From Anaerolineae bacterium (GTDB taxonomy: Bacteria; Chloroflexota; Anaerolineae; Promineifilales; Promineifilaceae): DNA of 64,000 nucleotides. Location: assembly GCA_023954475.1 (NCBI GenBank), contig JAMLHW010000008.1, positions 124,001-188,000 of the forward strand. The letters run 5' to 3'. The position numbers and the translations under genes were made by a program. How positions within the stretch are numbered: position 1 is the first letter of the stretch; every line of letters starts with the position of its first letter. Below the pieces are notes generated by a model, which ran no database searches, was not told the origin of the DNA, and saw nothing but the letters and a program-made list of their open reading frames with translations. Positions 1 through 64,000 of the stretch are shown here, in pieces.

Positions 1-71
1 AAGAATTCATCCGGTTTCGTTGAATTTCTGTAGACAACTTCCCAGATTGACCACCTTCTTGTACACTAGAG

Positions 72-95
72 CCTCGACTTCGTCGGGGTTCTTTT
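72..95 (+). terminator. Intrinsic terminator upstream of glgA
   Basis: A 7-bp stem (72-78 with 82-88, one G-T pair) with a 3-nt loop is followed directly by TTCTTTT. It would end transcription of a gene lying left of the window. The rest of 1-182 shows no gene. Confidence 0.6.
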
Positions 96-182
96 GATCC
101 CGACACCAGGGCTTGCGCACGGGCCGATCGACTTGTGAGTTGGTATGTTGCGCAACAAACTTGAGTGATTAAAGGATGTAGT

Positions 183-1628
183 TTGAGCAACGAAAAATTG
201 AAGATTCTATTTCTTAGCGCCGAAGTCGCGCCTTTTGCCAAAGCAGGTGGGTTGGGAGACGTTGCCGGATCACTGCCTAAAGCTCTCCAGGCTCGTGGGC
301 ATGATGTTCGTGTAGTCATGCCGGCCTATGCCAATATTGAGGCAGGCTATCGCGATGTATCCCCGATGGTAGGTCACCTGACGGTGCCGGTGCGTAACAG
401 CACACTTCCGACCGGCGTGTTTCATGGGACATTGCCCGGCAGCAATGTGCCCGTCTACTTCATCGCAGAGCGCAATTTGTTTAATCGGCCGAATGTTTAT
501 GGTTATGGCGACGATGCTTACCGTTTTGCCTTTTTCAGCCGCGCGGCACTGGAACTGACGCTGGCGCTGGACTGGCGACCGGATATCGTCCATGCCAATG
601 ACTGGCATACTGCACCCGCAGTTGCCTGGTTGGCCACAGGCGCACAGGGTCACGACCGTCTGCGCGACATACCGACCGTTTTCTCGATTCACAATATCGC
701 CCACCAGGGCCTTACAAGCTGGGATATTTTCGACTACCTGAACATTATTACGCATGGGTTGCGTGAAGAGCGGTTCAACGAAGTCAATTTCATGGCGCGC
801 GGCATTTATCATGCCAGTCTGGTCAATACGGTGAGTCCCACCTATGCTCGTGAAATCACGACATCAGAGGGTGGCGCCGGTATGGATGGCCTGTTGCGTC
901 ATCGCGGTAGCGATCTGTTCGGCATTCTCAATGGCATCGACACGGATGTGTGGAATCCGGCAACAGATGATCGCATTCCGCACCACTATTCGGCCGAAAC
1001 TATTGACGACCGTTGGCGCATGCGCCACGCACTGCAAGCGTTAGCTGGTTTGCCCCAGCGCGACGGTATTCCGGTGGTCGGATTGGTGTCGCGGCTCGAT
1101 TGGCAAAAAGGATTGGACATAACCGGTGAAGCGATTCACCGGCTGATGAACAATTGGGCGGGAGAAGCGCAATTCGTCGTATTAGGCACAGGAGCACCGG
1201 AATACGAGCAGATGTTTGCCGGCCTTGCCTACTATCATCGCGAGAAAATGACGGCGATACTTGAATACAATGCCGGTATGGCGCCTTATATCTACGCCGG
1301 CAGCGACATGTTCCTGGTGCCGTCCCGCTTTGAGCCGTGCGGGCTGAGTCAGCTAATTGCCATGCGTTACGGGTCGGTGCCGGTTGTGCGCAGCACCGGT
1401 GGTCTGGCGGATACGGTGTTGGACAGCGTGACAGGCTTTCAATTTCACGATTACAATGCCGATGCATTGTGGCATGCGTTGTCACGCGCCATTTACGTTT
1501 ATAACGTCGACAAACCGCGCTGGCGTGAAATTCAACTTGCCGGTATGCACGCTGATTTTTCATGGCAGCGGTCGGCGGCGGAATACGAACACATGTATCG
1601 GCTGGCAATCGGCCGAAATCAAGCATAA
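183..1628 (+). CDS. glgA: Glycogen synthase (ADP-glucose type)
   Basis: Transfers glucose from ADP-glucose to the growing alpha-1,4-glucan chain in the cytoplasm. The N-terminal GT5 domain carries the nucleotide-sugar motif KAGGLGDV about 25 residues in, and the C-terminal GT-B half carries PSRFEPCGLSQL and STGGLADTV. About 480 residues is the normal length for bacterial GlgA. I choose TTG at 183 because AAAGGA lies 6 nt upstream of it; a GTG at 165 in the same frame has no ribosome site. malQ follows on the same strand after a hairpin, which fits joint storage-glucan metabolism. Confidence 0.95.
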   Translation: MSNEKLKILFLSAEVAPFAKAGGLGDVAGSLPKALQARGHDVRVVMPAYANIEAGYRDVSPMVGHLTVPVRNSTLPTGVFHGTLPGSNVPVYFIAERNLFNRPNVYGYGDDAYRFAFFSRAALELTLALDWRPDIVHANDWHTAPAVAWLATGAQGHDRLRDIPTVFSIHNIAHQGLTSWDIFDYLNIITHGLREERFNEVNFMARGIYHASLVNTVSPTYAREITTSEGGAGMDGLLRHRGSDLFGILNGIDTDVWNPATDDRIPHHYSAETIDDRWRMRHALQALAGLPQRDGIPVVGLVSRLDWQKGLDITGEAIHRLMNNWAGEAQFVVLGTGAPEYEQMFAGLAYYHREKMTAILEYNAGMAPYIYAGSDMFLVPSRFEPCGLSQLIAMRYGSVPVVRSTGGLADTVLDSVTGFQFHDYNADALWHALSRAIYVYNVDKPRWREIQLAGMHADFSWQRSAAEYEHMYRLAIGRNQA

Positions 1629-1644
1629 TCATCATGAACCATAG

Positions 1645-1674
1645 AAACCGGGTTTCTTTCTAGAACCCGGTTTT
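1645..1674 (+). terminator. Hairpin between glgA and malQ, terminator-like
   Basis: Arms ACCGGGTT (1647-1654) and AACCCGGT (1664-1671) extend by A-T pairs and end in a short T run. It could terminate or attenuate transcription after glgA. Its core, GAAACCGGGTTTC, recurs in hairpins near 21,360 and 38,175, so it is probably one copy of a dispersed palindrome family. Confidence 0.6.
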
Positions 1675-1700
1675 GCGGGTCTGGCAGGAGATAGTTCAAA

Positions 1701-3218
1701 ATGCGATTCACGCGTGCGGGTGGCGTTCTCGTTCATCCAACTTCATTTCCAGGCCGTTACGGCATCGGTGATTTAGGCGATGCCGCTTACGGATTTGTCG
1801 ATTTTCTGGAACAATATGGTCAGGGGTTGTGGCAGGTGCTGCCATTAGGTCCGACCGGTTATGGCGACTCACCGTACCAGAGTTTTTCAGCTTTTGCCGG
1901 CAATCCACTGCTGCTCAGCCCGGATCACCTCGTTCGCGATGGTTATTTACCCGCCTCGGCGATTGCTGATGTTCCCGATTTGCCTCATGATCGTGTTGAT
2001 TTTGGCCCGCTGATCACGTACAAAAATGCGCTGCTCGATCAGGCATTGCACCACTATCGCCTGCACGGTTCGGCTGAACAGCAGCAGGCTTATGCCGCAT
2101 TCTGTGTTGAAAATGCCGCATGGGTTGACGATTACGCGCTGTTTATGGCACTGAAGACTGCACATCAGGCGCACGAAGGTGGTGTCTGGAACACGTGGCC
2201 CTCAGAACTGGCTCATCGCGACCCCGTCGCATTGCAGCAGTGGCATGACACCCACGCTGAAGATGTGGAGCGCTATCGCTTTCTACAATTTCTGTTCTTT
2301 GAGCAATGGTCAGCGCTGCGCCGCTATGCCAATGCGAAAGGTATCAGGATTATCGGCGACGCGCCTATTTTTGTCGCGTATGACAGCGCTGATGTGTGGG
2401 CCAATCCGGGCTTGTTTTACCTCGACGACGAGGGCGCGCCGGAGGTGGTGGCGGGCGTACCGCCTGATTATTTCAGCGCGACCGGTCAGCGCTGGGGCAA
2501 TCCACTTTACCGTTGGGATGTCATGCATACGAACCGATATGCGTGGTGGCAGGCGCGGTTACGCGCTATTTTCCAGCAGGTGGACATTGTCCGTCTCGAT
2601 CATTTCCGGGGATTTGCTGCGTATTGGGAGATTCCGGCCGATGAACCGACGGCTGTAGTCGGCCGATGGGTCGATGCACCGGGAATGGATTTCTTCCATA
2701 CTCTCGAAGCTGACATGGGTGAATTGCCGATCATTGCCGAAGATTTGGGCGTCATTACCGAAGATGTCGAACTGCTGCGCGATACATTTGCGTTTCCCGG
2801 CATGAAGGTGCTGCAATTCGGGTTTGGCGGCGAGCGCAACAATGCGTTTTTGCCGCACACGTACACGCAAAATGCCGTCGTTTACACCGGCACGCATGAC
2901 AATGACACGACGTTGGGCTGGTATTTATCGGCCGAACCCGGCGAACAGGACCACATACGCCGTTACGTCGCGTCTTCCGGAAATGACATTGTCTGGGATA
3001 TGATTCGTCTCGCTTACGCTTCTGTTGCGGATATGGCCGTTGTGCCATTGCAAGATTTGATGATCCTGGGAACAGAAGCGCGGATGAATTTCCCCGGTAA
3101 GCTCGGTGGTAACTGGCAGTGGCGTTTCACAGCGGACATGTTGACTGAACAGATTGGGTGGCGCTTACGCGAACTGAGCGAGCTATACGGACGTTTATTG
3201 CTTGTGGAACAACCCTAA
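1701..3218 (+). CDS. malQ: 4-alpha-glucanotransferase (amylomaltase)
   Basis: A GH77 enzyme that moves alpha-1,4-glucan segments between maltodextrins, in the cytoplasm. Family motifs are clear: GDAPIFVAYDSADVW near residue 215, VRLDHFRGF near 295 (catalytic Asp), IIAEDLGVIT near 345 (acid/base Glu) and TGTHDNDTTLGWY near 395. The 505-residue length is standard. The ATG is preceded by GGCAGGAGAT at a normal distance. It stands 72 nt after glgA, so the pair probably forms a glycogen/maltodextrin unit. Confidence 0.95.
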   Translation: MRFTRAGGVLVHPTSFPGRYGIGDLGDAAYGFVDFLEQYGQGLWQVLPLGPTGYGDSPYQSFSAFAGNPLLLSPDHLVRDGYLPASAIADVPDLPHDRVDFGPLITYKNALLDQALHHYRLHGSAEQQQAYAAFCVENAAWVDDYALFMALKTAHQAHEGGVWNTWPSELAHRDPVALQQWHDTHAEDVERYRFLQFLFFEQWSALRRYANAKGIRIIGDAPIFVAYDSADVWANPGLFYLDDEGAPEVVAGVPPDYFSATGQRWGNPLYRWDVMHTNRYAWWQARLRAIFQQVDIVRLDHFRGFAAYWEIPADEPTAVVGRWVDAPGMDFFHTLEADMGELPIIAEDLGVITEDVELLRDTFAFPGMKVLQFGFGGERNNAFLPHTYTQNAVVYTGTHDNDTTLGWYLSAEPGEQDHIRRYVASSGNDIVWDMIRLAYASVADMAVVPLQDLMILGTEARMNFPGKLGGNWQWRFTADMLTEQIGWRLRELSELYGRLLLVEQP

Positions 3219-3340
3219 GCAGGATTGAAGGTTTCAGCGCAACGGAACAGAAACGTTATAGATGTGAAGAAAAGCAGCAGCCATGCGTCTGTTTCGCCCT
3301 TTGCCTATTGCTTGCATATCGCAGATAGGTACGTCAAAGC

Positions 3341-3748
3341 TCATTGATCTGTGTCTGGAAACACCTCTTCGTAAAGCTCAAGCCGATTGCCATCCAGATC
3401 GCGAAGCCAGCCGTGTTTACCGCGTTCCCATTCCAGTGTGCGATCCTCGACCGCGATGCCTTTAGCACGTAATTCTGCCAGGAACTCATCCAGATTGTCG
3501 ACGCGCAAGCCAAAGATGAAGCCGCGACCCGTCCGGGCTAACGGCTCTTTCGCCTGATTGATGGCAAACACTGGGTTCTCGCGCAAAATGCTGGTTTCCA
3601 CGTCGCGGGTGTAAAAGACGTGGTAATAGCTTGTGCCGTCGGGATGTGCTTCCATCGTGATGCCGAGTACGGTTTCGTACCATTGCGCGAGCCGTGAGGC
3701 ATCACTGCTTTCGAAAAACATGCCGCCAAAGCCTTCTATGGTTGCCAT
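3341..3748 (-). CDS. VOC-family (glyoxalase-like) protein
   Basis: A 135-residue single-domain protein with the vicinal-oxygen-chelate layout. It opens with a strand containing GGMFFES and a helix SRLAQWYETVLG, has a mid-protein YYHVFY strand, and ends in the typical DLDGNRLELYEE. The last Glu is the usual metal ligand position; the other ligands are not obvious, so the activity cannot be named. The ATG at 3748 follows CAGAGGAG. It is convergent with malQ. About 120 nt of unremarkable sequence lie between them. Confidence 0.8.
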   Translation of the reverse strand: MATIEGFGGMFFESSDASRLAQWYETVLGITMEAHPDGTSYYHVFYTRDVETSILRENPVFAINQAKEPLARTGRGFIFGLRVDNLDEFLAELRAKGIAVEDRTLEWERGKHGWLRDLDGNRLELYEEVFPDTDQ

Positions 3749-3822
3749 TACCCACTCCTCTGAAATTGGGGCACGAACAGCTTGTCGGCGCCCTGCGGTT
3801 TGGAAGGCCGCGTTGCTCTCTA

Positions 3823-4230
3823 TTACGTCTGGCGCGTTAGTGTGATGACGGGGATGACACGCGTTGCTTGCTCCCGGTATTGGGTAAATGAGGCGAACGT
3901 GGCCTCGACTTTGGCGTACAGTGCGGAGCGTTCCGGTTCAGTGGTGACGGTCGCGTGGGCTTTGAAGCGGTCAGTGCCGTACTCAACTTCGACTTCGGGA
4001 TTGGCGACGATGTTGTAATACCAGTCGGGGTTACTCGGTGCGCCCCCTTTGGACGCGATGATGATCAGGCGGTCGCCGTCTTTGACTGTGACCAGCGGAT
4101 TGACACGAGGCTTGCCGCTCTTTGCGCCGGTTGTATGCAGGAGTAGCAGGGTTGCATTGGCAAAGGGGCCGCCGACTTTGCCGTCGTTAGCGCGAAATTC
4201 ATCGATGATTTGTTGGTTCCAATCGCTCAT
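3823..4230 (-). CDS. Deazaflavin (F420)-dependent nitroreductase-family protein
   Basis: A 136-residue protein of the Ddn/F420 split-barrel family, which uses F420H2 to reduce varied substrates. The diagnostic stretch LLLHTTGAKSGKPRVNPL is at residues about 28-46, followed by DGDRLIIIASKGG and NPDWYYNIVANP. I take the ATG at 4230 (MSDWNQQ), which has GGAG 8 nt upstream, rather than an in-frame start 48 nt further up. The LLM-class protein at 19,046 is a second F420-type enzyme, which suggests that the host makes F420. Confidence 0.85.
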   Translation of the reverse strand: MSDWNQQIIDEFRANDGKVGGPFANATLLLLHTTGAKSGKPRVNPLVTVKDGDRLIIIASKGGAPSNPDWYYNIVANPEVEVEYGTDRFKAHATVTTEPERSALYAKVEATFASFTQYREQATRVIPVITLTRQT

Positions 4231-4335
4231 GTTGTTGATCTCCGTCACTATGGGTTGTATGCAGGCGAGTTGTAGCACAAATCGGCCGAGTTGGTGATCG
4301 ACTCCTATGCGATTCTATTGTTGGTTGGGTTTCGA

Positions 4336-5496
4336 CTAGCGCAATTGTGCTAATCGTTGCGTGGCAGCGTCTAGCAACTCGTCTGTTTTACAGAAGGCAA
4401 AGCGTGCTAAATTCGCGCCATCGGCCGAATGGTGATAAAAAGCACTCGGTGGAATGGCAGCGACACCGATTTCCGTCGTCAAATAACGGCAAAACGCCAC
4501 GTCGTTCTCGAAACCAAGATCGGAAATATCGACCATGACGAAATAAGAGCCGCGCGGCACGAGTGGCTTGAGTCCTGCGCTGCGCAGACCGGTAACGAGC
4601 ATATCGCGTTTGGTCTGGTACATCGCGGCTAACTCGGCGTAGTAATTGCTTGAATCGGCCGATTCAATCGCAATCGCCGCTGCCTCTTGCAACGGTGCTG
4701 CCCCACAAAACGTTACAAACTGGTGAGCCTGGAAAATCGCCTGCGTCAATTCCGGCGGCGCAATCGTCCAGCCTACCTTCCAACCCGTTACGCTGAACGT
4801 CTTGCCCACGCTCGACACCGTTACCGTGCGCTCGCGCATGCCGGGCAGCGACGCCATATTGATGTGTTCCGCGTCGTCAAAGACGATGTGTTCGTATACC
4901 GTATCGACCAGGGCAATGGCGTCAAACTCGCGGCACAAGTCGCCGATCAGCTCCAATTCGTCCCGCGTAAACACTTTGCCCAGCGGATTATGTGGTGTGT
5001 TGACGACGACAAGCCTGGTTTTGGGCGAAAACAACGCTCGCAACTGTTCCGGATCGATGCGCCAGTCAGGGGCGGGCAGGGTGTAGAAACGCGGCACGCC
5101 GCCCGCCATCAGCGTACACGGCACATAGGAATCGTAGCATGGCTCAAACAGGATCACTTCATCGCCGGGATCGACCAAACCCATAAACGTGGCAAAAATC
5201 GACTCGGTCGCGCCGTGCATGATGGTGATCTCGCGCTCGGGATCGACGCTCATACCGTAGTGCCGCTCCATTTTGGCGGCAACGGCGTGGCGCAGGCGGG
5301 GACGTCCGTTGGCGGGAGCATACTGGTTGATTTCGGCCGAAATAGCCTCAATGGCCGCCTGCTTAATGAAATCAGGTGCAGGAAAGTCAGGAAAACCCTG
5401 CCCCAGATTGATCGCATCGTGCTCCTGCGCCAACCGTGTCATCGTCGCAAAAACTGAGGTACCAAATCCCTGAACTCGTCGTGCCGTTTTTGTCAT
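4336..5496 (-). CDS. PLP-dependent class I/II aminotransferase
   Basis: A fold-type I aminotransferase, close to the methionine/kynurenine transaminase branch. It shows INLGQGFPDFPAP near residue 25, NTPHNPLGKVF near 165, DTVYEHIVFD near 195 and the PLP lysine in SSVGKTFSVTGWKVGW near 225. It probably transaminates an aromatic or sulfur amino acid with a keto acid; the exact substrate cannot be read. I use the ATG at 5496 because an upstream in-frame ATG at 5523 would start inside a 9-bp inverted repeat. It lies 63 nt downstream of purA on the same strand. Confidence 0.9.
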   Translation of the reverse strand: MTKTARRVQGFGTSVFATMTRLAQEHDAINLGQGFPDFPAPDFIKQAAIEAISAEINQYAPANGRPRLRHAVAAKMERHYGMSVDPEREITIMHGATESIFATFMGLVDPGDEVILFEPCYDSYVPCTLMAGGVPRFYTLPAPDWRIDPEQLRALFSPKTRLVVVNTPHNPLGKVFTRDELELIGDLCREFDAIALVDTVYEHIVFDDAEHINMASLPGMRERTVTVSSVGKTFSVTGWKVGWTIAPPELTQAIFQAHQFVTFCGAAPLQEAAAIAIESADSSNYYAELAAMYQTKRDMLVTGLRSAGLKPLVPRGSYFVMVDISDLGFENDVAFCRYLTTEIGVAAIPPSAFYHHSADGANLARFAFCKTDELLDAATQRLAQLR

Positions 5497-5510
5497 TGTT
5501 TTACATGTCG

Positions 5511-5529
5511 CACAGGATGTCATCCTGTG
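5511..5529. promoter_or_regulatory. Perfect 9-bp inverted repeat before the aminotransferase
   Basis: CACAGGATG and CATCCTGTG flank a single T, forming a perfect 19-bp palindrome in the purA-aminotransferase gap. No T run follows on either strand, so it looks more like a protein-binding site or RNA hairpin over the ribosome site than a terminator. Confidence 0.4.
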
Positions 5530-5559
5530 AAAATAAAAGGTTAGCAGACTGAACAGCGT

Positions 5560-6849
5560 TTAGGCGTAAACCGTATGCGACCGTGCCGGGCCGACCGATA
5601 CCATCCGTACCGGCGTTTCCACTACATCTGCAACAAAATTGATGTAGCCTTGCGCAGCGTCGGGCAGATCGCGCATACGCCGCACATCGCCGATCTCCGT
5701 TTTCCAGCCGGGTAGATTCACATAAACAGGCATACACTGCGCTAAAATAGCGGGATCGCCGGGCAAATGATCCAGTCGCCGCCCCTGGTAGCGATAAGCG
5801 ACACAGACTGGAATTTCAGGCAGACCGCTCAGAATGTCCAGCTTGGTCAGTACCAGTTCGGTCAGGCCGTTGATGCGAGCAGCGTAGCGCAAGACGACGA
5901 GATCGAGCCAGCCGACGCGTCGCGGTCGTCCGGTTGTCGTGCCGTATTCATCCCACGGATTAGCACCGCTGCCGCGCAACCGATGCGCCTCGTCACCGTC
6001 CAATTCGGTTGCAAACGGGCCGCCACCCACACGGCTGCTGAACGCTTTGGCCACGCCGACGACGCGTCCAACGACGGATGGTCCCAACCCTAGCCCGACG
6101 AGGGCACCGCTTGCTGTGGGCGCAGAACTGGTCACAAAGGGATACGTACCGTGATCGATGTCGAGCATTGTGCCTTGCGCACCTTCAGCGAGAATGCGGT
6201 CACCGTTGCGCAGTGCATTGTGCAGCAGCAACGAACCGTCGGTCAGGTGCGGAGCCAGCCTGCGGGCGTAAGCCAGATATTCGACGGCCACGGCTTCTGC
6301 ATCCAGCGGTTCGGCCGAATAGAGATGGCGCAATACGGTATTTTTGGCCGCAATGTGATCATACATGGCGTCTGCCAACGCTTCCGGGTCGGCCAATAAG
6401 CTGGCACGCAAACCGGAACGTGCCGCTTTGTCGGTATAGGCAGGCCCGATACCGCGCTGAGTTGTCCCGATAGCATCGCTTCCCTTGAGCCGTTCCGATG
6501 CGCGGTCGATGGCGATGTGGGCCGGTGTGACCAGGTGTGTATTCGTGCTGATTTTCAGCCGAGCCGGACTGACATCAACACCGCGTGCCGTCAGCGCATC
6601 CATCTCGCGCAGGACAACGGCCGGATTCATCACAACGCCGTTTCCAATCAGGCAAACGACGTTTTCGTGCACGATGCCGGACGGGATTAAGTGTAGTTTA
6701 AACACATCAGCACCGATAGTGATCGTGTGTCCGGCGTTGTCGCCACCACTATAACGAGCGACGATATTGGCCTGGGCAGCGAGTAAATCCGTGATGCGGC
6801 CTTTGCCCTCATCTCCCCATTGTGTGCCGATAATAATGTCCAGAGGCAT
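5560..6849 (-). CDS. purA: Adenylosuccinate synthase
   Basis: Joins IMP and aspartate using GTP to give adenylosuccinate, the first committed step to AMP. The N-terminal signature GTQWGDEGKGR, with its catalytic Asp and P-loop-like Gly run, is at residues about 8-18. NAGHTI, the GTTQRGIGPAYTDK segment near 128 and the C-terminal TTTGRPRRVGW are present. I set the start at the ATG at 6849 (MPLDIII), with GGAG upstream; a longer frame reaches 6900 without support. Length of 429 residues is normal. Confidence 0.96.
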   Translation of the reverse strand: MPLDIIIGTQWGDEGKGRITDLLAAQANIVARYSGGDNAGHTITIGADVFKLHLIPSGIVHENVVCLIGNGVVMNPAVVLREMDALTARGVDVSPARLKISTNTHLVTPAHIAIDRASERLKGSDAIGTTQRGIGPAYTDKAARSGLRASLLADPEALADAMYDHIAAKNTVLRHLYSAEPLDAEAVAVEYLAYARRLAPHLTDGSLLLHNALRNGDRILAEGAQGTMLDIDHGTYPFVTSSAPTASGALVGLGLGPSVVGRVVGVAKAFSSRVGGGPFATELDGDEAHRLRGSGANPWDEYGTTTGRPRRVGWLDLVVLRYAARINGLTELVLTKLDILSGLPEIPVCVAYRYQGRRLDHLPGDPAILAQCMPVYVNLPGWKTEIGDVRRMRDLPDAAQGYINFVADVVETPVRMVSVGPARSHTVYA

Positions 6850-6936
6850 GATTTTCTCCAGGAAAGGCTTTGCAAAATACGACCGGATTTGGCACGCCAA
6901 ACCATTGCAAATGCAGACCTTTACAGACGTTAGGCA

Positions 6937-6965
6937 ACAAAAAACCCGATAGGTAACATCGGGTT
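6937..6965 (-). terminator. Intrinsic terminator after the L,D-transpeptidase gene
   Basis: On the minus strand, AACCCGAT and ATCGGGTT (6943-6950 and 6958-6965 on the plus strand) form an 8-bp stem with a 7-nt loop, followed by TTTTTTGTT. It separates the cell-wall gene pair from purA. Confidence 0.8.
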
Positions 6966-7033
6966 AGGTCAATTATAATTCATTATGCGGATTGCTGTGT
7001 TTGCCGCTTAACCACGTTGCGTACGTCAACTCA

Positions 7034-8191
7034 TCAGTAATGTACGTTGACCAGGGTGCCAACGTCTGTGAAATTATACAACCATTGGGCGTCGATGGGC
7101 GACAAATTGACACAGCCGTGGCTCATCGGTATGCCAAAGTTGTTGTGCCAATAAGCACCATGCAGCGCGTAATCTTCGTAAAAGTACTGCACATATGGGA
7201 CGTCTTCCACGTAGTAATCGTATCCCAGCAAATAGCCGTTCATGTCCTGTTCGGGCAAGCGGTAGTAGATACGAAACTGTCCTGTGACGGTCGGATATTG
7301 GTACATGCCCGATGAAATGTATGTGCTGAAAACGGGAATGTTATTTTCGTAAGCGATCAATGTCTGATTTGTCAGATCGACATCGACCCAGCGCCACTCA
7401 TCGAAGCCGTCAGCGGTGGCGACGATGGGTTCGGGAGTTGCCGTGGGTGGAATGGGTGTCGGTGTGGGGGGGAGCGGCGTTGGTGTTGGAGTAGGCGTCG
7501 GTGTCCAGCGCGGCAAGGCGGCGAGCGCTGAGCCTGAGATGGCTTTGGGCGGCAGGTTAGTGTAGGTGATGGCTTCGGCCGAATTGGGTTCGACCGCAAC
7601 ACTCTCATCTATCTCCAGTTCACTCGCGGCACTGACCAGTTGTGTGCCGATTGAATGATCAAACCATTCATTGAATTGTTGCCCGGAGCGTATTTCCCTG
7701 ATGAAGAGATAAACCAGCCACAGAATCATGACGATGACCAAAACGATAGCAATGCGACGTATCCATTTGAGCGAATCATTCGTTTTTGCAGTGCTGGGTG
7801 CTGCCGGTGGCGGCGGCGTTGAACTGCTGTTCGTATCACGTACCGGACGCGCAGGTGGGGTAGTGGTAGCAGCAGCGGCGACGGTGACAGGGCGTGCGAC
7901 TGTCTCAACTTGTTGCGCAGTGGTCGGTGGCGGAACTGTTTCGGCCGATTGTGCTGCCACCCGTTCTTTTGCCCACACCAACGCTGCTTTCACCGTCTCG
8001 TCCTGCGGCGCGATGTCCTGCGCGAGCTGCACATAATTCAAGGCAGCCGAAGGTGACTCCGTGATGCCGGCAAGCCAGAGCCAGGCGCGATAATTGTCTG
8101 GATCTTCCTGCAATATGTTGCGCAAGAGACGACGACCCGTGCTGTAGTCGCCTGATTCGATAGCGTTGAGCGCTTCTTCCATTCCACTCAC
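7034..8191 (-). CDS. Membrane-anchored L,D-transpeptidase (YkuD domain)
   Basis: The N-terminal 75 residues look like a TPR-type helical domain. A transmembrane helix (about residues 133-155, IAIVLVIVMILWLVYLF) and a Thr/Pro linker follow. The C-terminal YkuD catalytic domain has HGAYWHNNFGIPMSHGCVNLS, which contains the conserved His and nucleophilic Cys. Such enzymes crosslink peptidoglycan 3-3 or attach proteins to it outside the membrane. The GTG at 8191 overlaps the amidase stop as GTGA and has TTGGAG 9 nt upstream, so I prefer it to other starts. Confidence 0.88.
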   Translation of the reverse strand: MSGMEEALNAIESGDYSTGRRLLRNILQEDPDNYRAWLWLAGITESPSAALNYVQLAQDIAPQDETVKAALVWAKERVAAQSAETVPPPTTAQQVETVARPVTVAAAATTTPPARPVRDTNSSSTPPPPAAPSTAKTNDSLKWIRRIAIVLVIVMILWLVYLFIREIRSGQQFNEWFDHSIGTQLVSAASELEIDESVAVEPNSAEAITYTNLPPKAISGSALAALPRWTPTPTPTPTPLPPTPTPIPPTATPEPIVATADGFDEWRWVDVDLTNQTLIAYENNIPVFSTYISSGMYQYPTVTGQFRIYYRLPEQDMNGYLLGYDYYVEDVPYVQYFYEDYALHGAYWHNNFGIPMSHGCVNLSPIDAQWLYNFTDVGTLVNVHY

Positions 8192-8970
8192 TGTTGTTGC
8201 TCCAAATAACACAAAATACCGATCTCAATGCCTTCAGCCGGAACATCTGACTGGTCGGTGAGAAGCGCCATATCCCGATTCATAAAACCTGTCTCAATGA
8301 TGACGGCGGGTGTGTCAGGTGCAATTTTGCGAAAAACATGATAATCGGTCATGTGTTCGGTGATGGTGTTGACGTGATAAAAAAGCTGTGTTGTCGTCGC
8401 GTACGCCTGGTACATACAGTTTTTCAACCCAAGCGAAGCACGTGTATCCGGTGCAGCCAGTTTGAAACCGGTCAGCGAATCGCCGTAGTCGCGACATGAG
8501 TCGGCATGAATTGAAACCAGCACGTCAGCCGCGTAATTATCCAGTCGCGGGTCGAATTCGTCCAAAATATCGACGACGATACTGTCTTCCTGCAAGCGCT
8601 CGGCCACCTTGTTGGCGATGTTGCGATTGACATCCGCTTCCGTCAAGCCGTTGTCACAGACTGCGCCGGCGTCAGAGCCCTGATGACCCGAAATAATGCC
8701 GACGTGAAATGGTTCGCCGTCGGAAGCAATCCAGCGTTCTCTAAAACCTGCGCTGCCGAGTTCCAAGATGTTGGTGTCTGGTTCGGCCAGGGCGACGACA
8801 GCGTATGAGTTGACCGGCGTTTGCGTCATTCGGCCGAAAAAGAAATACGCCATCAGCATGCCAAACGCCGCTACGGCGATAAAAGCTATCGCCAACAACG
8901 GTTGACCAAACACGATGCGTTCACTGCGTGACCCTTCTTGGTCGGTGTCACGGTAAGAAGATGATGCCAT
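8188..8970 (-). CDS. N-acetylmuramoyl-L-alanine amidase-like (Amidase_3) membrane protein
   Basis: One N-terminal transmembrane helix (about residues 25-46) is followed by an Amidase_3-type extracellular domain. Likely zinc ligands are His in IISGHQGSDAGA, Glu in LTEADVN and His in SIHADS. The catalytic-type Glu is in VIIETGFMNR. These enzymes cut the muramoyl-alanine bond of peptidoglycan. The gene is translationally coupled to the L,D-transpeptidase that follows, so the two probably remodel the wall together. Confidence 0.82.
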   Translation of the reverse strand: MASSSYRDTDQEGSRSERIVFGQPLLAIAFIAVAAFGMLMAYFFFGRMTQTPVNSYAVVALAEPDTNILELGSAGFRERWIASDGEPFHVGIISGHQGSDAGAVCDNGLTEADVNRNIANKVAERLQEDSIVVDILDEFDPRLDNYAADVLVSIHADSCRDYGDSLTGFKLAAPDTRASLGLKNCMYQAYATTTQLFYHVNTITEHMTDYHVFRKIAPDTPAVIIETGFMNRDMALLTDQSDVPAEGIEIGILCYLEQQQ

Positions 8971-9194
8971 GACAATATCTTACACGAAATTTCGCATAAT
9001 AGGAAGGATCAGCGAACATGCGGTCGATAATCGGGTAAATTGTGCTATTGAGACGTTAGAATTGGTTTTGATGAGTTGTCAAGATGCGTGAAACCTGACA
9101 TGATTCAGCCAAACTGCGCTGCAAATCATACGTAAAAACGTGTCCCTATGGTTTTACCGTGGCCATTGCAGCAAGTTCTTCCGACTAATTACTC

Positions 9195-9276
9195 TGTAAC
9201 AAAAAAAGCCTAGCTTTTTGGTCTGTTGCGAACTCTACTCTTAGTAGAAGCTAGGCTTCTGAAAACTTTCGTTACA
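9195..9276. repeat. Possible MITE-like or structured inverted-repeat element
   Basis: Outer arms TGTAAC (9195-9200) and GTTACA (9271-9276) bracket AAGCCTAGCTT (9206-9216) and its exact complement AAGCTAGGCTT (9248-9258). Each inner arm can also fold alone (AAAAAGC-CTA-GCTTTTT and AGAAGC-TAG-GCTTCT), so alternative structures are possible. No clear target-site duplication is visible. It occupies the 369-nt gap between the amidase gene and the DUF427 gene, which otherwise holds nothing I recognise. Confidence 0.45.
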
Positions 9277-9339
9277 ATGTACTAATCATTCAACTGTCGC
9301 CCAAGGCAAAGATTAGGGGCGCAACGAGAGGGAAATCTG

Positions 9340-9624
9340 ATGGCAAAAGCAATTTGGAACGGGGCCATACTGGCTGAAAGCAATCAGACCGAAATGGTAG
9401 AAGGCAATCATTATTTTCCGCCCAATTCAATCAACCGTGCCTATTTTAAGGCAAGCAATAAGCACACCACATGCCCATGGAAAGGCGTTGCCAGTTACTA
9501 TGACATTGTTGTCGATGGCAAAACGAATGAAGGCGCTGCCTGGTATTATCCCACACCGTCGGCTGCTGCGAGCCAAATAAAGGATCATGTGGCGTTTTGG
9601 CGCGGAGTTCAGGTAGTAGATTGA
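9340..9624 (+). CDS. DUF427 family protein
   Basis: A 94-residue protein matching DUF427: AIWNGAILAES at the start, then EGNHYFPP, TTCPWKGVASYYDI and a C-terminal AAWYYPTPSAAASQI. Members are small beta-rich cytoplasmic proteins with no established reaction. The ATG follows CGAGAGGG at a suitable distance. It is the first of five closely spaced plus-strand genes. Confidence 0.85.
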   Translation: MAKAIWNGAILAESNQTEMVEGNHYFPPNSINRAYFKASNKHTTCPWKGVASYYDIVVDGKTNEGAAWYYPTPSAAASQIKDHVAFWRGVQVVD

Positions 9625-9723
9625 GTGCGGTGCCTTCTTCCCTGACCTATCTGGTGGCTGACTACCAGATTTTTAGCAGCAGAGTTTTTGCTTGCAGCCT
9701 GGAATCGTTGGCCCATTGAACCC

Positions 9724-10449
9724 ATGGAAAATTACGCATTACGTACTTATTGGGAACAGCCGTCATCTGTCCAGCATTGGAATCGCGATGTAGAAGCGCT
9801 TGATTTAGCTACCAGATTAGCTTGGGCAGACGTGCTGCGTCGCAATTTGAATTTGGGCCGGCGACATGCAAAAGTGCTTGATGTTGCGACGGGAACCGGA
9901 TTATTTGCGTTGATCTCGGCCGAATTGAACTGGCAAACGACAGCTGCTGACATCTCTGCTGCAATGTTACAGCAGGCAATGATTAATGCAGATAGTCGCG
10001 GCTATGCTATCGACTTTGTGCAGGCAGATGTGGTATCGCTTGATTTTGCCGACGGTGCGTTTGATGCGATTATCGGCCGATTTGCGCTCAGTTGCATGGA
10101 TCAACCCGTTACTGCACTGCGTGAATGGTATCGAGTGCTCAAACCGGGCGGGCGTCTGTTACTCGTTGAAGACGCCGCCGACACCAGCTCACATATCACA
10201 GACCCATTGATTCGTTGGCACTTTGGCGACACGCCCGCCTATGGCAAATTGTATCAGGAATTGGCCGTGCAGAACGGCGCTGACACGCCTGCGGTCGAAT
10301 TGACGAACCTAATTACCCGCGCCGGTTTCCATCTTCTTGTCGCCGGTCAGTTGAGCGGTCAATTACAGCAGCAACTTGAGTGGTTGCACTTCAAAATGCA
10401 GCGACCTTACCTCCTTGTCGTCGCTGAGAAACCCGAGCGCAGTAGTTAG
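9724..10449 (+). CDS. SAM-dependent methyltransferase, class I
   Basis: A Rossmann-fold methyltransferase: motif I VLDVATGTGLFAL near residue 50, acidic loop TAADISAAML, then the post-motif region VLKPGGRLLLVEDAAD near 145. It resembles the UbiE/Methyltransf_11 group, which methylates small molecules; the substrate is unknown. I use the ATG at 9724 (MENYALR) rather than a TTG 36 nt earlier. The next gene starts 2 nt after the stop, suggesting cotranscription. Confidence 0.85.
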   Translation: MENYALRTYWEQPSSVQHWNRDVEALDLATRLAWADVLRRNLNLGRRHAKVLDVATGTGLFALISAELNWQTTAADISAAMLQQAMINADSRGYAIDFVQADVVSLDFADGAFDAIIGRFALSCMDQPVTALREWYRVLKPGGRLLLVEDAADTSSHITDPLIRWHFGDTPAYGKLYQELAVQNGADTPAVELTNLITRAGFHLLVAGQLSGQLQQQLEWLHFKMQRPYLLVVAEKPERSS

Positions 10450-10451
10450 CG

Positions 10452-11363
10452 ATGGACTATTCAACCATCGAACTGCTGTATCGTACAAACCACGCGTCAA
10501 TCGATGATCTGTTACGCGGCACTATTGGCTTACTGGAAACGGTGTTCCCCAATCGCATTCGCGGTCACTTTTTGACAGGCAGCTATCGCCAAGCAACACA
10601 AACATCGGGCAGCGATATCGATCTGATTGTCGTTTTCAAAGGCGAATTTGCGGCCGATGAAGCCGATCAGGTCCGCGCTATTCGGCGCTACGCATCGATG
10701 ATCAGTCCGGTTCGTCTGGACATTGTGCCCACTTGTGAAGCCGGTTTGCGGCAGACCGGTTCCGTTGGCTTAAAGCGCACCGGTTTGCTGCTCTTTGGCG
10801 ACGATACGCGTGACCAGATTCCGTTGCAGCCTTTTGACAGCTACATACGCGATGTCATTCAAGGCGTCATTGGTTATCTGTGCGAGTTGCGCGGTGATCA
10901 GCCGTTGTTGCAAATGCCGCTTGCACCTCCAGACCCGGATGGTGAGTTTTTGGGCTACGAACGCTTTGGCATTTTCACCGGCTATGCTGTGCAACCAGGC
11001 TTGCGCACGTTGATCAACGCGGCTGCACTGGCCGCGACGGCATTAGTCGGCTTGCAAAGTGACGCAATGTGTGACTCAAAAAGCGGAGCTGTGGCTGCAT
11101 ATCAGCGTAGCGCCAATGATGAGTGGTCACAACTGGTCGAGACATTGTACACGCGTTGCAAAGGTGACTGGCACTATCAAATACCGAAAGATGCGGCAGA
11201 TCGCCACGCGTTACAAGCGCTATGCATCCAATTTAACGCATTTGAAAATTACGTGCTCAACACAGTGCGCCCATATATTTTGGTGCAACTGAACAGCGAC
11301 GATGTGTCTGCCAGACAATGGGCGGTAGATGTGCTGAAAACAGTTGGTTTTAATGAGGTGTAG
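10452..11363 (+). CDS. Nucleotidyltransferase-domain protein
   Basis: A pol-beta-type nucleotidyltransferase: GSYRQATQTSGSDIDLIVVF near residues 43-62 gives the G-S and the two catalytic acids of the S-D-I-D motif. About 200 helical residues follow, which may select the substrate. Aminoglycoside-type and protein-modifying enzymes share this layout, so the acceptor cannot be named. It sits between the methyltransferase (2-nt gap) and a small ankyrin protein (3-nt gap). Confidence 0.75.
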   Translation: MDYSTIELLYRTNHASIDDLLRGTIGLLETVFPNRIRGHFLTGSYRQATQTSGSDIDLIVVFKGEFAADEADQVRAIRRYASMISPVRLDIVPTCEAGLRQTGSVGLKRTGLLLFGDDTRDQIPLQPFDSYIRDVIQGVIGYLCELRGDQPLLQMPLAPPDPDGEFLGYERFGIFTGYAVQPGLRTLINAAALAATALVGLQSDAMCDSKSGAVAAYQRSANDEWSQLVETLYTRCKGDWHYQIPKDAADRHALQALCIQFNAFENYVLNTVRPYILVQLNSDDVSARQWAVDVLKTVGFNEV

Positions 11364-11366
11364 ATT

Positions 11367-11771
11367 ATGAGTGATCGCCCTGATCCTATTTCGGCCGAAA
11401 TCGTCAACAAATTCGTCATTGCAGCACACGGCAATCTCGATCTGGTCAGAAGTATGCTCGTCGAGCAGCCGTCACTGGCCAATGCTACCTGGGATTGGGG
11501 TGGCGGCGACTTTGAAAGCGCGTTAGGAGCTGCGGCACACACGGGCAGCCGCGCAATCGCCAACTTGTTGCTCGCCGGCGGCGCGCGTTTCGATCTGCCG
11601 TGTGCCGTCATGCTGGGTCAGGTAGATGTCGTGCGGGCGGTGCTAAACGACAATCCGGCACTGGTCAAGACGCCCGGTGCCCACGGCATTCCCCTGCGTA
11701 CGCACGCCCAAATTGGCGGAAACGACGAGATGTTGGCATTGATTGATTTCTTTCTGGCGCAAACTGCGTAG
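11367..11771 (+). CDS. Small ankyrin-repeat protein
   Basis: A 134-residue protein of helical repeats: AAHGNLDLVRSMLVEQPSL, then a GGDFESALGAAAHTGSRAIANLLLAGGA repeat, then GQVDVVRAVLNDNPAL. These match the ankyrin spacing, about three to four repeats. It has no signal peptide and is probably a cytoplasmic protein-binding module. A GAGGTG ribosome site lies before the ATG. Partner unknown. Confidence 0.75.
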   Translation: MSDRPDPISAEIVNKFVIAAHGNLDLVRSMLVEQPSLANATWDWGGGDFESALGAAAHTGSRAIANLLLAGGARFDLPCAVMLGQVDVVRAVLNDNPALVKTPGAHGIPLRTHAQIGGNDEMLALIDFFLAQTA

Positions 11772-11788
11772 GTAGCTGAGGAGTAGTT

Positions 11789-12211
11789 ATGTTGAATTCA
11801 GCAGACCCGGTTGTGATCGAACGTATTTTGGAACGCACGAAAACGATTGCCGTCGTCGGTTTTTCGTCAAATGTGTACAAGGCAGGTTACTACGTGTCTG
11901 AATACATGCAGCAGCAAGGTTATCGCATTATTCCTGTCAACCCGAATCTGACTAAGGGCCTGGGTGAGACTGCTTATCCCTCATTGCAGGCGATTCCGGA
12001 ACCAGTCGATCTCGTGCTGATTTTCCGTCGTCCCGCAGCTGTGCCACCGTTCGTTGACGCGGCGATTGAGATCGGTGCACCCGTCGTGTGGATGCAGTTG
12101 GGCATTGTGCATGAGGATTCGGCCGAAAAGGCGCACGCAGCCGGTCTCGATGTCGTCATGGACCGCTGTATCCTCGTCGAACACCGCCGTCGCGCAGCTT
12201 ACAGTGCCTGA
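11789..12211 (+). CDS. CoA-binding domain protein (YccU-like)
   Basis: A 140-residue single Rossmann domain of the CoA-binding family. It has KTIAVVGFSSNVYKAGYYV near residue 19, PVNPNLTKGLGETAYPSL near 51, and the ending GLDVVMDRCILVEHRR typical of YccU-type proteins. It probably binds CoA or a related nucleotide; no reaction is established. GAGGAG precedes the ATG. It ends the plus-strand run and is convergent with the alpha/beta hydrolase, 13 nt away. Confidence 0.88.
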   Translation: MLNSADPVVIERILERTKTIAVVGFSSNVYKAGYYVSEYMQQQGYRIIPVNPNLTKGLGETAYPSLQAIPEPVDLVLIFRRPAAVPPFVDAAIEIGAPVVWMQLGIVHEDSAEKAHAAGLDVVMDRCILVEHRRRAAYSA

Positions 12212-12224
12212 CAAATTAACACAA

Positions 12225-13058
12225 CTACAGTGACGAACTGAGAAAATTCAGGACAAGCTGGTTGAACTCGGCCGATTTTTCCATATTGGGATAATGTGCC
12301 GTACCTTCAAAGACAGCTAACTGTGCGCCAGGTACACGTTCTGCAACAGCGCGCATGGCGGCATTGACCGATTCTTCATCCAACGTGCCCAGAATTGCCA
12401 GTGTGGGCGTGTTGATGGTGTGTAATCGGCCGAATGCGGGCGGCTCCAATCCGACTTCCGTTCCCGCTTCTTCCGGCAGTGCCATCAGGTGTAAAAGCAT
12501 ATCGTACGCGCGTTGCCGGATGGTGGGATCACTTGTATCAGGCGCACGACCACGCCCGTCAAACCAATACTGCGTCAAAAGCTCCGCACACGCCGGCAGA
12601 TCACCGGCATCCCATGCTGCGCCGAGTTTGGTGTTGAAAGCCTTTTTGAAAGCCTTGTCGTCTGCGCTGTCTTCATACTCAAAGCCGCCCACTGCACCGC
12701 ACACGACGACGAGCGCTGCGATGCGTTCCGGGTAGCGCAAGGCGAAATTGAGCGCCGTGCCGCCGCTGAAGGAGCAGCCGATGATTGCGGCCTTTTCGAT
12801 TCCCAGATAGTCGAGCATGGCACGCACGTCGTCATAGTAGCTGAACGGCGTGGCGGGATACGATGTCAGACCGCTGCCGCGTTGATCAAAGCGCACGACG
12901 CGATGATTGGCGCTAAATGCCGCCATTTGATCGTCCCAAAAGCGCAAATCGGACACGCCGGAATGCAGCAGCACAATGGCGTTTCCATTGCCGCTGTCCT
13001 GATAATGAATTGTCGTGCCGTTGAGTTCGGCGAACTCATAAGTTGGAATGCTCATCAT
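12225..13058 (-). CDS. Alpha/beta-fold hydrolase
   Basis: A 277-residue alpha/beta hydrolase. The oxyanion-side motif HSGVSD is near residue 32 and the nucleophile elbow GCSFSGG near 94. The acid probably lies in LGTLDEESV, and the catalytic His in GTAHYPNMEK near 255. It resembles the esterase/lactonase branch; the substrate is not readable. Two adjacent ATGs could start it, and AGAGGA lies just upstream. It follows the MFS gene on the same strand after 33 nt. Confidence 0.85.
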   Translation of the reverse strand: MMSIPTYEFAELNGTTIHYQDSGNGNAIVLLHSGVSDLRFWDDQMAAFSANHRVVRFDQRGSGLTSYPATPFSYYDDVRAMLDYLGIEKAAIIGCSFSGGTALNFALRYPERIAALVVVCGAVGGFEYEDSADDKAFKKAFNTKLGAAWDAGDLPACAELLTQYWFDGRGRAPDTSDPTIRQRAYDMLLHLMALPEEAGTEVGLEPPAFGRLHTINTPTLAILGTLDEESVNAAMRAVAERVPGAQLAVFEGTAHYPNMEKSAEFNQLVLNFLSSSL

Positions 13059-13091
13059 GGTTCCTCTTGGATTTCAAGTGTCCCGTTTTCG

Positions 13092-14363
13092 TTATCGTTT
13101 GGTAGTGAGCGTGACGGGATCAGATTCGGCCGATACCTCATCGCGCCTGACTGTCATCCGGTACGCCCTGCGGTAGAGTAGCAGAGTTGGCAAAAGCAGC
13201 AAACCGACGCCGATCATCGCGAACCGCAAGCCCAACATATTGGCGAATATACCAATCAGAATACCGCCCACAATTTGCCCGATTGCATCGATTTGGCCCA
13301 GCATTGACAACACGGTGGCGCGGGCTTGCGTCGTTAACTCCTTGTTGATCCAGGCTCCGAAAATCGTCTGATTAGCGCCACGAAAAACACCATTGAGCAT
13401 GATCAGGGTTGCCGCCACCACAAAGTTCTGCGCCATACCAAACAGAACGATGGCACCGATGACCAGAGTATTGAGGACGAATTGCACGCGAATGGCCGCT
13501 GTTTGTGACTCTGCGTTAATGCGTCGCCGGATGAATTCTGTCGCTACCAGACCGGCTAGCAGTCCGGCGACAGCGATGACAGCAAACCAGAAAACAGTAT
13601 CCGTCGCGCCGAATGTGGGAAACGTGATATTTTCCAGCATTTGGGCTTCCCACAAGCGATCCCGCCCTTCGCTCGCGAAGCCGAAAAACAGGGTGATGCC
13701 GACGACGACCACGAGAAGAGCGTTACCGCGTACAACGCCGACGCCATCGCGGAAGGTCGCTGTCATCTTGCCCCACGTCGTGCGTTCGCTGCTGGGAACC
13801 GGCTTGAAGCCGCTTTCCGGCATGAACAGCGTCAGAAACAGGGCGAGACCGACGATGCCGATGCCGCCGATCAGAATGGGCAAATGCAATCCGCCGCGTG
13901 CCAACAGTACCGCTGCGCCGATGGCGAATAATGCACCCATTCGGCCGAATTGACTCGTTCGCAGATAAACCGCCGTCAACCCGTCTACGCCCCGTTCATC
14001 TGCCAGCCACGCGTCGAGCGCACCGCTGATAAACGTATAGCCAAAGCCCCACACCACTTGGGCCAGCAGCACCGGCAAAAAGATCGGCACGGACGCTTCC
14101 AGAATAAAGCCCGCGCCGATCAACGTGTAGCCGATGATGACCGACAGACGGCGACTGACGAGATCGGCGACGATGCCGGTTGGAATCTCGAAAATAAAGG
14201 TTGTAATCTCCAGCGCCGTGCCCAGCAGAATCAACTGCAAGGGATTCAGCCCCACCGTTTCCACGCGATAGATGGCGCTGATGAACGCCATCAATGTGAA
14301 GCAAAAGCTGAATGTAGCTGAAATGATCAGGAAGATGGTTTCGGCCGAAAAACGGCGGCGCAT
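13092..14363 (-). CDS. MFS transporter
   Basis: About 12 hydrophobic helices over 423 residues, with the MFS-like loop FEIPTGIVADLVSRRLSVIIG after helix 2 near residue 55. It is a secondary transporter in the cytoplasmic membrane, probably an exporter, with unknown substrate. Its ATG directly follows the stop of the RIO-type kinase gene (TAGATG), so the two are almost certainly cotranscribed. Confidence 0.88.
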   Translation of the reverse strand: MRRRFSAETIFLIISATFSFCFTLMAFISAIYRVETVGLNPLQLILLGTALEITTFIFEIPTGIVADLVSRRLSVIIGYTLIGAGFILEASVPIFLPVLLAQVVWGFGYTFISGALDAWLADERGVDGLTAVYLRTSQFGRMGALFAIGAAVLLARGGLHLPILIGGIGIVGLALFLTLFMPESGFKPVPSSERTTWGKMTATFRDGVGVVRGNALLVVVVGITLFFGFASEGRDRLWEAQMLENITFPTFGATDTVFWFAVIAVAGLLAGLVATEFIRRRINAESQTAAIRVQFVLNTLVIGAIVLFGMAQNFVVAATLIMLNGVFRGANQTIFGAWINKELTTQARATVLSMLGQIDAIGQIVGGILIGIFANMLGLRFAMIGVGLLLLPTLLLYRRAYRMTVRRDEVSAESDPVTLTTKR

Positions 14364-15371
14364 CTACTCAGATACCTCAATTTCGAATCGCGATTCATCC
14401 GCCAGCCGGTCATCTTGTCGCTGACTGAAATGCCGCTGCCATAAGTCATGCGTGAATACGCGGGCATCGACATGCATGCGCTGCCGGGCAAAGTAGTCAC
14501 AGACGCGCTGCACGTCGCGCAGCAGCAGGTTGTAAGCGTCTCGATTGCGCGTTGGATTGATCACTTGCGGGAAATCGATGACAGTTACATCTTCATGCCA
14601 GTACAGCACATTGAATGCAGACAAATCGCCGTGTATCCAGCCTTTCGTCAGCATCAATTCGATGTTGAAAAGCAATTTTTCCAACAGGCGTTTGGCATGA
14701 CGCTTTTCCAGACGCACGCTTTGCAGGGTCGGTGCGGCCATCGTGGCATCGCCGACATATTCCATCAAAATCGCGTTGTCACCTACTTCATAGGGTTGCG
14801 GTACGGCGGCACCTGCTTCCCAAAGCTCGCTCATGGCGACAAATTCATGCACCAGCCACGAAGTATGCTGGATGTTGATGCCGAAACCGGACTTTTTGGC
14901 AAGTGCCCTTAGCTCACGTGAATCGCGCACTTCGTTGCCGTCGTTGTCCAGAATTGTGCGTCCCTGACGGTAGACGGCGTCGTTGCGGATGGTGCGGAAC
15001 TTGCGCGGGCGGTACACTTTTGCAGCGAGTAAATCGCTGCTGCTGCCGACGCCGGCTTTGCAGCAGTAGACGTTTGCTTCCTTGCCGCCTTTGACCAGCA
15101 TCAGTACATCGCTAATCAACTCTTCCGTGTAGAATGGGCGCACCGCTTCGAGCAGGAAGGTTTCTTCGTGTAGCGATGGTGTATAAGTGGTTTCAAAACC
15201 ACCTTCGAGACCAATGGTCTCTGCAATTTCGGCAATAATGTCGTCTTCACTCTTCTTAGCGACATGGTGTGCTACTTTTTTGCGCTTGCGTCGGCTGCGC
15301 CGGTCGTTGGGACGCGTGTATTGCTCTTGATAGTCGCTGTAACGTTCGTAATAGTCGTATTTATCGTTCAA
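14364..15371 (-). CDS. RIO1-type atypical serine/threonine protein kinase
   Basis: A RIO-family kinase: an N-terminal tail with a basic run (RRSRRKRKK), the glycine-rich loop VKGGKEANVYCC, AAKVYRP holding the ATP lysine, hinge ILMEYVG, catalytic loop IHGDLSAFNVLY and metal-binding VIDFPQVIN. Archaeal and eukaryotic RIO proteins act in ribosome maturation; the role of bacterial ones is poorly known. I prefer TTG at 15371 because AGAGGAAG lies upstream; an ATG at 15413 lacks a ribosome site. It is coupled to the MFS gene and lies downstream of the short peptide gene and terminator at 15,472-15,604. Confidence 0.88.
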   Translation of the reverse strand: MNDKYDYYERYSDYQEQYTRPNDRRSRRKRKKVAHHVAKKSEDDIIAEIAETIGLEGGFETTYTPSLHEETFLLEAVRPFYTEELISDVLMLVKGGKEANVYCCKAGVGSSSDLLAAKVYRPRKFRTIRNDAVYRQGRTILDNDGNEVRDSRELRALAKKSGFGINIQHTSWLVHEFVAMSELWEAGAAVPQPYEVGDNAILMEYVGDATMAAPTLQSVRLEKRHAKRLLEKLLFNIELMLTKGWIHGDLSAFNVLYWHEDVTVIDFPQVINPTRNRDAYNLLLRDVQRVCDYFARQRMHVDARVFTHDLWQRHFSQRQDDRLADESRFEIEVSE

Positions 15372-15471
15372 GTTCGTCTTCCTCTGACAATCGTAAAACA
15401 GGGTTGGATGCACTGAAAGAATGTGGCTGTTTGATTGCAGGGAAGACGGAGAATCGGCCGAATCCGGGCAA

Positions 15472-15501
15472 CAAAAAAGCCACGAGCGGGCGCCCGTGGC
15501 T
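15472..15501 (-). terminator. Intrinsic terminator or attenuator before the RIO kinase gene
   Basis: On the minus strand AGCCACG and CGTGGCT (15478-15484 and 15495-15501 on the plus strand) form a 7-bp stem followed by TTTTTTGTTG. It lies just after the 22-codon frame and about 100 nt before the kinase start, so it could act as a leader attenuator. Confidence 0.75.
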
Positions 15502-15535
15502 TTGTGACAAAAGGTGATCGGCTAACTACATTGAA

Positions 15536-15604
15536 TTAGCTGGAGTTGGCACAACGGCAGGGGACACCCAAAGGGCAGGTAAAGCGTATTTCTTTAACTT
15601 GCAT
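15536..15604 (-). CDS. Short cysteine-rich peptide (22 residues), possible leader peptide
   Basis: A 22-codon frame starts at the ATG at 15604 and ends in TAA at 15536. The peptide contains the cluster CPLGVPCRC. A very strong ribosome site, AACGGAGGTAC, sits 9 nt before the ATG. A consensus-like promoter lies 37 nt further up and an intrinsic terminator 35 nt after the stop, so the whole looks like an independent short transcript. It may be a regulatory leader peptide for the kinase-transporter genes downstream, or a free small peptide. No family was recognised. Confidence 0.5.
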   Translation of the reverse strand: MQVKEIRFTCPLGVPCRCANSS

Positions 15605-15640
15605 GCTCTAAGTACCTCCGTTGCGTTAAGATTCAAGAAC

Positions 15641-15669
15641 AGTTTAGCAGAACGACGCGCATTCGTCAA
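15641..15669 (-). promoter_or_regulatory. Sigma-70-like promoter for the short peptide transcript
   Basis: On the minus strand, TTGACG (15664-15669) and TAAACT (15641-15646) are exactly 17 bp apart. The promoter lies just beyond the stop codon of the flavodoxin-pentapeptide gene and points at the 22-codon frame. Confidence 0.65.
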
Positions 15670-15710
15670 TTTCTTGGCAATGTCTCCGTGATTGGAAAAT
15701 GTCGCTGTCA

Positions 15711-16811
15711 CTAGCCGTAGTGCTTGCGGACATAGATGCAGCCGGCTTTTTCGGCCGAAAACCCATGCGGCCAAACCGTCTCTTCATTGTAATATGCACC
15801 GTCCAGATTGGCGTCTGTGAGATTGGCCCAGCGCAAATTGGCCCAGCTTAGATTGGCTTCAGCCAGATCAGAGCCACCTAAATTGGCACCGCTCAAATCG
15901 GCCCAGTTGAAATCGGCATTAATGAGATTGACGTTTTGCATACTTGCCTGGCGCAGTAGTGCGCCGTTGAAAATCGCGTTTTCGCAGTTTGCACCGCTCA
16001 AATTGGCGTCAGTCAGGTCCGCGCCGAGCAGATTGGTGGCTTTCAGCGTTGCGCCGCCCAAATCGCTGCCGCGCAAGTCAGCCCAATACAAGCCCGCTTC
16101 TGATAAATCTGATTCACGCATGTCGGCTTCACCGAGGTCGGCTTTGCGCAGGTCGGCGTGCGCCATGTTGCTCTTGACGAAGCGGGCGCGGTGCAGCTTG
16201 GCTTCGCGCATGTCGGCATAGGAAAGATCGACGCCAGACATGTCGGTTTCGTTGAGCATGGCACCCGCCAATGTCACGCCTTTGGGTTTGATTTCCGGTT
16301 CCGGTTGCGGGGATTCGCCGACGAGAATCGGCCGAATTTCGCGTGCCCACGCCTCAATTGCATCAAAATCGCGGAAATCTGATTCCGGCTCCTGGTCGGC
16401 AAAAATCTTCACGCGATGATTGGGATCGAGCGATCCGGCGAACATGCCAATGCTCACGGGCTCCACGGCCGGTGCCAGGCTGCGAATAGGTGCCAGGTAC
16501 GCCTCTACTTTGCGGCGGTTGTCGTCCGTATCGTGTACCATGGTCAGACATGTCGTGTAGTAAGCGACGGGTATGGCAGTCAGTGCCTCTTCATTGCGTT
16601 CGATCAGACGGATGGCATCCGCCAACCAGCGCCCCACCCGAATCGAACTGCCGATGATAGCGGCAGTATACCCTTCCAGACTTTCTACTTTGCGGGCGGG
16701 TTGCACCGTTGCGTTTGCGCCGTTGCGTTGCAACTCCAGCGCAATTGCTTCGGCAACTTCCTGTGTTGAGCCGCTTATGCTGGCATAGGCGACGAGAATG
16801 TGATCACTCAT
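15711..16811 (-). CDS. Flavodoxin-like domain fused to pentapeptide repeats
   Basis: Residues 1-160 form a flavodoxin-type domain of the HemG/protoporphyrinogen-oxidase-like group: ILVAYASISGSTQEVA is the FMN phosphate loop, then AAIIGSSIRVGRW. A short Pro-rich link leads to about 30 pentapeptide units (A-D/N-L-X-X pattern, residues about 180-350), which fold as a right-handed helix. The first domain suggests FMN-dependent redox work; the second suggests docking. I do not know a characterised protein of this combination. No signal peptide. Transcribed alone. Confidence 0.85.
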   Translation of the reverse strand: MSDHILVAYASISGSTQEVAEAIALELQRNGANATVQPARKVESLEGYTAAIIGSSIRVGRWLADAIRLIERNEEALTAIPVAYYTTCLTMVHDTDDNRRKVEAYLAPIRSLAPAVEPVSIGMFAGSLDPNHRVKIFADQEPESDFRDFDAIEAWAREIRPILVGESPQPEPEIKPKGVTLAGAMLNETDMSGVDLSYADMREAKLHRARFVKSNMAHADLRKADLGEADMRESDLSEAGLYWADLRGSDLGGATLKATNLLGADLTDANLSGANCENAIFNGALLRQASMQNVNLINADFNWADLSGANLGGSDLAEANLSWANLRWANLTDANLDGAYYNEETVWPHGFSAEKAGCIYVRKHYG

Positions 16812-16913
16812 ATTATTCCTTTAGACGTAACGCATCAGATTTCGCAGAGAAATCGGATGTCTGGTGTGTATTGCATCACTAGTTTAACATGGTTCTATTG
16901 GCTGCTGCAAAGC

Positions 16914-16946
16914 AAAAAAGCCGGCTATTGCAACAATGCCGGCTTT
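16914..16946 (-). terminator. Intrinsic terminator after the membrane-anchored protein gene
   Basis: AAAGCCGGC (16917-16925) pairs perfectly with GCCGGCTTT (16938-16946). On the minus strand a T run follows. It serves the gene ending at 16969. Confidence 0.85.
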
Positions 16947-16968
16947 CAGGAAGTGGAGGACGCGGGGC

Positions 16969-17520
16969 TTACGTCGTCCTCCGCGTTGTGCGATGCACAA
17001 GAAACAGCGCTCCGACAAGCAAGATGCCAACGGTCACGGCCAGCACCCCAACCGGCACTGTTTGCAGTGAGAATCCGCCAGTGACAATCGCAGGGCTGAC
17101 GGTAACAGGCTTTGTATTCGGCCGAACGTTAAGTGTGTCCGGCGTTAATTCACCGGCTAGCGGCGTTGCTTCAATAGTCCATTCCCATTCGCCGGCATTG
17201 GGAATGGTCACTTCAGCCATAAACCGTCCGACTTCTTTCATCGGCTGGCCTGTAAACTGTAGTTCCTCGCCTGTAGCTCTGTTGACCAGCGTGACGGTTG
17301 GTTGCAACGGCAACGCTTTGCCGTTGTCCCAACCGGACAGTTTATGGACGGGTGTTTGGCCGTGCTGCCAGATAGTGAATTCGATCGGTGTGACTGTGTC
17401 GGCTTCTACATCCTTTGGCAGTGTGTGTAATTCGATAGTTGCCCAGCCGCCGGCTGCTACAGGTAAGGTGATGAGCAGCATAATAGCCAGTGTAGTGAGT
17501 GCGAATGCTATTCGTTTCAT
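16969..17520 (-). CDS. Secreted, membrane-anchored beta-sandwich protein, function unknown
   Basis: A 183-residue protein with a signal peptide (MKRIAFALTTLAIMLLITLP) and a predicted beta-rich domain (TPIEFTIWQHGQTPV, GEWEWTIEATP). A C-terminal transmembrane helix (VGVLAVTVGILLVGALFLV) ends in a basic tail. The layout recalls YtkA/FixH-like extracellular domains, but I cannot assign a family. The ATG at 17520 has AAGGAGAG upstream; the longer frame to 17568 has no such support. Confidence 0.7.
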   Translation of the reverse strand: MKRIAFALTTLAIMLLITLPVAAGGWATIELHTLPKDVEADTVTPIEFTIWQHGQTPVHKLSGWDNGKALPLQPTVTLVNRATGEELQFTGQPMKEVGRFMAEVTIPNAGEWEWTIEATPLAGELTPDTLNVRPNTKPVTVSPAIVTGGFSLQTVPVGVLAVTVGILLVGALFLVHRTTRRTT

Positions 17521-17669
17521 CGTTGTTCTCTCCTTCGATTTCGGGTTGATCTTCTGGACAGAATACACCGCTGCGCTGTCAGAGGTTCCATTTTGCTGTG
17601 ATATCAGGCGAAGTTAAACGCCAGGTGTTTCGTGTTCACTGTCTTCGGACTGCTTGTGCGAGCATATCG

Positions 17670-18401
17670 TTAGTCAAACCCTGCTGCGATTTCCAGCGCC
17701 TGTTCTTGCGTCAGATCGCCTTCCAGCCGTAACGTGGTGCGACCGTCGACCCAAATCAATACGTTGCCTTGCGCTACAGCATCCCGGTCGACAATGCCTG
17801 ACTCAAATTGCACTGGATGTGGTCCTTCGATCCAGATGCCTGGCTGTCTATTGACGGTTATTTCTTCGATTTGTTGGCCATATGCCCATTTGAACACAAA
17901 CCCGGGCGAGTTTATTTGAGTGACGGCGATTTGCGGCGTGTCGGTTCTTGTGTTTGGCTGCCATAGCATGGTGACGGCAGCGATTTCGCCAAAGATGTCG
18001 TGCACAAAGAAGGCGTTGGGTTGGCCCAATTCGGCCGAATGTCGCAATGGGCCAGCAAAATGGGTCAGCGCATCCGCTTCTGTGACCGGTTCGCCGAGAT
18101 CGACGATTGACAATGCGGCTGCATCGATAATCGGTTCACTCTCCAGCAGACGGATTTCGATAGCTCCGAGCCGCAACGCTTCCAGCACTGTTGCCCGGGC
18201 TTGCGGCATACTCAACCCAATCAGCAGCAGCACGGCAACCAGGGTGAAGCCGACTGCCAGCGCCGGTCGCAATCGTCGTCGCCGGGCATTTACTGGACCT
18301 TGTTGCCGGGATGCGCTCAGGTCGGGTGTGGGCGGATAGCGATAATTGGCAGCACGCTGCCGCACTTCCAATTCCCATTCGTGATTTTCATTGGCGAGCA
18401 T
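17670..18401 (-). CDS. Putative anti-sigma factor (single-pass membrane protein)
   Basis: About 50 cytoplasmic residues with a basic stop-transfer run (ARRRRLRP), one transmembrane helix (ALAVGFTLVAVLLLIGLSM, about residues 47-66) and an extracellular domain of about 170 residues. This layout and its overlap of 14 nt with the sigma factor gene upstream suggest a cognate anti-sigma factor with a DUF4367-like outer domain. It lacks a visible zinc-binding HXXXCXXC motif. The function rests mainly on context. Confidence 0.65.
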   Translation of the reverse strand: MLANENHEWELEVRQRAANYRYPPTPDLSASRQQGPVNARRRRLRPALAVGFTLVAVLLLIGLSMPQARATVLEALRLGAIEIRLLESEPIIDAAALSIVDLGEPVTEADALTHFAGPLRHSAELGQPNAFFVHDIFGEIAAVTMLWQPNTRTDTPQIAVTQINSPGFVFKWAYGQQIEEITVNRQPGIWIEGPHPVQFESGIVDRDAVAQGNVLIWVDGRTTLRLEGDLTQEQALEIAAGFD

Positions 18402-18948
18402 GGGGTTGCTCCATTTCGATCAGCACGCGCAATTGTTTCAATGCGCGGTGCAATCGTGATTTGACTGTGCCGGGCGCGATGCCCAGCGCGTCGGCCGTTT
18501 CAGCTTCTGACAACTCGAGAAAGTAGCGCAGATAGACAGTTTCTCTGCTGGCGGGTGTGAGTTTTTGCAATGCGGCATACAATTCGGCCGAATCATCATT
18601 TTGCGGCAGGGTCGTATGCGGTGGCTGTGTTTGCCAGAACCGGCGCAGTGCAGCCATGTATCGGCCGAAACTGCGAAGTCGATTACGCGCCAGATTAGAA
18701 GTAATGCCCAACAGCCAGGGACGCAATGGACGCGCCATATCGAACTGGTGCAATTTGCGATGGGCGCGGATGAATACGTCCTGCGCGACATCCTCAGCCT
18801 CATCGGCATCACCGAGAATCAGATAGGCCAGCCGAAATACCGGATCCTGGTGATGACGCACGAGCACAGCCCAGGCATCACCATCACCTGCCAGTGCACG
18901 GCCGACATGTGCAGTTTCAGTCGCATCGCTACTTTTTGTACTATTCAC
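18388..18948 (-). CDS. ECF-type RNA polymerase sigma factor
   Basis: A 186-residue sigma-70 factor with only regions 2 and 4. Region 2 has DPVFRLAYLILGDADEAEDV and a core-binding DVFIRAHRKL; region 4 has ETVYLRYFLELSEAETA and the DNA-recognition helix GIAPGTVKSRLHRALKQL. The start is a GTG at 18948. The overlapping downstream gene encodes its likely anti-sigma partner. It probably answers an envelope signal. Confidence 0.92.
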   Translation of the reverse strand: MNSTKSSDATETAHVGRALAGDGDAWAVLVRHHQDPVFRLAYLILGDADEAEDVAQDVFIRAHRKLHQFDMARPLRPWLLGITSNLARNRLRSFGRYMAALRRFWQTQPPHTTLPQNDDSAELYAALQKLTPASRETVYLRYFLELSEAETADALGIAPGTVKSRLHRALKQLRVLIEMEQPHARQ

Positions 18949-18980
18949 TAACTCAGTTTACACCGGCCAGACCGTATTGG

Positions 18981-19008
18981 TTCCATTTCGCTGCATACTC
19001 GATATAAT
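18981..19008 (+). promoter_or_regulatory. Candidate promoter for the LLM-class oxidoreductase
   Basis: A perfect TATAAT (19003-19008) lies 37 nt before the ATG at 19046. The -35 is weak: TTCCAT at 18981-18986 gives a 16-bp spacer. Confidence 0.45.
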
Positions 19009-19045
19009 GCGTGCAACAGTCAACACTTTTTCAGGAGCTTCACCT

Positions 19046-19930
19046 ATGAAGATTTCATTGCAGATTCCATCTTTTACATGGCCTGGTGGTTCGGCCGAAT
19101 TGGCCCCGCGCCTTAAAGAAATCGTCCAGACAGCAGACGAAGGCGGCTTCTATAGCATTTGGGTCATGGACCATTACTTCCAGCTTGATCCGATGCTCGG
19201 CCCTGCCGACCAGCCCATGCTCGAAGCGTACAGCGCATTGACCTACATCGCAGCCGTAACCAGCAATGTCAAACTCGGTGCGCTTGTGACCGGTGTCCAC
19301 TATCGCTACCCGGGATTTCTCATCAAGCAGGTCACCAATCTCGATGTACTTTCCGGCGGACGGGCCTACTTCGGCATCGGTGCGGGGTGGTACGAACGCG
19401 AATCGGTTGGCCTCGGCTTTCCATTTCCGGCAACAAAAGAGCGCTTTGAGCGGCTGGAAGAAACACTGCAAATCACACAGCAGATGTGGTCGGACGACAA
19501 CGGCGCGTACAACGGCAAACATTATCAACTGGCCGAAACGCTCTGCAACCCACAGCCAGTCGCGGAGCCACGCCCACCCATCATGATTGGCGGCATGGGC
19601 GAGAAGAAGACACTGCGACTTGTCGCACAATATGCCGATGCGACCAACCTGTTTGCTTTTGCGGGAACTGATGTACTGCGCCACAAATTAGAGGTGTTGC
19701 GCGGGCATTGTGAAGCAATCGGCCGAAATTATGACGAAATTGAACGCAGCGCACTCGGTACTGTGCACGTTGCTGCAGATGCGAGCAGCGCAGCCGACAT
19801 CGTCGCGCAATGCGCTGAGTTGGCCGACGCCGGAATACAGCACGCCATCTTCAACATGCCTAATGTCCACGACATCACGCCGCTGGCGACGTTTGCAAGC
19901 GAAATTATCCCGGAGGTGACTGCATTTTAA
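19046..19930 (+). CDS. LLM-class F420-dependent oxidoreductase
   Basis: A TIM-barrel luciferase-like protein. It has FYSIWVMDHYFQ near residue 38, NVKLGALVTGVHYRYPG near 82, and YFGIGAGWYERES near 115. PPIMIGGMGEKKTLRL near 180 is the deazaflavin/FMN phosphate-binding loop. The form is that of F420-dependent members, which oxidise alcohols or reduce unsaturated substrates; the actual substrate is unknown. The ATG at 19046 follows TCAGGAG. It is divergent from the sigma factor gene. Confidence 0.88.
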   Translation: MKISLQIPSFTWPGGSAELAPRLKEIVQTADEGGFYSIWVMDHYFQLDPMLGPADQPMLEAYSALTYIAAVTSNVKLGALVTGVHYRYPGFLIKQVTNLDVLSGGRAYFGIGAGWYERESVGLGFPFPATKERFERLEETLQITQQMWSDDNGAYNGKHYQLAETLCNPQPVAEPRPPIMIGGMGEKKTLRLVAQYADATNLFAFAGTDVLRHKLEVLRGHCEAIGRNYDEIERSALGTVHVAADASSAADIVAQCAELADAGIQHAIFNMPNVHDITPLATFASEIIPEVTAF

Positions 19931-20093
19931 GTGAGTTTGCCAAAGGCAACAGGATCGTGTTGATACAGCCAACAAGGCAATAAATCGATCCGCCTGTTAA
20001 CATGGCGATGATGCGAATCTAACAGTCATCTGTCACAATCGGGCAGCGTTGCGACGATCATTAAGGTTGATTCGTCGCTGCTGGAGTATGACT

Positions 20094-21335
20094 ATGTTGG
20101 ATAATATGGCGCATGATGATTTTCAGCGAGCCTATCGACGCGGTTTCTGGCGCAAGCTGTCCTCGTGGTTTACTGGAAACAATAACGAATTGCTGGTGTA
20201 CGATGATGTGCGCCGGCAATTGCCTATTGCCGGTCAGCGCGACATTGGATTACACGAGGTTCCCCTCGATAAAATTGTAGGCAGCGTCGGTCGTTATCGT
20301 GATTTCGACCGGGCATTTTTACCGACGCAGAAAGTGACGTCACAGCGCTGGATCAATATCGATAAAGCCCGGTATCAAGAGATAGACTTGCCGCCGATTG
20401 AAGCGTACAAGGTGGGCGATGTCTATTTTGTCAAAGACGGCAATCATCGTGTCTCCGTGGCACGCGAGCGCAATCAGCTTTTTATCGATGCATATGTGAC
20501 TGAGATCGATATTCCGATTCGCCTGACGCCCGACATGGACATTGACGATGTGGTTGCCAAGCGCGACTATGCTTTTTTCCTGCAAGAATCGCGTTTGAAC
20601 AAGCTGCTGCCCGACGCTGATCTGGAGCTGACATTTTCGGCCGAATATCCGCGCCTCCTCGAACATATCAAGACGCATCGCTGGTTCCTGAGCAATGAGC
20701 GAGGCACAGAGGTCCCGTACGAAGAAGCAGTTACATCATGGCATACCCATGTCTACCACCCTCTCGTGGCGGCGATCATCAAACACGATCTACAAGCGGC
20801 GTTTCCCAATCAAACGGAAACCGATCTCTATCTGTTGGTGAGTGAATACAGTTGGCTGTTACGCGAATTGTATCAAGGTGCAGATTCGCTGAATGAGGTT
20901 GCGAGCGGTTTGATGCCGATGTACAGCGAAAAGGCGGTGCGCAGTGCGCTGCGGACGTTGCGCAACGCCGAATGGATCGATCAAATGATTCTGGAGCAGG
21001 ACAGGGCAGCGTTTATGGCTGCGACGCACATTGATCAAATTCGGCCGAATGCCGCGATCATACTCAGCGAGCCGGGCAAATACGATAACCTGTTGCGCCA
21101 TATCAACGCCCATCATTACTATCTGGGCTTGCAACGCAAGGCCGATGTTCCATTCGACGAAGCCGTGGCTTCCTTCTACGATGATGTCTACCTGCCGTTA
21201 ATGCGCATCATCCACGAGCAGGGCCTAATTGCCGATTTCCCCGAACGCACCGAAGCTGACCTCTGCTTATGGGTACTCGACCACAGACAAGACCTGGTTG
21301 CGGCGCTGGATTCTCTGCCCACAACATCGCAATAA
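20094..21335 (+). CDS. ParB-like nuclease-fold protein (DUF4032-like), function unknown
   Basis: A 413-residue cytoplasmic protein. Residues about 55-135 resemble a ParB/sulfiredoxin fold, with PPIEAYKVGDVYFVKDGNHR then VSVARER; the GNHR segment is the usual nucleotide-contact box. The rest has two similar stretches (HRWFLSNERGTEVPYEEAVTS and HHYYLGLQRKADVPFDEAVAS), so the C-terminal part contains a tandem duplication. I choose the ATG at 20094 because CTGGAG lies 7 nt upstream. No partner genes nearby. Confidence 0.65.
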   Translation: MLDNMAHDDFQRAYRRGFWRKLSSWFTGNNNELLVYDDVRRQLPIAGQRDIGLHEVPLDKIVGSVGRYRDFDRAFLPTQKVTSQRWINIDKARYQEIDLPPIEAYKVGDVYFVKDGNHRVSVARERNQLFIDAYVTEIDIPIRLTPDMDIDDVVAKRDYAFFLQESRLNKLLPDADLELTFSAEYPRLLEHIKTHRWFLSNERGTEVPYEEAVTSWHTHVYHPLVAAIIKHDLQAAFPNQTETDLYLLVSEYSWLLRELYQGADSLNEVASGLMPMYSEKAVRSALRTLRNAEWIDQMILEQDRAAFMAATHIDQIRPNAAIILSEPGKYDNLLRHINAHHYYLGLQRKADVPFDEAVASFYDDVYLPLMRIIHEQGLIADFPERTEADLCLWVLDHRQDLVAALDSLPTTSQ

Positions 21336-21359
21336 ATCAATCAACCATTTTGCAAGCAA

Positions 21360-21393
21360 CCGAAACCGGGTTTTTGAAAAAGCTCGGTTTCGG
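21360..21393. repeat. Long hairpin after the ParB-like gene (GAAACCGGG family)
   Basis: CCGAAACCGGGTTTTT (21360-21375) faces AAAAAGCTCGGTTTCGG (21377-21393), pairing almost throughout with a few G-T pairs. It can terminate transcription on the plus strand. It shares GAAACCGGG with the hairpins at 1645 and 38,175. Confidence 0.6.
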
Positions 21394-21437
21394 ATTACAC
21401 TATTCCTTTACAAGAACATTTGTGCTATCATACTGTT

Positions 21438-22619
21438 ATGGACGTAGCGCTGAAACTGGAATCGGTGGCCTCCCAAATGCATCTCGAACCGGCTGAGGAA
21501 AAGCAGGTTGTCGTCGACGATGCACCGCAGATTGCGCCATGCGGCATCACGGTGGGCAAACAGGCCAAACGTGAATCGCTCGGCATCTATAATGCTGCCA
21601 TGCCCGGCGGCAAGACGATTCCGCTGCTCAAGACGATGCTCACCACTGCTTGCGAGCGCAACTGCGCCTATTGTCCGTTTCGTGCTGGTCGCAATTATCG
21701 CCGCACCACGTTTAAGCCAGAGGAGATGGCAAAAACGTTTCACCAAATGGAACAGGCCGGCATGGTTCAGGGTCTGTTTCTGAGCTCCGGTATTATCAAG
21801 GGCAGTATTGTGACCCAGGATAAGTTGCTGGAAACGGTAGAGATTATACGCAAGCGCTATCGCTTCAACGGCTATATTCATCTCAAAGTGATGCCGGGCG
21901 CGGAAAAGGCGCAATTGGAACGCGCCATGCAATTGACTGATCGGCTGTCAGTCAATCTGGAAGGCCCGACGGAGCAGCGCCTGGCTACCTTGGCACCGAT
22001 GAAGCAGCTTTCGGCCGAATTGATCCGGCCATTGCAGTTGATTGAAGAGATTCGGCGCACACAGCCGGCTTACACTGGCTGGAAACGGCGGTGGCCGTCG
22101 ACCGCGACGCAATTTGTGGTGGGTGCGGTAGGTGACACAGACCTGGAATTATTGCAGGCGACCGATTATCTTTATCATCGGTTGCAGTTGCGACGCACTT
22201 ATTTTTCGGCGTTTTCGCCGATTCGGGACACGCCACTGGAGAGTGTAGCGGCGACGCCACCGATTCGCGAAGCACGCCTCTATCAGGCGTCGTTTCTGCT
22301 ACGCGATTATGCGTTTGATCTGGAGGAATTGCCGTTTTCGGCCGATGGCAATCTCCCTCACGAAGTCGATCCCAAAATGGCGTGGGCCAACGTCCACTTG
22401 CAGGACGAACCGGTCGAACTCAACCACGCCGAACGCCGGCAATTGTTACGCGTGCCCGGAATCGGGCCGTGGAGTGCCGACCGCATCATGGAAGCACGGC
22501 GTGCAGGAAAGCTGCGTGATTTGCGTGATTTGCAGCAATTGGGTCTCAAAACGAAGCGGATGGAGCGATTTGTGCTGCTCGACGGACATCGGCCGAATCA
22601 TCAACTGCGATTTTTCTAA
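21438..22619 (+). CDS. Radical SAM protein, putative DNA modification/repair (UDG-linked type)
   Basis: The radical SAM cluster motif CERNCAYCPFR is near residue 72, within TTACERNCAYCPFRAGRN, followed by the SAM-binding region FLSSGIIKGS. The last 60 residues hold a helix-hairpin-helix (RVPGIGPWSADRIMEAR), a DNA-binding element. This is the architecture of the radical SAM family usually paired with a uracil-DNA-glycosylase-like gene; no such partner is seen in the window. The ATG at 21438 has no ribosome site, and a TACTGT box lies right before it, so it may be translated without a leader. Confidence 0.82.
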   Translation: MDVALKLESVASQMHLEPAEEKQVVVDDAPQIAPCGITVGKQAKRESLGIYNAAMPGGKTIPLLKTMLTTACERNCAYCPFRAGRNYRRTTFKPEEMAKTFHQMEQAGMVQGLFLSSGIIKGSIVTQDKLLETVEIIRKRYRFNGYIHLKVMPGAEKAQLERAMQLTDRLSVNLEGPTEQRLATLAPMKQLSAELIRPLQLIEEIRRTQPAYTGWKRRWPSTATQFVVGAVGDTDLELLQATDYLYHRLQLRRTYFSAFSPIRDTPLESVAATPPIREARLYQASFLLRDYAFDLEELPFSADGNLPHEVDPKMAWANVHLQDEPVELNHAERRQLLRVPGIGPWSADRIMEARRAGKLRDLRDLQQLGLKTKRMERFVLLDGHRPNHQLRFF

Positions 22620-22631
22620 CAACGCCGACAC

Positions 22632-22692
22632 AGGTGACAGTCACTTTCGGCCGATGTGTTCATACAGACTCTGGGTAAAGTGACTGTCACCT
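22632..22692. repeat. 16-bp perfect inverted repeat between convergent genes
   Basis: AGGTGACAGTCACTTT (22632-22647) and AAAGTGACTGTCACCT (22677-22692) are exact complements with a 29-nt loop. Each arm contains the smaller palindrome GTGACWGTCAC. A TCGGCCGA site runs from the end of the left arm into the loop. There is no T run, so it may be a dispersed repeat rather than a classical terminator. Confidence 0.65.
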
Positions 22693-22707
22693 CCAGTAAG
22701 GTTTCGA

Positions 22708-24261
22708 TCAGGGCAGGTAATCTAGCGGATTGAATGCAAATCCTTGCCAGCGAATCTCGAAATGGAGATGCGTGCGTCCTGCCGTACCCATCGTGCCAAT
22801 TTGCTGGCCACGCTGTACCACTTCGCCACAACCGACATCGATAGTCAGTAGATGATAGTAATGGGTTTGCCATGTATTGCCGTGGGCAATGACGACCGAA
22901 TTGCCGGTGCTTTTGTGTGACGAGCCGGCCCAAACGACAATACCGCTTTCAGCTGCGTAAATCGGTTCGCCACTTTCACCTAATATGTCGAGTGCCGTGT
23001 GGGAGATGCGAAAACCGCGCTCAGGATTGAGTTCTGTTCCCAGGGTCGGCCAGGTCGGTGCGCCAGTCCAGCCAAACCCATCCTGTGGATTGCACCACCC
23101 AGCATCGTCCTCCGCATTGCGCCAAATCGGTTGACTGGAAGGCAGTATGGCACCGGGTGGCGGTGTTCCGGTTGGCAGGATGGTATAGATGCTGTCGGAG
23201 GCAGGAGGTGCTGCGTCGACGATAACTGATTGACCATTTTCGGCCGAAACACCCACACTCAGAAAGACAGGCGGTGCTGAGCCGAACGATGTAATTCCGG
23301 TCAAATTGACCTGCGGCGTAAAGACACGATCACCTGTTTTCAGCAGCGTGTCACTAACCGGTTCACCGTCCCAGAAGTAAACATTCTCCGGCGTGGTGTC
23401 GTGATAGTTGGCTATAAAGCTGACGGTGGTATCGTCAGACGTAACCAAAAATCCAGCACCACTTTCTGACGGTATGGTCATGAGCAGCCCGTCGGTTCCG
23501 AAATCGCCGTTCTGAATGGCATAAATGTACTCGGGCTGCAGCTTGAGAAGGGTGGCTGCCGACAGACCAAAGTAATCACGTAAGCAGAGCAGTTCTTCAC
23601 GTGAATGGATCACTATCTCAAACACAACCGGGCCGACGCTTTCTGTCGGTGGAATCCGGGCCAACACGTCGTCGCACAACGGTTCCCGCGCTTCGGAGTT
23701 GGGGTTGACACGCAGTTCCCAGCCAATATTGAGCAAATTGATGTCCGTCAGCAGTTCTGGATTAAGGCGTTGCAATTCGGCAGGCGTAATGTTGTGTAAA
23801 GCGGCGATCAAATCGGCCGATTCCCCTGCAGCGACGATATGCACATTGACAGGAATGCGCAGCACAGTGCCTGGAAATAGCGTGTTTGGGTCCGGTAATT
23901 CGTTCAATGCAGCATAGTAGTTGAGAATGCGATCGCGATCAGCCGGATCATAGACGCCGTACAGTTGCAAAATCCACTCCAGCGTATCGCCTGATTGCAC
24001 GATATATGTGAACTCATGTGCCAACGGTGGGATCGGAGTCGGTGTTGGCACTAATGTTGGCGTGGGTGTAGCCGGTGGAGTAGGAGTGGCAGTAGGTATG
24101 GCGGCAGGCGTCGCGGTTGGAGTACTCGATTCACTTGTAATAGAGGTCGTTGCAGTTACAGTTGGAGAGGGAGTTATGTCTTCTGTGGTGCCACCACAAG
24201 ATGTCAGCATGATGGCAAGAAGCGCTGTACCTAACCATTTGAGCGTGTATTTCAACGACAT
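22708..24261 (-). CDS. LysM/M23 peptidase lipoprotein
   Basis: A lipoprotein signal ends in the lipobox LTSC near residue 22. A Thr/Pro-rich linker follows, then a LysM domain (YIVQSGDTLEWILQLYGV, about residues 85-135) and further LysM-like units. The C-terminal M23 domain shows HTALDILG and HLHFEIRW, the two zinc-ligand motifs. It should sit on the outer side of the membrane and either cut peptidoglycan peptide bridges or activate other hydrolases. Length 517 residues. It is convergent with the radical SAM gene. Confidence 0.9.
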   Translation of the reverse strand: MSLKYTLKWLGTALLAIMLTSCGGTTEDITPSPTVTATTSITSESSTPTATPAAIPTATPTPPATPTPTLVPTPTPIPPLAHEFTYIVQSGDTLEWILQLYGVYDPADRDRILNYYAALNELPDPNTLFPGTVLRIPVNVHIVAAGESADLIAALHNITPAELQRLNPELLTDINLLNIGWELRVNPNSEAREPLCDDVLARIPPTESVGPVVFEIVIHSREELLCLRDYFGLSAATLLKLQPEYIYAIQNGDFGTDGLLMTIPSESGAGFLVTSDDTTVSFIANYHDTTPENVYFWDGEPVSDTLLKTGDRVFTPQVNLTGITSFGSAPPVFLSVGVSAENGQSVIVDAAPPASDSIYTILPTGTPPPGAILPSSQPIWRNAEDDAGWCNPQDGFGWTGAPTWPTLGTELNPERGFRISHTALDILGESGEPIYAAESGIVVWAGSSHKSTGNSVVIAHGNTWQTHYYHLLTIDVGCGEVVQRGQQIGTMGTAGRTHLHFEIRWQGFAFNPLDYLP

Positions 24262-24412
24262 ACGGCAAAATCCGATGCAACCGAAAGCAAGTCGAATTGT
24301 ATCAGTGGTGTGACGGTGCGCTGCTGGAGAGCGGGAATGTCAACCAAATTCACATTTTCGGCACGATTGGTGGATTCGGCCGAATTCAGACAGTGCTACA
24401 TCGCGACCAGAC

Positions 24413-24443
24413 AAAAAAAGCGGGTCGGTTATAGCCGACCCGC
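24413..24443 (-). terminator. Intrinsic terminator after the secreted protein gene
   Basis: GCGGGTCGG (24420-24428) pairs with CCGACCCGC (24435-24443). On the minus strand a run of seven T follows. Confidence 0.88.
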
Positions 24444-24479
24444 AAATAAATCTCTGAGAAAGGAAAGTTGGACTGTCTG

Positions 24480-25325
24480 CTACCGGGCAGCGCCCATATC
24501 CCAGTCGACTGTGCCGGCATCCGTGATGCCACTCAGATCTTCAGCATCCTTCTCCAGCATGCTGATAGCGATGTCGTCAAATTCAAACACAGTCCATACA
24601 TTAAACGGATTAAATTTCATGCCTGCCGCCAAATGGAGATATTGGCCCGGCTCAATGGTGACGCGCTCATAACGGCCCATCTGGGCGCACGATTCAAGCC
24701 CATTCGGGCAGGGGACGACACCAGGTTCAAACGGCGTGGTGTAATCTGTAATATAGAGTTCACGCCATTCGCTGGAATCGACCATCGTCGCATCGGCTTC
24801 ACTACTAATGGCATAGAAAGCTACGGAGTTGGCGACAGTACCTTCCTGAACAAAAGCTGAATTCGGACCGGCCATCCACCAGCCAAATTCACCCCACATC
24901 GTGCCGTGTACCTGAACCCAGTAGTCGCCTGCGTGCGTGATATCGCTGAGTTCGTTGGTTGCATACATAAAGTGCGGTCCGTCACCACCAACATTGCGCA
25001 CAAACATACCTAACGCATCGTCCATGCCAGGCATGTCTGCGGTATCACGAACATCTGCCATGTTGATGTTGGCGTAATGCGAAACCCAACCGCTGGCATC
25101 ACTGTCGTAGCCTGTCCAACATTGGGCGAGGTTGGCAACGCTGTCACCCCAATACATGGGATCGAATGCACCGTTACAAATCAGACTGGGTCCACCGCCT
25201 TCGAGTTCGACTGCGCTCTTTGTGTCATCATAACGGGTAAGGTGGCCGTCAGCCAGCACAGTGCCGCCGACAAGCAATGCCAATACAAATACGAGAAGTG
25301 ATATGACTGCAAATCGCCTAGACAT
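24480..25325 (-). CDS. Secreted protein of unknown function
   Basis: A 281-residue protein with a signal peptide (FAVISLLVFVLALLVGGTVLADG). The mature part is rich in Trp, Asp and aromatic residues: NGAFDPMYWGDSV, YWVQVHGTMWGEFGWWMAGP, GQYLHLAAGMKFNPF. It looks like a beta-sandwich extracellular domain, possibly carbohydrate-binding, but I recognise no family. The ATG at 25325 follows CTAGGAGG. It has its own promoter with an inverted repeat in the spacer and its own terminator, so it is a single regulated gene. Confidence 0.75.
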   Translation of the reverse strand: MSRRFAVISLLVFVLALLVGGTVLADGHLTRYDDTKSAVELEGGGPSLICNGAFDPMYWGDSVANLAQCWTGYDSDASGWVSHYANINMADVRDTADMPGMDDALGMFVRNVGGDGPHFMYATNELSDITHAGDYWVQVHGTMWGEFGWWMAGPNSAFVQEGTVANSVAFYAISSEADATMVDSSEWRELYITDYTTPFEPGVVPCPNGLESCAQMGRYERVTIEPGQYLHLAAGMKFNPFNVWTVFEFDDIAISMLEKDAEDLSGITDAGTVDWDMGAAR

Positions 25326-25487
25326 AGTAGTCCTCCTAGAATGTCTTATTGTTGGTTGTATAGAAGTTTTGGTAATTGAAAGTGGTGCAAACGAATTCAC
25401 TGTGCACTACATAGAGTCCCTCCGGTGATCGGTTCACGCAAGAAGACTGGATTGAAGTGGTGTTATGTTGCGTGAATTGGCTACGAT

Positions 25488-25516
25488 GTATGGTACACGC
25501 TCTGTGTACTTGTCAA
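25488..25516 (-). promoter_or_regulatory. Promoter with operator-like inverted repeat in the spacer
   Basis: On the minus strand TTGACA (25511-25516) precedes a CATAC-type -10 near 25488-25493. The spacer is filled by GTACAC-AGAGC-GTGTAC (25493-25509), a perfect 6-bp inverted repeat. A second possible -35, TTGACA at 25546-25551, lies further up. The rest of 25326-25709 holds an ACAATTGT repeat pair (25540-25547, 25571-25578) and no gene. Confidence 0.55.
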
Positions 25517-25709
25517 ATTTATACTACATCCCACGAACTACAATTGTCAAGCAAATGAGTAGTAGATTAGACAATTGTCACTGTTTTTTGGTGACACGCT
25601 GATGCATAAAATGGTTGGTTTTGGTCGGGCAAGTGAGTCAGTCGGCTGAAATTGTCAGGCATTACACTGCGGTACAGTGACAGCCTGTGCAAACTGAGGA
25701 AAGCGTAGT

Positions 25710-28700
25710 TTATGATTCGACAAGTGCTGCTTCCAACCGGCTTGCCAGTGATGTGACATGTGGCTCTTCCAGGATATTGCGATGACTTCCAGCAACCATA
25801 CACACGTTTACGCCGCCGAGTGCCAGATTAGCCCAGCCCATCAGTGGGTCGCCTGCCCGCAGTAGAGAAAGACGCTTGACGCGGTAAAGTGTCACGACAC
25901 CGGGATATGGCTGTGGTTTATAGCGGATTTGCGCCTGAATCTGTGTTTCAAACATGCGGCGTGCATGGGTGGGAATTGTTTGCATTTGATCCCCAAGGAT
26001 GTCCGTGGAGGTGACTGGTTTTTTTCGGCCGAAACGTCGCAACACCCTGTTGCCTGTCATCCGCGCCCGACGTCGCACAGCAGACCACGATTCTGTGCCG
26101 CCCTGCTCAATATAATCGCCTATCCAGTAAGGTAGATTACGTGCGAAATTGAGCCATTCACGTGGGCGTCGCCAAATCGCCCGACCTCCTGGCCCCAGCG
26201 GAGCATAGCCTTCAAATATAGCCAGATGGGCAACGGCTTCACCCTGTGCAACTAACCGACAGGCCATTTCATACGCTACCAGTCCGCCAAAACAATAACC
26301 GCCGAGACGATACGGACCTTCCGGCTGAACGGCACGCAGCAACGCCAGATAACGCTCCGCCATCGCTTCTACCGAGGTGTCGGGCTGCTCCGCCCCATCG
26401 ATGCCGACTGCCTGTAGTCCGTAAAACGGCTGATCCGGCCCTATGTTTCGTGCCAGCGCAGCGTAGCCGAGCACGCCGCCACCGATGCCGTGCACGCAAA
26501 AGAATGGTGGCCGCTCTCCTTGCGGCTTGATGGGCACGAGGATCGACCAATCGGCCGAATCTTCTTGTGACCGCAGCACATTGGCCAACTGACCCACCGT
26601 CGGTGCGCGAAACAGGGCTGCCAGTGGCGCACGCACACCGATACGCTCCTCGATTGCCGCAAACAGGCGAATCGCCAGCAGCGAATGACCACCCAAATCA
26701 AAGAAATTGTCATCGCGGCCGACCGGGTGAACTGCCAGTATATCCTCCCAGATGTGGGCGAGTTGCGTTTCCAGACCATCTTCAGGGGGCAGATAGACAG
26801 CGACGGCGACATCGGCGCGACCCGGTTGTGGCAGTTGGCGCATATCGATTTTGCCGGTTGGCGTCAGCGGCAAAGCGTCAATCAGCACAATGGCCGCTGG
26901 AACCATGAACTCGGGTAACTGCGCCAACAAATAGTCGCGTAGCGTTGTCGTTGTCGGCTGTGTACCGGCGGCCGACACAATGTAAGCAATCAATCGCGCC
27001 TGACCGTTTGTATCGGTATCTGCGCGGACCACGGCACTTTGGACAGCGTCGTGCTGCATCAACACGACCTCGATTTCGCCCGGCTCTACGCGATAGCCGC
27101 GAATTTTGACCTGGTGGTCGGCACGACCGAGGAAGTGGAGGTTGCCGTCGGCGCCATAGCGGGCGAGATCGCCGGTCTTGTAAAGAAGCATGGAGGATGA
27201 AGGATGACGGATGAAGTGATCGGCGGTGAGCTTCGGCCGATTCCAGTAGCCACGCGCCGGCAAATCGCCGCCAATATAGAGTTCACCTGTTACGCCGACG
27301 GGAACAGGCTGCATGTGCGCGTCGAGCAAGTGGATGGCAGCATTGGCGATGGGTCGGCCGATAGGAGGCAGCGTCGGCCAATGATCGAGCGAGTGGCTCA
27401 GCGTGTGGGCCGTGGCGACATGCGTTTCGGTGGGGCCGTATTGATTGGTCAGTGTGCAGTTGGGCAATCGGGAGAAAAATCGGCCGATTGCCGGTGTGAT
27501 GCGCAACTGTTCACCCGCTGTAATCACTTCGCGCAGCGCGTCAGGTGTTATGTGCGTCTGTCGATCCGCCGCTTCAGCCAGTGCGTTCAGTGCTACAAAC
27601 GGCAAAAACAGGCGTGCAATTTGCTGCCCGGCAACGAGGCTGAGAAGAATTGACGGTTCGCGTCGCACGACATCGGCAATCAGCACCAGTGTACCGCCAA
27701 AACAAAGGGTGCTGAAAATCTCCTGAAAGGCGACATCAAAACTCAATGAAGTCAATTGCAGCGTACGCGCACCAACCGTTAATTGCGATTGTGTCTGTTG
27801 CCAGGTTACGAGGTTTACCAATGGCCGATGTGGCATGGCAACCCCTTTCGGCCGACCGGTACTGCCTGACGTGTACAAAATGTAAGCCAATGAGTCTGGT
27901 GTCGCATAATGCGTCGGCGCAAGCGATTTTCGTGGCAGGTAAATGGTGTCGAGATTGACTATCAAATCGGCCGAATCGGGCAAACGCGCTACAGTCACAT
28001 TTTGCGCAAGAATTAATAGGGGACGGCATTCTTCGATCAACAGCGACAGCCGCGCCGTCGGAAACGTCGGGTCGAGCGGCACGACTGCGCCACCCGCTTT
28101 CAAGATAGCGAGTACGGCCACGATTTGTTGCGGCGAGCGCACTAACGCCACGCCTACGGGAATATCCGGGCCCACACCTCTGTTTTGCAAGAAATGGGCC
28201 AACCGGTTAGCCTGCTCGTCCAGTTCACGATAACTGACTTCGCGTTCATCGATCAACAGGGCACAGACTTCAGGCGTTCGCGAGACTTGATCCGCAAAGA
28301 GGTCCTGCAGACAACGGTTTGGATAAATTGCATTCGTAGCGTTCCAGGCAGCAAGTTCAGCACGTTCTGCATGCGTGAGCAGCGGCAGCGCCATGACCGG
28401 CTGCTGCGGATTGGCCAAAGCACCGGTCAGGACTGTCTCCAAATGGCTGAGCAGCCGTGTCATGGTCGATGTGTCGAACAGATCGGCATTGTATTCGAGG
28501 AGGAGCCGCAAGCCGTCGTCGCGCGGAATGGCAAACAGCGTGAGGTCAAATTTGCTGTAGGTACGCGTTAGAGGGAAGCGCGTAACGGTCAAATCGCCAA
28601 ATTCCGGCAAGGTATCGGCTTGCTGCAAGACGAAAAGCACCTGAAACAGTGGATTGCGTCCCAGATCGCGTTGCGGTTGCAGTGCTTCGACGATTTGCTC

Positions 28701-29798
28701 GAATGGAAACGCCTGGTGCTCAAAACCGTCCAGCACTGTCATATGAACCTGCTTGATCAGTTCCTCGAAGCTGGTATTTTCGTGTAGTCCGCAGCGCAAA
28801 ACCAGAGTATTGAGAAACAAACCGACCACATTGGCGACTTCAGGCTGCTCGCGGTTGGCAATAGGGCTGCCGATCAGGACGTCGTTTTCGGCCGAATAAC
28901 GGCCCAACAGTACTGCAAACGCACTGAGCAGCGTGGTAAATAATGTGACGCGATGCTCACGGCTAAACGCCTGCAGTCGGTCGAGCAGATCACGTGATAG
29001 GTGATGATCCGCCGCAGCTCCGCGCGTAGTCAATTCGGCCGGGCGCGGTCGATCGGTGGGCAAGGCCAATTGGGCTGGTGCATGTGCCAATTGCTCGATC
29101 CAATATGTTCGGTCAACAGTGAAGGCATCGCTGCCGACTTGATCGCGCTGCCATTGCGCGTAGTCACTATATTCAATTGGGGAGCCTTGCAGTTTTGCCG
29201 TCGTGCCATTGCGCTGTGCAGCATACAATGCCGCCAAATCGCGCAACAAAATGCCCATCGACCACTCATCACCGCAAATGTGGTGTAACGCTAGCAACAG
29301 CACGTTGTCGTCATGGCGCAAGCGGATCAGGTTACAGCGAAAAAGGGGACCGGTTGCGAGATCGAAAGGCTCGTTGGCAGCCGTTTGAATGAGTTCGCGT
29401 GTTGCGAGTTCACTTTCGGCCGAATCGATCGCACGCAAATCATGTACAGTCAGCGGCACACTTTCCCATTCAGTCAGACACTGCACGGGCACGCCTTCCA
29501 CTAAGGGAAACGTCGTGCGCAGTGCTGCATGACGGGCAACCAATTGCGCTAGCGTTGCTTGCAGAGCGTTCACATCGAGCGGCCCGCGCAATCGCAAAGC
29601 GGGTGTCATGTGATAGGCTGCGTTGGCTTCACCCAGTTGATTGAGAAACCAGAGACGTTCCTGAGCAAACGATAACGGTGCGGGACCCGCATCCGAACGA
29701 TGCGCAATGGTTGGCACGTTGCCTGCTAAATCAGTTTCCGCCAGCAGTTGATCGAGGAGCGCCCGCTGGGCGTCAGAAAATTCAAACGACGCCGTCAC
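25710..29798 (-). CDS. Nonribosomal peptide synthetase, C-A-T-TE (termination module)
   Basis: 1362 residues. Condensation domain about 38-440, with HHICGDEWS in place of HHXXXDG (His173 catalytic). Adenylation domain about 480-975 with YTSGSTGRPKGV; by eye alignment to GrsA its pocket reads D-V-Q-F-I-A-Q-V-A(-K), nearest to proline codes. Carrier domain near 1000-1065 (DLGGHSL). Thioesterase about 1090-1355 whose elbow is GYCFGG: Cys1169 (codon 26292-26294) replaces Ser. It should condense the last residue and release the product by hydrolysis or cyclisation. The GTG start overlaps the previous stop (GTGA). The assigned substrate is tentative. Confidence 0.92.
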   Translation of the reverse strand: MTASFEFSDAQRALLDQLLAETDLAGNVPTIAHRSDAGPAPLSFAQERLWFLNQLGEANAAYHMTPALRLRGPLDVNALQATLAQLVARHAALRTTFPLVEGVPVQCLTEWESVPLTVHDLRAIDSAESELATRELIQTAANEPFDLATGPLFRCNLIRLRHDDNVLLLALHHICGDEWSMGILLRDLAALYAAQRNGTTAKLQGSPIEYSDYAQWQRDQVGSDAFTVDRTYWIEQLAHAPAQLALPTDRPRPAELTTRGAAADHHLSRDLLDRLQAFSREHRVTLFTTLLSAFAVLLGRYSAENDVLIGSPIANREQPEVANVVGLFLNTLVLRCGLHENTSFEELIKQVHMTVLDGFEHQAFPFEQIVEALQPQRDLGRNPLFQVLFVLQQADTLPEFGDLTVTRFPLTRTYSKFDLTLFAIPRDDGLRLLLEYNADLFDTSTMTRLLSHLETVLTGALANPQQPVMALPLLTHAERAELAAWNATNAIYPNRCLQDLFADQVSRTPEVCALLIDEREVSYRELDEQANRLAHFLQNRGVGPDIPVGVALVRSPQQIVAVLAILKAGGAVVPLDPTFPTARLSLLIEECRPLLILAQNVTVARLPDSADLIVNLDTIYLPRKSLAPTHYATPDSLAYILYTSGSTGRPKGVAMPHRPLVNLVTWQQTQSQLTVGARTLQLTSLSFDVAFQEIFSTLCFGGTLVLIADVVRREPSILLSLVAGQQIARLFLPFVALNALAEAADRQTHITPDALREVITAGEQLRITPAIGRFFSRLPNCTLTNQYGPTETHVATAHTLSHSLDHWPTLPPIGRPIANAAIHLLDAHMQPVPVGVTGELYIGGDLPARGYWNRPKLTADHFIRHPSSSMLLYKTGDLARYGADGNLHFLGRADHQVKIRGYRVEPGEIEVVLMQHDAVQSAVVRADTDTNGQARLIAYIVSAAGTQPTTTTLRDYLLAQLPEFMVPAAIVLIDALPLTPTGKIDMRQLPQPGRADVAVAVYLPPEDGLETQLAHIWEDILAVHPVGRDDNFFDLGGHSLLAIRLFAAIEERIGVRAPLAALFRAPTVGQLANVLRSQEDSADWSILVPIKPQGERPPFFCVHGIGGGVLGYAALARNIGPDQPFYGLQAVGIDGAEQPDTSVEAMAERYLALLRAVQPEGPYRLGGYCFGGLVAYEMACRLVAQGEAVAHLAIFEGYAPLGPGGRAIWRRPREWLNFARNLPYWIGDYIEQGGTESWSAVRRRARMTGNRVLRRFGRKKPVTSTDILGDQMQTIPTHARRMFETQIQAQIRYKPQPYPGVVTLYRVKRLSLLRAGDPLMGWANLALGGVNVCMVAGSHRNILEEPHVTSLASRLEAALVES

Positions 29799-32700
29799 GC
29801 TTTGTCTCCAGCTGTTTGCAATTGGGCTTGCGCCTCTGCATCAGACAGCCGCGCCACGTGGAGGACGATTGCTGCGGTTTTTTCCAGTCGCACCTGATCG
29901 GCTGCGGTAGGCGCCAGGGCAGTCAGCAAACCGGCCGGTGTCGGCGTGTTGAACAAGGCACGCAGGGTCAGCGGTATGCGCAACGTGGCAGTGATGCGTG
30001 AGACGAGCTGCACAGCTAGCAGGGAATGGCCGCCCAAATCGAAGAAATTGTCGTGCAAACCGACGACCGGCAGATTGAGCAGTTCAGCCCAGAGGCTGGT
30101 CATGACAATTTCGGCCGAACTGGTTGCTTTCGACTCGATTGGTATTGCAGAATCGGCCGAATCAGTCGCGATCAACGCTTTGCGGTCGATTTTGCCCGAA
30201 GTCGTCAGTGGCAGCGCTTGCAGCAACGCGATGGTAGCCGGTTGCATGGCGCTCGGCAGCAGCGTGGCGAGATGAGTGCGAATGGCTTCAGAAGCAAGCG
30301 CCGCATTGCTCGGCACGACGTAGGCTGCCAATTGCAGGCCACCGTCATCCATTTCACGCGAAACAACGACGGCCTCGGCGACATCGGGATGTTGGCGTAG
30401 TGCTGCTTCGACTTCGCCTAATTCAACGCGCACACCGCGAATTTTGACTTGATCATCGGTTCGGCCGATAAACTCGAGATTGCCGTCGGGCAGCCAGCGG
30501 ACGCGGTCACCGGTGCGATAGGAACGGGTTGTAGGTGAAGGATGAGAGATGAAACGGGTTTGTGTGAGCTCGGGTTGATTGAGATAACCGAGTGCTACGC
30601 CCGCGCCGCCGATACAAAGTTCGCCGGGAATGCCGATGGGAGCGGGATTGCCGTAGTGATCGAGGACATAGGCGCGGACATTATTGAGCGGTCGGCCGAT
30701 TGGCATTGTATGTAACGACTTCGTGTCGCTCGGTTCAAATGCGGTGGCGACGACGGTAGTTTCGGTCGGCCCGTAGGTGTTGACCCAGCGCACATCGGTA
30801 CCGGTGCGTTCACGCCATTGCCGGTATGTGTCCAGCCGTGCCGCTTCACCGCCGACGATGACAAGGCGCACACAAGCCGGAAACATGTGCCGGTCGCGTT
30901 GCATTTCCGCTACCCAACTGTGCCAGAATGCCGTCGGTAAGTCGAGTACGGTGATGGCATTGCGTTCTATCTGCCGGGCGAAGTCGGCAAAGGTGTCGGG
31001 TAGATCAATCGGGCGCAGCACCAGTGTACCACCGGCAGCCAGCGTCGGGAAAATTTCCTCGACGGCGGTATCAAACGCCGGCGACGCAAATTGCAACACG
31101 CGATCTGTCGGGCCGATGTCGTATCGTTCAATCGCGTCCGCTACAAAATTGACCACAGCGCGATGGGATATGGTGACACCTTTCGGCCGACCGGTGGAGC
31201 CGGAAGTGTAGATGACGTAGGCAGCAGACGGCGGAAGACGAAAATCGGAGGGCGGAAGGCTGCAAACTGATAGTTGACTGTCAACACCTGATTGCTGCAA
31301 GCTGATCTGCGCGCCGGAATCACTGATTTGGAAGTCGCGCCTGGCAGTTGGCATTTCCGGATCGAGTGGCAGATAGGCAGCACCAGACTTGAGCACGCCG
31401 AGGATGGCAATAATCCATTCGGCCGAACGGGGCAGCTCCAGCGCCACAACAGCTCCGGCACCAACGCCTCGGCTCTGCAACAGCGCTGCCAGTTGATTGG
31501 CACGTTGATCGAGTTCGGCGTAACTCAGCGACCGATCGCCGGCGATGAGCGCCGTCGCGTGCGGTGTGCGGACAGCCTGTGCCTCAACCATCTGGTGAAC
31601 GCCGTCAATATCGGGTAGCGGCATCGTGGATCCTGACCACTGCATCAACTGTGCTTTTTCGGCAGTGGTCAGGAGTGGCAGCGAACCAATCGGCCGATTC
31701 GCGTTTTCCAAAATGCCGTCGATCAATATTTGCAGGTGATCAAGCAGCCGCGAAATGGTTTGTGGTCGGTACAAATCAGTGTCGTATTCAATCGTCAGCG
31801 CCAACCGTTCCGATTCGTCATGAATGACAAGAGATAAATCGTGAGATGCTGCCTGATCGCGCATCGATTGCTGTTCGACTTCCAGCCCGGCCAATTGCAG
31901 CGGCTGCATTGGCGTGTTGAGGTAGTCGAACATCACCTGGAACAGCGGCGTATGGCCGGGAATGCGGTCCGGTTGTAACTCTTCTACCAGTTTCTCGAAG
32001 GGCAGCGTCTGGTTGGCAAACGCGTCCAGAGCTGTCCGGCGCACCTGCCTCAACAAATCGATGAAAGTCGGATTGCCGGATAAATCGGTGCGCATGACCA
32101 GCGTATTGATAAAAATGCCGACAAGCGGAGTGGTGTCAACCGGGGTGCGTCCGGCAATCGGGACGCCGATGAGCAGGTCGGTAGCGCCCGTATAGCGATG
32201 CAGCAGCACGTTAAACAATGCCAGTATGGTCATAAACGGCGTGGCTTCGTGTGCATGGCTGAATGACCGGATGGCGCGGGATGTTTCGGCCGAAAGTGTT
32301 GCACGCTGTGTGGCCCCGGTCATCGTCGGTATGCTCGGTCGCGGAAAATCAGTTGGCAGTTCGAGAAGCTGCGGTGCACCGTCCAATTGGCGCAGCCAAT
32401 ACGACAGTTGTTTGTTTTCGGCCGAACTGTCTGTCTGTTGACGCTGCCAGACGGCGAAATCGACGTACTGAATCGGCAAATCGGGCAGATCGGGTGCCGT
32501 TCCGCTGCTAAACGCGGCGTAATAGTGGGCCAATTCGCGGTTGACAATGCCGACTGACCAGCGATCGGACGCAATGTGATGTGAAATGCGCAACAAAACA
32601 TGATCGTCTACTGCCAGCCAGAAAAGCACGTGGCGCCACATGGGAATGGCCGCGAGATCAAACGGGCGTTGTAATTGTTCTCGGATCAATTCCTGCAGAC

Positions 32701-33109
32701 GGGATTCCTGTTCGGCCGAATTCAGATCGCTCAGATCGACGACCGGCAAAGGGATCGCGGTAGGCGGTTGTACGGTTTGCAGCGGTTCGGTGTCACCCAT
32801 CGCGTACGTCGTGCGCAACGCGCTGTGGCGGTTGACAAGCGCGTCGATAGCCCGGCGCAGCGCAGCGACATCGAGTGAACCTCGCAACCGGTTGACGCTG
32901 TAGCGGTGATAAGCGGCATTGTCCGGTTCGAGTTGCTGCAGAAACCATTGACGGCGCTGACTGAACGAGAGCAGCGCGGGACCGTCGTCCGGGCGACGCG
33001 GGATGGTTGCAGCAGACGTTGCAGCGCGGGTCTTTTGCCGCAGCCGTTGTTCCAGCAGCGCCCGTTGTGCAGGTGTTAATTTGGCAAGTCGTTGGTCAGT
33101 GGCACTCAT
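29795..33109 (-). CDS. Nonribosomal peptide synthetase, C-A-T (elongation module)
   Basis: 1104 residues. The condensation domain has SHHIASDRWS (about residue 178). The adenylation domain includes IYTSGSTGRPKGV and TYGPTETTVVAT; its pocket by eye alignment to GrsA is D-T-E-D-I-G-T-V-V(-K). The extra acids E and D in the pocket suggest a basic side chain, but I cannot name the residue. The carrier domain has DLGGHSLLAVQ near residue 1045. The ATG at 33109 shares a base with the stop of the loading-module gene (TGATG), and its own stop overlaps the next gene, so the three synthetases are translated in series. Confidence 0.92.
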   Translation of the reverse strand: MSATDQRLAKLTPAQRALLEQRLRQKTRAATSAATIPRRPDDGPALLSFSQRRQWFLQQLEPDNAAYHRYSVNRLRGSLDVAALRRAIDALVNRHSALRTTYAMGDTEPLQTVQPPTAIPLPVVDLSDLNSAEQESRLQELIREQLQRPFDLAAIPMWRHVLFWLAVDDHVLLRISHHIASDRWSVGIVNRELAHYYAAFSSGTAPDLPDLPIQYVDFAVWQRQQTDSSAENKQLSYWLRQLDGAPQLLELPTDFPRPSIPTMTGATQRATLSAETSRAIRSFSHAHEATPFMTILALFNVLLHRYTGATDLLIGVPIAGRTPVDTTPLVGIFINTLVMRTDLSGNPTFIDLLRQVRRTALDAFANQTLPFEKLVEELQPDRIPGHTPLFQVMFDYLNTPMQPLQLAGLEVEQQSMRDQAASHDLSLVIHDESERLALTIEYDTDLYRPQTISRLLDHLQILIDGILENANRPIGSLPLLTTAEKAQLMQWSGSTMPLPDIDGVHQMVEAQAVRTPHATALIAGDRSLSYAELDQRANQLAALLQSRGVGAGAVVALELPRSAEWIIAILGVLKSGAAYLPLDPEMPTARRDFQISDSGAQISLQQSGVDSQLSVCSLPPSDFRLPPSAAYVIYTSGSTGRPKGVTISHRAVVNFVADAIERYDIGPTDRVLQFASPAFDTAVEEIFPTLAAGGTLVLRPIDLPDTFADFARQIERNAITVLDLPTAFWHSWVAEMQRDRHMFPACVRLVIVGGEAARLDTYRQWRERTGTDVRWVNTYGPTETTVVATAFEPSDTKSLHTMPIGRPLNNVRAYVLDHYGNPAPIGIPGELCIGGAGVALGYLNQPELTQTRFISHPSPTTRSYRTGDRVRWLPDGNLEFIGRTDDQVKIRGVRVELGEVEAALRQHPDVAEAVVVSREMDDGGLQLAAYVVPSNAALASEAIRTHLATLLPSAMQPATIALLQALPLTTSGKIDRKALIATDSADSAIPIESKATSSAEIVMTSLWAELLNLPVVGLHDNFFDLGGHSLLAVQLVSRITATLRIPLTLRALFNTPTPAGLLTALAPTAADQVRLEKTAAIVLHVARLSDAEAQAQLQTAGDKA

Positions 33110-35001
33110 CACTCGTCTGCGGCAAGTAATTGGGCGATGTCGTCATCGCTCAACCCTGCGATATCGTTCAGGAGATCGTCGAGTTCATCGGCCGAAAGCT
33201 GGTCAAGTTGTGCCTGTACGACGAAATCCGCCAATTGACCCAATTGGGGCGCTTCAAACAAGGCTGTTTCGCTCACATTCAGACCGAGATCGACGCGCAG
33301 ACGTGAAATGACTTGTCCGGCACGCAGTGAATCGCCGCCAAGAGCGAAGAAATCGTCGTTGAGGCCAACCTGTTCCAGATTGAGGATGTCGGCCCAAATC
33401 GCTGCGATTTGCTGCTGCAGCGGTGTTTCCGGTGCAACGAACGGAGCGGACGCTTCCCACTGCGGCTGCGGCAATGCTTTGTGGTTGACTTTGCCGAACG
33501 GCAGCAGCGGCAGTGCGTCGAGCGTCATAAAGGCGGATGGAATCATGTACGGCGGTAATTTGCTGATGAGATGGGCACGGAGTTCGGCCGAATCGATCAC
33601 TTTTCCCGATTGTGGCACATTGTATGCGGCAAGTGCCAACTCGCCCGGTTCCCGTTCGAGCGCCACAACGGCCGTTTCGCGAACGCTTTCCAGTTCGAGT
33701 AGCGCAACTTCAACTTCGGCCGTTTCCACGCGATTACCGCGAATCTTGACTTGTCCATCCGCCCGTCCCAGATGCATCAACTCCCCGTTGGGCAGCCACT
33801 GGCCGAGGTCGCCGGTCAGATAAATGCGCTCATCGCTGCCGGGTACAATGCGGTAGGAAGCGGCTGTCGCTTCCGGATCGCGCCAGTAACCGGGTGAGAG
33901 ATAGCGGCTACGAACGGCGATTTCACCGCTCGTGCCTTCCGGAACCGGATTGCCGTCAGCATCGACCAGGTCAATGTGCATATCGGGCGTGATAATGCCT
34001 AGCGACACCAACGGTGCATCGACAACGGAGTCGTGATCGAGGATCTTGTAAGTTGCCAGGTACGTTTCCGTAGAACCGAGTCCGGATCGTAGCACCGCGC
34101 CGCGTGGAAAATGGCGTTTGAAATTGTCGATGTCGTGCCGGTAGACCGGTTCGCCACCCAACTTGAGAATGCGCATATCGGGAAACATGTCGTTCGGGCC
34201 AAGTGTAAATATCAGGTGGCGAAAAACGGTGGGGACGGAATGGTAAGTCGTAATGCGTTCACGGCGCAGCCAGTCCGCCAGCCCATCAATGCCTTGCCGC
34301 TTGACGCTGTAGGGCAGCAGTTTACCGCCGAGCAGTAGTGCCCCAAAGGTGTTGATGACCGATGCGCCGAAGGAGGGTGACAGTAATTGGGCAAAGCGGT
34401 CGTCGGACCGGTGGCGCAAGACCGGCGCCGTGATGAACAGGGCATGCAAGGTGTTGCGCTGCGCCTGAATGACGCCTTTCGGCCGACCGGTGGAGCCGGA
34501 TGTAAACATGACATTGACGTAGGCATCGGGCGGTACGGGTAGGCAAAGATTTTCGGCCGAAGTCGGCAGTGTGACCCTATCGACATCGATCCAACTGCCG
34601 TCGCCGACCAACTGCGCTGCCATCGCAGCATGTTGTCGGTCTGTCAGGGTCACCTGTGGATCCGCTGCGTTAAAGATGGCTGCCGAACGGGCTGCGGGAT
34701 GCTTGGGATCGAGCGGTACATAATATTTGCCCGCTTTTAGCACGGCCATCATCGCCACATAGAATCCGGGACCAGCGCCAAAGAGCAGGGCAACCGGGGC
34801 CGGATCTGGTCCGAAACGGTTTACGAGTAGCCGGGCTATCTGGTTGGCTTTCGCATTGAATTCAGCGTAACTGATTGCGTGATCGTCGACTTTGACGGCG
34901 ATGCGATCGGGAAAATGTGCAACAACTTGCTCAAATCGCGGTGCGATGCCGGCTTCGAGATCGGGTACTGCTTCGAGGTCTATACGGGTCTCTGGTATCA
35001 T
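33109..35001 (-). CDS. Nonribosomal peptide synthetase, A-T loading module with unusual pocket
   Basis: 630 residues: adenylation domain about 20-500 (FTSGSTGRPKGV, LTGDLGQWLPNGE, GRADGQVKIRGNR), carrier domain with GGDSL (Ser558), then an acidic tail rich in L-S-D-D that may be a docking peptide. There is no condensation domain, so it starts the chain. The residue aligning with GrsA Asp235, which holds the amino group of amino acids, is Gly (SPSFGASVINTF). This points to a substrate without a free alpha-amino group, such as a keto, hydroxy, N-blocked or other carboxylic acid. The ATG follows AGGGAA. Confidence 0.9.
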   Translation of the reverse strand: MIPETRIDLEAVPDLEAGIAPRFEQVVAHFPDRIAVKVDDHAISYAEFNAKANQIARLLVNRFGPDPAPVALLFGAGPGFYVAMMAVLKAGKYYVPLDPKHPAARSAAIFNAADPQVTLTDRQHAAMAAQLVGDGSWIDVDRVTLPTSAENLCLPVPPDAYVNVMFTSGSTGRPKGVIQAQRNTLHALFITAPVLRHRSDDRFAQLLSPSFGASVINTFGALLLGGKLLPYSVKRQGIDGLADWLRRERITTYHSVPTVFRHLIFTLGPNDMFPDMRILKLGGEPVYRHDIDNFKRHFPRGAVLRSGLGSTETYLATYKILDHDSVVDAPLVSLGIITPDMHIDLVDADGNPVPEGTSGEIAVRSRYLSPGYWRDPEATAASYRIVPGSDERIYLTGDLGQWLPNGELMHLGRADGQVKIRGNRVETAEVEVALLELESVRETAVVALEREPGELALAAYNVPQSGKVIDSAELRAHLISKLPPYMIPSAFMTLDALPLLPFGKVNHKALPQPQWEASAPFVAPETPLQQQIAAIWADILNLEQVGLNDDFFALGGDSLRAGQVISRLRVDLGLNVSETALFEAPQLGQLADFVVQAQLDQLSADELDDLLNDIAGLSDDDIAQLLAADE

Positions 35002-35017
35002 GATTCCCTGTGCTGTC

Positions 35018-35725
35018 TCAGGTTAGCGGCGCTTGCCAATAAAGGGCCGATGCCCAACCGTAATGGACGATGCGCCCATCCGGAAAATGCGCGCCGTATG
35101 TCATTTCAAATGTATCAGGTGTCAGACGCAAACCGCGCGAGCGATGGCGCAGCCACGCTGGATGTAGTTCGAATTTTAGCAAACGCAGCGCCGTTCGCAC
35201 ATCATAACGACGCATGTACGATGGAATGCGTTTCAGCGTGCGTGCTATCTGGTAGGGAGTTGAGTGTGATTGGTGTGAATCTTTTGCGACCAGATCGCGC
35301 ACCATCAGGTGCCCGCCGGGGCGCAGCAATCGTTTTAGGGCGGTCAGTGCCGGGGCCAGTGCTATGTCGTGCAGCGCGTTGTCGCTGCCAATGAAGTCGA
35401 ATTGGTGCGAAGGCAGCGGAGCACGGAGCAGGTCGCCCAAGACGAAGGTGATATTGTCATGCGTTTGCCGAGCAGGATTCTGTTGTGCGCTTTTCAGCAT
35501 GGCGATTGACAGATCGAGGCCGATGACTGAATCAAAGTGCTCGGCGAGGTAGTATGTAAGATAGCCGGGACCGCAACCGACATCGAGGGCGCAGCGGCGC
35601 TCGGCAGGCAGGAAGGTATCGAGTTCGGCCGAATAATTGCGCGGTGTAATGTGTGTTGCCCAAAACGCGAAGTCGTCTGCAAAGCGGTTGAATACGTCTG
35701 TTTCTTTGGAAGTAGTGTGTGGCAT
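35018..35725 (-). CDS. SAM-dependent methyltransferase of the NRPS operon
   Basis: A 235-residue class I methyltransferase: motif I LDVGCGPGYLTYYLAE near residue 44, GLDLSIAML, and LLRPGGHLMVRDLV. Its place between the sulfotransferase (2-nt gap) and the loading module (16-nt gap) suggests that it methylates the peptide or its precursor. Whether it acts on O, N or C cannot be told from the sequence. Confidence 0.88.
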   Translation of the reverse strand: MPHTTSKETDVFNRFADDFAFWATHITPRNYSAELDTFLPAERRCALDVGCGPGYLTYYLAEHFDSVIGLDLSIAMLKSAQQNPARQTHDNITFVLGDLLRAPLPSHQFDFIGSDNALHDIALAPALTALKRLLRPGGHLMVRDLVAKDSHQSHSTPYQIARTLKRIPSYMRRYDVRTALRLLKFELHPAWLRHRSRGLRLTPDTFEMTYGAHFPDGRIVHYGWASALYWQAPLT

Positions 35726-35727
35726 TT

Positions 35728-36573
35728 TCAGGTGACAAGATCAGGATAGAACGCTTCAAGCAGCTCGAAGGGGACGCAGCCGCTGCGGATCGCTTCAACC
35801 TGATCCGGTGTCAATTCGTCCCGCCATTTGTCTGGCTGGTCGGCGGCGACACGCGAGACGGAAAAAGCGGTCTCGTCAGGACGGAGAGGGCGATTGTGTG
35901 ACTGCAAAAAGGCGCGACCACGCGCGGTCTGCTGCAATCCAAAATGGGTCAACAAGTTCGCAAAACCCGTTTCCGGGTCAACGCACAGCGATTCGTGTGT
36001 GACCCAGGCCCATTCGGGATGCTTGGCAGCGATGCGCTGCATGACAAAATAGGATGCACCCCAAAAGACGCCCAATCGGTAAAAAGAATCGGAGGAGGCG
36101 TGCATGTGATCGACAAACGGTGCCAGGTGATCGGCGATGAGTCGGGGTTGATTGAGCAGCAAATCGACGCGTTGGTTGGTGTTGAAGTTGACGCGTTGCC
36201 AACTGGCGGCAAAAGCGAACGGATTGCGGATGATGATGACGATATTCGGCCGAAATTGTTCCCAAATATATTCCGTCGCCAACCCTGCGTGCACATCTTT
36301 GAGGATAATCGCTTTGGCGCGCATCGCTTTAAGCATGCGTCGCGGTCGCCACGGCGTGCTCAATTCTCGTTTGAAGATAGAAAGAAAAGGCGCATCATCC
36401 GCACCGGCAGGCAAATAACGCATCTCGAACGCGCGTCGTTCGGGATGGAACTCTGCATTGTACGGCTCGTAGATCAACAGGCCCTGCAGCGCTGCCGTAA
36501 TGGCGGCGGCTGTCCACGAACTGCCCGAACGCGGCAGACCTGTAACAAAAAAGAGAGGCTTGCGGCGGCTCAC
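35728..36573 (-). CDS. PAPS-dependent sulfotransferase-like protein
   Basis: A 281-residue sulfotransferase-fold protein. The 5'-phosphosulfate loop FFVTGLPRSGSSWTAA is at residues 8-23 and the 3'-phosphate motif VIIIRNPFAFAASW is near 110-123. It would move a sulfuryl group from PAPS to a hydroxyl or amine. The GTG start has CGGAG upstream. It lies 2 nt before the methyltransferase and 4 nt after the permease gene, tying sulfur supply to the peptide pathway. Confidence 0.85.
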   Translation of the reverse strand: MSRRKPLFFVTGLPRSGSSWTAAAITAALQGLLIYEPYNAEFHPERRAFEMRYLPAGADDAPFLSIFKRELSTPWRPRRMLKAMRAKAIILKDVHAGLATEYIWEQFRPNIVIIIRNPFAFAASWQRVNFNTNQRVDLLLNQPRLIADHLAPFVDHMHASSDSFYRLGVFWGASYFVMQRIAAKHPEWAWVTHESLCVDPETGFANLLTHFGLQQTARGRAFLQSHNRPLRPDETAFSVSRVAADQPDKWRDELTPDQVEAIRSGCVPFELLEAFYPDLVT

Positions 36574-36577
36574 GGTC

Positions 36578-37354
36578 TTACTCCGTGCGCTGGTGCCAGG
36601 GCGTAAGCAAACGCGTCAGCCAATGCATACACCCATTGAACAAGACTCCGAGAATCATCAAAACGGTGAGACTGACGTACATCGTTTCTGTGCGCATCGT
36701 TTGCCAGGAAAACCAGATAATCGAACCCAGACCTTCTTTCGCCGTGATAATTTCAATGGCGACCGTCAACAGTAGCGTCAGATTGAGTGCAAGCAGCACG
36801 CCGGTCAGCACAGACGGCAAACTGCCCGGCAAAACGACGCGCGTAAACAGTTTGAATCGGTTCGCGCCGTAGTTGGTCGCAACCTGAGTCAGAATGGGAT
36901 TGATCTGGCGCACACCGGCTGCCGTACTGAGCAGAATCGGAAAGAAAGCACCAAATGCCGCAATAAAGATTTTTGAGCCTTCACCGACACCTAAAAAGAC
37001 CATGATCAACGGAAAGATGGCGATTTTGGGAATGGGGTGAATGGCGGCGATGATGGGGTCGAGGACTATCGCCAATCGGCGCGACTGTCCCATCAGCAAG
37101 CCGAGGATGAGTGCAGGAACGCCGCCGATGAGCAGGCCGAGCAGCACGCGGAGCAGCGTCGCGCGTGTATGAAGCCACAGATCGCCGCTAGCTGCCATGT
37201 CGAGCAGCGAGCGACCGATCATCGTCGGTGCGGGAAACAATAGTGGCTTGATTAAGCCAATACGTGAGCCAGTTTCCCAGATGAGGAGCAGCGACAGCAA
37301 TATAACTGCCGGCAGTGCACGCTCCCAGCGAAACTGTTTCCAATGCGACGTCAT
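36578..37354 (-). CDS. ABC transporter permease, NitT/TauT type
   Basis: 258 residues with about six membrane helices and the BPD_transp_1 coupling loop ATNYGANRFKLFTRVVLPGSLPSVLTG. It resembles SsuC/TauC permeases. The ATG at 37354 overlaps the ATPase stop as ATGA. With the ATPase and the binding protein it forms a complete importer, probably for a sulfonate, nitrate-like or other small organic anion. Confidence 0.9.
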   Translation of the reverse strand: MTSHWKQFRWERALPAVILLSLLLIWETGSRIGLIKPLLFPAPTMIGRSLLDMAASGDLWLHTRATLLRVLLGLLIGGVPALILGLLMGQSRRLAIVLDPIIAAIHPIPKIAIFPLIMVFLGVGEGSKIFIAAFGAFFPILLSTAAGVRQINPILTQVATNYGANRFKLFTRVVLPGSLPSVLTGVLLALNLTLLLTVAIEIITAKEGLGSIIWFSWQTMRTETMYVSLTVLMILGVLFNGCMHWLTRLLTPWHQRTE

Positions 37355-38163
37355 GCGCTCGCTGTTGCTTCTGTATCCGGCAGTGCCAGATTGTGCCTCA
37401 CGTCGGCTTCGATGTTCTTCCAAATGCGCCATGACAACTCTTGTACGTCAGGGTGATTGCGGTTGCGCATATCGCGCGGTCGTGTGGTCGGCACGACAAA
37501 TTCAGCTTGAATGCGTCCCGGTCGGCCGCTCATGACCAGTACGCGGTCACCTAGCAGCACGGCTTCCTCAATGTCGTGGGTAACGTAGACTACGGTTTTT
37601 TGATGGTCTTTCCAGATGCGCAGCAATTCTTCCTGCATGACGAGTTTGCTCTGCGCATCGAGGGCACTGAATGGCTCGTCCATGAGCAGCAAGCGCGGGT
37701 CGCTGAGGAAAGCACGGGCAATGGCAGCGCGTTGTCGCATGCCGACCGATAGCTGATGTGGGTAGTGGTTGGCAAAAGCGGCCAGACCGACCTGACCCAG
37801 AAAATCACGCGCCAAGGTATGTCGTTTCGGCCGATTGACACCCTGCATTTCTAACCCAAACGCTACATTGTCCAGAATTTTCATCCACGGAAACAGACCG
37901 TGTTCCTGAAAAACCAGTGCATTGGGCAAGCGGCCATCTTCAGGGTTATCGTCAAATTGCAAAACGCCGCTGCTGGGTTGCAGTAATCCGGCCAGGAGCT
38001 TGAGCAACGTTGTTTTGCCGCAGCCACTCGGTCCGACCAGACACACAAACTCACCGTGGCGTACACGAAAACTGACCTCGCCCAATGCGGCGACGATGCC
38101 TTCGCGTGCATCGTAACGCTTGCTGAGATTGTGGCAGGTGACGGCGTACGTTGTCTGACTCAC
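37351..38163 (-). CDS. ABC transporter ATPase, NitT/TauT type
   Basis: 270 residues with Walker A GPSGCGKTT, Q-loop FQEHGLFPW, signature LSVGMRQRAAIARA and Walker B LLLMDEPFSALD. SsuB/TauB-like ATPases power import of sulfonates, nitrate or similar compounds. It starts with GTG. A 14-bp hairpin separates it from the binding-protein gene. Confidence 0.93.
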   Translation of the reverse strand: MSQTTYAVTCHNLSKRYDAREGIVAALGEVSFRVRHGEFVCLVGPSGCGKTTLLKLLAGLLQPSSGVLQFDDNPEDGRLPNALVFQEHGLFPWMKILDNVAFGLEMQGVNRPKRHTLARDFLGQVGLAAFANHYPHQLSVGMRQRAAIARAFLSDPRLLLMDEPFSALDAQSKLVMQEELLRIWKDHQKTVVYVTHDIEEAVLLGDRVLVMSGRPGRIQAEFVVPTTRPRDMRNRNHPDVQELSWRIWKNIEADVRHNLALPDTEATASA

Positions 38164-38174
38164 GGGAAAAGGTC

Positions 38175-38207
38175 AGAAACCGAGTTTCTGGCTGAAACTC
38201 GGTTTCT
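38175..38207. repeat. 14-bp perfect hairpin between binding-protein and ATPase genes
   Basis: AGAAACCGAGTTTC (38175-38188) and GAAACTCGGTTTCT (38194-38207) pair perfectly over a 5-nt loop. This may protect the upstream binding-protein mRNA and lower expression of the rest of the operon. It belongs to the same GAAACC-type family as the hairpins at 1645 and 21,360. Confidence 0.7.
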
Positions 38208-38216
38208 TGCTGCTGG

Positions 38217-39329
38217 CTAATTGCCCAGAGCAGCGTTAGCGGCTTCGACGAAGGACGGATCGTAGATTTGCTCAGCGGTCAACGGTGCATCCATGACGCC
38301 GTTGGCAACAGCCCAATCCTGAAAGTCGAGAACGCTTTCCATATTGACGGTTCCGTCGTCACGTAAAGTGGGCCAGCAAATGTTTTCGAGCAGATTAGGA
38401 TCCATTTCAATATGGTTGAGTAGAATCTCCAGATTGCGATCTGTTTTACCTTCGTTATATTGTGCTACCGACTGCAAATAGGCGATCATGAAGCGTTCAC
38501 CAATGGATGGATCGCCATTGAGGAGATTGGGGCCGAAATACATGACGGCGTTTTGAGAGTCAGCCATCAATTCAGTAACGGGTGACAAGACGGGTACGTG
38601 GCCGTTGTTACCGTGAATGACGATCCACGGCTCGCTGTTGAGTGTGATGTCAATCGTACCATCCGCCAGTGCCTGTGGCTCTGCGGGAACGGGCAGGTCT
38701 GATTGCACAATTTGATCTTTGGCAACGCCGATTTCTGCTAACTGTTTGTCCAGATAGTATTCGAGCCAGGTAGCGGGTACGACATCGACTTTCATGCCGT
38801 CCCAGGCAGTCGGATCGTTGAAATCGGTCGATTCGACTAATTCCTTGCGTGCGATCAGCCCATAATTTTCACAGCCATCCGGATCGACGAATCCTTTGTC
38901 AGAGACGAATTTCAACTCACCACCGCGTGCGATAGCGTTCAGCACACCGGCGGATACCAGTCCGGAAGCGACGTCGACCTGTCCGCTGGCAAGCGCCGGC
39001 ACGATGTCGCGCAGCACGGTCATATTGACCAATTCGACATCGAGACCCTGGTCGGCAAAATAGCCTTCGTCCACGCCGATGTAGTATGGTGCAAAGGAAA
39101 TGAACGGCAGAATGACAACTTTGAGCGGCGTCATTTCAGTTGTTTCGGCATCGGCCGAATCAGTGTCGGGTTCATCACTTTCGGCAGCAGGTTCGGCCGA
39201 TGTGTCTTCTTGTGCAGCCGTGGTCGGCTCAGCCGTAGCGGCCGATTCAGTGCTATCATCCGTTGTGCCGCACGCGACAAGTAAGAGCAGAATGGTTAAC
39301 AACAGAAGCCAACGATTATTGAAACGCAT
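38217..39329 (-). CDS. ABC substrate-binding lipoprotein, NitT/TauT (NMT1-like)
   Basis: A lipoprotein signal with lipobox LLVAC at about residues 16-20, then an acidic Ser/Thr/Glu-rich spacer and a periplasmic-binding fold of the NMT1/SsuA group (IGVDEGYFADQGLDVELVN, ALASGQVDVASG, TAWDGMKVDVVP). It captures the transported compound at the cell surface. The ATG at 39329 follows CGGAGG. It opens the operon that runs through the importer into the sulfotransferase and NRPS genes. Confidence 0.88.
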   Translation of the reverse strand: MRFNNRWLLLLTILLLLVACGTTDDSTESAATAEPTTAAQEDTSAEPAAESDEPDTDSADAETTEMTPLKVVILPFISFAPYYIGVDEGYFADQGLDVELVNMTVLRDIVPALASGQVDVASGLVSAGVLNAIARGGELKFVSDKGFVDPDGCENYGLIARKELVESTDFNDPTAWDGMKVDVVPATWLEYYLDKQLAEIGVAKDQIVQSDLPVPAEPQALADGTIDITLNSEPWIVIHGNNGHVPVLSPVTELMADSQNAVMYFGPNLLNGDPSIGERFMIAYLQSVAQYNEGKTDRNLEILLNHIEMDPNLLENICWPTLRDDGTVNMESVLDFQDWAVANGVMDAPLTAEQIYDPSFVEAANAALGN

Positions 39330-39516
39330 TTCCAATCCTCCGCATAATGGTTATTGATTGTTGTGGTAGAATGGCTCCAGATTCTTCCACATACAGGTCT
39401 TTTGGTGTCAAATCTATGGATGTTCGCAATCAACTGTGTGCGACCTAGATTTATTTGATGCAGTCGCAGCCCAACTTCGGCACAGTTTTCATTGTCAGAC
39501 CGTGGCAATATCTGAG

Positions 39517-39587
39517 AGCGGCTATCGGGACTCGAACCCGAGATAACAGCTTGGGAAGCTGCTGTGTTACCACTACACCATAGCCGC
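39517..39587 (-). tRNA. tRNA-Gly (CCC anticodon)
   Basis: The minus strand folds as a cloverleaf: acceptor stem GCGGCTA/TAGCCGC, D arm with GTGT/ACAC, anticodon stem GCAGC/GCTGT around loop TTCCCAA (anticodon CCC), and T arm CGGGTTCGAGTCCCG. The discriminator base is T, and CCA is not encoded. The flanks (39330-39516 and 39588-39713) hold no gene. Confidence 0.93.
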
Positions 39588-39713
39588 AAGATGCCGGCGA
39601 TTATATTTCGGCGCTGATGGCGTGTCAAATCGCAGTTTGACTACTCAAAGCCATATAGTAGCGCGTTTTTGCTATTGCAGACATGGCTGTGAATGGCCGA
39701 ATAATGGCGGAAA

Positions 39714-40184
39714 TCACAGTCGCTCAGCATGTGGCCCATCATTTGCTGCCGTCTTATGAATCTGCATCAGTCGCGCGTTCATTGTGTTGTTGGCTTCACC
39801 TGACTGTTGTGGGCGGTGGTGAAAAAAGTTGACGTGGTCTAGGCTAACTGAGTTCAGCTTGCCTTGACGCCACAAGTTTTCGAGCTGGCACAAGATCGTT
39901 TGTTCCTCGATTTGATAAATGCCGCCGCTCCAGCCGTGATTGCCCAGCGTCATGTGCCAACGTTTGGGGAGTGGCGGCAGCGCGCAATAGCTGAAATAGG
40001 CACCGGGATCGGATACGGACGGAAAGAGCGGGTCGAAAAGCGCGAACTCACCGACGTGTCGGCGGATGGACTGGAGCAATCGGCCGAAATCCTCAGCAGA
40101 AAGCGCGTCACCAAACTGAACGCGCCCGTTGCGATCCAGGCTCAGGCCGGCAATTGCGGTAATCCAGCCGCTGTCTTCCGTCAT
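39714..40184 (-). CDS. Hypothetical protein
   Basis: 156 residues, no signal peptide or membrane helix. It opens with a beta-like stretch (GWITAIAGLSLDRNGRVQFG) and ends with a His-rich segment (NFFHHRPQQSG). I recognise no family. It lies 4 nt after the NmrA-like gene on the same strand and begins with ATG, with GGTGGAG about 13 nt upstream, so it is probably translated with it. It contains one TCGGCCGA site, like the older genes of the window. Confidence 0.55.
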   Translation of the reverse strand: MTEDSGWITAIAGLSLDRNGRVQFGDALSAEDFGRLLQSIRRHVGEFALFDPLFPSVSDPGAYFSYCALPPLPKRWHMTLGNHGWSGGIYQIEEQTILCQLENLWRQGKLNSVSLDHVNFFHHRPQQSGEANNTMNARLMQIHKTAANDGPHAERL

Positions 40185-40188
40185 CTAT

Positions 40189-41025
40189 TCAAGCGCTCCA
40201 CCTGGTGAAAACAGTGGTTATCGGTGTCGGTTTGCGGTCGAGCAGCCGGCTTAGGGCCGTGGCGCTGCCGATCAGCCCATAATCGGCATAAAACCTGAAC
40301 ATAGCGAGCAAGGTGTTGATCGCGTACTCGTTGAGACCGGCCGCACGTGCGTTGCGTTCCCAGTCGGAGAGCGGCACTTCACGCGCGATCACATTTCGGC
40401 CGATGACACGCCCAATCAGCGCAGCGACATCGACCTGCGTGAGTGGCTCACTCCCAACTAATTCATACGTAGCGCCGGTGTGCCCACTTTGCGTCAACAC
40501 CAGCGCAGCCACTGCGGCCACGTCGCACAAATCGACCAGGCTGATGCGTGTCGTGACCGGATACGGCATGGCAAAGTCACCGTCTGCGACGATGGTTTGC
40601 CATTGGGCGCGGATGTTTTGCACGTATGCCGTCGGCTGCAAAATGGTAAACGGTAAGCCACTCATGAGCAGCATCTCTTCGACGAGCAGTTTGTTCCAGT
40701 GGTGCGGCATTGCCTGTGTCTGCGGATGTAGAACAGAATGGTAGACGAAGTGCGAAATGCCTGCATTTTTGGCGGCAGTGATTGCTTTTCGGCCGATTTC
40801 AATCTCGTCCTCGTGCATGTTGGGGCAGATGTGGTACAGCTTGTCACAGTTGGAGAGTGCACGCTGCCAATCGGCCGAATCGTTCATATCCCCGACAATC
40901 AATTCAGCCGCGCCATCGACTGCCATCCCGCGTCGCACCCACGCCCGTACTGCAACACCGCGCAGCGCCAACGCCCTCGTCACCGCGCGGCCTGTCTTGC
41001 CGCCTGCACCAGAAATAAGCACCAT
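40189..41025 (-). CDS. NmrA-like NAD(P)-binding protein (atypical SDR)
   Basis: A Rossmann protein of 278 residues. The nucleotide loop ISGAGGKTGRAVTRAL is at residues 4-19; HFVYHSVLHPQTQAMPHHWNK near 95 replaces the usual Tyr-X3-Lys site. This is the NmrA/HSCARG-type layout, used for NADPH sensing or small-molecule reduction. It lies between the transporter clusters with no obvious functional tie. Confidence 0.8.
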   Translation of the reverse strand: MVLISGAGGKTGRAVTRALALRGVAVRAWVRRGMAVDGAAELIVGDMNDSADWQRALSNCDKLYHICPNMHEDEIEIGRKAITAAKNAGISHFVYHSVLHPQTQAMPHHWNKLLVEEMLLMSGLPFTILQPTAYVQNIRAQWQTIVADGDFAMPYPVTTRISLVDLCDVAAVAALVLTQSGHTGATYELVGSEPLTQVDVAALIGRVIGRNVIAREVPLSDWERNARAAGLNEYAINTLLAMFRFYADYGLIGSATALSRLLDRKPTPITTVFTRWSA

Positions 41026-41037
41026 TTGCGATGTGGA

Positions 41038-41077
41038 ATTTCGGATTTCGGAACTGCTTCACTCCGAAATCCGAAAT
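41038..41077. repeat. 15-bp perfect inverted repeat built from ATTTCGG units
   Basis: ATTTCGGATTTCGGA (41038-41052) and TCCGAAATCCGAAAT (41063-41077) are exact complements around a 10-nt loop. A further AATCCGAAAT copy follows at about 41,081-41,090. It may end transcription of the binding-protein gene at 41,096, although no T run follows. Confidence 0.65.
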
Positions 41078-41095
41078 CAAAAATCCGAAATCGCC

Positions 41096-42250
41096 TTACT
41101 CGCCGCCGGGCGCCAATTCGACTTCGATCTTCTCGAAATTTGCGCCGGTCGTATCGCCGTCGATACCTTCCAGCGCGGCCAGCGCGAGATCAGTGCGCAA
41201 TGCATCATCGCCCGGGTTTTCTGTGATAACGCCAAACTCGGTTGCGATGGCCACAGTCTGATCGTACAAAGCTTGATCCATGACGCCGACGCCGTTGGGT
41301 GACGGCCAGATCAGGTTATTGATCTCGTTCAACTGCCATTGCATGTGGCTTTCCCCCAACGTTGGGCCAGCGTCGAGAACGATTTGAACACAATCATCGA
41401 AGTTGTCGCGGCAGAATATCCAGCCCTGAAACGCGCCGCGCAAGAAGCGTTCGGCGATGTCCTCGTTGCCTTCCTCGGCCAGCCAGTCACCGCGCACAAA
41501 GATATGGTCCTGCAACATCGCTGTGCCGACATCGTTGTAGTCAAACACGGTAAAATCTTCCGGCTGGTACAGTTCGCCCGTTTCCGGATTAGTCGCTTCG
41601 AGCAATTGGGCGTACTCGTTGTATACCTCGGCCTGAGCGACATCGATTTCGCGATTGAGCAGCAGCGACATGTCGAACGGCTGCTGGACGATGGTGACCT
41701 GGCTGGTGTCATCCGGCTCAATACCGGCCTGACGCAGTGCGGCGTACACTTCCCACTCGTTGCCGAAGCCCCATGTACCGACGCGCTTGCCGGCCCAATC
41801 AGCGACGGAGGTGATGCCGGAGTCGGCCCATGCTACCTGCTGTGTGCCGGAGCGCTGGAAAACCTGCGCAATGTTGACCAAATCCGCGCCCTGTTCGCGT
41901 GAAGCGAGCATTTTGGGCACCCAGGCGATGCCGAACTCGGCATCACCGGCGGCGACGACCTGCTGCGGCACGATTTCAACCGCGCCTTCTTTGATGGTTA
42001 CGTCGAGGCATTGGTCAGCCCAGAATCCTTCTTCGAGTGCGGCATAGTAACCGGCGAATTGGGATTGCGTGACCCATTGCAATTGCAAACTGACCGGAGT
42101 GAGTTCGTCACATTCGGCCGAATCACTTGTCTCAGTTTCCCCACTTTCGGCAACCGTTTGCCCATTATCTGTATCTGCGCCACTGCATGCTGCCAAACTC
42201 AGTGCGGCAAGTGCAAGTAATAAAATCATCAACCAAACTTTGCGTGTCAT
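41096..42250 (-). CDS. ABC substrate-binding lipoprotein (THI5/NMT1-like)
   Basis: A lipobox ends the signal (ALSLAAC, near residue 22). The mature protein has the NMT1/THI5-like pattern: VSLQLQWVTQSQFAGYYAALEEGFW near residue 54, then GKRVGTWGFGNEWEV near 150. This branch binds pyrimidine-like or flavin-like ring compounds in characterised systems, so a nitrogen heterocycle is a reasonable guess here. The ATG at 42250 follows CTGGAGG. It ends the minus-strand operon that begins with the DUF2877 gene. Confidence 0.88.
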   Translation of the reverse strand: MTRKVWLMILLLALAALSLAACSGADTDNGQTVAESGETETSDSAECDELTPVSLQLQWVTQSQFAGYYAALEEGFWADQCLDVTIKEGAVEIVPQQVVAAGDAEFGIAWVPKMLASREQGADLVNIAQVFQRSGTQQVAWADSGITSVADWAGKRVGTWGFGNEWEVYAALRQAGIEPDDTSQVTIVQQPFDMSLLLNREIDVAQAEVYNEYAQLLEATNPETGELYQPEDFTVFDYNDVGTAMLQDHIFVRGDWLAEEGNEDIAERFLRGAFQGWIFCRDNFDDCVQIVLDAGPTLGESHMQWQLNEINNLIWPSPNGVGVMDQALYDQTVAIATEFGVITENPGDDALRTDLALAALEGIDGDTTGANFEKIEVELAPGGE

Positions 42251-42369
42251 GTTTCCTCCAGATTTTCTCCCAAACAACAATGTCAGAGTAACTTTTTCGT
42301 CTCGATAGGAACCTCCTTTAGTGGGCACATTCTGCTGGTTGGCTGAAATCATCCCACAATCCGACTACT

Positions 42370-43143
42370 TTATGTCGTTTGTTTGCGCACCGAACTGTGC
42401 CACGGAATGATGAGCCGTTCCGCCACAAGAACCACGGCGTAAAGGGTGATACCGACGATGCAGGCGATGATGATGCCGGCCCAGGCGTTGGCAAACCGGA
42501 ACTGCGCCGCTTCCTGCGTGATGAAAATGCCCAGCGCCGAGCGATTGCCGCCGAAATATTCGCTGACCACCGCGCCGATCATACTCAGCGGCACAACCAC
42601 CTTGAATGCATTGAAGATGTAGGGCATCGCGTTGGGGATACGCAAATGCCAGACGATGCGAAAGTCGCTGGTTGCAAAGGACCGCATCATCTCTAATGCA
42701 TTGGCGTCGACCAGCGTCAGGCCGCGCACCGTGTTGATCATCATGGGAAAAAAAACGATAACGGCGACGATTACCATTTTGGACAGGGGATTGTCGACGC
42801 CGAACCAATTGTTGACGATGGGTGCAAACGCCAGAATCGGTACGGAGTTTGCGGCGATGGCAAATGGCATCATGGTTTCGCTGGCAATCGTCCAGCGTGC
42901 TGTAATCAGCGCCACGCCGATGCCGGCTGTGCAACCGATGAGCAGGCCGCCAAGTGCTTCTTTGGTCGTGAACCAGCCAATGCTGACTAATCGGCCGAAA
43001 TTATCCGCAAAAGCCCGCCCTATCACCGATGGTGCCGGCAGCAAAAACTGCTGAATATCGAACAACTGCACAAACAGTTCCCAGACCACTATGGCCGCGA
43101 CAAACAACACAACTGCGGGCAGATAAGTGCGGGTGTGACTCAT
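42370..43143 (-). CDS. ABC transporter permease, NitT/TauT type (first of two)
   Basis: 257 residues with about six membrane helices. It carries FATSDFRIVWHLRIPNAMPYIF, the loop that contacts the ATPase, and PILAFAPIVNNWFG typical of the family. Its ATG overlaps the ATPase stop (ATGA). The importer has two different permeases, suggesting a heterodimeric channel. Confidence 0.9.
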   Translation of the reverse strand: MSHTRTYLPAVVLFVAAIVVWELFVQLFDIQQFLLPAPSVIGRAFADNFGRLVSIGWFTTKEALGGLLIGCTAGIGVALITARWTIASETMMPFAIAANSVPILAFAPIVNNWFGVDNPLSKMVIVAVIVFFPMMINTVRGLTLVDANALEMMRSFATSDFRIVWHLRIPNAMPYIFNAFKVVVPLSMIGAVVSEYFGGNRSALGIFITQEAAQFRFANAWAGIIIACIVGITLYAVVLVAERLIIPWHSSVRKQTT

Positions 43144-43928
43144 GCGCTGAAAGCCTCCGCCTTGCGCAGCCATTCACGCACAGCCCGTTCTGCTTCAAAC
43201 AACGCCGGGTCTTGCCGTGTATGCTCGCCGCGTGGAATCGGCAAGTCGATGTCGACAATCTGCATTATTCTGCCAGGGCGTGCCGACATGACAATGACCC
43301 GATTTGACAAGAACACCGCTTCCGAAATGCTGTGCGTGACAAAAATGACAGTCGTATCCGTCTGTCGCCAGATGGCGTGCAATTCCATGTTCATGCGTTC
43401 ACGGGTCATCTCGTCCAGCGCTCCGAACGGCTCATCCATCAACAACAATTTCGGTGCCGTTGCCAGGGCGCGGGCAATCGAAACGCGCTGCTGCATTCCG
43501 CCTGACAATTGCCACGGCCGATGGTTCTCAAAGCCGCCCAATTCGACCATTTGCAGTAGCTCTCGTGCCCGTTGCTGCCGCTCAGCCTTGTCAAAACCGT
43601 ACACTTCAAGCGGCAGCTCGACATTGCGCTGAATGGTGCGCCAGTCGAACAATACAGGTTGCTGAAAGACCATACCATAATCGTGGTCGAGTCGGGCCTG
43701 GTGCGCTTCTTTGCCGTTGACGGTGACCGTGCCGGCTGACGGTGCGATCAAATCGCCGACGAGGCGCAGCAAGGTTGATTTGCCGCAGCCGGATGGGCCG
43801 ATGATGGAAATGAATTCACTCGGCCGAATGTCGAGATTGATCGACTTGAGTGCGACCGTTTCATCAGCGCCACCGCGATTGAAGATTTTGTCGACATTGT
43901 CGAATGAGACGACAGGGACTGCTTCCAT
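43140..43928 (-). CDS. ABC transporter ATPase, NitT/TauT type
   Basis: Walker A GPSGCGKST near residue 50, Q-loop VFQQPVLFDW, signature LSGGMQQRVSIARA, Walker B LLLMDEPFGALD. It powers the importer formed with the two flanking permeases and the binding protein. I start it at the ATG at 43928, with TTGGAG 6 nt upstream, rather than at a TTG 12 nt earlier. Confidence 0.93.
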   Translation of the reverse strand: MEAVPVVSFDNVDKIFNRGGADETVALKSINLDIRPSEFISIIGPSGCGKSTLLRLVGDLIAPSAGTVTVNGKEAHQARLDHDYGMVFQQPVLFDWRTIQRNVELPLEVYGFDKAERQQRARELLQMVELGGFENHRPWQLSGGMQQRVSIARALATAPKLLLMDEPFGALDEMTRERMNMELHAIWRQTDTTVIFVTHSISEAVFLSNRVIVMSARPGRIMQIVDIDLPIPRGEHTRQDPALFEAERAVREWLRKAEAFSA

Positions 43929-43946
43929 AACCTGCTCCAAAGCCTG

Positions 43947-44846
43947 TTAAACGGGATCAGGTGCCTGACGATCACGCAAAACCAGTCGCTCGGCGAGCGT
44001 CACCAGACCGAAAAACAAGATACCGACCAATGCGCTGGCGATGATGGCCGCCCACAGTCGGCTCGGACTTGTAATGTAATAGGAGTTGAAATTGAGAATA
44101 GCGCCGCCAAGACCGTCGCGTATGCCGGACGGCAGTTCACCGATGATGGCCCCGACAACGCTGGCCGTTGCCGAGATTTTGAGTGCTGTAAAAATGTAAG
44201 GCAGCGCGGCAGGCAAACGCAGTTTCCACATAATGTCGCGTCGTGTTGCTGCGTAAGATGCCATCAGTTCGACCGCTGTCGGCTCGGGCGAGCGGAGACC
44301 GCGCAATGTGTTGATCGTGACCGGAAAAAAGGTCAAGTACGCGGCAATCACGGCGACGGAAACCCAGCCGGCTTTGAGCCAGATGATGACCATAGGTGCT
44401 ATAGCCAGAATCGGAATGGTTTGCGACGCGACGACGTAGGGCATACAGCCACGATCGAGCAGTGCGTAGCGCTGAAAAATGAGAGCGAGGATAAAGCCGA
44501 GGACACCACCGAAAATAAAACCCATGATTGCTTCGCGGAAAGTGAACAGCGATGCACTGAACAGCACTGAAATCAGCGGCGGGCCGTTGCGGCGGGATTC
44601 TTTACCAAATGCGGCAAAAATATCCCATAGGTGCGGCAGATTGAGGTCGGAAGCAATTTTGAACCGGTACGGTGGGTTGTGGTCAAGGCCGAAGGGATTA
44701 GCGTCGGGTCGCCAGGGGTCACCGCTGATCCACTTGAGTGTTTCCCACAGGGCTGCCAGCAACAATAACAAAATCAACAGCGCGAAAAACTGCCGGATAG
44801 CGCGTGGGAGTTTGGTTGGGTCCGATTGTGGTCGGGCTGCTGCCAT
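43947..44846 (-). CDS. ABC transporter permease, NitT/TauT type (second of two)
   Basis: 299 residues. It is longer than the sister permease because of an extracytoplasmic stretch between helix 1 and the core (about residues 45-95, DPWRPDANPFGLDHNPPYRF). The coupling loop is YAATRRDIMWKLRLPAALPYIFTA. It lies 42 nt after the DUF2877 gene and 18 nt before the ATPase start, so it belongs to one operon with both. Confidence 0.88.
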   Translation of the reverse strand: MAAARPQSDPTKLPRAIRQFFALLILLLLLAALWETLKWISGDPWRPDANPFGLDHNPPYRFKIASDLNLPHLWDIFAAFGKESRRNGPPLISVLFSASLFTFREAIMGFIFGGVLGFILALIFQRYALLDRGCMPYVVASQTIPILAIAPMVIIWLKAGWVSVAVIAAYLTFFPVTINTLRGLRSPEPTAVELMASYAATRRDIMWKLRLPAALPYIFTALKISATASVVGAIIGELPSGIRDGLGGAILNFNSYYITSPSRLWAAIIASALVGILFFGLVTLAERLVLRDRQAPDPV

Positions 44847-44888
44847 TCTGTTCCCGATCTGAATTTGATATAGGAGGCTTGTGTGCGT

Positions 44889-45659
44889 TTACGTTGTTTC
44901 GAAGGTGTGCTGGGAAAACATTGTACACGCTTGCACGAATCCTGACCATGCATCGGCTCCGGAAGTTGCACCGACGGCGAGAATGCGTTCGACTGCGGCT
45001 GGTTTGGTGTTTGTTTCGGCCGAAACCAGATCATGCCATGCAGCAACCGCTTCTCCTGCCGCCGCTGCTTGCAAAAAGTTGGCAGACACGGCCGTCGTGC
45101 GCGGCGCGGCCACGTCGGCGATTTGCTGGGTCAATGCGGAATCGGAGCGCCAGACGTGCAGCGCGAAGAGTACGCCCATCAAAACATCATCGCCGGTTGG
45201 GGTGAGACCGGCGCCACGACCGGCGAGCCATGCGGTTGACATGGAAATGGGTCGCGGGTCATTGGCTGTGATTGATGCGAGTAGTTTGGTCAGCTTTTGA
45301 TCAAATTCGGCCGAAAAGTGATGCGGCTGTGGCAGCGCGGCGAAATTGAGTGTGCGCAGTCGCGGCCAGTCAGGTTTGGCATTCCAGATCGCGGTGTTGT
45401 CGATGGTAATCGTGGTTCGGCCGATGTGGATAGTTCTGTCTGTAATTGTTACCGGTGTATTTGTGTGCCATTCGGCCGCAACAGATTCGGCCAACACCAC
45501 AGAAAAAGGGCCGCACCCGATCTCTGGTGCAACCAGCGACACCATCTCATCATCGTCATTCACCAGATTACATACTGCATCAAACCGGTTGTGAACATGT
45601 GCGCAACGGGTGGTATCGAGCCATTTTAGAACTCGCGCAGTCGGAAAAAGTGCAATCAT
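44889..45659 (-). CDS. DUF2877 protein (YlbF/AllH-like)
   Basis: 256 residues with the family hallmark GRGAGLTPTGDDVLMG near residue 150. In E. coli the relative YlbF stands beside FdrA and YlbE and has been linked to oxamate carbamoyl transfer in allantoin breakdown. Here FdrA and a DUF1116 (YlbE-type) protein are encoded in the divergent operon, so the trio is complete within 7 kb. I start it at the ATG at 45659 (AGAGG upstream). The frame continues to 46163 but would overlap the divergent FAD-subunit gene. Confidence 0.85.
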   Translation of the reverse strand: MIALFPTARVLKWLDTTRCAHVHNRFDAVCNLVNDDDEMVSLVAPEIGCGPFSVVLAESVAAEWHTNTPVTITDRTIHIGRTTITIDNTAIWNAKPDWPRLRTLNFAALPQPHHFSAEFDQKLTKLLASITANDPRPISMSTAWLAGRGAGLTPTGDDVLMGVLFALHVWRSDSALTQQIADVAAPRTTAVSANFLQAAAAGEAVAAWHDLVSAETNTKPAAVERILAVGATSGADAWSGFVQACTMFSQHTFETT

Positions 45660-45732
45660 CGCGGTTGCCTCTTTGAAGTGGGACGATCTCATTGTAAACT
45701 GTAACTGAAACTCCTGACAAGCGGAACGCCCT

Positions 45733-46608
45733 ATGAAACCGGCCCCTTTCGAATACATCGCCCCCAATAATCTCGACGAAGCGCTGATCGCGATGGAAGT
45801 CAATGGCTTTGACGGCAAGTTGTTGGCGGGTGGCCAAAGCTTGATTCCTGTGATGAATTTCCGTTTGGCACAGCCTGCGGTCATCGTCGATTTGAACGGT
45901 GTGACGGAATTGGACTTTATTCGGCCGAATCCAGGCGGCGGCGTCACCATCGGCGCACTCACACGCCAGTCGCGACTCGAACACGATGCGATTGTCCGCG
46001 ACCGCGTGCCATTGCTGCACGCTACGATCCCGTTCATCGCCCATCCACAAATTCGCAATCGTGGCACAATCGGTGGCAGTCTGGCCCACGCTGATCCGGC
46101 CGGCGAACTGCCTGTGCTGTCTGTGGCGCTGCAAGCGCGTTTCAAGCTGCAACGGTACGACAAGGAACGATGGGTAAACGCAACCGATTTTTATCAGGCG
46201 CTGTTTATGACCGCGCTGGAGCCGCAAGAAATCATGACCGCAATCGAGATTCCACCACTACCACCGCGCACCGGCTGGGCGTTTCAGGAGTTGGCGCGAC
46301 GGCATGGCGACTACGCACAGGCCGGTGTCGCAACGTTGATCGCGCTTGATGATGATGGGGTTTGCACGTATGCGCGACTGGTCTTCCTCAATGTCGGTGA
46401 GATTCCAATGGTGGCGACCGAGGCGGCCCAGTTGTTGGTTGGCGAGCGGATTTCGGCCGAATCGATTACTGCCGTTGTCAATCATGCAATCCAACACGAA
46501 ATTGAGCCGACGTCTGATGTGCATGCTTCGGCCGATTACAAGCGCCATCTCGCCGGTGTCCTCACCAAACGCGCCATACGACAGGCTGCCAACCGGGTGA
46601 CTTCATGA
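45733..46608 (+). CDS. Molybdenum hydroxylase FAD-binding subunit (CoxM/XdhB-like)
   Basis: 291 residues. FAD-binding motifs are LLAGGQSLIPVMN near residue 31 and RNRGTIGGSLAHADPAGELP near 108. This medium subunit passes electrons from the 2Fe-2S subunit to its acceptor. It opens the plus-strand catabolic operon and overlaps the 2Fe-2S gene (ATGA). The matching molybdenum subunit lies far downstream at 57,940. Confidence 0.93.
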   Translation: MKPAPFEYIAPNNLDEALIAMEVNGFDGKLLAGGQSLIPVMNFRLAQPAVIVDLNGVTELDFIRPNPGGGVTIGALTRQSRLEHDAIVRDRVPLLHATIPFIAHPQIRNRGTIGGSLAHADPAGELPVLSVALQARFKLQRYDKERWVNATDFYQALFMTALEPQEIMTAIEIPPLPPRTGWAFQELARRHGDYAQAGVATLIALDDDGVCTYARLVFLNVGEIPMVATEAAQLLVGERISAESITAVVNHAIQHEIEPTSDVHASADYKRHLAGVLTKRAIRQAANRVTS

Positions 46609-47096
46609 CTTTGCATACCGTAACTTTGATCGTTAACGGACAGGAACTATCGGCCGAAGCTGAGTCGCGTTTGCTATTGTCCGACTTCATTCGCCACACA
46701 CTGGGTTTAACCGGCACGCATGTCGGTTGCGAACACGGTGTTTGTGGTGCATGTACGATTTTATTCGATGGCGAGCCGGTGCGCTCCTGCCTCATGCTTG
46801 CCGTACAAGCCCATGGACACATCATTGAGACGGTTGAATCGCTGGGCACACCCGACAACATGCACCCGTTGCAGGAAGCCTTTCACGCAGCCCACGGCTT
46901 GCAATGTGGCTACTGCACACCCGGTTTCCTCATGACACTCAAACCGTATCTCGAACAAAACCCGAATCCAACCGAAAGAGAAATCCGGGAAGCAATCTCC
47001 GGAAATCTGTGCCGCTGCACCGGGTACCAGCATATCGTCGATGCTGTTTTGCTGGCCGCGCAGAAGAATCACAAACAGGAAAACAAGCACCAATGA
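46605..47096 (+). CDS. Molybdenum hydroxylase 2Fe-2S subunit (CoxS-like)
   Basis: 163 residues with both expected clusters: plant-type C-X4-C-X2-C motif GCEHGVCGACT near 40-50 plus the later Cys (RSCLM), and the helical cluster CGYCTPG near 104 with CRCTGY near 138. It relays electrons between molybdenum and FAD subunits. ATGA overlaps link it to genes on both sides. Confidence 0.95.
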   Translation: MTLHTVTLIVNGQELSAEAESRLLLSDFIRHTLGLTGTHVGCEHGVCGACTILFDGEPVRSCLMLAVQAHGHIIETVESLGTPDNMHPLQEAFHAAHGLQCGYCTPGFLMTLKPYLEQNPNPTEREIREAISGNLCRCTGYQHIVDAVLLAAQKNHKQENKHQ

Positions 47097-47494
47097 GCGA
47101 CTTACCTATCGAAGAACGCTATCCTGACGTACTGCAAAATCTGGAGTTTGCGATTGCTTCTGTTTATCGCGAACACCCCGACGAAATGATTGATTATGAT
47201 GTCGATTTTGTTGTGTCCAGGTTGATTAGCTACTATCAGGCTGAGCAGCGAGGTCATGTGCCGCAAACCATTCGATTGAATGGTGTACGCGAAGAACTTC
47301 GAGATCGTATTGAGGCGATGATCGAATTGCGACTCGGACGCGGCTCAATTGAGGAATCTGACCGGCTATTTGGCGCCCCAATACCATTGGATGACATGAT
47401 TCTGTGCCTGAAACGGATTCGCAAATCGATCAAACGGTGGAACAAAGAGTATGGGCGACAAGGCTACCTGGAATTTGTGACCCAGTTTGTCTGA
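47093..47494 (+). CDS. Small conserved-looking protein, function unknown
   Basis: 133 residues, acidic at the start and basic toward the end (KRIRKSIKRWNKEYGRQGY). It is mainly helical and has no membrane segment. The ATG overlaps the stop of the 2Fe-2S gene (ATGA), so it is translated as part of the operon. I recognise no family. It could be an accessory factor of the molybdenum enzyme, on context only. Confidence 0.7.
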   Translation: MSDLPIEERYPDVLQNLEFAIASVYREHPDEMIDYDVDFVVSRLISYYQAEQRGHVPQTIRLNGVREELRDRIEAMIELRLGRGSIEESDRLFGAPIPLDDMILCLKRIRKSIKRWNKEYGRQGYLEFVTQFV

Positions 47495-47522
47495 ATCGGC
47501 CGAAACGACGTTGAGAATTAAG

Positions 47523-48767
47523 ATGGCAACTGACTTGATTGAGAACATCATCCGGCTTGAAGACCGATTTGCTGCACGTGAGCCGACTGTACTTGCATTT
47601 GTTCCGGAGCCGCGCCGCTTTGAGCGGTTGCGCCGCGAAGCCGATGCGTTGTTGCGTCTATATCCGCTGGCCGACCAGCGACCAGTGCTGTTTGGGGAAT
47701 TGGTGGGTGTCAAAGACATCTTTCATGCCGACGGCTTTGTCACGCGGGCCGGATCGCAGTTGCCGGTTGCTGTCTTGCAAGGGGCTGAAGCGGTTTCTGT
47801 TACAGCGTTGAAAGCAGCCGGCGCGTTGATCGTCGGCAAAACGGTGACGACCGAGTTTGCCTACTTTGGTGCGGGGCAAACGCGCAACCCGCACCAGATG
47901 TGGCATACGCCAGGTGGTTCGAGCAGTGGTTCGGCGGCTGCTGTCGCTTCAGGGCTAAGCACGTTGGCATTGGGTACGCAGACAATCGGCTCGATCAATC
48001 GCCCGGCAGCGTTTTGTGGCGTCGTTGGATTCAAACCGAGTCACGGTCGCATATCGGCCGAAGGCGTCATTCCCCTCGCGCCATCGCTCGACCACATCGG
48101 CCTGCTCGCGCCTGACGTTTCGACGGTTACAAGGGGCGCGGCAGTTTTGGTGACAGAATGGCGTTCGGCCGAGACGGATCGCCTGCCCGTACTCGGCGTG
48201 CCGGAAGGACCGTATCTCAAGGAAGCTGCTGCGGTGGGAAGGGCGCAGTTTTCGGCCGATTTGCAACAGCTTGAAGCGGCAGGCTACACCGTCAAACGCG
48301 TTCCGCTCATGGAAGATTTTGCCTATATTCGCGAACGCCATCTCGATTTGATGGCGGCTGAAGCGGCACAGGTTCACGGAGATTGGTATGCTGAATACGG
48401 ATCGCTGTACCACGATGTGCTCGTGCAGTTGATCGAGCGCGGGTATGGCGTTTCGGCCGAACGCGAGGCCGAAGCACGCGCCGGACGCACAGATCTGCGC
48501 AACGGAATGCATCTTGCTATGGATACGCACGGGATCGATCTGTGGATTGCACCTGCGGCACCCGGCACTGCGCCAAAAGGATTGGCGAGTACCGGCAATC
48601 CGATCATGAATTTACCGTGGACGTATGCCGGTTTGCCGACCGTCAATGTACCGTGTGGTTGGCATGCCGGTTTGCCGTTGGGCTTGCAGTTGATCGGCCG
48701 ATTTAACAGCGACGAAACACTCCTGGCATGGGCACAAAACGCTGAAGCTGTTTTGCAATCCGGGTGA
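47523..48767 (+). CDS. Amidase signature-family enzyme
   Basis: 414 residues. The Ser-cisSer-Lys site is visible: Lys in GVKDIF near residue 65, TPGGSSSGSAAAVASG near 134, and nucleophile Ser in LGTQTIGSINRP near 160. These enzymes hydrolyse amides to acid and ammonia. Placement between the molybdenum hydroxylase subunits and FdrA suggests cleavage of a ring-opened amide intermediate. I prefer the ATG at 47523 to a TTG at 47487 that overlaps the previous gene. Confidence 0.9.
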   Translation: MATDLIENIIRLEDRFAAREPTVLAFVPEPRRFERLRREADALLRLYPLADQRPVLFGELVGVKDIFHADGFVTRAGSQLPVAVLQGAEAVSVTALKAAGALIVGKTVTTEFAYFGAGQTRNPHQMWHTPGGSSSGSAAAVASGLSTLALGTQTIGSINRPAAFCGVVGFKPSHGRISAEGVIPLAPSLDHIGLLAPDVSTVTRGAAVLVTEWRSAETDRLPVLGVPEGPYLKEAAAVGRAQFSADLQQLEAAGYTVKRVPLMEDFAYIRERHLDLMAAEAAQVHGDWYAEYGSLYHDVLVQLIERGYGVSAEREAEARAGRTDLRNGMHLAMDTHGIDLWIAPAAPGTAPKGLASTGNPIMNLPWTYAGLPTVNVPCGWHAGLPLGLQLIGRFNSDETLLAWAQNAEAVLQSG

Positions 48768-48770
48768 GTT

Positions 48771-50450
48771 ATGAGCACAATGCAATACGAGATTCGCAGC
48801 GGCGCCTATTACGATTCGGTCGTTTTGATGCAGTTGCAGAAAGGGTTGGCCGCACTACCCGGCGTTGAAGACGCCGGTGTGGTGATGGCGACACCGGCCA
48901 ACAAAGAGGTTTTGACGGCGGCCGGTTTTGATCTGGAGGAGATTGCGGCGCAGTCGGATGATTTGTTGATCATGGTGCGGAGCGATTCGGCCGAAAGCGC
49001 CGCTGCCGCGCTCAGTCAGGTTGACACATTGTTGAAGCCTAAACAGTCAGACGGTGGGGTTGCGTTTCGGCCGAAATCACTGACCAATGCCGCCAAAATG
49101 GTACCTGACGCGCAATGGGTTCTCATCTCCGTGCCCGGTCGCTATGCGGCACAGGTCGCCGACGATGCGCTCGATCTCGGTAAAAACGTCTTTCTCTACA
49201 GCGACAACGTGCCGTTAGACGACGAAATTCGACTGAAACAAAAAGCGTCACAAATAGGGTTGCTCGTCATGGGGCCGGATTGCGGCACGGCGTTGATTGA
49301 CGGCGTTGGTCTCGGCTTTGCCAACCGCGTGCGGCGCGGGAACATCGGCGTGGTCGCGGCGTCGGGAACCGGCTTGCAGGCGGTGACGAGCGCCATCCAC
49401 AACCTCGGCGGTGGTGTTGCGCAAGGTATCGGCACGGGTGGGCGCGATCTCAAGGATGCGGTTGGTGGCGTGACAGCGCTGCAGGGCTTACATTTGCTGG
49501 CAACCGATGCGGAAACCGACGTCATCGTGCTCGTTTCCAAACCGCCGTCACCCACTGTGGTCAACAAGCTGCTGGCCACCGCCTTGACTATTGACAAGCC
49601 GGTCGTCATCAACTTTATCGGCTACGCGCCACCTGCCAGACAATTCGGCAATTTGTGGTTTGCGAATAGTTTGAGTGATGCGGCTCGATTGGCGGTAGAG
49701 ATTGTGGCGATTGGCGCCTCAGATTCTAACCAATCTCCTGTTTCCTCAATCGGCCCTACTCGCTTTTTCCGAGGTCTTTTTTCCGGCGGGACGTTGGCTT
49801 ACGAAGCGACGCTGGCGCTGCAGGCTTTTGTCGCACCGTTGCACAGCAATGTGGCAGTCGGTGCAGCGCTCGAATTAGCGAATCCATTTGTCAGTGAGGG
49901 TCACACGATTGTCGATCTGGGCGAGGATGACTTCACGCAGGGGCGCTTGCATCCCATGATGGACAACGATTTGCGCATCCGGCGCTTGCGCCACGAAGCG
50001 GCTGACCCGGAAGTTGGGCTGATTTTGCTCGATGTCGTGCTGGGTGAGGGGGCGCATCTCGATCCGGCGAGTGAGTTGGCACCGGTTATGGAGGAAATTG
50101 GGAGTGCAGGCGATGTGGAGATGGTCGTGTTGGTGGTGGGGACGGATGATGATCCGCAAAATCGGCCGAATCAAATCGGCCGATTCCAGGACGCAGGTGC
50201 TCACGTCTTCACCGACCCAACTGCTTGTTTTGCCGCCGTCGCCCGTGCTCTTCTCCCCGTCCCCCAATCCCCGATCACCAATCCCCAATCACCGTTTTCT
50301 CCGCCTTTCGCTGCAATAAACGTCGGGTTGGAAACATTTTACGATAGCTTGATCGACCAGGGGGCTATAGCTGTCCATGTCGATTGGCGGCCACCCGCCG
50401 GAGGAAATGAACGCATGATGGCTTTGTTGGCTAAACTGAAGCGTTCATGA
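48771..50450 (+). CDS. fdrA: FdrA-like acyl-CoA-synthetase-fold protein (carbamoyltransferase subunit candidate)
   Basis: 559 residues. The N-terminal half resembles a CoA-binding domain (PGRYAAQVADDALDLGKNVFLYS, MGPDCGTALIDGVGLGFAN). The second half resembles the ligase-CoA domain of succinyl-CoA synthetase (GNIGVVAASGTGLQ, GGVAQGIGTGGRDL). E. coli FdrA has been linked to oxamate carbamoyltransferase in allantoin degradation. A DUF1116 partner follows, with a toxin-antitoxin pair in between. Residues about 495-520 are a Pro/Ser-rich low-complexity link. Confidence 0.85.
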   Translation: MSTMQYEIRSGAYYDSVVLMQLQKGLAALPGVEDAGVVMATPANKEVLTAAGFDLEEIAAQSDDLLIMVRSDSAESAAAALSQVDTLLKPKQSDGGVAFRPKSLTNAAKMVPDAQWVLISVPGRYAAQVADDALDLGKNVFLYSDNVPLDDEIRLKQKASQIGLLVMGPDCGTALIDGVGLGFANRVRRGNIGVVAASGTGLQAVTSAIHNLGGGVAQGIGTGGRDLKDAVGGVTALQGLHLLATDAETDVIVLVSKPPSPTVVNKLLATALTIDKPVVINFIGYAPPARQFGNLWFANSLSDAARLAVEIVAIGASDSNQSPVSSIGPTRFFRGLFSGGTLAYEATLALQAFVAPLHSNVAVGAALELANPFVSEGHTIVDLGEDDFTQGRLHPMMDNDLRIRRLRHEAADPEVGLILLDVVLGEGAHLDPASELAPVMEEIGSAGDVEMVVLVVGTDDDPQNRPNQIGRFQDAGAHVFTDPTACFAAVARALLPVPQSPITNPQSPFSPPFAAINVGLETFYDSLIDQGAIAVHVDWRPPAGGNERMMALLAKLKRS

Positions 50451-50498
50451 TTGACACGGTTCCAAAATGGTTGCATAATGAAACCATCGAGGTGAACA

Positions 50499-50738
50499 AT
50501 GGCAACATTGACGATCAAGAACATACCTGACGATCTGTACGAAGCGTTCAAGCAGGTTGCACGCAAGAATCATCGCAGTATCAACAGCGAAGTGATCTAC
50601 TGGCTGGAACGCGCTGTCGAACAACGTGAACGCGATCCAGAAGTTATCTTGAGTAACGCACAACTTGTTCGTGAGGCTTTGGGTATTTACACAACAAATG
50701 AAGAAATCAATGCAGCAATCGATGAGGGCCGTCCGTGA
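50499..50738 (+). CDS. Antitoxin, Arc/FitA-type ribbon-helix-helix
   Basis: 79 residues. The N-terminus MATLTIKNIPDDLYEAFKQV followed by HRSINSEVIYWLERAV is the ribbon-helix-helix layout of FitA/VapB antitoxins; it should bind DNA as a dimer and neutralise the PIN toxin through its C-terminal tail. It overlaps the toxin start by four bases. The pair is inserted between fdrA and the DUF1116 gene and contains no TCGGCCGA site. Confidence 0.88.
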   Translation: MATLTIKNIPDDLYEAFKQVARKNHRSINSEVIYWLERAVEQRERDPEVILSNAQLVREALGIYTTNEEINAAIDEGRP

Positions 50739-51139
50739 TCGTAGTCGATACGAATGTTATCGCACATTTGTTTATTGCCAGCGATTTTACGGCAGTAGCA
50801 CAGGAGATTGTGCGTAGGGACTCAGATTGGATCGCCCCAATTCTCTGGCGGAGTGAATTCCGCAATATACTTGCCAACTACTTACGAGTTGAACGAATTT
50901 CACTGCGACAGGCACGATTTGCAATGCGCAAAGCCGAAGACATGATGCGAGGCGGTGAGTACGAGGTGGAGTCCAATGCAGTTTTAGCGCTTGTGGCAGC
51001 CACACAGCATTCAGCCTATGATTGTGAATTCGTGGTATTGGCTCGGCAACAGGGTAGACCGTTGGTGACTGCTGACCCGCGTTTGTTATGCGTTTTTCCT
51101 GATGAAACAGTTTCGATGACGCGGTTTTTGGAATATTGA
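50735..51139 (+). CDS. vapC: VapC-type PIN-domain toxin
   Basis: 134 residues with the PIN acids in place: Asp in VVDTNVIAH, Glu in WRSEFRN, Asp in AYDCEFVVLA and Asp in VTADPRLL. It is probably a ribonuclease whose activity is blocked by the antitoxin. GTG start in a GTGA overlap with the antitoxin stop. Confidence 0.9.
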   Translation: MIVVDTNVIAHLFIASDFTAVAQEIVRRDSDWIAPILWRSEFRNILANYLRVERISLRQARFAMRKAEDMMRGGEYEVESNAVLALVAATQHSAYDCEFVVLARQQGRPLVTADPRLLCVFPDETVSMTRFLEY

Positions 51140-51148
51140 GTGGGTGAG

Positions 51149-52396
51149 ATGATGATAGATATTGAGCAGGCTAATCGCACAGCTGTCGAGCGCATGATGG
51201 CGGCTCGGCCGATTTTGCGTACAGTAGCACCGGCGCGGGATGTGATTCCGGGTATGCGCGACAATCTGCTGCTACATGCCGGGCCACCAATTACATGGGA
51301 ACGGGCTTCAGGCCCGATGAAAGGCGCGATTGTCGGGGCGTTGATCTTCGAAGGGTTAGCGGACGATTGGGATTCGGCCGAAACCTTCATCACATCCGGC
51401 CAGATCGATCTCGAACCGTGCCACGAACACAGCGCCGTCGGTCCGATGGCCGGCGTCACCTCGTCATCAATGCAGGTCTATGTCATCGAGAACGTCACAC
51501 ATGGCAACATGGCCTATTCCAATCTCAACGAAGGGTACGGCAAAGTGCTGCGTTACGGCGCTTACGCCCCCGATGTGCTCAAGAAGCTGCGCTGGATGAA
51601 CAACACGATGGCGCCCATTTTGGCCCGTGCGCTGGAACTGAATGGTGGTCTTGACATGCGGGCATTGCTCGCCGAATCGCTGCACATGGGCGACGAAGGC
51701 CACAACCGCAACAAGGCCGGTTCGATCATTTTCACCGCGCGACTCGCGCCGCATATCGTCAGCGCGACAGATAATCGTTTCGTCGTAGCGACCGTGCTTA
51801 AATTCCTCGGCGACAATGCGCTTAGCGTGCTCAATCCTGTGATGGCGGCGTGTAAAGCGATGGCTGACGCCGGTCATGGTGTCGCGGGCAGCACGATCAT
51901 GACGGTGATGGCACGCAACGGCACGGACCTGGGCATTCGCGTCAGTGGTCTTGGCGACCGCTGGTTTACTGGACCTGTGGGACAGCCGGACGGCCTTTAT
52001 TTTCCTGGATTTTCGGCCGAAGATGCGAGTGGGGACATCGGCGACAGCACCATTACGGAAACGGCGGGCATTGGTGCGTTTGCCATGGCGTCTGCTCCGG
52101 CCATCGTCACCTTCATCAGCGGCACGCCGGAGATGGCGATCAATACAACCTTGGAGATGTACGAAATCTGTTCGGCCGAACACAGCGCCTTCACCATTCC
52201 TGCCCTCGGATTTCGCGGCACGCCGGTCGGCGTCGACATCCGCAGGGTGATCGAACTGGGCATTCGACCGCAAATCAACACCGGTATCGCTCACAAAGAC
52301 CCCGGCGTCGGGCAGATTGGTGCTGGACTTGTTTTACCACCAATGAACGTTTTCGAAGATGCACTGGTCGCTTTCGCAGAACACTATATTGCATGA
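51149..52396 (+). CDS. DUF1116 protein (YlbE/AllG-like)
   Basis: 415 residues matching DUF1116: GMRDNLLLHAGPPITWERASGPM near the start, EPCHEHSAVGPMAGVTS near residue 90, HMGDEGHNRNKAGS near 185, and ITETAGIGAFAMASAPA late. It usually lies next to fdrA and is thought to form one carbamoyl-transferring complex with FdrA and DUF2877 proteins. I use the ATG at 51149; GTG at 51140 is directly after the toxin stop. Confidence 0.85.
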   Translation: MMIDIEQANRTAVERMMAARPILRTVAPARDVIPGMRDNLLLHAGPPITWERASGPMKGAIVGALIFEGLADDWDSAETFITSGQIDLEPCHEHSAVGPMAGVTSSSMQVYVIENVTHGNMAYSNLNEGYGKVLRYGAYAPDVLKKLRWMNNTMAPILARALELNGGLDMRALLAESLHMGDEGHNRNKAGSIIFTARLAPHIVSATDNRFVVATVLKFLGDNALSVLNPVMAACKAMADAGHGVAGSTIMTVMARNGTDLGIRVSGLGDRWFTGPVGQPDGLYFPGFSAEDASGDIGDSTITETAGIGAFAMASAPAIVTFISGTPEMAINTTLEMYEICSAEHSAFTIPALGFRGTPVGVDIRRVIELGIRPQINTGIAHKDPGVGQIGAGLVLPPMNVFEDALVAFAEHYIA

Positions 52397-52422
52397 CCAG
52401 ATGCTCCGGAGAGAGGAGAATT

Positions 52423-52644
52423 ATGACGTCAATACAGTATACCGACGTACTGCAACGTTCACAAAAGTTGTCCGTTACTGAACAGCTCATGCTTATGGAG
52501 GCATTGGCACAACACATTAAGCAGAAGGTCGACTCGACAAAAAGGCACTCGATCATGGAATTGGAAGGACTTGGCGCCGAGCTATGGACTGACATTGATG
52601 TGGAAGCCTATATTGATCAGGAACGGGATTCATGGCAATCATAG
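52423..52644 (+). CDS. Antitoxin of the second toxin-antitoxin pair
   Basis: 73 residues, mostly helical (SVTEQLMLMEALAQHIKQKV) with an acidic C-terminal tail, as in small antitoxins paired with PIN proteins. No DNA-binding motif is clear. The ATG at 52423 follows GAGAGGAG. It overlaps the toxin frame by 13 nt. Assignment rests on size, position and partner. Confidence 0.75.
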   Translation: MTSIQYTDVLQRSQKLSVTEQLMLMEALAQHIKQKVDSTKRHSIMELEGLGAELWTDIDVEAYIDQERDSWQS

Positions 52645-53078
52645 AAGAGTTAAGGAATACGATTGTCGGTACCGCACCATTCATTTACTTCATTGAGCGC
52701 AATGACAATTTCCACACAATTGTGCAGCCAGTTTTTGCTGCGTTGGATGCTGGTACGCTGCAAGCTGTAACTTCCACAATCACGCTGGCAGAAGTCTTGG
52801 TTCAACCATTACGAAACAATCGGCCAAAATTAGCACAACGCTATCGCGAAATCTTGCAGGATTCGGTAGGATTGTCACTGATTAATGTCACACCTGATGT
52901 GGCTGAACGGACTGCCCAGTTTCGCGCCGCTTATCAACTGCGCACCCCGGATGCGATTCAGATAGCAACAGCTCTGCAAGCCAACGCCACCCATTTTCTA
53001 ACGAATGACCGCCAGTTACGTAAGATAACAGAAATCAAAGTTCTGCTTTTGAGCGATTTCCAACGAGAACTCAAATGA
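52632..53078 (+). CDS. PIN-domain toxin-like protein with a substituted first Asp
   Basis: 148 residues. The PIN layout is clear: TAPFIYFIERND at the start, TLAEVLVQPL (Glu), RTPDAIQIATAL (Asp) and FLTNDRQL (Asp). The residue before TAPFIYF, normally the first catalytic Asp, is Gly (codon GGT); one base change from GAT would explain it. Nuclease activity may therefore be weak or lost. Its stop overlaps the next gene (ATGA). Confidence 0.82.
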   Translation: MAIIEELRNTIVGTAPFIYFIERNDNFHTIVQPVFAALDAGTLQAVTSTITLAEVLVQPLRNNRPKLAQRYREILQDSVGLSLINVTPDVAERTAQFRAAYQLRTPDAIQIATALQANATHFLTNDRQLRKITEIKVLLLSDFQRELK

Positions 53079-53950
53079 AATTCATCGATCTGACCATTCC
53101 ATTAGGTATCGGCACACCTGCATGGCCGACTTACGAACCCTTGCAGGTCAAGTATTTCAAGCGACTGGCTCCTAATGGCGCAAACGGACAACTCGTCACA
53201 CACAGCAATCACGTCGGCACGCACCTCGACGGCGAGATTCACTTCTACACACCCGGCAAAGATATCGCGTCACTCGATTTCGATTTTCTGGCCGGCGACG
53301 CCGCGATTGTCGATCTGAGTGATTGCTGCGGCGATTATGACATCTACACGCCGGAGATGATCGAGGAACGCGTTGAAGTGCGCGAAGGCGACATTCTCAT
53401 CATCCATACTGGCTATCATCACTTTGGTTGGGATCAGCCGTACGGCAATGAAGTGCGCTACATGGTCATGCATCCCGGTCCGGACGCGCGTTTTGCTGAG
53501 TGGTGCATCGCCAAGAAAATCAAATGGATTGGTGTCGATTGCGGCAGCGCCGATCACCCAATGAATACGAAGATTCGCGACTGGATGCCGGCACAGGCCA
53601 AAGATTGTGACGCACATATGCGTGCCAAATACGGCAAGGCGCTGACCGAGATTTTCACGCCGGATATGTACCAGATGATGCATTTGTGGCTGTTTGACAA
53701 AGGAATCATTCACGCGGAATGTGTGGGCGGCGACATCGACTTGCTGGTCAATCGACGGGTACAGGTTGGCTGTTTTCCGTGGCGCTTTGTCGATGGCGAA
53801 GCGAGCATTGCACGCATTGTGGCAATAGTGGATGATGATGAGTATGATGAATTGATGGAGAAAAAAGATTCGATGCCCATGACGAAGTACGGGGATTGTT
53901 ATGATCCTGTTCATGTTGAGCGTCTTGGCGGACGTGGTCGGGTCTTTTAA
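53075..53950 (+). CDS. Cyclase-family metal-dependent hydrolase (kynurenine formamidase-like)
   Basis: 291 residues with the metal motif HVGTHLDGEIHFY near residue 46. FIDLTIPL opens the fold, and WIGVDCGSADHPMN is near 152. Family members (kynurenine formamidase, isatin hydrolase) cut cyclic or formyl amides using Mn or Zn. Its start overlaps the toxin stop (ATGA), so a toxin gene is now translationally joined to a catabolic gene. A relative is encoded in fused form at 56,272. Confidence 0.9.
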   Translation: MKFIDLTIPLGIGTPAWPTYEPLQVKYFKRLAPNGANGQLVTHSNHVGTHLDGEIHFYTPGKDIASLDFDFLAGDAAIVDLSDCCGDYDIYTPEMIEERVEVREGDILIIHTGYHHFGWDQPYGNEVRYMVMHPGPDARFAEWCIAKKIKWIGVDCGSADHPMNTKIRDWMPAQAKDCDAHMRAKYGKALTEIFTPDMYQMMHLWLFDKGIIHAECVGGDIDLLVNRRVQVGCFPWRFVDGEASIARIVAIVDDDEYDELMEKKDSMPMTKYGDCYDPVHVERLGGRGRVF

Positions 53951-53997
53951 GTTGTTGATGGGTGGTGCAGCTAGTTGGCGTTTGGGGGGAACCGATT

Positions 53998-55194
53998 GTG
54001 AACTTGAAACATGTCGTTGTAATTTGTATGAGTGCAATGTCAATGGTGCTCGGGTTGACTTTTGACAGGGCAGATGCGCGTGAGAACAGTTTTGAAACTT
54101 TTTTGCCCATTGTGACCGTGACGGAGCCTTTGGTTTTTGCCGCCGAACCGTCAACGGCGTTGTTTGAAACCGTGACTGATATTGTTCATGCGGGCGATGA
54201 CCGGTTATTTGTGGTTGAACGCATCGGCCGAATCCAGGTGATGCAGTTGAACGGCGATGCATCCGTTTTTCTCGACATCACACATCTTGTCGATGACAAT
54301 GGCTTTGAGCAGGGCATGTTTGGCCTAGCTTTCCATCCTAATTATGCGGCGAACGGCTACTTTTTTTTGAACTATACAGGACGTGATGTGGCGACGGGCG
54401 AATTGGCACTGTTTTTAGCCCGATTTACTGTTTCGGCCGATCCCAACGTAGCACAGCCGGACTCGCTGGAAATCCTTCTCCAATTCAACATGGGGTATGA
54501 AATCCATTTTGGCGGTGCACTACGCTTCAGCCCGGTTGATGGGTACCTGTACATGGGCGTCGGCGACAATTCAGAGCTGGGAAACGGTCAGGACAGCAAT
54601 AGCCCCAAAGGTAAAATATTGATGCTTAACGTCGATGAAAGCGTTGTGCCTCCTGCAGAAGCGTCGACGATTGACGGATTCAACGCATCTTATTCGATTT
54701 GGGGTAAGGGATTGCGCAACCCGTGGCGAATAGCATTTGATCCTTTTTACGGTCACACGTATATTGGCGATGTCGGCGATCGCGCATTCGAAGAAATCGA
54801 CATTGTTCCAGTCGGTACACAGGGTCCCAATTTTGGCTGGGCGTGTATGGAAGGCCCGTTGGTTTTGTACACCGGATGGCCTTGCGAGGATTTGACTTTG
54901 TTTGTGCCACCAGCATACTATTACTCACACGATACGGGCTGTGCCGTCGTCATGGGTGAAGTCTATTATCCGAATAACGATCCGGCAGCACAGTCTATGC
55001 CACTTTTCAGTGACTTGTGTTCTGATCGAATACGAGTTTTGCGCAATGACAGCGGAAGAGCGTATGCTGAAGAGTTGGGTATTTTGCCTGAAGGCGGGAT
55101 CACATCATTCGGCCGAGATAATCAAGGAAACATCTATGTCGGCACGATATCAGCCGGGCCGATCTATAAACTGTTCATACCGCCAATGAACTGA
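53998..55194 (+). CDS. Secreted soluble aldose dehydrogenase-like beta-propeller (PQQ sugar dehydrogenase family)
   Basis: 398 residues. A signal peptide (VVVICMSAMSMVLGLTF) is followed by a six-bladed propeller of the GSDH/YliI type: RLFVVERIGRIQVM, GMFGLAFHPNYAANGYFFLNYT, GKGLRNPWRIAFDPFYGHTYIGDVG. Members oxidise sugars with PQQ outside the cytoplasm. The GTG at 53998 follows TTGGGGGGA. It sits inside the operon, but its link to the ring-catabolic genes is unclear. Confidence 0.85.
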   Translation: MNLKHVVVICMSAMSMVLGLTFDRADARENSFETFLPIVTVTEPLVFAAEPSTALFETVTDIVHAGDDRLFVVERIGRIQVMQLNGDASVFLDITHLVDDNGFEQGMFGLAFHPNYAANGYFFLNYTGRDVATGELALFLARFTVSADPNVAQPDSLEILLQFNMGYEIHFGGALRFSPVDGYLYMGVGDNSELGNGQDSNSPKGKILMLNVDESVVPPAEASTIDGFNASYSIWGKGLRNPWRIAFDPFYGHTYIGDVGDRAFEEIDIVPVGTQGPNFGWACMEGPLVLYTGWPCEDLTLFVPPAYYYSHDTGCAVVMGEVYYPNNDPAAQSMPLFSDLCSDRIRVLRNDSGRAYAEELGILPEGGITSFGRDNQGNIYVGTISAGPIYKLFIPPMN

Positions 55195-55245
55195 CACAAC
55201 AAAGTCGCCCTGTCACACAATGGCCATATTCAAGGAGAAAACTCT

Positions 55246-55683
55246 ATGATGTCATCAACTTTAATCGATATTGCCGTGAAATCACAGTCGGATGCGCCGA
55301 TGCAACGGGTGGATATGGTTTCGGCCGAAGTCTCAACCGGACTGCATGGCGATTATCACACACGCGGCAACCGTCAAGTCACTGTGGTGTTCAAAGACGC
55401 ATGGGAAACAGCCTGTGCCGAATTAGGTGTCGCATTGTCGTGGACAACGCGACGCGCCAATCTATTTGTCGATGGCGTCGTACTGAGCGATTGTGCCGGA
55501 ACGCGCATGGAAATCGGCGACGTCGTCCTCGAAGTGACTGGCGAAACGAAGCCATGCCATGTCATGGACGAAGCCTACATGGGTTTGCGCGATGCGTTGA
55601 CGCCTGATTGGCGAGCGGGTGTGACGTGTAAAATAGTGCGGAACGGTACGATGCGCGTGGGAGATGCAGTGAAAGTTTTGTAA
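55246..55683 (+). CDS. MOSC-domain protein
   Basis: 145 residues, a free-standing MOSC domain. It has GLHGDYHTRGNRQVTVVF near residue 32, RRANLFVDGV near 68 and the conserved Cys in ETKPCHVMDEAYMGLRDAL near 104. MOSC proteins handle sulfur on or near the molybdenum cofactor, which suits an operon encoding a molybdenum hydroxylase. AAGGAG precedes the ATG. Confidence 0.9.
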   Translation: MMSSTLIDIAVKSQSDAPMQRVDMVSAEVSTGLHGDYHTRGNRQVTVVFKDAWETACAELGVALSWTTRRANLFVDGVVLSDCAGTRMEIGDVVLEVTGETKPCHVMDEAYMGLRDALTPDWRAGVTCKIVRNGTMRVGDAVKVL

Positions 55684-55723
55684 CAGCAGCTTTGCCGTAA
55701 AGGGCAAGCAGTGGGGGTGTGAG

Positions 55724-56248
55724 ATGCTTAAATGGGGTCTTGCGACCAGGTTAGTAACTGGACTGTTTGTGCCTGTTGTGTTGTGGTTTGGTACAGCATG
55801 TGGTTTGCTATCACCACCGCTTGAAAACGTGGATTTGAGTTTGCCTCGTTCCGACGTACGCGATGCTGTGCGCGAAGGGGCGACATTGGGCAACGGCGAG
55901 CCATTGTTTGCGCAAATCGAGAATGATTATGGTTTTGTTGACGACCATTTTCACCTGGACGGCGTGGCAAACACCAACGATGGAACAACATATGATGCGT
56001 CTATGGACCTGACTTTTGCAATTGAAGACGGCGTATTGCGTTTTGAGATTGTCAATGATAATTTGCAACTGGATGCGGCTACGCTCGAACGAATAAATGA
56101 TGACATTTCGGCCGAATTCATGCGCTCGATTGCTGACACAATCGGCCGAGAAATTCACCAATACGACGCTGTGGACATCAGTGAGAATACCCTTGTCGTC
56201 ACCATGCGCGTTGAGCCGATACCGGGAGTGATTCCACTGAATCCGTAG
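55724..56248 (+). CDS. Putative lipoprotein, function unknown
   Basis: 174 residues. A hydrophobic signal ends in FGTAC near residue 26, a likely lipobox. The mature part has alternating beta-like strands (YDASMDLTFAIEDGVLRFEIV, NTLVVTMRVEPIPG). No family recognised. It has two TCGGCCGA sites and lies between the MOSC and fused cyclase genes. Confidence 0.7.
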   Translation: MLKWGLATRLVTGLFVPVVLWFGTACGLLSPPLENVDLSLPRSDVRDAVREGATLGNGEPLFAQIENDYGFVDDHFHLDGVANTNDGTTYDASMDLTFAIEDGVLRFEIVNDNLQLDAATLERINDDISAEFMRSIADTIGREIHQYDAVDISENTLVVTMRVEPIPGVIPLNP

Positions 56249-56271
56249 TTCACATTGAGGAGATGGCGGCA

Positions 56272-57927
56272 ATGACAGTAGCAGGCTTATTGCAGACAGC
56301 GACTTGGTATGATTTGACGCAGGCGCTGAGCATTTTCACGCCGCCGTTTCCCGGCGAAATGCCGCTGCAAGTTCATTTCTTCAAGCGGCTGACCGGCGCG
56401 TTCGGCGGTGGACAAGGTGCCAACGGCCAATTGATCGAGTGGAGCAACAATACCGGCACGCACATTGTCGGGCCACGTGCCTTTCACTCCGGCGCAGAGG
56501 CGATCAGTGACATTCCGTTGTCGCGTCTGGCTGGACCGGGCGTCGTCGTCGATATTTCCGACACCGTTTCAGATTACAGCCTCTACACCCCGGAGATGAT
56601 CACGAGCCGTGCCGATGTGCGCAAGGGCGACATTCTGATCATCAACACCGGCTATCATCGCCATACGTTTGACCAGCCGGATACGCCTGACGCCAATGCA
56701 CAGGGCGGCATTGAGAACAAGGAATTCGGCTATTACGTGCGGCATCCGGGACCTTCGGCCGAATTTTTCCAGTGGGCGCTCGACATGGGATTGAAAGTGA
56801 TCGGCGTCGATTGCGGTTCGGCCGAACACCCGATGAACACCAACATCCGCTATCAACACGCACGTGAATTCGACAAAGCCAACGCCAAATTGCAGACAAC
56901 AAATGGCCTTGCATGGGATGATCTGTTTTCGCCGGAAGATTATCACTACCTGACACACATCGTCATGCCCCAATCGGGCCTGTTGTTCGCTGAAGGATTG
57001 GGCGGTCAAATTGCGGAAATGGGCACGCGGCGCGCGTATTTCATGCTGCTGCCGATTCCGTTTATGGAGGTTGAGAGCGCTTGGTGTAGGGCGGTGGCGT
57101 TAACCGCGCCGGATGGGATGACGCAAGATCAGTTTGATGAGCAGCTCGATTCGGCCGAATGGCTTGACATGACTGTTCCGTTCAGTGTGCAAACACCACA
57201 ATGGGCCAATTACGAACCGCTGTCGGTCAAGTACACCAAACGGGTTGGCGGCCAATACTTTGGCCTGGGACGCAACAACGCCCATTGTCGCGCCAGTTTC
57301 CACCTGGGCACGCATATGGACGGCGAGAAACATTTCCACGCCGCCGGTCGCACCATCGGCCAAATGCCGTTTGCAACGTGGTTTGGCCCAGGCGTGATCG
57401 CCGACATAGGTCATCTGGTCAGTGATTCGAGCGTCTACACACCGGCGATGGTCGAAAGTGTCGTCGCTGTGCAACCGGGTGACATCCTGATTATCAAAAC
57501 GGGCTACTATCGTTACGGCTGGATCAGCCCTGAATCGGATGAATTCCGTTACATGATCAAACATCCCGGTCCGTCACCCGATTTTGCCGACTGGTGCCTG
57601 GAAAAGAAAATCAATTGGTTGGGGGTCGATTGTGTGGCGATGGAACATCCGATGAACACGATCCAACGCATCTGGCATCCGCAGACGTTTGCCGAAGCCA
57701 ACCAGAAGCTGATCGACCAATATGGCGCGGATTGGGACGCGATCTATCCGCTCGACAAATATTATCAGGATATGCACCTCAATTTGTTCAATAAAGGCAT
57801 CATTCATGCAGAAAATCTGGGGAATGATATTGGTTCGGCCGAATCCGGACGTTACTTCATCGGCTGCTTTGTCCAGAAAGGAATGGAGCTCGCCTCTTGT
57901 TGGGGTCGCTTCGTCGCCTGGAGGTAG
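56272..57927 (+). CDS. Tandem fused cyclase-family hydrolase with a degenerate first half
   Basis: 551 residues made of two cyclase-family domains, about 1-275 and 285-551. The C-terminal copy has the intact metal motif HLGTHMDGEKHFH (about residues 343-356). The N-terminal copy reads NTGTHIVGPRAFH: the first His is Asn60 and the Asp is Val66, so it probably cannot bind metal. Both copies keep GVDCGSAEHPMN-like segments. The first half may be structural or substrate-binding. I use the ATG at 56272 because GAGGAG lies 9 nt upstream. Confidence 0.88.
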   Translation: MTVAGLLQTATWYDLTQALSIFTPPFPGEMPLQVHFFKRLTGAFGGGQGANGQLIEWSNNTGTHIVGPRAFHSGAEAISDIPLSRLAGPGVVVDISDTVSDYSLYTPEMITSRADVRKGDILIINTGYHRHTFDQPDTPDANAQGGIENKEFGYYVRHPGPSAEFFQWALDMGLKVIGVDCGSAEHPMNTNIRYQHAREFDKANAKLQTTNGLAWDDLFSPEDYHYLTHIVMPQSGLLFAEGLGGQIAEMGTRRAYFMLLPIPFMEVESAWCRAVALTAPDGMTQDQFDEQLDSAEWLDMTVPFSVQTPQWANYEPLSVKYTKRVGGQYFGLGRNNAHCRASFHLGTHMDGEKHFHAAGRTIGQMPFATWFGPGVIADIGHLVSDSSVYTPAMVESVVAVQPGDILIIKTGYYRYGWISPESDEFRYMIKHPGPSPDFADWCLEKKINWLGVDCVAMEHPMNTIQRIWHPQTFAEANQKLIDQYGADWDAIYPLDKYYQDMHLNLFNKGIIHAENLGNDIGSAESGRYFIGCFVQKGMELASCWGRFVAWR

Positions 57928-57939
57928 TTGGATATAACC

Positions 57940-60303
57940 ATGACAACACGGCAATTTGGCAAGAGAGTGAAGCGCAACGAGGATCCGCGGCTGCTGACAG
58001 GGCAGGCGTTGTTTGTCGATGATGTCGATTTGCCCAACATGGCACATATGGCGTTTGTGCGCAGTCCACATGCCCATGCGCGTATTCTCGCCATTGATAC
58101 GTCGGCGGCGCTCGAGGTTGAAGGCGTCGTTGGCGTCTATTCGGCCGAAAGCCTCGGCGACTACTGGCAGCACGGCCCACTCCTCGTATCTCCGCCACCG
58201 GTCAAAGACATTATCTTCAACCAGCGTACACAAGTTCCATTGGCCAAAGGCAAAGTGCGCTACGCCGGCGAGCCTGTCGTGTGTATCGTGGCTGAGAGCC
58301 GTTACATCGCGGAAGACGCCGCTGATCTCGTCTACGTCGATTACGAACTGCTCGACGCTGTGGTCGATTGCGAGGCTGGAACCAAACCCGACGCGCCGCA
58401 AGTCTACGACGATCTCGAACTCGCATTTAGTCACTTGAACAATGTCAACGCCCACGTCGTGCAGATTAAAGGTGATGGCGCAAACTTCGACGCGATTGCA
58501 GCACAAGCTGCCCACATTATCAAGCGCCGCTTTTATTACGATCACGGCGCATCAGCACCGATGGAAACACGGGGCATCGTTGCCGACTGGGATCGCCGCG
58601 CTCACCGCCTGACTATTTGGGACACGACGCAAGCGCCCGTCTTTATTCGCAACGGTATGGCGGCATTTCTGGGGCTTTCAGAGAATCAGGTGCGGGTGAT
58701 TGCGCCGCTCATCGGCGGCGGTTTTGGGCCGAAGATTATGATGTTTTATCCGGAGGAGATGCTGGCACCGTGGTTGAGTATGAAATTGAATCGGCCGATT
58801 AAATGGATCGAAGATCGTTCCGAACATTTCGTCGCCACCACACAGGAACGCGACCAAATCCACTACGCTGAAATGGCGCTCGACGCAGACGGCAAAATCC
58901 TGGCCGTGCGCGACCGTTTCTTCCACGACGCCGGAGCCTACGCACCCTACGGCTTGACAGTGCCGCTCAATAGCCAGTGCACGCTACTCGGTTGCTACGA
59001 CATCCCGGCTTACCACAGCACGTTTACCAGCGTCTTCACCAACAAACCCATCGTGACACCGTATCGCGGTGCAGGGCGGCAGCACGGCGTTTTTGTCATG
59101 GAGCGCTTGCTCGACATCGCGGCGCGTGAAATGGGCATCGACAAAGCCGAGATTCGCCGCCGCAACTTCATCCAGCCTGACCAGTTTCCCTATAACAACG
59201 AGATAATCTTTCAGGATTTTGCAGCACTTCGCTACGATAGCGGCAACTACGAACCGGCATTGGACACCGTACTAGAGCGAATCGGCTATCATGACTTCTA
59301 CGAATCAGACGCGCGGCGTTTAACTGAAGATGGCCGTTTGCTGGGACTCGGTCTTGTCAGCTACGTCGAAGGGACCGGCATCGGGCCATATGAAGGGGCA
59401 CGCGTCCAAGTGCAAAGCAATGGACGCGTCAGCGTTGCCACCGGTATTGGCACGCAAGGACAGGGGCATTTCACGTCATTCGCCCAAATCGTTGCCGACC
59501 AACTCGGTGTGGCGGTGACCGATGTCGATCTCGTCACGGGAGATACCGATCAATTTCATTGGGGCGCAGGCACATTTGCCAGTCGCGGCGCGGTTGTCGC
59601 TGGGAATGCCATCAACGAGGCGGCGCGGGATGTGCGCGACAAGATTCTCAAACTGGCGAGCGAAAAACTCGAAGTTGCAGACGCCGATCTTGAGCTGACC
59701 GGCGGCACAGTGCGCGTCAAAGGTGTGCCGAGCAGTGCTATATCGCTGGGTCAATTGGCGCAGGAAGCTAATCCGATGCGGGGCGCGGTCAGGCCGGGTA
59801 CCGAGCCAGGGTTGGAGTCGAGCAACTATTTTGGCCCTGAATACGGTGCGACCGCCAGTGGTATCCATGCGATGATCGTCGCTGTCGATCCTGAGACGTT
59901 TGATGTTGAAATTCTGCAGTATGCCGTGGTACACGATTGCGGCGCGGTGATCAACCCGTTGATAGTTGACGGTCAGATTCACGGTGGCGTTGCCCAGGGT
60001 ATCGGCAATGCGTTTTACGAGAAGTTGGCTTATGATAGCAGCGGACAACTGCTCAGTGGCACGTTTATGGATTATTTGCTGCCTACAGCGCTGGATGTGC
60101 CGCGGATGTCAGTGGCGCATATGGAAACGCTGTCGCCGCTCAATCCGCTGGGGATCAAAGGTGTTGGCGAGGCAGGTGCGATTCCCGTGGGGCCGCTGTT
60201 TGTACAGGCGGTGGAAGATGCGCTGCATGTGACCGGCATTGAGATTCTGGAGTGTCCGATCAGTCCAAGCCGGATATGGGAACTGGTTAACCTGTTATCA
60301 TGA
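57940..60303 (+). CDS. Molybdenum hydroxylase large subunit (xanthine dehydrogenase/CoxL family)
   Basis: 787 residues. Molybdopterin-contact motifs are IGGGFGPKIMMFYPEE near 261 and PYRGAGRQHG near 363, which matches the form II (GAGR) active-site loop, not the CO dehydrogenase CSFR loop. GTGIGPYEGA lies near 470, and the base Glu is in GIKGVGEAGAIPVGP near 740. It hydroxylates a ring or aldehyde carbon using water. It probably pairs with the FAD and 2Fe-2S subunits about 11 kb upstream. ATG at 57940. Confidence 0.93.
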   Translation: MTTRQFGKRVKRNEDPRLLTGQALFVDDVDLPNMAHMAFVRSPHAHARILAIDTSAALEVEGVVGVYSAESLGDYWQHGPLLVSPPPVKDIIFNQRTQVPLAKGKVRYAGEPVVCIVAESRYIAEDAADLVYVDYELLDAVVDCEAGTKPDAPQVYDDLELAFSHLNNVNAHVVQIKGDGANFDAIAAQAAHIIKRRFYYDHGASAPMETRGIVADWDRRAHRLTIWDTTQAPVFIRNGMAAFLGLSENQVRVIAPLIGGGFGPKIMMFYPEEMLAPWLSMKLNRPIKWIEDRSEHFVATTQERDQIHYAEMALDADGKILAVRDRFFHDAGAYAPYGLTVPLNSQCTLLGCYDIPAYHSTFTSVFTNKPIVTPYRGAGRQHGVFVMERLLDIAAREMGIDKAEIRRRNFIQPDQFPYNNEIIFQDFAALRYDSGNYEPALDTVLERIGYHDFYESDARRLTEDGRLLGLGLVSYVEGTGIGPYEGARVQVQSNGRVSVATGIGTQGQGHFTSFAQIVADQLGVAVTDVDLVTGDTDQFHWGAGTFASRGAVVAGNAINEAARDVRDKILKLASEKLEVADADLELTGGTVRVKGVPSSAISLGQLAQEANPMRGAVRPGTEPGLESSNYFGPEYGATASGIHAMIVAVDPETFDVEILQYAVVHDCGAVINPLIVDGQIHGGVAQGIGNAFYEKLAYDSSGQLLSGTFMDYLLPTALDVPRMSVAHMETLSPLNPLGIKGVGEAGAIPVGPLFVQAVEDALHVTGIEILECPISPSRIWELVNLLS

Positions 60304-61310
60304 ATGATTTTACTGGAGGCGGGATGTTGAGTTCGGCCGAAATGGCTGCAGCACGCCATCATACGTACACATTGTTGAGTCGGCTGTATCATGAAGGCGT
60401 TTCGGCCGAAACAATACCGTATGTTGAAGCTATCCCGACACTCGCTCGCCATTTGAGTCAGTTTGACGATTTTGCCGCAACTCACCATGGAATCTTTCGA
60501 TTCGACATTTTTCCCTACGAGAGCATGTTTCGTGGCACGACGGGACTTGTCGGCGGACTAATCACCGAGGCAGTTGGCGCTGCCTGGCACAGCAGCAGGA
60601 TAATGCCACCGTCAGAACCTGATCACATTGGCAATGAAATGGCTTTATTGGCATTTCTGGCCGGCTCAGAGGCGGACGCCACTGTTGCAGAGAAGCCCAT
60701 CGTAGCGCGTCAGATGCAGGCAAAGCAGCACGAATTGCTAATGAACCACGTGCTGCCGTGGTTGCCGTCTTTCCTTACGGCGCTGCGTGTCAATGGACAT
60801 CCGTTTTACGTCGCCCTGGCTGATCTGACATGGGAAGTTGTTGCAGAGCATATGGCGGCCCGGCCGCCGCTAACTGATTTGAATGATGTTTTGCCGTCTA
60901 CACCCAATATTTTGGATGATGAACGATCCAGTATCAAAGACATCGTGCGTTTTTTGGCGATACCGGCTTACAGCGGTTTGTGGTTCGGCCGAAATACGAT
61001 CATCAAGCTGGGACGCGACTGCAATTTGCCGCGCGGTTTTGGTGGACGCATTGACATGGCGATGGCTTTGTTTCGCTCTGCCGTGGCCTACGATGAAGTA
61101 GAAACATTGCTGTCGGCAATTGGCGCGTTGGCAGCACAATGGTCAACGCACTACAGAGCTATGCAAACAGGCGCAACCCATTTGGAGTCTTTCATCGCTT
61201 TGTGGGATCGGCGCGTTCAGGATACGGGTAACATGCTTGCGCGTATGGTGCAGATTGTCACTTCTGAACCGTTGAATGGGAATTCGCAATTAATCCGTGA
61301 AATCGATTGA
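60300..61310 (+). CDS. TorD-like molybdoenzyme chaperone
   Basis: 336 residues, all helical. The TorD/DmsD-type stretch FDIFPYESMFRGTTGLVGG is near residue 76, followed by DHIGNEMALLAFLAGSEA. TorD proteins hold molybdoenzymes for cofactor loading, usually those of the DMSO reductase family. Here the gene overlaps the stop of a xanthine-dehydrogenase-family subunit (ATGA). It is longer than usual for TorD (about 200 residues), with an extra C-terminal part. Confidence 0.75.
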   Translation: MNDFTGGGMLSSAEMAAARHHTYTLLSRLYHEGVSAETIPYVEAIPTLARHLSQFDDFAATHHGIFRFDIFPYESMFRGTTGLVGGLITEAVGAAWHSSRIMPPSEPDHIGNEMALLAFLAGSEADATVAEKPIVARQMQAKQHELLMNHVLPWLPSFLTALRVNGHPFYVALADLTWEVVAEHMAARPPLTDLNDVLPSTPNILDDERSSIKDIVRFLAIPAYSGLWFGRNTIIKLGRDCNLPRGFGGRIDMAMALFRSAVAYDEVETLLSAIGALAAQWSTHYRAMQTGATHLESFIALWDRRVQDTGNMLARMVQIVTSEPLNGNSQLIREID

Positions 61311-61334
61311 TCGATCATTTCCGAGAGGTATAAT
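61307..61334 (+). promoter_or_regulatory. Promoter for the Rieske oxygenase transcript
   Basis: TTGATC (61307-61312), a 16-bp spacer and a perfect TATAAT (61329-61334). The -35 overlaps the last codons of the TorD-like gene. The predicted start near 61341 leaves a leader of about 220 nt. Confidence 0.65.
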
Positions 61335-61340
61335 GGAGAT

Positions 61341-61447
61341 GGGTAACCGGCAGTGTCGGTGATCATGTGTCACCGACTACTGCTCTTGGCAGGAGGACCG
61401 GTCCCGCTTGGGCGGAGAATCGAGATGCCATCGCTTTCGATTCTCCG
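61341..61447 (+). ncRNA. Structured RNA leader, possible riboswitch or attenuator
   Basis: Predicted from the likely transcription start. ACCGG (61346-61350) can pair with CCGGT (61398-61402), enclosing a hairpin GTCGGTGA/TCACCGAC (61355-61362 with 61370-61377) and a smaller CTC/GAG hairpin, which makes a three-way junction. CCGC-TTGG-GCGG follows (61404-61415). An 11-bp hairpin CGGAGAATCGA/TCGATTCTCCG (61413-61423 with 61437-61447) then resembles a terminator with a weak tail. The Rieske gene begins 112 nt later. I could not match it to a known riboswitch class. Confidence 0.45.
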
Positions 61448-61559
61448 TTCTGTGTTATATGCAGCTATTTGACATTCGGCCGATAAGATAGCGGCACCCA
61501 TTGTATTCCCGTTTTACTCTTATGCTTTCCACCATCGTCGTAGTTGAAGGGAGTGAATC

Positions 61560-62786
61560 ATGATCAAAAATTTCTGGTACGCCATTGAATTTAGCGAAAA
61601 GGTTACCCGCGAACCGATGCGACTGACCATTCTCGGGCAGGAATTGGTACTTTATCGCGATACACAAAACAATCCGGTTGTCATGAGCGATCTGTGTGTC
61701 CATCGCGGCGGCGCACTGTCTGATGGTTTTACCGAAGGTGACTGCATCCGCTGTCCGTATCACGGTTGGAAATACGAACCAAATGGCGCTTGCATTGAGA
61801 TTCCCGCCAATCCGCCCGGTCGCAGCATTCCTAAAAAAGCGCGCGTCGATGCCTATCCTTCAGTTGACAGATACGGCTGGATCTGGGCATTTCTTGGCGA
61901 TTTGCCCGAAGCAGAGCGACCACCGATGCCCGAATTGCCCCACTTCGACAATCCCGATTTGCGTCGTACAACCGGCATCTATGAGTGGGACGTCCACTAC
62001 GCACGCGCATTGGAAAACGGTATCGACTTTTCGCATGGCGCGTGGGTTCATGGCGGTTCATTCGGTAACCGCGACGAACCGGAAATCGAAGATTACAATG
62101 TCGAATACATCAACGATCTGTCTGCGCGCGCGACGATTGATTTTATGCCCAACCGCGCCAAAGGTTTGTGGAGCCGTCTTTACAAGAGCGATAAGGAACG
62201 AGCGCCTATCAAGGTCACCAATACATGGTGGATGCCAAATGTCACCTTGCTTGAAGTGCAGTTGCCGTTCGGATTTCAACGGCTGTTCAACGCCCATGTG
62301 CCGGTCAACGAAAACAAAACTATCACTAAATGGCAGTTGTTGCGTGACTTTTTCAAAGGCAAATGGGCAGACCGCGACGCAGAGCGACGCGTGATCAAGA
62401 TTTTCAACGAGGATCGGCCGATGGTGATGGCGCAGCGCCCCGAATTGTTGCCGTATGATTTGGCGGCAGAATTGCATGTCAGGTCAGATGCTATTCAAGT
62501 GGCGTTCCGCAAAACGCGCAACAAATATCTCGACATGGGATGGGGTATCGACATGCACCGCATTCGCGCCGAATACGCTAACTACCAGGCTGTGGTCATT
62601 CCGTCTCCGGCGCGACGCGAAGTGCCGGAACTGGCTAATGCGTGGATCATGAAGGAAGTTCCGGTAAAAGGTCAGGATGAGCCGGACGATAGCAAATTGC
62701 GCCGCCCGGGCGACCCACGCCGGTCGGCAAAGCGTTCAACTAGCACCAATGGCGCTGATTCCGACGTGTATGAGGACTTTAATTAG
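61560..62786 (+). CDS. Rieske non-heme iron oxygenase (pheophorbide-oxygenase-like)
   Basis: 408 residues. The Rieske cluster is bound by CVHRGG (Cys46, His48) and CPYHGW (Cys65, His68). Mononuclear iron ligands are in ENGIDFSHGAWVH near 150-165. It hydroxylates or cleaves a ring with O2, taking electrons from a reductase not seen here. The next gene encodes a protein like red chlorophyll catabolite reductase, which recalls the plant pheophorbide a oxygenase pair. The C-terminal 35 residues are low-complexity. AGGGAG precedes the ATG. Confidence 0.9.
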   Translation: MIKNFWYAIEFSEKVTREPMRLTILGQELVLYRDTQNNPVVMSDLCVHRGGALSDGFTEGDCIRCPYHGWKYEPNGACIEIPANPPGRSIPKKARVDAYPSVDRYGWIWAFLGDLPEAERPPMPELPHFDNPDLRRTTGIYEWDVHYARALENGIDFSHGAWVHGGSFGNRDEPEIEDYNVEYINDLSARATIDFMPNRAKGLWSRLYKSDKERAPIKVTNTWWMPNVTLLEVQLPFGFQRLFNAHVPVNENKTITKWQLLRDFFKGKWADRDAERRVIKIFNEDRPMVMAQRPELLPYDLAAELHVRSDAIQVAFRKTRNKYLDMGWGIDMHRIRAEYANYQAVVIPSPARREVPELANAWIMKEVPVKGQDEPDDSKLRRPGDPRRSAKRSTSTNGADSDVYEDFN

Positions 62787-62788
62787 TC

Positions 62789-63517
62789 ATGTCGCTTGCA
62801 CATCGGCTTGCGCAGAACACACTGGACGCCATTATCGGCCGATTTGACCTGACTGAGCACGGCAACCCCTACAAAGTGCTGTCCAGCCCAATGTCGCCGG
62901 AGTCGGTCGGTACGGTACGCCTCTTTTCCGGAGGGCCGATTCACAAACTGGTCTACATTGGTCTTGCGGTGCCAATGATCGGCCTCGATTCGCACATGGT
63001 GTTTGCCTTTACGGCGCCGGATAGTGCTGTCCCGCATTTCACGCTCGACTCCGTGCTGGCGGGACCTCACTTTGCGTTCCATCTCGACTTGATTCCACGC
63101 GTTGACCTGGGTGCGAATCTGGCGTATATCGACGAAGTGATGCATCCGCTGACGCCGTTGGTCGAAACAGCACGCGATATTGAAGGTCTGGAGCGCGCTC
63201 ATCTGACGCCGCGCCAACTGGCGGTTATGTCGCCGTGGATGTTGGCATATCGCGCCAGTGAAGATGCATTTGCGCAGATTGACGGACATGTTGCGCAGTA
63301 CATGGCGCACTGGTTTGACATTGTCAGGCGTGGTGTTTCGGCCGAAACCATCGCCTCACTCAACCACACCGATTTCGCTGCACGTGATCAGCGCAATCGC
63401 AACGCCATCTTCGATCCGGAAGTCGACAAAGTGTGGGCACAGGTCGCCCGTCTCGTCGGTGACGACACCAGCGAAGAACTGCGCGAATTGCTGCGCACGC
63501 AAGCATTGCCTGCCTGA
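62789..63517 (+). CDS. Red chlorophyll catabolite reductase-like / bilin reductase-superfamily protein
   Basis: 242 residues. Residues 83-116 (HFTLDSVLAGPHFAFHLDLI then PRVDLGANLAYIDE) follow the same order as the plant reductase core, where a D-L-P-H-R-K-D-L-X-X-N-X-X-Y stretch is found. The C-terminal RDQRNRNAIFDPEVDKVW also fits. Plant enzymes of this family reduce open-chain tetrapyrroles with ferredoxin. The gene starts 2 nt after the Rieske stop. The match was made from memory, so function remains a proposal. Confidence 0.6.
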   Translation: MSLAHRLAQNTLDAIIGRFDLTEHGNPYKVLSSPMSPESVGTVRLFSGGPIHKLVYIGLAVPMIGLDSHMVFAFTAPDSAVPHFTLDSVLAGPHFAFHLDLIPRVDLGANLAYIDEVMHPLTPLVETARDIEGLERAHLTPRQLAVMSPWMLAYRASEDAFAQIDGHVAQYMAHWFDIVRRGVSAETIASLNHTDFAARDQRNRNAIFDPEVDKVWAQVARLVGDDTSEELRELLRTQALPA

Positions 63518-63534
63518 CTCAGGAGTAGCGACAC

Positions 63535-64000
63535 ATGGTATCGCTTGTTTACATTGGTTTTGGCATCCTGAAACTGGTCTTACTCATCATGGCCGTGCGC
63601 GAACTGATCGTATACAAGCGTCTGTATTTATTGTTTTTGGTGCTGACGCTGTTTGGTCTGGCGTATGATAACTTCAGCGTGGGATTCGGCCGATTTATCG
63701 GTGAAGGTGACCTGCTGCAATCACTGAACACACCGCGCTACGTGATCCACGCCCTGATCACACCGCTGTTAATCCTGGTAGGCTTGCATCTGGCACGCAA
63801 TGCCGGCGTCTCATGGGCATTCGGCCGAAAGACTACGGCGTTTTTCATCGTCGTCACGATTTTGCTGATTTCCCTCGGTGCATTTCTAGATATAGCCCGT
63901 CTGGACCTGGAAGTCGCGTTTGACGGCGATGCAATTCGCTACGCCAACGGCGCATCAGTCGGGCCGCCAGTACCCGCGATTGTGACCGTAATCATGCTCA
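63535..64000 (+). CDS. Multi-pass membrane protein (cut by the window end)
   Basis: An open frame of 155 codons runs from the ATG at 63535 off the end of the window. At least four hydrophobic helices are visible (VYIGFGILKLVLLIMAV, LYLLFLVLTLFGLAY, VIHALITPLLILVGLHLA, TAFFIVVTILLISLGAFL). CAGGAG lies 9 nt before the ATG. It follows the reductase-like gene by 17 nt and is probably in the same transcript. Family unknown. Confidence 0.75.
   Translation, partial: MVSLVYIGFGILKLVLLIMAVRELIVYKRLYLLFLVLTLFGLAYDNFSVGFGRFIGEGDLLQSLNTPRYVIHALITPLLILVGLHLARNAGVSWAFGRKTTAFFIVVTILLISLGAFLDIARLDLEVAFDGDAIRYANGASVGPPVPAIVTVIML

Follow-up and report, generated by a model that had tools for sequence, protein, structure and literature searches.

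An iterated CGGCCG-core palindrome, spelled in lineage-specific dialects across a family of probable Chloroflexota

Abundance of the palindrome

The window, by which we mean the whole 64-kb stretch of DNA that was analysed, contains 117 copies of the palindrome TCGGCCGA between positions 485 and 63828 (Table 1), exactly the number that a preliminary description of this DNA had estimated. The word is the most extreme 8-mer in the window, and 100 dinucleotide shuffles gave a mean of 1.70 copies and a maximum of 6. The earlier expectation of one copy agrees roughly with these shuffles, but a Markov model with masked sites raises it to about 3 per 64 kb.

Table 1. Copies of TCGGCCGA in the 64-kb window
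Feature	Position	Strand	Remark
First copy in the window	485..492	.	within open frame 165-1628, which matches a starch-synthase-type glycosyltransferase
All copies (n=117), first bases	485, 990, 1609, 2659, 2928, 4282, 4421, 4655, 5333, 6311, 7575, 7941, 8830, 9916, 10073, 11391, 12119, 12268, 12426, 13126, 13941, 14341, 15454, 15751, 16328, 17118, 18031, 18584, 18661, 19091, 19719, 20637, 21041, 22011, 22338, 22589, 22647, 23240, 23813, 24376, 26025, 26551, 27233, 27354, 27480, 27848, 27967, 28888, 29416, 30111, 30153, 30461, 30692, 31183, 31419, 31690, 32286, 32418, 32712, 33188, 33584, 34479, 34553, 35625, 36246, 37827, 39151, 39193, 40080, 40396, 40789, 40871, 42114, 42991, 43820, 45016, 45307, 45417, 45921, 46453, 46528, 46650, 47496, 48054, 48165, 48252, 48453, 48694, 48987, 49067, 50162, 50176, 51205, 51374, 52013, 52172, 54224, 54433, 55109, 55321, 56108, 56142, 56755, 56818, 57151, 57835, 58141, 58791, 60333, 60402, 60985, 61476, 62414, 62835, 63338, 63686, 63821	.	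8-bp palindrome, both strands alike

The genome to which the window belongs (G000; 5,120,153 bases) holds 7668 copies, or 1 per 668 bases and about 1500 per Mb, against 125 copies of the reversed word used as a control. The genome-wide Markov comparison that had been proposed earlier was performed on an 864-kb sample of G000 including the window; here 1348 copies were counted against 43 expected under an order-2 model with the sites masked, an excess of about 31-fold, and 28 expected under an order-4 model.

Exactness of the word

In G000 the excess is confined to the exact octamer. Counting both strands of the window, the one-base neighbours GCGGCCGA, ACGGCCGA and TCGGCCGT occur 6, 4 and 4 times and the perfect word 234 times, in line with the reported rarity of relatives with one end base changed. 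In G000, the order-2 observed/expected ratio (O/E) of one-base variants is 0.27-0.50 at positions 3-4, 0.84, 0.84 and 0.17 at position 2, and 0.63-1.08 at position 1. One-flank forms of TCGGCCGA show no excess in G000, indicating that both flanks are required. An equal excess of all octamers containing CGGCCG, named earlier as the mark of ordinary bias, is not seen in this genome, where CGGCCG with every other flank pair has an O/E of 0.16 to 1.08. A or T stands on both sides of the octamer in 103 of the 117 window copies, as had been noted, and intergenic copies in G000 show a preference for A/T at two bases outside the octamer. Overall, one-base variants have an O/E of 0.63 in G000 and, in its relatives, 0.94 in G352 and 1.09 in G358. 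They are over-represented in G340 (1.48), G151 (2.3) and G114 (2.11), which we count against the explanation favoured below.

Saturation of permissive contexts and replacement of amino acids

Gene calls, here and in the relatives, come from a home-made caller. With it we found 63, 24 and 19 window copies in the three reading frames and 11 in intergenic DNA, so that the use of all three frames, claimed earlier, is borne out. The density of TCGGCCGA in G000 is 1.57/kb in coding and 1.44/kb in intergenic sequence; relative to local composition, the O/E is 28 and 77, respectively. The composition-corrected intergenic ratio exceeded the coding ratio in 8 of 9 sampled genomes, the exception being G167, where it was lower. 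The raw intergenic density of the word in the relatives is below the coding density; this and the G167 value count against the favoured explanation. Within coding sequence, the exact TCGGCCGA stands in 734 of 833 windows for Ser-Ala-[Asp/Glu] (58 expected), in 245 of 428 for [FLIV]-Gly-Arg and in 188 of 285 for Arg-Pro; in these three frames it occurs at 13 to 37 times expectation. Where a T precedes the Ser-Ala-[Asp/Glu] window, the fraction rises to 0.97 of 541. In G352, a relative with A flanks, the permissive windows carry its word in 191/193, 124/134 and 59/69 cases in the three frames. The similar coding and intergenic densities, the use of all frames and the near-complete spelling of Ser-Ala-[Asp/Glu] windows together argue that neither codon nor GC bias generates the word.

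The word has also altered the proteins. The tripeptide SAE occurs 579 times against 78 expected and is the strongest tripeptide outlier in the sampled G000 proteome, and in each octamer dialect the dialect's own tripeptide is the top outlier (SAE, TAV or AAA; tripeptides containing X, from runs of masked letters in G167 and the pooled g8 genomes, were ignored in the ranking). At frame-0 copies, residue identity with orthologues is 0.377, compared to 0.540 at flanking codons, and all three residues are identical in 7 of 77 orthologue comparisons. No such replacement signal is present in G167 (0.586 vs 0.585), which is again counted against the favoured explanation. In the G000 sample, 3707 of 247,847 codons, about 1.5%, lie in a copy. 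Taken together, these results show that TCGGCCGA saturates permissive contexts and has replaced amino acids. That a DNA word sets the top tripeptide outlier and occupies this share of the sampled codons is a measure of the strength of the force, and any reading of protein evolution in such genomes has to take the word into account.

Dialects across the family

The CGGCCG word is family-wide and has lineage-specific symmetric flanks, TCGGCCGA being one of its dialects. By our own sorting, the 31 family genomes comprise 18 with ACGGCCGT, one with TCGGCCGA (G000), one with GCGGCCGC, four with any flank, five in which the word is weak and two (G299 and G328) from which it is absent. Counts of TCGGCCGA, ACGGCCGT and CGGCCG are from whole genomes, while the flanks of the GCGGCCGC and any-flank dialects are from samples; one survey sampled 20 to 259 kb from each relative, and another just a few kb for some. 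CGGCCG is the sole outlier among the 64 palindromic hexamers in three relatives. Since the same core appears with A..T, G..C or any flanks, flank specificity has shifted between lineages and the core has stayed. Densities follow word length, being 3.1 to 5.3/kb for hexamer dialects (5.1/kb in G133) and about 1.5 to 2.2/kb for octamers; G358, a 97% complete genome, has 14867 copies. The named purA genes nearest to that of G000 belong to Chloroflexota and not Cyanobacteria, consistent with the earlier view of a probable non-cyanobacterium; the family tree was built from this single gene.

Summed over five species pairs of like dialect, 30 copies could be aligned and 21 of them are common to both members, where about 10 would be expected from random 8-mers, a sign of maintenance within a dialect. 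Across dialects, 4 of 100 mapped G000 copies fall on a copy in orthologues of the A or G dialect; with copies not retained between dialects, we reject a positional function. We also scanned viral contigs with one 14-base T-dialect context, a weak test, and none of the 77 stretches found had four or more copies of TCGGCCGA.

Spacing of copies

Copies in G000 repel each other, with both short and long gaps fewer than in a random scatter. Among 68 Ser-Ala-[Asp/Glu] windows within 50 bp of another copy, a fraction of 0.71 carry the word, compared to 0.95 among 182 windows at 400-800 bp. The short- and long-gap deficits surpass those of all 9 control words, and the coefficient of variation of spacing (0.92) is not extreme among them (minimum 0.89); against a second control set of 35 words with strands pooled, G000 lies beyond the controls on all three spacing measures. 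Such repulsion argues against a strictly site-autonomous drive, which predicts none. No repulsion between sites was seen in G352, and this, with the dependence of density on word length, argues for site autonomy. A density target near one copy per kb was considered and rejected, as it is seen in G000 alone and not in G352 or G133.

Candidate enzymes

A solitary methyltransferase acting on GGCC or CGGCCG had been suggested as the keeper of the word. G000 has one C5-methyltransferase gene, whose 4.2-kb locus has a GC content of 0.416 compared to 0.545 in the genome sample and 2 copies of TCGGCCGA where about 6 would be average, and which consequently looks recently acquired. The profile matches in G000 are one to PF00145, at least six to PF01555 and two to PF02086. 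Across 35 genomes, none of the C5, N4/N6 and D12 methyltransferase families tracks the word (PF01555 among the matches listed), and the suggestion finds no support in these families. Of the 18 A-dialect genomes, 8 have no PF00145. No cytosine methyltransferase is convincing in two genomes rich in the word: G358 has no PF00145 and, among the matches listed, just a PF01555 match at 4.6e-4 as its cytosine candidate, and G194 has no match to PF00145, PF02086 or, among the matches listed, PF01555. These absences are to be read with the fact that metagenome-assembled genomes can miss islands. PF01555 was clustered from the best locus per genome, and the comparison of C5 enzymes covered the 5 of 30 loci that passed a motif filter.

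A Vsr gene is found patchily, in 7 of 35 genomes and not in G000, and so is dndC above the cut-off (3 of 35, none in G000). Genes of the ComEC family occur in 33 of the 35 genomes, including G299 and G328 that lack the word, and are therefore non-discriminating. The site avoidance expected of a restriction-modification target was not observed; the word is in 31-fold excess. No driver gene emerged among the single families queried, which we count against the favoured explanation.

Explanations for the maintenance of the word

We favour the view, with a probability of about 0.4, that TCGGCCGA is a HIP-class word kept by a conversion or repair drive that acts on DNA site by site; selection on binding sites follows close behind. 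A DNA-level process would keep the word at thousands of places, genic and intergenic, wherever the exact word is reachable. The family may have a dimeric enzyme or repair complex that recognises DNA and reads the palindrome through both half-sites. Where two alleles or strands differed in having the exact word, in a replication mismatch or a recombination heteroduplex, the one that had it would win. Near-miss contexts would be converted and exact copies protected until nearly all permissive places were filled, and a change of flank specificity would re-spell the whole genome in a new dialect. With somewhat less assurance, we suggest that a specificity factor of the family, other than a classical DNA methyltransferase, enforces the genome-wide spelling, and that flank switches each rewrote about 10,000 sites together with tripeptide content. 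Such a factor, if real, would amount to a drive that acts on a whole genome, specific to one sequence and reinforcing itself.

It is possible, though on balance unlikely, that the palindrome is instead the site of an abundant dimeric protein of chromosome organisation or recombination, each copy slightly raising fitness and flank preference depending on lineage. Strict palindromy, the need for both flanks and the intergenic A/T preference two bases outward resemble a dimeric site; conservation within dialects exceeds that of random 8-mers, G000 copies repel below about 400 bp, and statistical analyses of HIP1 described in PMC6604393 favoured maintenance by selection. Against this, the advantage would have to be effective at every one of thousands of sites and large enough to exchange amino acids, no diminishing return is visible in G352 or G133, and positions are not kept across dialects (4/100 G000 copies). 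Additive binding-site selection predicts most of the same pattern as a conversion drive.

Distinctly less probable is methyltransferase-directed mismatch repair, the model of Elhai for HIP1, in which a mark on the word steers repair and ratchets copies up. G000 does have matches to three methyltransferase profiles, and its density falls inside the range of 1000-2000 per Mb given by Elhai (PMC4390886). However, the G- and any-flank words have no adenine, the saturation near one site per kb in that account is surpassed in G133, PF00145 is missing from many A-dialect genomes, and no tested family tracks the word, G358 and G194 included, although this is not a refutation. We give slightly less credence still to a DNA uptake sequence, by which word-bearing DNA would be taken up and recombined, spreading the word, with dialects as transformation barriers. 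A fixed core with dialects that differ by lineage is described for Neisseriaceae (Frye 2013, PMC3630211), and ComEC is widespread here. ComEC is equally present in word-less genomes, however, the word is strictly palindromic, and one-mismatch forms of uptake sequences, which according to Bakkali 2007 are also over-represented with a gradual fall-off, are not in excess in G000, G352 or G358, though they are in G340, G151 and G114 (1.5-2.3). There is a negligible chance that the word stems from an assembly artefact or from ordinary bias in codons, amino acids or base composition. In the commonest frame the word does encode Ala (GCC) beside common neighbours, and its density climbs with gene GC up to 0.60; yet copies exist in intergenic DNA with a high O/E there, all frames exceed codon usage 13- to 37-fold, CGGCCG alone stands out among palindromic hexamers in three relatives and tripeptide outliers track dialect, and we reject codon or composition bias.

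Comparison with known systems

Chi sites are short, GC-rich, over-represented and dispersed, and are not palindromic; the word described here shares the first four properties but is palindromic and in 30- to 80-fold excess. Dnd phosphorothioation in Streptomyces lividans recognises a GGCC core, which the word also contains, but dndC passed the cut-off in 3 of the 35 genomes and was not found in G000. The uptake-sequence dialects of Neisseriaceae, as described in Frye (2013, PMC3630211), likewise have a common core, lineage-specific flanking letters and an effect on encoded peptides. In contrast, the word here is a strict palindrome that needs both flanks, and shows no excess of one-base variants in G000, G352 and G358.

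There is a close likeness to HIP1, GCGATCGC, and the alternate HIPs that are also found in Cyanobacteria, for which Elhai (2015, PMC4390886) gives about 1000-2000 copies per Mb and, in Table 3, extensions that preserve the palindrome. Both are GC-rich palindromes with a hexamer core and a symmetric extension, each is the dominant over-represented octamer at a density in this range, and inner one-base variants are rarer than outer ones (PMC4390886). The initial description of a highly iterated palindrome acting like HIP1 is upheld by the density of 1 per 668 bases, the use of all frames and intergenic DNA, and the lack of excess of one-base variants. The word is not HIP1 proper, GCGATCGC in a cyanobacterium, as its core is CGGCCG and not CGATCG and its host, from its nearest named purA genes, is probably of the Chloroflexota. 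In the literature searched, HIP sequences are described in Cyanobacteria. Unlike in HIP1, no methyltransferase of the tested families tracks the word in 35 genomes, we measure here how the word affects amino-acid sequence, and one core with several flank dialects spans a family. This is probably a second, independent HIP-like case in another phylum and with another core, and the presence of several dialects and at least one apparent loss within one family makes comparative tests possible.

Abundance of the word in the window and its genome

The preliminary description put about 117 copies of the palindrome TCGGCCGA in the window, almost always with A or T on either side. An exact count returned 117 copies, 103 of them flanked by A or T on both sides, and TCGGCCGA was the most extreme of the window's 8-mers. 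In the assembly of the genome containing the window (G000; 5,120,153 bases, 26 contigs) the word occurred 7668 times, as against 125 for its reversed form, and 864 kb of this genome, a sample that includes the window, held 1348 copies against 43 expected (order-2 Markov model, sites masked). We ran the check for a flank-independent excess of the core CGGCCG in G000: with O/E between 0.16 and 1.08 for other flanks, the core was as frequent as expected or less so. One-base variants of TCGGCCGA were also without excess, and those at inner positions 3 and 4 were depleted to 0.27-0.50 of expectation, as expected if the contexts permitting the word had already been converted.

In a G000 sample (L010-L029, L059-L078 and the window), CCTAGG, CCGCGG, GGGCCC and CAGCTG stood at 0.11, 0.13, 0.14 and 0.16 of expectation, respectively. 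This avoidance of many palindromic hexamers looks as if it came from restriction pressure, opposite to the behavior of CGGCCG in its dialect context. The suspicion that the organism is not a cyanobacterium is supported: with G000's own records excluded, the nearest named purA relatives came from three assemblies of Chloroflexota (56 to 58% identity). The five Chloroflexota stretches from the purA search showed no HIP-like (highly iterated palindrome-like) excess of CGGCCG. The window also carries a putative small non-ribosomal peptide synthetase cluster (see table).

Dialects of a family-wide word

A search for TCGGCCGA, ACGGCCGT and CGGCCG in 396 genomes from the class, with the reversed word GCCGGC as the control for CGGCCG counts, showed that TCGGCCGA is one dialect of a family-wide CGGCCG word. 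CGGCCG was at least twofold over the control in 25 of the 31 genomes of the window's family and above it at all in 29, falling below it in G299 and G328. Outside the family, 11 of 365 genomes exceeded twofold (counted by eye), none with more than one copy per kb; in the sister family (four genomes) the ratio was 1.3 to 1.8. In samples of G346, G133 and G272 the O/E of CGGCCG was 13.0, 17.6 and 12.4, with every other palindromic hexamer at 1.9 or less, so base composition is not the cause of the family excess.

The A-dialect word ACGGCCGT, with 2,984 to 14,867 copies per genome, supplied 43 to 85% of the CGGCCG sites in 18 family genomes. For TCGGCCGA the share was 79% in G000 and no more than about 10% in the rest of the family. 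In the octamer dialects copies were mostly symmetric, with AA flank pairs in 420 of 648 in G352 and GG pairs, giving the G-dialect word GCGGCCGC, in 401 of 456 CGGCCG in the G167 sample. The next position also differed by genome, being A in G151 and G114 and C in G167. Four genomes (G133, G346, G272 and G194) showed no strong flank preference. The excess was weak in genus g2 (five genomes); a 100-kb sample of one of these, G067, had an about 2-fold excess of CGGCCG, and its one-base variants were in excess as well (O/E 1.26). Here the word is possibly decaying after loss of its driver. At GC 0.64 the Markov model may fit poorly.

GCCGGC was nearly absent from the whole genomes of G133 (132 in 4.1 Mb) and G167 (51 in 8.0 Mb). 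Several other palindromic hexamers were missing from the G133 sample (for example CGATCG, 0 against 46 expected), and in L086-L092 of this genome the 10-mer GTGTCCCTAC and its overlaps were about 300-fold over-represented (9 against 0.03 in 64 kb). A short repeat around GTGATGGGTG dominated the 10-mers of L097-L098 (G194).

A force on DNA that fills permissive contexts

The excess of TCGGCCGA lies in the DNA and does not come from codons. A home-made gene caller delimited 635 genes (86% coding) in the G000 sample; the density of the word was 1.57 per kb inside them and 1.44 per kb in intergenic DNA, with genic copies spread over the frames as 734/248/186. With Markov models fitted separately to the two compartments, the excess was 28-fold in genes and 77-fold in intergenic DNA. 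Intergenic exceeded genic excess in eight of nine genomes sampled (composition-fitted Markov), the exception being G167; raw density in the relatives was lower in intergenic than in coding DNA. Around 176 intergenic copies in G000, the bases adjoining the octamer were 97% A/T and the next ones about 79%, with little preference beyond.

Filling of the permissive contexts in G000, which correspond to the three reading frames of the word, is close to saturated. TCGGCCGA spelled 734 of 833 Ser-Ala-[Asp/Glu] contexts (58 predicted from codon usage), 245 of 428 [FLIV]-Gly-Arg contexts (7 predicted) and 188 of 285 Arg-Pro contexts with suitable neighbors (7 predicted). The share of Ser-Ala-[Asp/Glu] spelled in this way depended on the preceding base (T 0.97, A 0.93, G 0.39, C 0.19). 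The A-dialect genome G358 had its contexts filled to 0.97, 0.84 and 0.74. Genomes without fixed flanks filled theirs far above codon usage, yet had no comparable tripeptide outlier.

Effect on proteins

The dialect predicts the top tripeptide outlier of the proteome. Read in frame 0, TCGGCCGA gives Ser-Ala-[Asp/Glu], ACGGCCGT Thr-Ala-Val and GCGGCCGC Ala-Ala-Ala. Ser-Ala-Glu was the strongest outlier in G000 (579 against 78 expected from amino-acid frequencies), Thr-Ala-Val in pooled G352, G358 and G340 (438 against 64, with ACGGCCGT as the spelling of 422), and Ala-Ala-Ala in G167 (257 against 60; 216 of the 257 spelled GCGGCCGC), where tripeptides with masked letters were left out of the ranking. 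Thr-Ala-Val was at expectation in G000 (121 against 126), as were SAE and SAD in the A-dialect genomes.

About 1.5% of codons in the G000 sample lie within a TCGGCCGA copy, and the word changes proteins in G000 and in the A-dialect genomes. In comparisons with reciprocal best-hit orthologues from other genomes, in which one copy may count more than once, residue agreement in G000 was 0.377 at frame-0 copies, 0.540 at flanking codons and 0.618 elsewhere, with all three residues agreeing in 7 of 77 comparisons. The A-dialect values were 0.367, 0.479 and 0.619 (3 of 59). The effect is absent in G167, with agreement of 0.586, 0.585 and 0.632 (14 of 54).

Turnover, loss and spacing of copies

Copy positions are not kept between dialects. 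Only 4 of 100 mapped G000 copies coincided with copies in A- or G-dialect orthologues (1/27, 1/19, 1/8, 0/6 and 1/40); coincidence with CGGCCG in genomes without fixed flanks was 10/17 (G133), 2/6 (G346) and 1/9 (G194). Within a dialect copies are kept better than random 8-mers, although numbers are small: in five A-dialect pairs around purA, 4/5, 9/9, 4/5, 3/5 and 1/6 aligned copies were common to both, and 0.50, 0.67, 0.10, 0.12 and 0.05 of random 8-mers were identical. In a tree of this one gene, the word-less G328 was nested, at moderate support (92/89 and 86/85), among genomes of the A dialect, a position that suggests loss of the word; the placement of G299 was not resolved.

Copies in G000 are more evenly spaced than random. 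The hazard of the next copy was 0.5 per kb at 8-30 bp and had risen to 2.3 per kb by 800-1600 bp, and three spacing measures lay beyond all of 35 control words; against an earlier set of nine, the CV of spacing was not extreme. One copy per kb is not a target in all genomes, because no hazard rise with distance was seen in G352 and CGGCCG stands at 5 copies per kb in G133. Density tracked word length, being higher in hexamer than in octamer dialects. The two longest word-free gaps in 480 kb of G000 contig C1 (see table) are possibly foreign DNA; GC of the G000 sample was 0.545.

Coordinates of loci in the window and elsewhere in G000
Feature	Sequence	Coordinates	Strand	Remarks
Putative peptide synthetase cluster	window	25710-35001	-	three adjacent frames with condensation, AMP-binding and carrier domains; thioesterase in one
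Sole PF00145 methyltransferase	L009	1462-2748		428 aa; TIGR00675 match
Frame upstream of PF00145 gene	L009	362-820		152 aa
Word-free gap	contig C1	295484-301795		GC 0.448
Word-free gap	contig C1	73772-78686		GC 0.655

Candidate drivers and mechanism

The force acts on DNA and on the exact word with both flanks; it fills contexts almost completely, replaces amino acids and comes in dialects with a fixed core. It could arise from a dimeric recogniser of the word, with biased conversion toward the exact word or its protection. Such site-by-site drive would explain the saturation, the density set by word length and the turnover between dialects. Selection for binding sites accounts for almost as much, and for the repulsion of copies in G000 it is the better explanation.

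Methylation-steered repair (Elhai's model) is less likely than either of these. Profile matches in G000 comprised one PF00145, at least six PF01555 among those listed and two PF02086. The PF00145 gene looks recently arrived, since its locus is low in GC (0.416) and poor in the word (2 copies in 4.2 kb). Of 35 genomes surveyed in the order, 19 carried PF00145, and 8 of the 18 A-dialect genomes lacked it. G358 (97% complete, 14,867 copies of ACGGCCGT) lacked it and had, among the matches listed, only a PF01555 match at 4.6e-4; in G194 none of PF00145, PF01555 (among matches listed) and PF02086 was found. The methyltransferase link suggested earlier is thus unsupported, PF00145 being patchy and two word-bearing genomes having no convincing match, but the idea is alive given incomplete assemblies and a PF01555 judgment made among the matches listed. 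The G-dialect and any-flank words hold no adenine, which excludes an adenine methyltransferase as a cause shared by all dialects. The distribution of dndC (over cut-off in 3 of 35 genomes) and of Vsr (7 of 35) was patchy. Uptake drive is also less likely; ComEC occurred in 33 of 35 genomes, word-less ones included.

Comparison with known highly iterated palindromes

By title and first lines, literature on 'highly iterated palindrom' concerned mostly Cyanobacteria and none named Chloroflexota, and a text search found no paper joining Chloroflexi with CGGCCG, subscription journals being largely missing from both. A study that followed Elhai (2015), mentioned in a passage of PMC6604393, reportedly addressed selection and periodicity of HIP1. 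Elhai (2015; PMC4390886) treats HIPs, of which HIP1 is the prime example, as a class of mostly palindromic oligomers that are over-represented. They reach about 1000-2000 copies per Mb, are sometimes symmetrically extended and always occur together with a methyltransferase that can act on them. Set against that account, TCGGCCGA has so far no such methyltransferase assigned to it, but it shares the sequence features of the class.

Follow-up and report, generated by a model that had tools for sequence, protein, structure and literature searches.

An operon joining an SsuA/TauA-type importer to a three-module NRPS in an Anaerolineae bacterium, and a proposed uptake of its starter acid

The ABC importers SsuABC, TauABC and NrtABCD-CmpABCD share their component set, their Pfam families and the fold of the substrate-binding protein (SBP) with the importer described here; however, the full-length similarity between them is low, and the importer of our operon is genetically linked to acid-activating enzymes. 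Acid importers are also paired with acyl-CoA ligases in catabolic operons, in which an acid is likewise taken up and then adenylated; unlike in those operons, the acid activated here would be passed onto the carrier protein of an assembly line. Assembly lines are normally regarded as fed by the cell's own metabolism, and importers commonly adjoin nonribosomal peptide synthetase (NRPS) genes in siderophore clusters. The sulfazecin cluster (SulI, SulM and SulN) comprises three NRPS modules, one in-trans sulfotransferase and one Cys thioesterase (PMC11298585). Three NRPS modules, a sulfotransferase gene and a Cys thioesterase (TE) are also present in our operon; however, its TE does not have the Gln-Cys-Asn motif of the sulfazecin system, its last A domain is not of the Dap type, and it contains an importer. 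In the open-licence literature, we found no account of an importer taking up the starter of an NRPS, which is weak evidence of novelty.

Layout of the operon and its surroundings

Eight genes are located on the minus strand at 25710-39329 of the window (the whole 64,000-nucleotide stretch analysed). They encode one SsuABC-type importer, one sulfotransferase, one methyltransferase and three NRPS proteins of A-T, C-A-T and C-A-T-TE organization (Table 1). From the SBP gene to the NRPS3 gene, the intergenic gaps are 53, -7, 4, 2, 16, -4 and -4 nt, and a terminator search of the window found no clear terminator between the eight genes; the strongest one lies past the next gene downstream of the operon. 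This arrangement supports the single operon proposed in the preliminary description, and the Pfam domains match the module order given there, with loading, elongation and termination units being colinear.

The sole perfect sigma-70-type promoter match of the region is in front of the tRNA-Gly(CCC) gene that lies directly upstream of the operon, and it might also serve the operon. None of 51 relatives from the family has the operon, and the tRNA-Gly gene is a possible integration site; however, no attachment-site repeat of the tRNA-Gly end is present in the window, so tRNA-linked integration is not demonstrated. Downstream of the operon, there is a gene for a secreted protein with no Pfam family. 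A second importer adjoins the operon and is accompanied by one AllH-like gene and molybdopterin-dehydrogenase genes; it belongs to a different subfamily from the importer of the operon, and it looks like an uptake system for the catabolism of nucleobases or similar compounds.

Table 1. Positions of the operon genes, neighbouring features and related genes at other loci (window coordinates unless a locus is named)
Feature	Position	Strand	Evidence or remark
SBP, SsuA/TauA/NrtA-fold substrate-binding lipoprotein	38217-39329 (ATG start; 39335 with TTG)	minus	Pfam NMT1; NCBIfam SsuA_fam weak; lipobox LVAC
Importer ATPase	37351-38163	minus	Pfam ABC_tran; best NCBIfam model TauB-like, below cut-off
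Importer permease	36578-37357 (probable start; the ORF can reach 37432)	minus	BPD_transp_1; SsuC/TauC-like, below cut-off
PAPS sulfotransferase-family protein	35728-36573	minus	Pfam Sulfotransfer_1, weak: 25.8 bits, cut-off 22
SAM-dependent methyltransferase	35018-35725	minus	Pfam Methyltransf_11
NRPS1, A-T loading unit	33109-35001	minus	Pfam AMP-binding/PP-binding; code GAIHKGGLA(K) by alignment
NRPS2, C-A-T	29795-33112	minus	Pfam Condensation/AMP-binding/PP-binding; code DTEDIGTVV(K)
NRPS3, C-A-T-TE	25710-29798	minus	Pfam Condensation/AMP-binding/PP-binding/Thioesterase; code DVQFIAQVA(K); TE motif GYCFGG
tRNA-Gly(CCC)	39516-39587	minus	ARAGORN + Rfam
Sigma-70-type promoter match	39600-39628 (39628-39600)	minus	perfect match, in front of tRNA-Gly
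Strongest terminator	24443-24420
Secreted protein gene	24480-25400	minus	promoter-like site 25550-25521
Second importer	41096-44846	minus	NMT1/THI5-type SBP, permease, ATPase, permease
f541 gene, locus L112	6628-8253
f541 gene, locus L132	1922-3517
f541 genes, locus L145	5547-7139, 8243-9838
f541 genes, locus L159	4080-5696, 6784-8400
A-T-acyltransferase fusion, L039	10483-13206		Lip_A_acyltrans domain
A-T-acyltransferase fusion, L115	6977-9718		recognised through 49% identity to the L039 fusion
A-T-acyltransferase fusion, L141	10931-14431		Lip_A_acyltrans domain; methyltransferase fused in front
Second NRPS cluster of the host, L040	G000:C20:218001-238000

The importer and the NRPS modules

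Pfam, NCBIfam and fold comparison indicate that the importer is complete, with one NMT1/SsuA-fold SBP, one permease and one ATPase. NCBIfam places it near SsuABC and TauABC, yet it falls under every equivalog cut-off. The AlphaFold model of the SBP has a pLDDT of 89.9, and its nearest PDB folds are CmpA, NrtA, 3UN6, SsuA, TauA, ThiY and PqqT, with Z scores of 30-25; the full-length identity to the solved folds is low (12-18%). Component set, families and predicted fold agree in supporting the SsuA/TauA type assigned to the importer earlier. PBP-fold enzymes such as Thi5 and MqnD also match the SBP model; however, its lipoprotein signal, together with the pump genes next to it, favours a binding protein over an enzyme.

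The A, T, C and TE domains of the three NRPS proteins are colinear, as in modular type I NRPS, and the core motifs HHxxxD and GGHS/GGDS are intact. The host genome, a 5.1-Mb draft with 21 AMP-binding genes, has PPTase genes and an MbtH gene outside the operon. In A domains, Asp235 is the residue that holds the alpha-amino group of the substrate; in NRPS1, this position is occupied by Gly (code GAIHKGGLA). A domains that take hydroxy, keto and aryl acids are known to have lost Asp235 (PMC11253843). With Gly at this position, the substrate of NRPS1 should not be an alpha-amino acid (cf. PMC10949194); His278 and Lys299 of the pocket hint that it is polar or acidic.

For NRPS2, the acidic pocket in DTEDIGTVV suggests that the residue added is probably basic; the corresponding code in the syntenic locus L070 is DFEDIGTIA. 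The NRPS3 code DVQFIAQVA, for which the counterpart in locus L113 is DVQYIAQVV, is close to what we take to be proline-type codes, and the predicted residue is proline-like. No publication of these exact specificity codes was found in the open literature, and the residue types are accordingly predictions from the pocket.

Binding proteins of one clade adjoin acid-activating enzymes

No second example of the exact set of eight genes was found, and the search of the 51 relatives from the family gave no orthologue of the operon and none of NRPS1 with more than 40% identity. The best NRPS1 relatives in the first search were ∼40% identical; in a class-wide search, NRPS1 falls within a clade of stand-alone A-T proteins and A-T fusions. 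One uncharacterised cluster of Anaerolineae bacterium SJ719 (JADZCJ010000092.1; L070/L131), which belongs to another Anaerolineae family, carries the six core genes in the same order (SBP-ATPase-permease-NRPS1-NRPS2-NRPS3) and orientation and also ends in a Cys-TE. The identities to our operon are 47% for the SBP, 61% for the ATPase, 46% for the permease, and 38%, 42% and 41% for NRPS1, NRPS2 and NRPS3, respectively. Unlike our operon, the SJ719 cluster has neither sulfotransferase nor methyltransferase, a macrolide-type glycosyltransferase gene follows it, and the code of its last A domain is beta-alanine-like rather than proline-like. The earlier statement that no cluster of this exact make-up has been described holds in the open literature searched, but the core formed by the importer and NRPS1-3 does recur.

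Other relatives are arranged differently. L078 has the order ATPase-permease-SBP-(A-T)-SBP-(A-T)-C-A-T-TE and L068 the order (A-T)-SBP-SBP-(A-T); L071-L074 and L080 are variations, in which some SBPs are of a related but distinct subfamily. L039 and L115 combine SBP, methyltransferase, A-T-acyltransferase and sulfotransferase genes. Gene calls in the relatives are simple longest ORFs, and most of the relatives are draft metagenome contigs. As a separate observation, the A-T proteins of L039, L115 and L141 are fused to a lipid-A-type acyltransferase domain and are followed by sulfotransferase-family genes; their acyl group is presumably passed to a sugar or lipid.

To avoid bias, the linkage between SBP and activating enzyme was tested by searches with the SBP alone. 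Among 396 genomes of the class, the SBPs of the clade mostly adjoin A-T or ligase genes; SBPs at a greater distance (∼100 bits), by contrast, are located in ordinary importer loci that lack such genes. When a profile built from six SBP sequences was run against 84,980 species genomes, it recovered 33 loci; they belong to Chloroflexota, Syntrophaceae, Desulfobacterales, Spirochaetota, Armatimonadetes, Acidobacteriota, Rhodobacteraceae and Methanoregula, among others. After removal of duplicates, 39 of 42 distinct clade SBPs (from Chloroflexota, Desulfobacterota, Spirochaetota, Armatimonadetes, Rhodobacteraceae and methanogens) have an acid-activating (ANL) enzyme in the locus, either an A domain, f541 or a PaaK-like protein; the match at L155 rests on a poorly called ORF. 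In 35 cases the enzyme is within 1.7 kb, mostly abutting or overlapping; the chance expectation of an AMP-binding gene within that distance is ∼3%, given the density in the host genome. L116, L149 and L154 are the clade SBPs with no ANL enzyme within the stretch fetched. Only 1 of 13 outgroup SBPs has such an enzyme in its locus (Fisher p ∼1e-8; 6e-8 when the loci first met through the NRPS search are left out). Several of the loci are short contigs with no pump genes, and where these genes are missing, it is in several cases because the contig ends.

The partner enzymes include A-T, A-T-TE and A-T-acyltransferase proteins, f541 and PaaK-like ligases, and acyl-CoA-synthetase-like enzymes; given this range, the common feature of the clade loci is acid activation rather than peptide synthesis. 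The partner f541 is a ∼540-residue protein of Syntrophaceae, Spirochaetota, Armatimonadetes and some Chloroflexota. The one member scanned has no Pfam or NCBIfam match, and profile comparison relates f541 to PaaK-like ANL members (probability 96, E 1e-9). In several loci f541 is linked to polysaccharide genes (flippase, deacetylase). The clade is also found in methanogenic archaea (Methanomicrobiales, Methanoregula; L153, L161 and L163). In one methanogen the partners are acyl-CoA-synthetase-like ligases; in L153, the clade member lies among four of them.

Tandem ligase/SBP pairs occur in L078/L138, L068/L142, L145 and L159, loci in which one set of pump genes or none was seen: the pair is found twice in L159 with one set of pump genes, and twice in L145 with no pump genes seen nearby. 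The distances between SBPs correlate with those between their partner A domains (Mantel r 0.58, p 1e-4, 17 pairs; 0.54 without the proteobacterial pair), in a set that leaves out the near-identical loci, which inflated r to 0.78; such a correlation can arise from linked inheritance as well as from a common ligand. Asp235 is missing from all 19 of the partner A-T A domains examined, whereas it is retained in most of the elongation A domains that these loci encode. The simplest reading of these sequence comparisons is that each SBP would bind the acid activated by its partner enzyme. A single acid is not indicated, since the pocket codes differ between systems.

Proposed pathway and alternative readings

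We propose, with a probability of about 0.6, that the operon encodes a salvage-initiated NRPS pathway, in which an imported non-amino acid is loaded as starter, elongated twice, released and tailored. The SBP, ATPase and permease would import a small carboxylic acid from outside; NRPS1, whose substrate should be something other than an alpha-amino acid, would activate the imported acid and load it as the starter; NRPS2 would add one residue, probably basic, and NRPS3 one proline-like residue; the Cys thioesterase of NRPS3 would release the product, and the sulfotransferase and methyltransferase would modify either the acid or the product. That the ligand of the SBP is the substrate of the A-T protein we infer, as we do the residue types and the sulfation and methylation. 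The preliminary description had named the importer as a possible source of the starter acid, and this suggestion gains comparative support from the linkage of the SBP clade to ANL enzymes, the tandem pairs, the co-divergence and the loss of Asp235.

More tentatively, at somewhat below even odds, the clade loci may represent a widespread undescribed cassette, in which each acid has its own substrate-specific pair of an SBP and an activating enzyme (A-T, f541, PaaK-like or acyl-AMP ligase), often with one common pump. Acids taken up from other organisms would then serve bacteria and archaea in several phyla as building blocks of assembly-line products or surface polymers. If the importer is inherited and duplicated together with the loading enzyme, the starter would be foreign, and the product would couple the chemistry of neighbouring organisms; the ligand of the SBP, which is easily measured, would then reveal the substrate of loading enzymes with an unreadable pocket code.

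Alternatively, the NRPS might make a secreted metallophore or other scavenging compound, which the importer retrieves as in siderophore operons. The position of the importer beside NRPS genes is usual for siderophore clusters, aryl-capped siderophores typically have a non-amino starter, and PqqT, one of the fold neighbours of the SBP, binds PQQ, a sizeable metabolite. However, we consider re-import unlikely. Many clade loci contain only an A-T protein or ligase; with the condensation domain absent, as in L068, L145 and L159, there is no peptide to re-import. In addition, the SBPs are duplicated along with the activating enzyme, their fold is of the nitrate/sulfonate/thiamine-precursor type, and no metal-related partner was seen beside the operon.

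In the sulfotransferase, the PAPS-site motifs PRSGSS and RNPFAFAAS (5'-PSB and 3'-PB of Sulfotransfer_1) are intact, and so is the SAM motif DVGCGPG of the methyltransferase. The sulfated and/or methylated product predicted before is hence plausible. The genome-wide search gave no close relatives of the sulfotransferase, and its class-wide relatives are distant only (best 27-32%). L039, L115 and L141 also have genes of the sulfotransferase family, which belong to other subfamilies. In L115 and in the Syntrophaceae locus L133, SBPs of the clade are accompanied by homologues of the methyltransferase (32% and 35%, respectively), so that this gene may be part of the ancestral cassette.

The sulfotransferase gene directly follows the importer genes, whose best NCBIfam matches, though below cut-off, are SsuC/TauC/TauB-like; the importer could on these grounds take up a sulfonate or sulfate ester as the sulfur source of the sulfotransferase. 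This second suggestion of the preliminary description is less supported than that of the starter acid, and we regard it as very unlikely: the host genome has, outside the operon, APS kinases that serve PAPS synthesis, the operon has no sulfonate monooxygenase, the SBP matches CmpA and NrtA at least as well as SsuA, and most loci of the importer clade have activating enzymes but no sulfotransferase, the common partner being the acid-activating enzyme.

It is highly improbable that the SBP and importer act as a membrane tether or regulator of the synthetase, in the manner of CesC/D for cereulide, rather than as a transporter: CesC/D, unlike the pump of the operon, is not an SBP-dependent importer, the operon has the full importer set, including the extracytoplasmic lipoprotein, and duplication of the SBP tracks the activating enzyme. 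The precedent for such a role is the part played by the ABC transporter CesC/D in the assembly of the cereulide synthetase line, as reported in PMC7527721.

Least probable of all, and rejected here, is a monobactam pathway, in which the Cys thioesterase would form an N-sulfonated beta-lactam as it does for sulfazecin. The number of modules (three), the presence of sulfotransferase and methyltransferase genes and the nucleophilic Cys of the TE would suit it. However, the operon departs from the published SulTE criteria in two respects: the TE motif is Tyr-Cys-Phe (GYCFGG) instead of Gln-Cys-Asn, and the code of the last A domain reads as proline-like instead of Dap-like. Besides this, the operon has no Dap-synthesis gene, and Cys-TEs with GYCFGG or similar motifs are common in the related NRPSs of the class. 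A further published criterion is a catalytic Asp at position II, after strand beta7; in the NRPS3 sequence, a conserved Asp stands close to position II, and position I is occupied by Glu.

The host genome contains a second NRPS cluster (L040), which by eye is spread over at least five genes and includes acyl-CoA dehydrogenase-, PhyH-type oxygenase- and methyltransferase-looking genes; two sulfotransferase-like genes and one glycosyltransferase gene lie on the opposite strand.

Follow-up and report, generated by a model that had tools for sequence, protein, structure and literature searches.

Does a Rieske oxygenase gene lying beside a gene for a protein of the red chlorophyll catabolite reductase (RCCR) type take part in tetrapyrrole breakdown in a bacterium without photosynthesis genes? 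And is such a pair related to the plant PAO/phyllobilin pathway, in which a Rieske oxygenase (PAO) likewise goes with an RCCR-superfamily reductase, the enzyme that finishes opening the chlorophyll ring? The window, i.e., the whole stretch of 64,000 nucleotides that was analysed, corresponds to C25:124001-188000 of an Anaerolineae genome of 5.12 Mb in 26 contigs (~98% complete). The locus was found to contain the following features.

61307..61334, + strand: match to a sigma-70-like promoter, upstream of the Rieske gene (1 found and 0.7 expected by chance, hence no evidence of function)
61560..62786, + strand: Rieske non-heme iron oxygenase of the VanA_C type, 408 aa (Pfam Rieske and VanA_C, nearest solved structures, conserved ligands, family alignment)
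62789..63517, + strand: R2, protein of the superfamily of RCCR and ferredoxin-dependent bilin reductases (RCCR/FDBR), 242 aa (family profile, AlphaFold model, Foldseek and VIA, alignment)
63535..64000, + strand: membrane protein, 5' part in the window (ORF call; no Pfam match)

Conservation of the Rieske-R2 pair

Both open reading frames of the preliminary description were present on the + strand, and the stop codon of the Rieske gene was separated from the ATG of R2 by exactly 2 nt (62787-62788), as had been described. The membrane-protein gene was located 17 nt downstream of R2 in the same direction; the full protein of 230 aa (C25:187535-188227) runs past the window end, and its homologues were found in a few related loci only. 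An Rfam search around the Rieske-R2 pair gave no match. In agreement with the reported lack of photosynthesis genes, the photosynthetic reaction centre family PF00124 was not found anywhere in the genome while a control genome was positive.

The loci for comparison were chosen by R2, with one genome per species. R2 relatives of 39-77% identity were detected at 73 loci, which belonged to Chloroflexota, Actinomycetota (Nocardioides, Mumia, Nocardia, Micromonospora, Dactylosporangium, Streptomyces, Actinomadura, and others), Myxococcota, Gammaproteobacteria, and one cyanobacterial bin. In 65 of the 73 homologous copies that were judged, R2 was directly preceded by a Rieske homologue of the same strand; three further R2 copies were left out because they lay too near a contig end. 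In one of the remaining copies (locus L021), the threshold failed to register a Rieske gene that overlapped R2 by ~40 nt. As judged from dN 0.15 and dS 1.95 in comparison with the orthologue of locus L003 (77% identity), R2 was under purifying selection. Gene calls in the GC-rich loci were made with a home-made codon-usage caller. Some of the loci were metagenome bins, and two loci labelled Bifidobacterium breve nevertheless resembled loci of uncultured actinobacteria.

Since the loci had been selected by R2, co-occurrence was also tested. Of 20 close relatives, exactly 3 had Rieske homologues of at least 50% identity, and the same 3 had R2; weaker Rieske relatives (<=36% identity over most of the protein) occurred without R2. 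R2 itself was rare: in an even draw of 301 Chloroflexota genomes, it was present in 2. The adjacency of Rieske and R2 is far above chance, and the pair is a conserved unit in mostly non-photosynthetic bacteria. It is extremely improbable that the genes lie side by side but share no function: the 8 of 73 copies in which a Rieske gene was not scored directly upstream would fit such an arrangement, but the adjacency was kept across several phyla and the co-occurrence among relatives was exact. The patchy spread over phyla, together with the kept gene order, points to horizontal transfer.

Fold and conserved residues of R2

The single R2 sequence scored 12.8 bits against the RCCR family PF06405, below the gathering cut-off of 24.9, and gave only a spurious match in the PDB. 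PF06405 was matched by 21 of the 39 R2 family members at E<=0.1 (best 3.6e-5). The FDBR family PF05996 did not match the window R2 and was found in 4 of the 39 members at the same threshold. When the profile of 39 homologues was compared with 177,635 PDB sequences, AtRCCR was the best match (E 0.0011), followed by phytochromobilin synthase. The AlphaFold model built from the same 39-homologue alignment had a mean pLDDT of 95.9 and a pTM of 0.93. The best Foldseek match of this model was AtRCCR (2zxk, E 2.6e-10), and all 45 matches at E<=0.001 were RCCR, FDBRs, or the RCCR-fold subunit of the Ycf2/Orf2971-FtsHi motor. The VIA Z scores were 23.0 for PebB, 22.5 for HY2, 22.5 for PebA, 22.0 for RCCR (over 230 residues, rmsd 3.0), and 21.7 for PcyA, followed by about 15-16 for most coproporphyrinogen oxidases; beyond them, Z dropped below 4. 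By these matches, the assignment of the modelled R2 to the RCCR/FDBR fold is firm. The comparison of 62,789-63,517 with RCCR and bilin reductases, suggested in the preliminary description, thus gave matches to both by family profile, Foldseek, and VIA, and the structural similarity to the bilin reductase superfamily on which the earlier idea depended was found (VIA Z 22-23, Foldseek E 2.6e-10). RCCR/FDBR-fold enzymes with known activity all act on tetrapyrroles (PMC13193486).

The D87 and D213 residues of R2 were invariant in 39 of 39 sequences. D87 aligned with the P-x-F-x-x-E position of AtRCCR, where R2 contained Asp in place of Glu. D213 aligned with the Asp-Pro of HY2, whereas the direct alignment with AtRCCR was offset by two residues there; D213 is therefore probably, though not provably, the equivalent of the second catalytic acid of RCCR and the bilin reductases. 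The catalytic acids of AtRCCR are numbered Glu154 and Asp291. For PcyA, Asp105 is one of the catalytic residues named (PMC10151467), and it was taken as the counterpart of AtRCCR Glu154 and R2 D87. With the FDBRs (PcyA, PebA, PebB, HY2, pre-PcyA), R2 shared the fold at VIA Z 20-23, the Asp at the P-x-F-x-x-D/N/E position, and, by sequence alignment, the C-terminal Asp-Pro of HY2.

The Rieske oxygenase is of the VanA type

The first protein of the pair had been described as a Rieske enzyme, and this was borne out by the Pfam matches to Rieske (6.7e-21) and VanA_C (PF19112; 2.5e-27, 96.7 bits against a cut-off of 23.5). The cluster ligands (CxH...CxxH) were C46, H48, C65, and H68, and the iron ligands (D/H/H...D) were H159, H164, and D285, with D156 as the bridging residue. 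These cluster and iron ligands were kept in 26-27 of the 29 family members. The closest solved structures were SxtDIOX/GxtA, SxtT, NdmA, and NdmB (E 1e-30 to 9e-28). The enzyme had the same domain make-up and ligands as the VanA-type oxygenases, i.e., the methylxanthine N-demethylases NdmA/NdmB, SxtT/GxtA (SxtDIOX), and the dicamba O-demethylase DdmC, which together were its best solved-structure matches (E 1e-30 to 2e-22). Unlike in those systems, its partner was an RCCR-type reductase, and its neighbours suggested no demethylation substrate.

A C-terminal CxxC motif typifies the PAO/TIC55/PTC52 group. The translation of the window Rieske gene contained no cysteine after residue 78 and thus lacked this motif. 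The PaO C-terminal domain (PF08417) gave no match among the 29 family members at E<=1, whereas VanA_C was matched by 27 of them. The enzyme is therefore of the VanA type and lies outside the PAO/CAO/TIC55 group; membership in PAO was ruled out, as no family member contained the PaO domain. It had been suggested that the bacterial pair might be ancestral to or parallel with the plant route. In contrast to plant PAO, the window enzyme was of the VanA_C type, without a PaO domain and without C-terminal cysteines, and it grouped with NdmA/SxtT-type enzymes. Grouping with demethylases had been named beforehand as evidence against the idea, and as regards ancestry it was observed. The descent of the plant PAO-RCCR pair from the bacterial pair is thus not supported, whereas the enzyme may have a parallel role resembling that of PAO.

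R1, a second RCCR paralogue

The genome was found to contain a second protein of this superfamily, outside the window.

near C25:102.7-103.5 kb, - strand: R1, RCCR paralogue (PF06405 above gathering score)

The R1 paralogue of this genome scored 51.3-51.4 bits against PF06405 (51-56 bits for R1 overall); the RCCR family cut-off of 24.9 is passed by R1 and not by the window protein R2. Likeness to the plant pathway extended to an R1 above the RCCR cut-off and an R2 with the same fold. With a profile of 35 R1 homologues, AtRCCR was found in the PDB with E 6.3e-21 and the FDBRs with 2e-8 or worse. The R1 and R2 families matched end to end in hhalign (probability 99, E 3e-18). The Asp291 equivalent of R1, D234, was invariant (35/35), whereas the Glu154 position contained Ala in 32 and Val in 3 of the 35 sequences; from this substitution, it is likely that R1 and R2 catalyse different reactions. 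R1 was rare (4 of 400 Chloroflexota genomes), and 3 of those 4 genomes also had an R2-type match, usually unlinked to R1. RCCR homologues have been noted in Nostoc and Anabaena (PMC2716323), and bacterial RCCR-related sequences (Candidatus Schekmanbacteria) served as an outgroup of FDBR trees (PMC10151467).

Gene order and partner genes

In many Chloroflexota loci, the gene order was GntR - small DUF3598-like protein - DUF3891 - LIP2 - LIP3 - (R1) - alpha/beta hydrolase - Rieske - R2 - LIP4 - SDR, continuing into degradative genes as [flavin reductase/]HMG-CoA-lyase-like - LeuC-like - LeuD-like - CoA-transferase III - hydantoinase-like. The Actinomycetota core was R1 - hydrolase - Rieske - R2 - LIP4 - SDR, joined by a CN-hydrolase, an FAD monooxygenase, an ALDH, and a maleate-isomerase/arylmalonate-decarboxylase-type enzyme, and sometimes by an isochorismatase-type amidase and a methylisocitrate-lyase/PEP-mutase-type enzyme. 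The commonest adjacent pairs were Rieske-R2 (58), followed by hydrolase-Rieske (52), R2-LIP4 (46), LIP4-SDR (44), and R1-hydrolase (39). An independent search with R1 found Chloroflexota loci (G112, G134, and G370) that contained the CN-hydrolase and FAD monooxygenase of the actinomycete clusters together with part of their set of ALDH, isochorismatase, maleate-isomerase-like, and PEP-mutase genes; one of them contained another Rieske oxygenase, of the Ring_hydroxyl_A type. R1 was located inside most related clusters and elsewhere in the genome of the window, where the system was found in three pieces.

C25:102.7-105.2 kb: GntR - LIP3 - R1
from C25:185.6 kb on: Rieske - R2 - membrane protein - LIP4 - SDR - RpiB-like - flavin reductase/HMG-CoA-lyase fusion, then an ACAD-type protein and LIP5
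C6:1.9-6.4 kb: LeuC-like - LeuD-like - CoA-transferase - hydantoinase-like (the last at C6:4930-6414)

The LeuD-like protein matched the LeuD/DmdB family. The alpha/beta hydrolase gave no match in the genome of the window when the L003 orthologue was used as query. In the other loci, it contained conserved GHSAGG, Asp, and His residues and matched PETase-like, dienelactone-hydrolase, PAF-acetylhydrolase, and chlorophyllase models weakly (chlorophyllase in 10 of 23 members). Among solved structures, polyester hydrolases were its best relatives. By these sequence features, it is assigned as a carboxylester hydrolase, and nothing narrower is claimed. LIP4 was a sequence orphan, with no PDB match in a sequence search. 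Its predicted structure (pLDDT 94.6) contained two lipocalin-type barrels and resembled the Nostoc DUF3598 protein (2o62) and BFA1 (5yvf) with Z 19.5; its halves resembled nitrobindin, which is a heme-binding barrel, and the S- and T-type phycobiliprotein lyases with lower Z. The modelled fold of LIP4 is compatible with pigment binding, which it does not prove. In comparison with the plant pathway, the bacteria differed by two different RCCR-type paralogues, lipocalin-like proteins, and enzymes for the breakdown of one-ring products.

Several of these partners are of broad use. Hydantoinase-like, isochorismatase, maleate-isomerase-like, CN-hydrolase, and FAD-monooxygenase enzymes are also used in pathways for nicotinate, pyrimidine, and other N-heterocycles, the Rieske enzyme was nearest to caffeine N-demethylases and saxitoxin-tailoring oxygenases, and the Ycf2-FtsHi motor likewise contains subunits with the RCCR fold. 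The RCCR fold may accordingly have been recruited for a non-tetrapyrrole substrate (e.g., another N-heterocycle) within a cluster for ordinary aromatic or heterocycle catabolism. We regard this as rather unlikely, as one cluster combines two RCCR-superfamily proteins with several lipocalin-type proteins, and D87 and D213 of R2 are acidic and invariant (39/39).

Heme oxygenase and the possible origin of a pigment substrate

Heme oxygenase (PF01126) was not found in the genome (~98% complete), whereas three control genomes were positive. By family annotation, none of the recurrent neighbour families that were identified was a heme oxygenase, globin, V4R protein, Fe-S protein, or phytochrome. In pre-PcyA clusters, the neighbours are a heme oxygenase, a BBAG globin, two V4R proteins, and an Fe-S protein (PMC10151467). 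The window system differed from FDBR systems in these respects, having no detected heme oxygenase in the genome and no globin or V4R partners seen, and in the small number of R2 members with PF05996. It is very improbable that the pair makes a pigment or chromophore, i.e., bilin for a photoreceptor or globin, as the pre-PcyA clusters do; the RCCR/FDBR fold and the occurrence of pre-PcyA enzymes in Chloroflexi (PMC10151467) agree with such a role, but the missing heme oxygenase and the recurring neighbours, which were degradative enzymes and a GntR regulator, do not. Bilin synthesis fed by heme oxygenase was rejected, as no heme oxygenase was found in the genome.

Another possible origin of the pigment is outside the cell. 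The pathway would then degrade external open-chain pigments derived from heme or phycobilins (biliverdin, bilirubin, phycobilins), with R1 and R2 as bilin reductases and the Rieske enzyme acting on a bilin or pyrrole fragment. The fold and acidic residues suit the FDBRs equally, as the VIA Z scores of PebB (23.0) and RCCR (22.0) are a tie, the maleimide-type end products would be identical, and heterotrophs including Chloroflexi have bacterial pre-PcyA bilin reductases (PMC10151467). This origin is nevertheless unlikely: the genome lacked a canonical heme oxygenase, the best family match of R1 was RCCR over FDBR (PDB E 6e-21 against 2e-8), and an already open bilin acid would need neither a ring-attacking oxygenase nor an esterase. 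Three observations favour chlorophyll derivatives over bilins from heme: heme oxygenase was not found, R1 was nearer to RCCR than to the FDBRs, and an esterase was usually encoded alongside.

A proposed route of tetrapyrrole catabolism

To one reading we give an about even chance, namely that the pair represents the oxygenase and one of the two reductases of a bacterial tetrapyrrole catabolism, most likely of a chlorophyll derivative; decaying phototrophs are proposed as the source of the substrate. The earlier proposal of a tetrapyrrole- or pyrrole-degrading pair is retained in that the pair is a conserved unit, its second protein belongs to the RCCR/FDBR superfamily, and the partner genes fit such degradation; its part on plant ancestry is not supported. 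A stepwise catabolism is suggested by the combination of a ring-attacking oxygenase class with two RCCR/FDBR-fold proteins, lipocalin-type proteins, an esterase, and enzymes that would suit substituted maleimides and maleates. From the observed gene order, family membership, fold, residue conservation, and co-inheritance, we infer every reaction and substrate and the order of steps as follows. The alpha/beta hydrolase, usually encoded just upstream, would cleave an ester (e.g., phytyl or methyl). The Rieske oxygenase, with O2, would attack the macrocycle or an early product and open the ring as plant PAO does. R2 and R1 would act as reductases on the coloured open-chain product, drawing electrons from ferredoxin and using acids in the RCCR/FDBR pocket, and the double-lipocalin proteins would hold the pigment intermediates. 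The open chain would be cut to one-ring imides or lactams, which the imidase-like hydantoinase and amidases would open to substituted maleates. A LeuCD/DmdB-like hydratase or a maleate-isomerase-like enzyme would hydrate or isomerise these, followed by activation by the CoA-transferase and cleavage to pyruvate and acyl-CoA by HMG-CoA-lyase-like or methylisocitrate-lyase-like enzymes.

The imide/maleate part of this scheme is based on nicotinate and cyclic-imide pathways. The end module of nicotinate catabolism contains the dimethylmaleate hydratase DmdAB and dimethylmalate lyase, and cyclic-imide/imidase routes are comparable. The cluster shared with them a LeuC/LeuD-like pair and hydantoinase-like, methylisocitrate-lyase-family, and maleate-isomerase-like enzymes, and differed in that a Rieske oxygenase and reductases of the RCCR type accompanied these enzymes. 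By analogy, imide hydrolysis could give substituted maleamates and maleates and, from them, pyruvate and acyl-CoA. When chlorophyll or heme loses its bridges by oxidation, methyl ethyl maleimide, methyl vinyl maleimide, and hematinic acid are formed, and the known low-molecular products of chlorophyll include maleimides and hematinic acid (PMC7318184).

In favour of tetrapyrrole catabolism, we counted the Rieske-R2 adjacency, the co-occurrence in 3 of 20 relatives, the R2-type match in 3 of the 4 genomes with R1, the R2 fold, the clear RCCR membership of R1, the GHSAGG/D/H residues and weak chlorophyllase matches of the esterase, the LIP4 fold, the fit of the downstream enzymes to maleimide/maleate catabolism, and a genome in which neither heme oxygenase nor reaction centre was found. 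Counted against it were the missing SGR match, the esterase missing in the genome of the window and its polyester-hydrolase relatives, the position of the Rieske enzyme outside the PAO family, the Ala/Val of R1 at the first catalytic acid, and the breadth of the downstream families, which are used in many pathways. SGR (Mg-dechelatase, PF12638) gave no match in the genome of the window or in 45 cluster-bearing genomes, and the controls of the 45-genome run gave no match either, so that no absence is claimed. A STAY-GREEN homologue of Anaerolineae (AbSGR-h) removes Mg from chlorophyll (PMC8531759), and is thus likewise a protein of non-photosynthetic Anaerolineae with chlorophyll-degradation activity; STAY-GREEN acts at another step (Mg removal), and no SGR was found with the Rieske-R2 cluster.

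Dozens of unrelated bacteria have the pair with the same partners, and it may therefore belong to a bacterial route, as yet undescribed, for the use of chlorophyll or a similar pigment. In the open-licence literature, we found neither a published bacterial Rieske-RCCR pair or such a cluster, for which earlier work may exist, nor a described bacterial gene set for the ring opening and full degradation of chlorophyll. A wider claim, which we find doubtful, is that of a horizontally spread, complete chlorophyll-mineralising pathway with a non-PAO Rieske enzyme, two RCCR-family reductases, lipocalin-type carriers, and imidase, hydratase, CoA-transferase, and lyase steps to central metabolites. If it were true, plant RCCR would have been recruited from a catabolic protein family of bacteria. 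The cluster bears on the origin of plant RCCR, alongside an earlier proposal by which plants obtained their Mg-dechelatase from non-photosynthetic bacteria; bacterial STAY-GREEN homologues are put forward as donors of the plant gene (PMC8531759; PMC11006732). Chlorophyll is made and degraded at about 10^12 kg a year (PMC7318184), and since culturable Nocardioides, Micromonospora, Nocardia, and Streptomyces have the conserved cluster, the question is open to direct experiment.

Genes upstream of the Rieske-R2 pair and elsewhere on its contig

The following genes were found just upstream of the pair formed by the Rieske gene and the gene of the RCCR/FDBR-superfamily protein R2 in the window:

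55246-55683, MOSC protein
56263-57927, two-copy "putative cyclase" protein of the kynurenine-formamidase type
57928-60303, molybdenum-hydroxylase large subunit of the xanthine-dehydrogenase family
60300-61310, TorD/DmsD-like chaperone-type protein

The other clusters were devoid of this molybdenum-hydroxylase/TorD-DmsD-like/cyclase/MOSC neighbourhood. Molybdenum-hydroxylase-type genes were also present in one locus of the RCCR-family paralogue R1 (L093, Chloroflexota genome G134).

On the window's own contig, a single ORF (L080:6982-8364; contig C25:190981-192363) encoded an HsaB/FerA-type flavin reductase fused to an HMG-CoA-lyase-like enzyme, and related Chloroflexota contained the same fusion (e.g., L006 and L095). 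The same contig also encoded a big subtilisin-like protein with a C-terminal run of short Y-Y/F-W-N-G-G repeats (L078:2-2674; contig C25:92-94.7 kb).

Other occurrences of the RCCR fold

The R1 locus of another Chloroflexota genome, G370, was found to contain its own Rieske oxygenase of a distinct type (L092:12829-13872, minus strand; Ring_hydroxyl_A), whose closest solved relative was carnitine monooxygenase; this locus is a second Rieske/RCCR association. One subunit of the chloroplast Ycf2/Orf2971-FtsHi motor (PDB 8xqw_H, 8xks_P) matched the RCCR/FDBR fold with a VIA Z of 19, and is apparently a non-pathway use of it.

Source labels of loci

Two loci on contigs labelled Bifidobacterium breve (L071, CAMCVY010000012.1; L072, CALQPL010000041.1) resembled those of uncultured actinobacteria (L073 and L074), and the labels are probably wrong. 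R2 and two Rieske genes were present on a 7-kb contig (L024, JASJDH010000513.1) of a Leptolyngbyaceae bin; this contig represents a cyanobacterial member, or else it is a contaminant.
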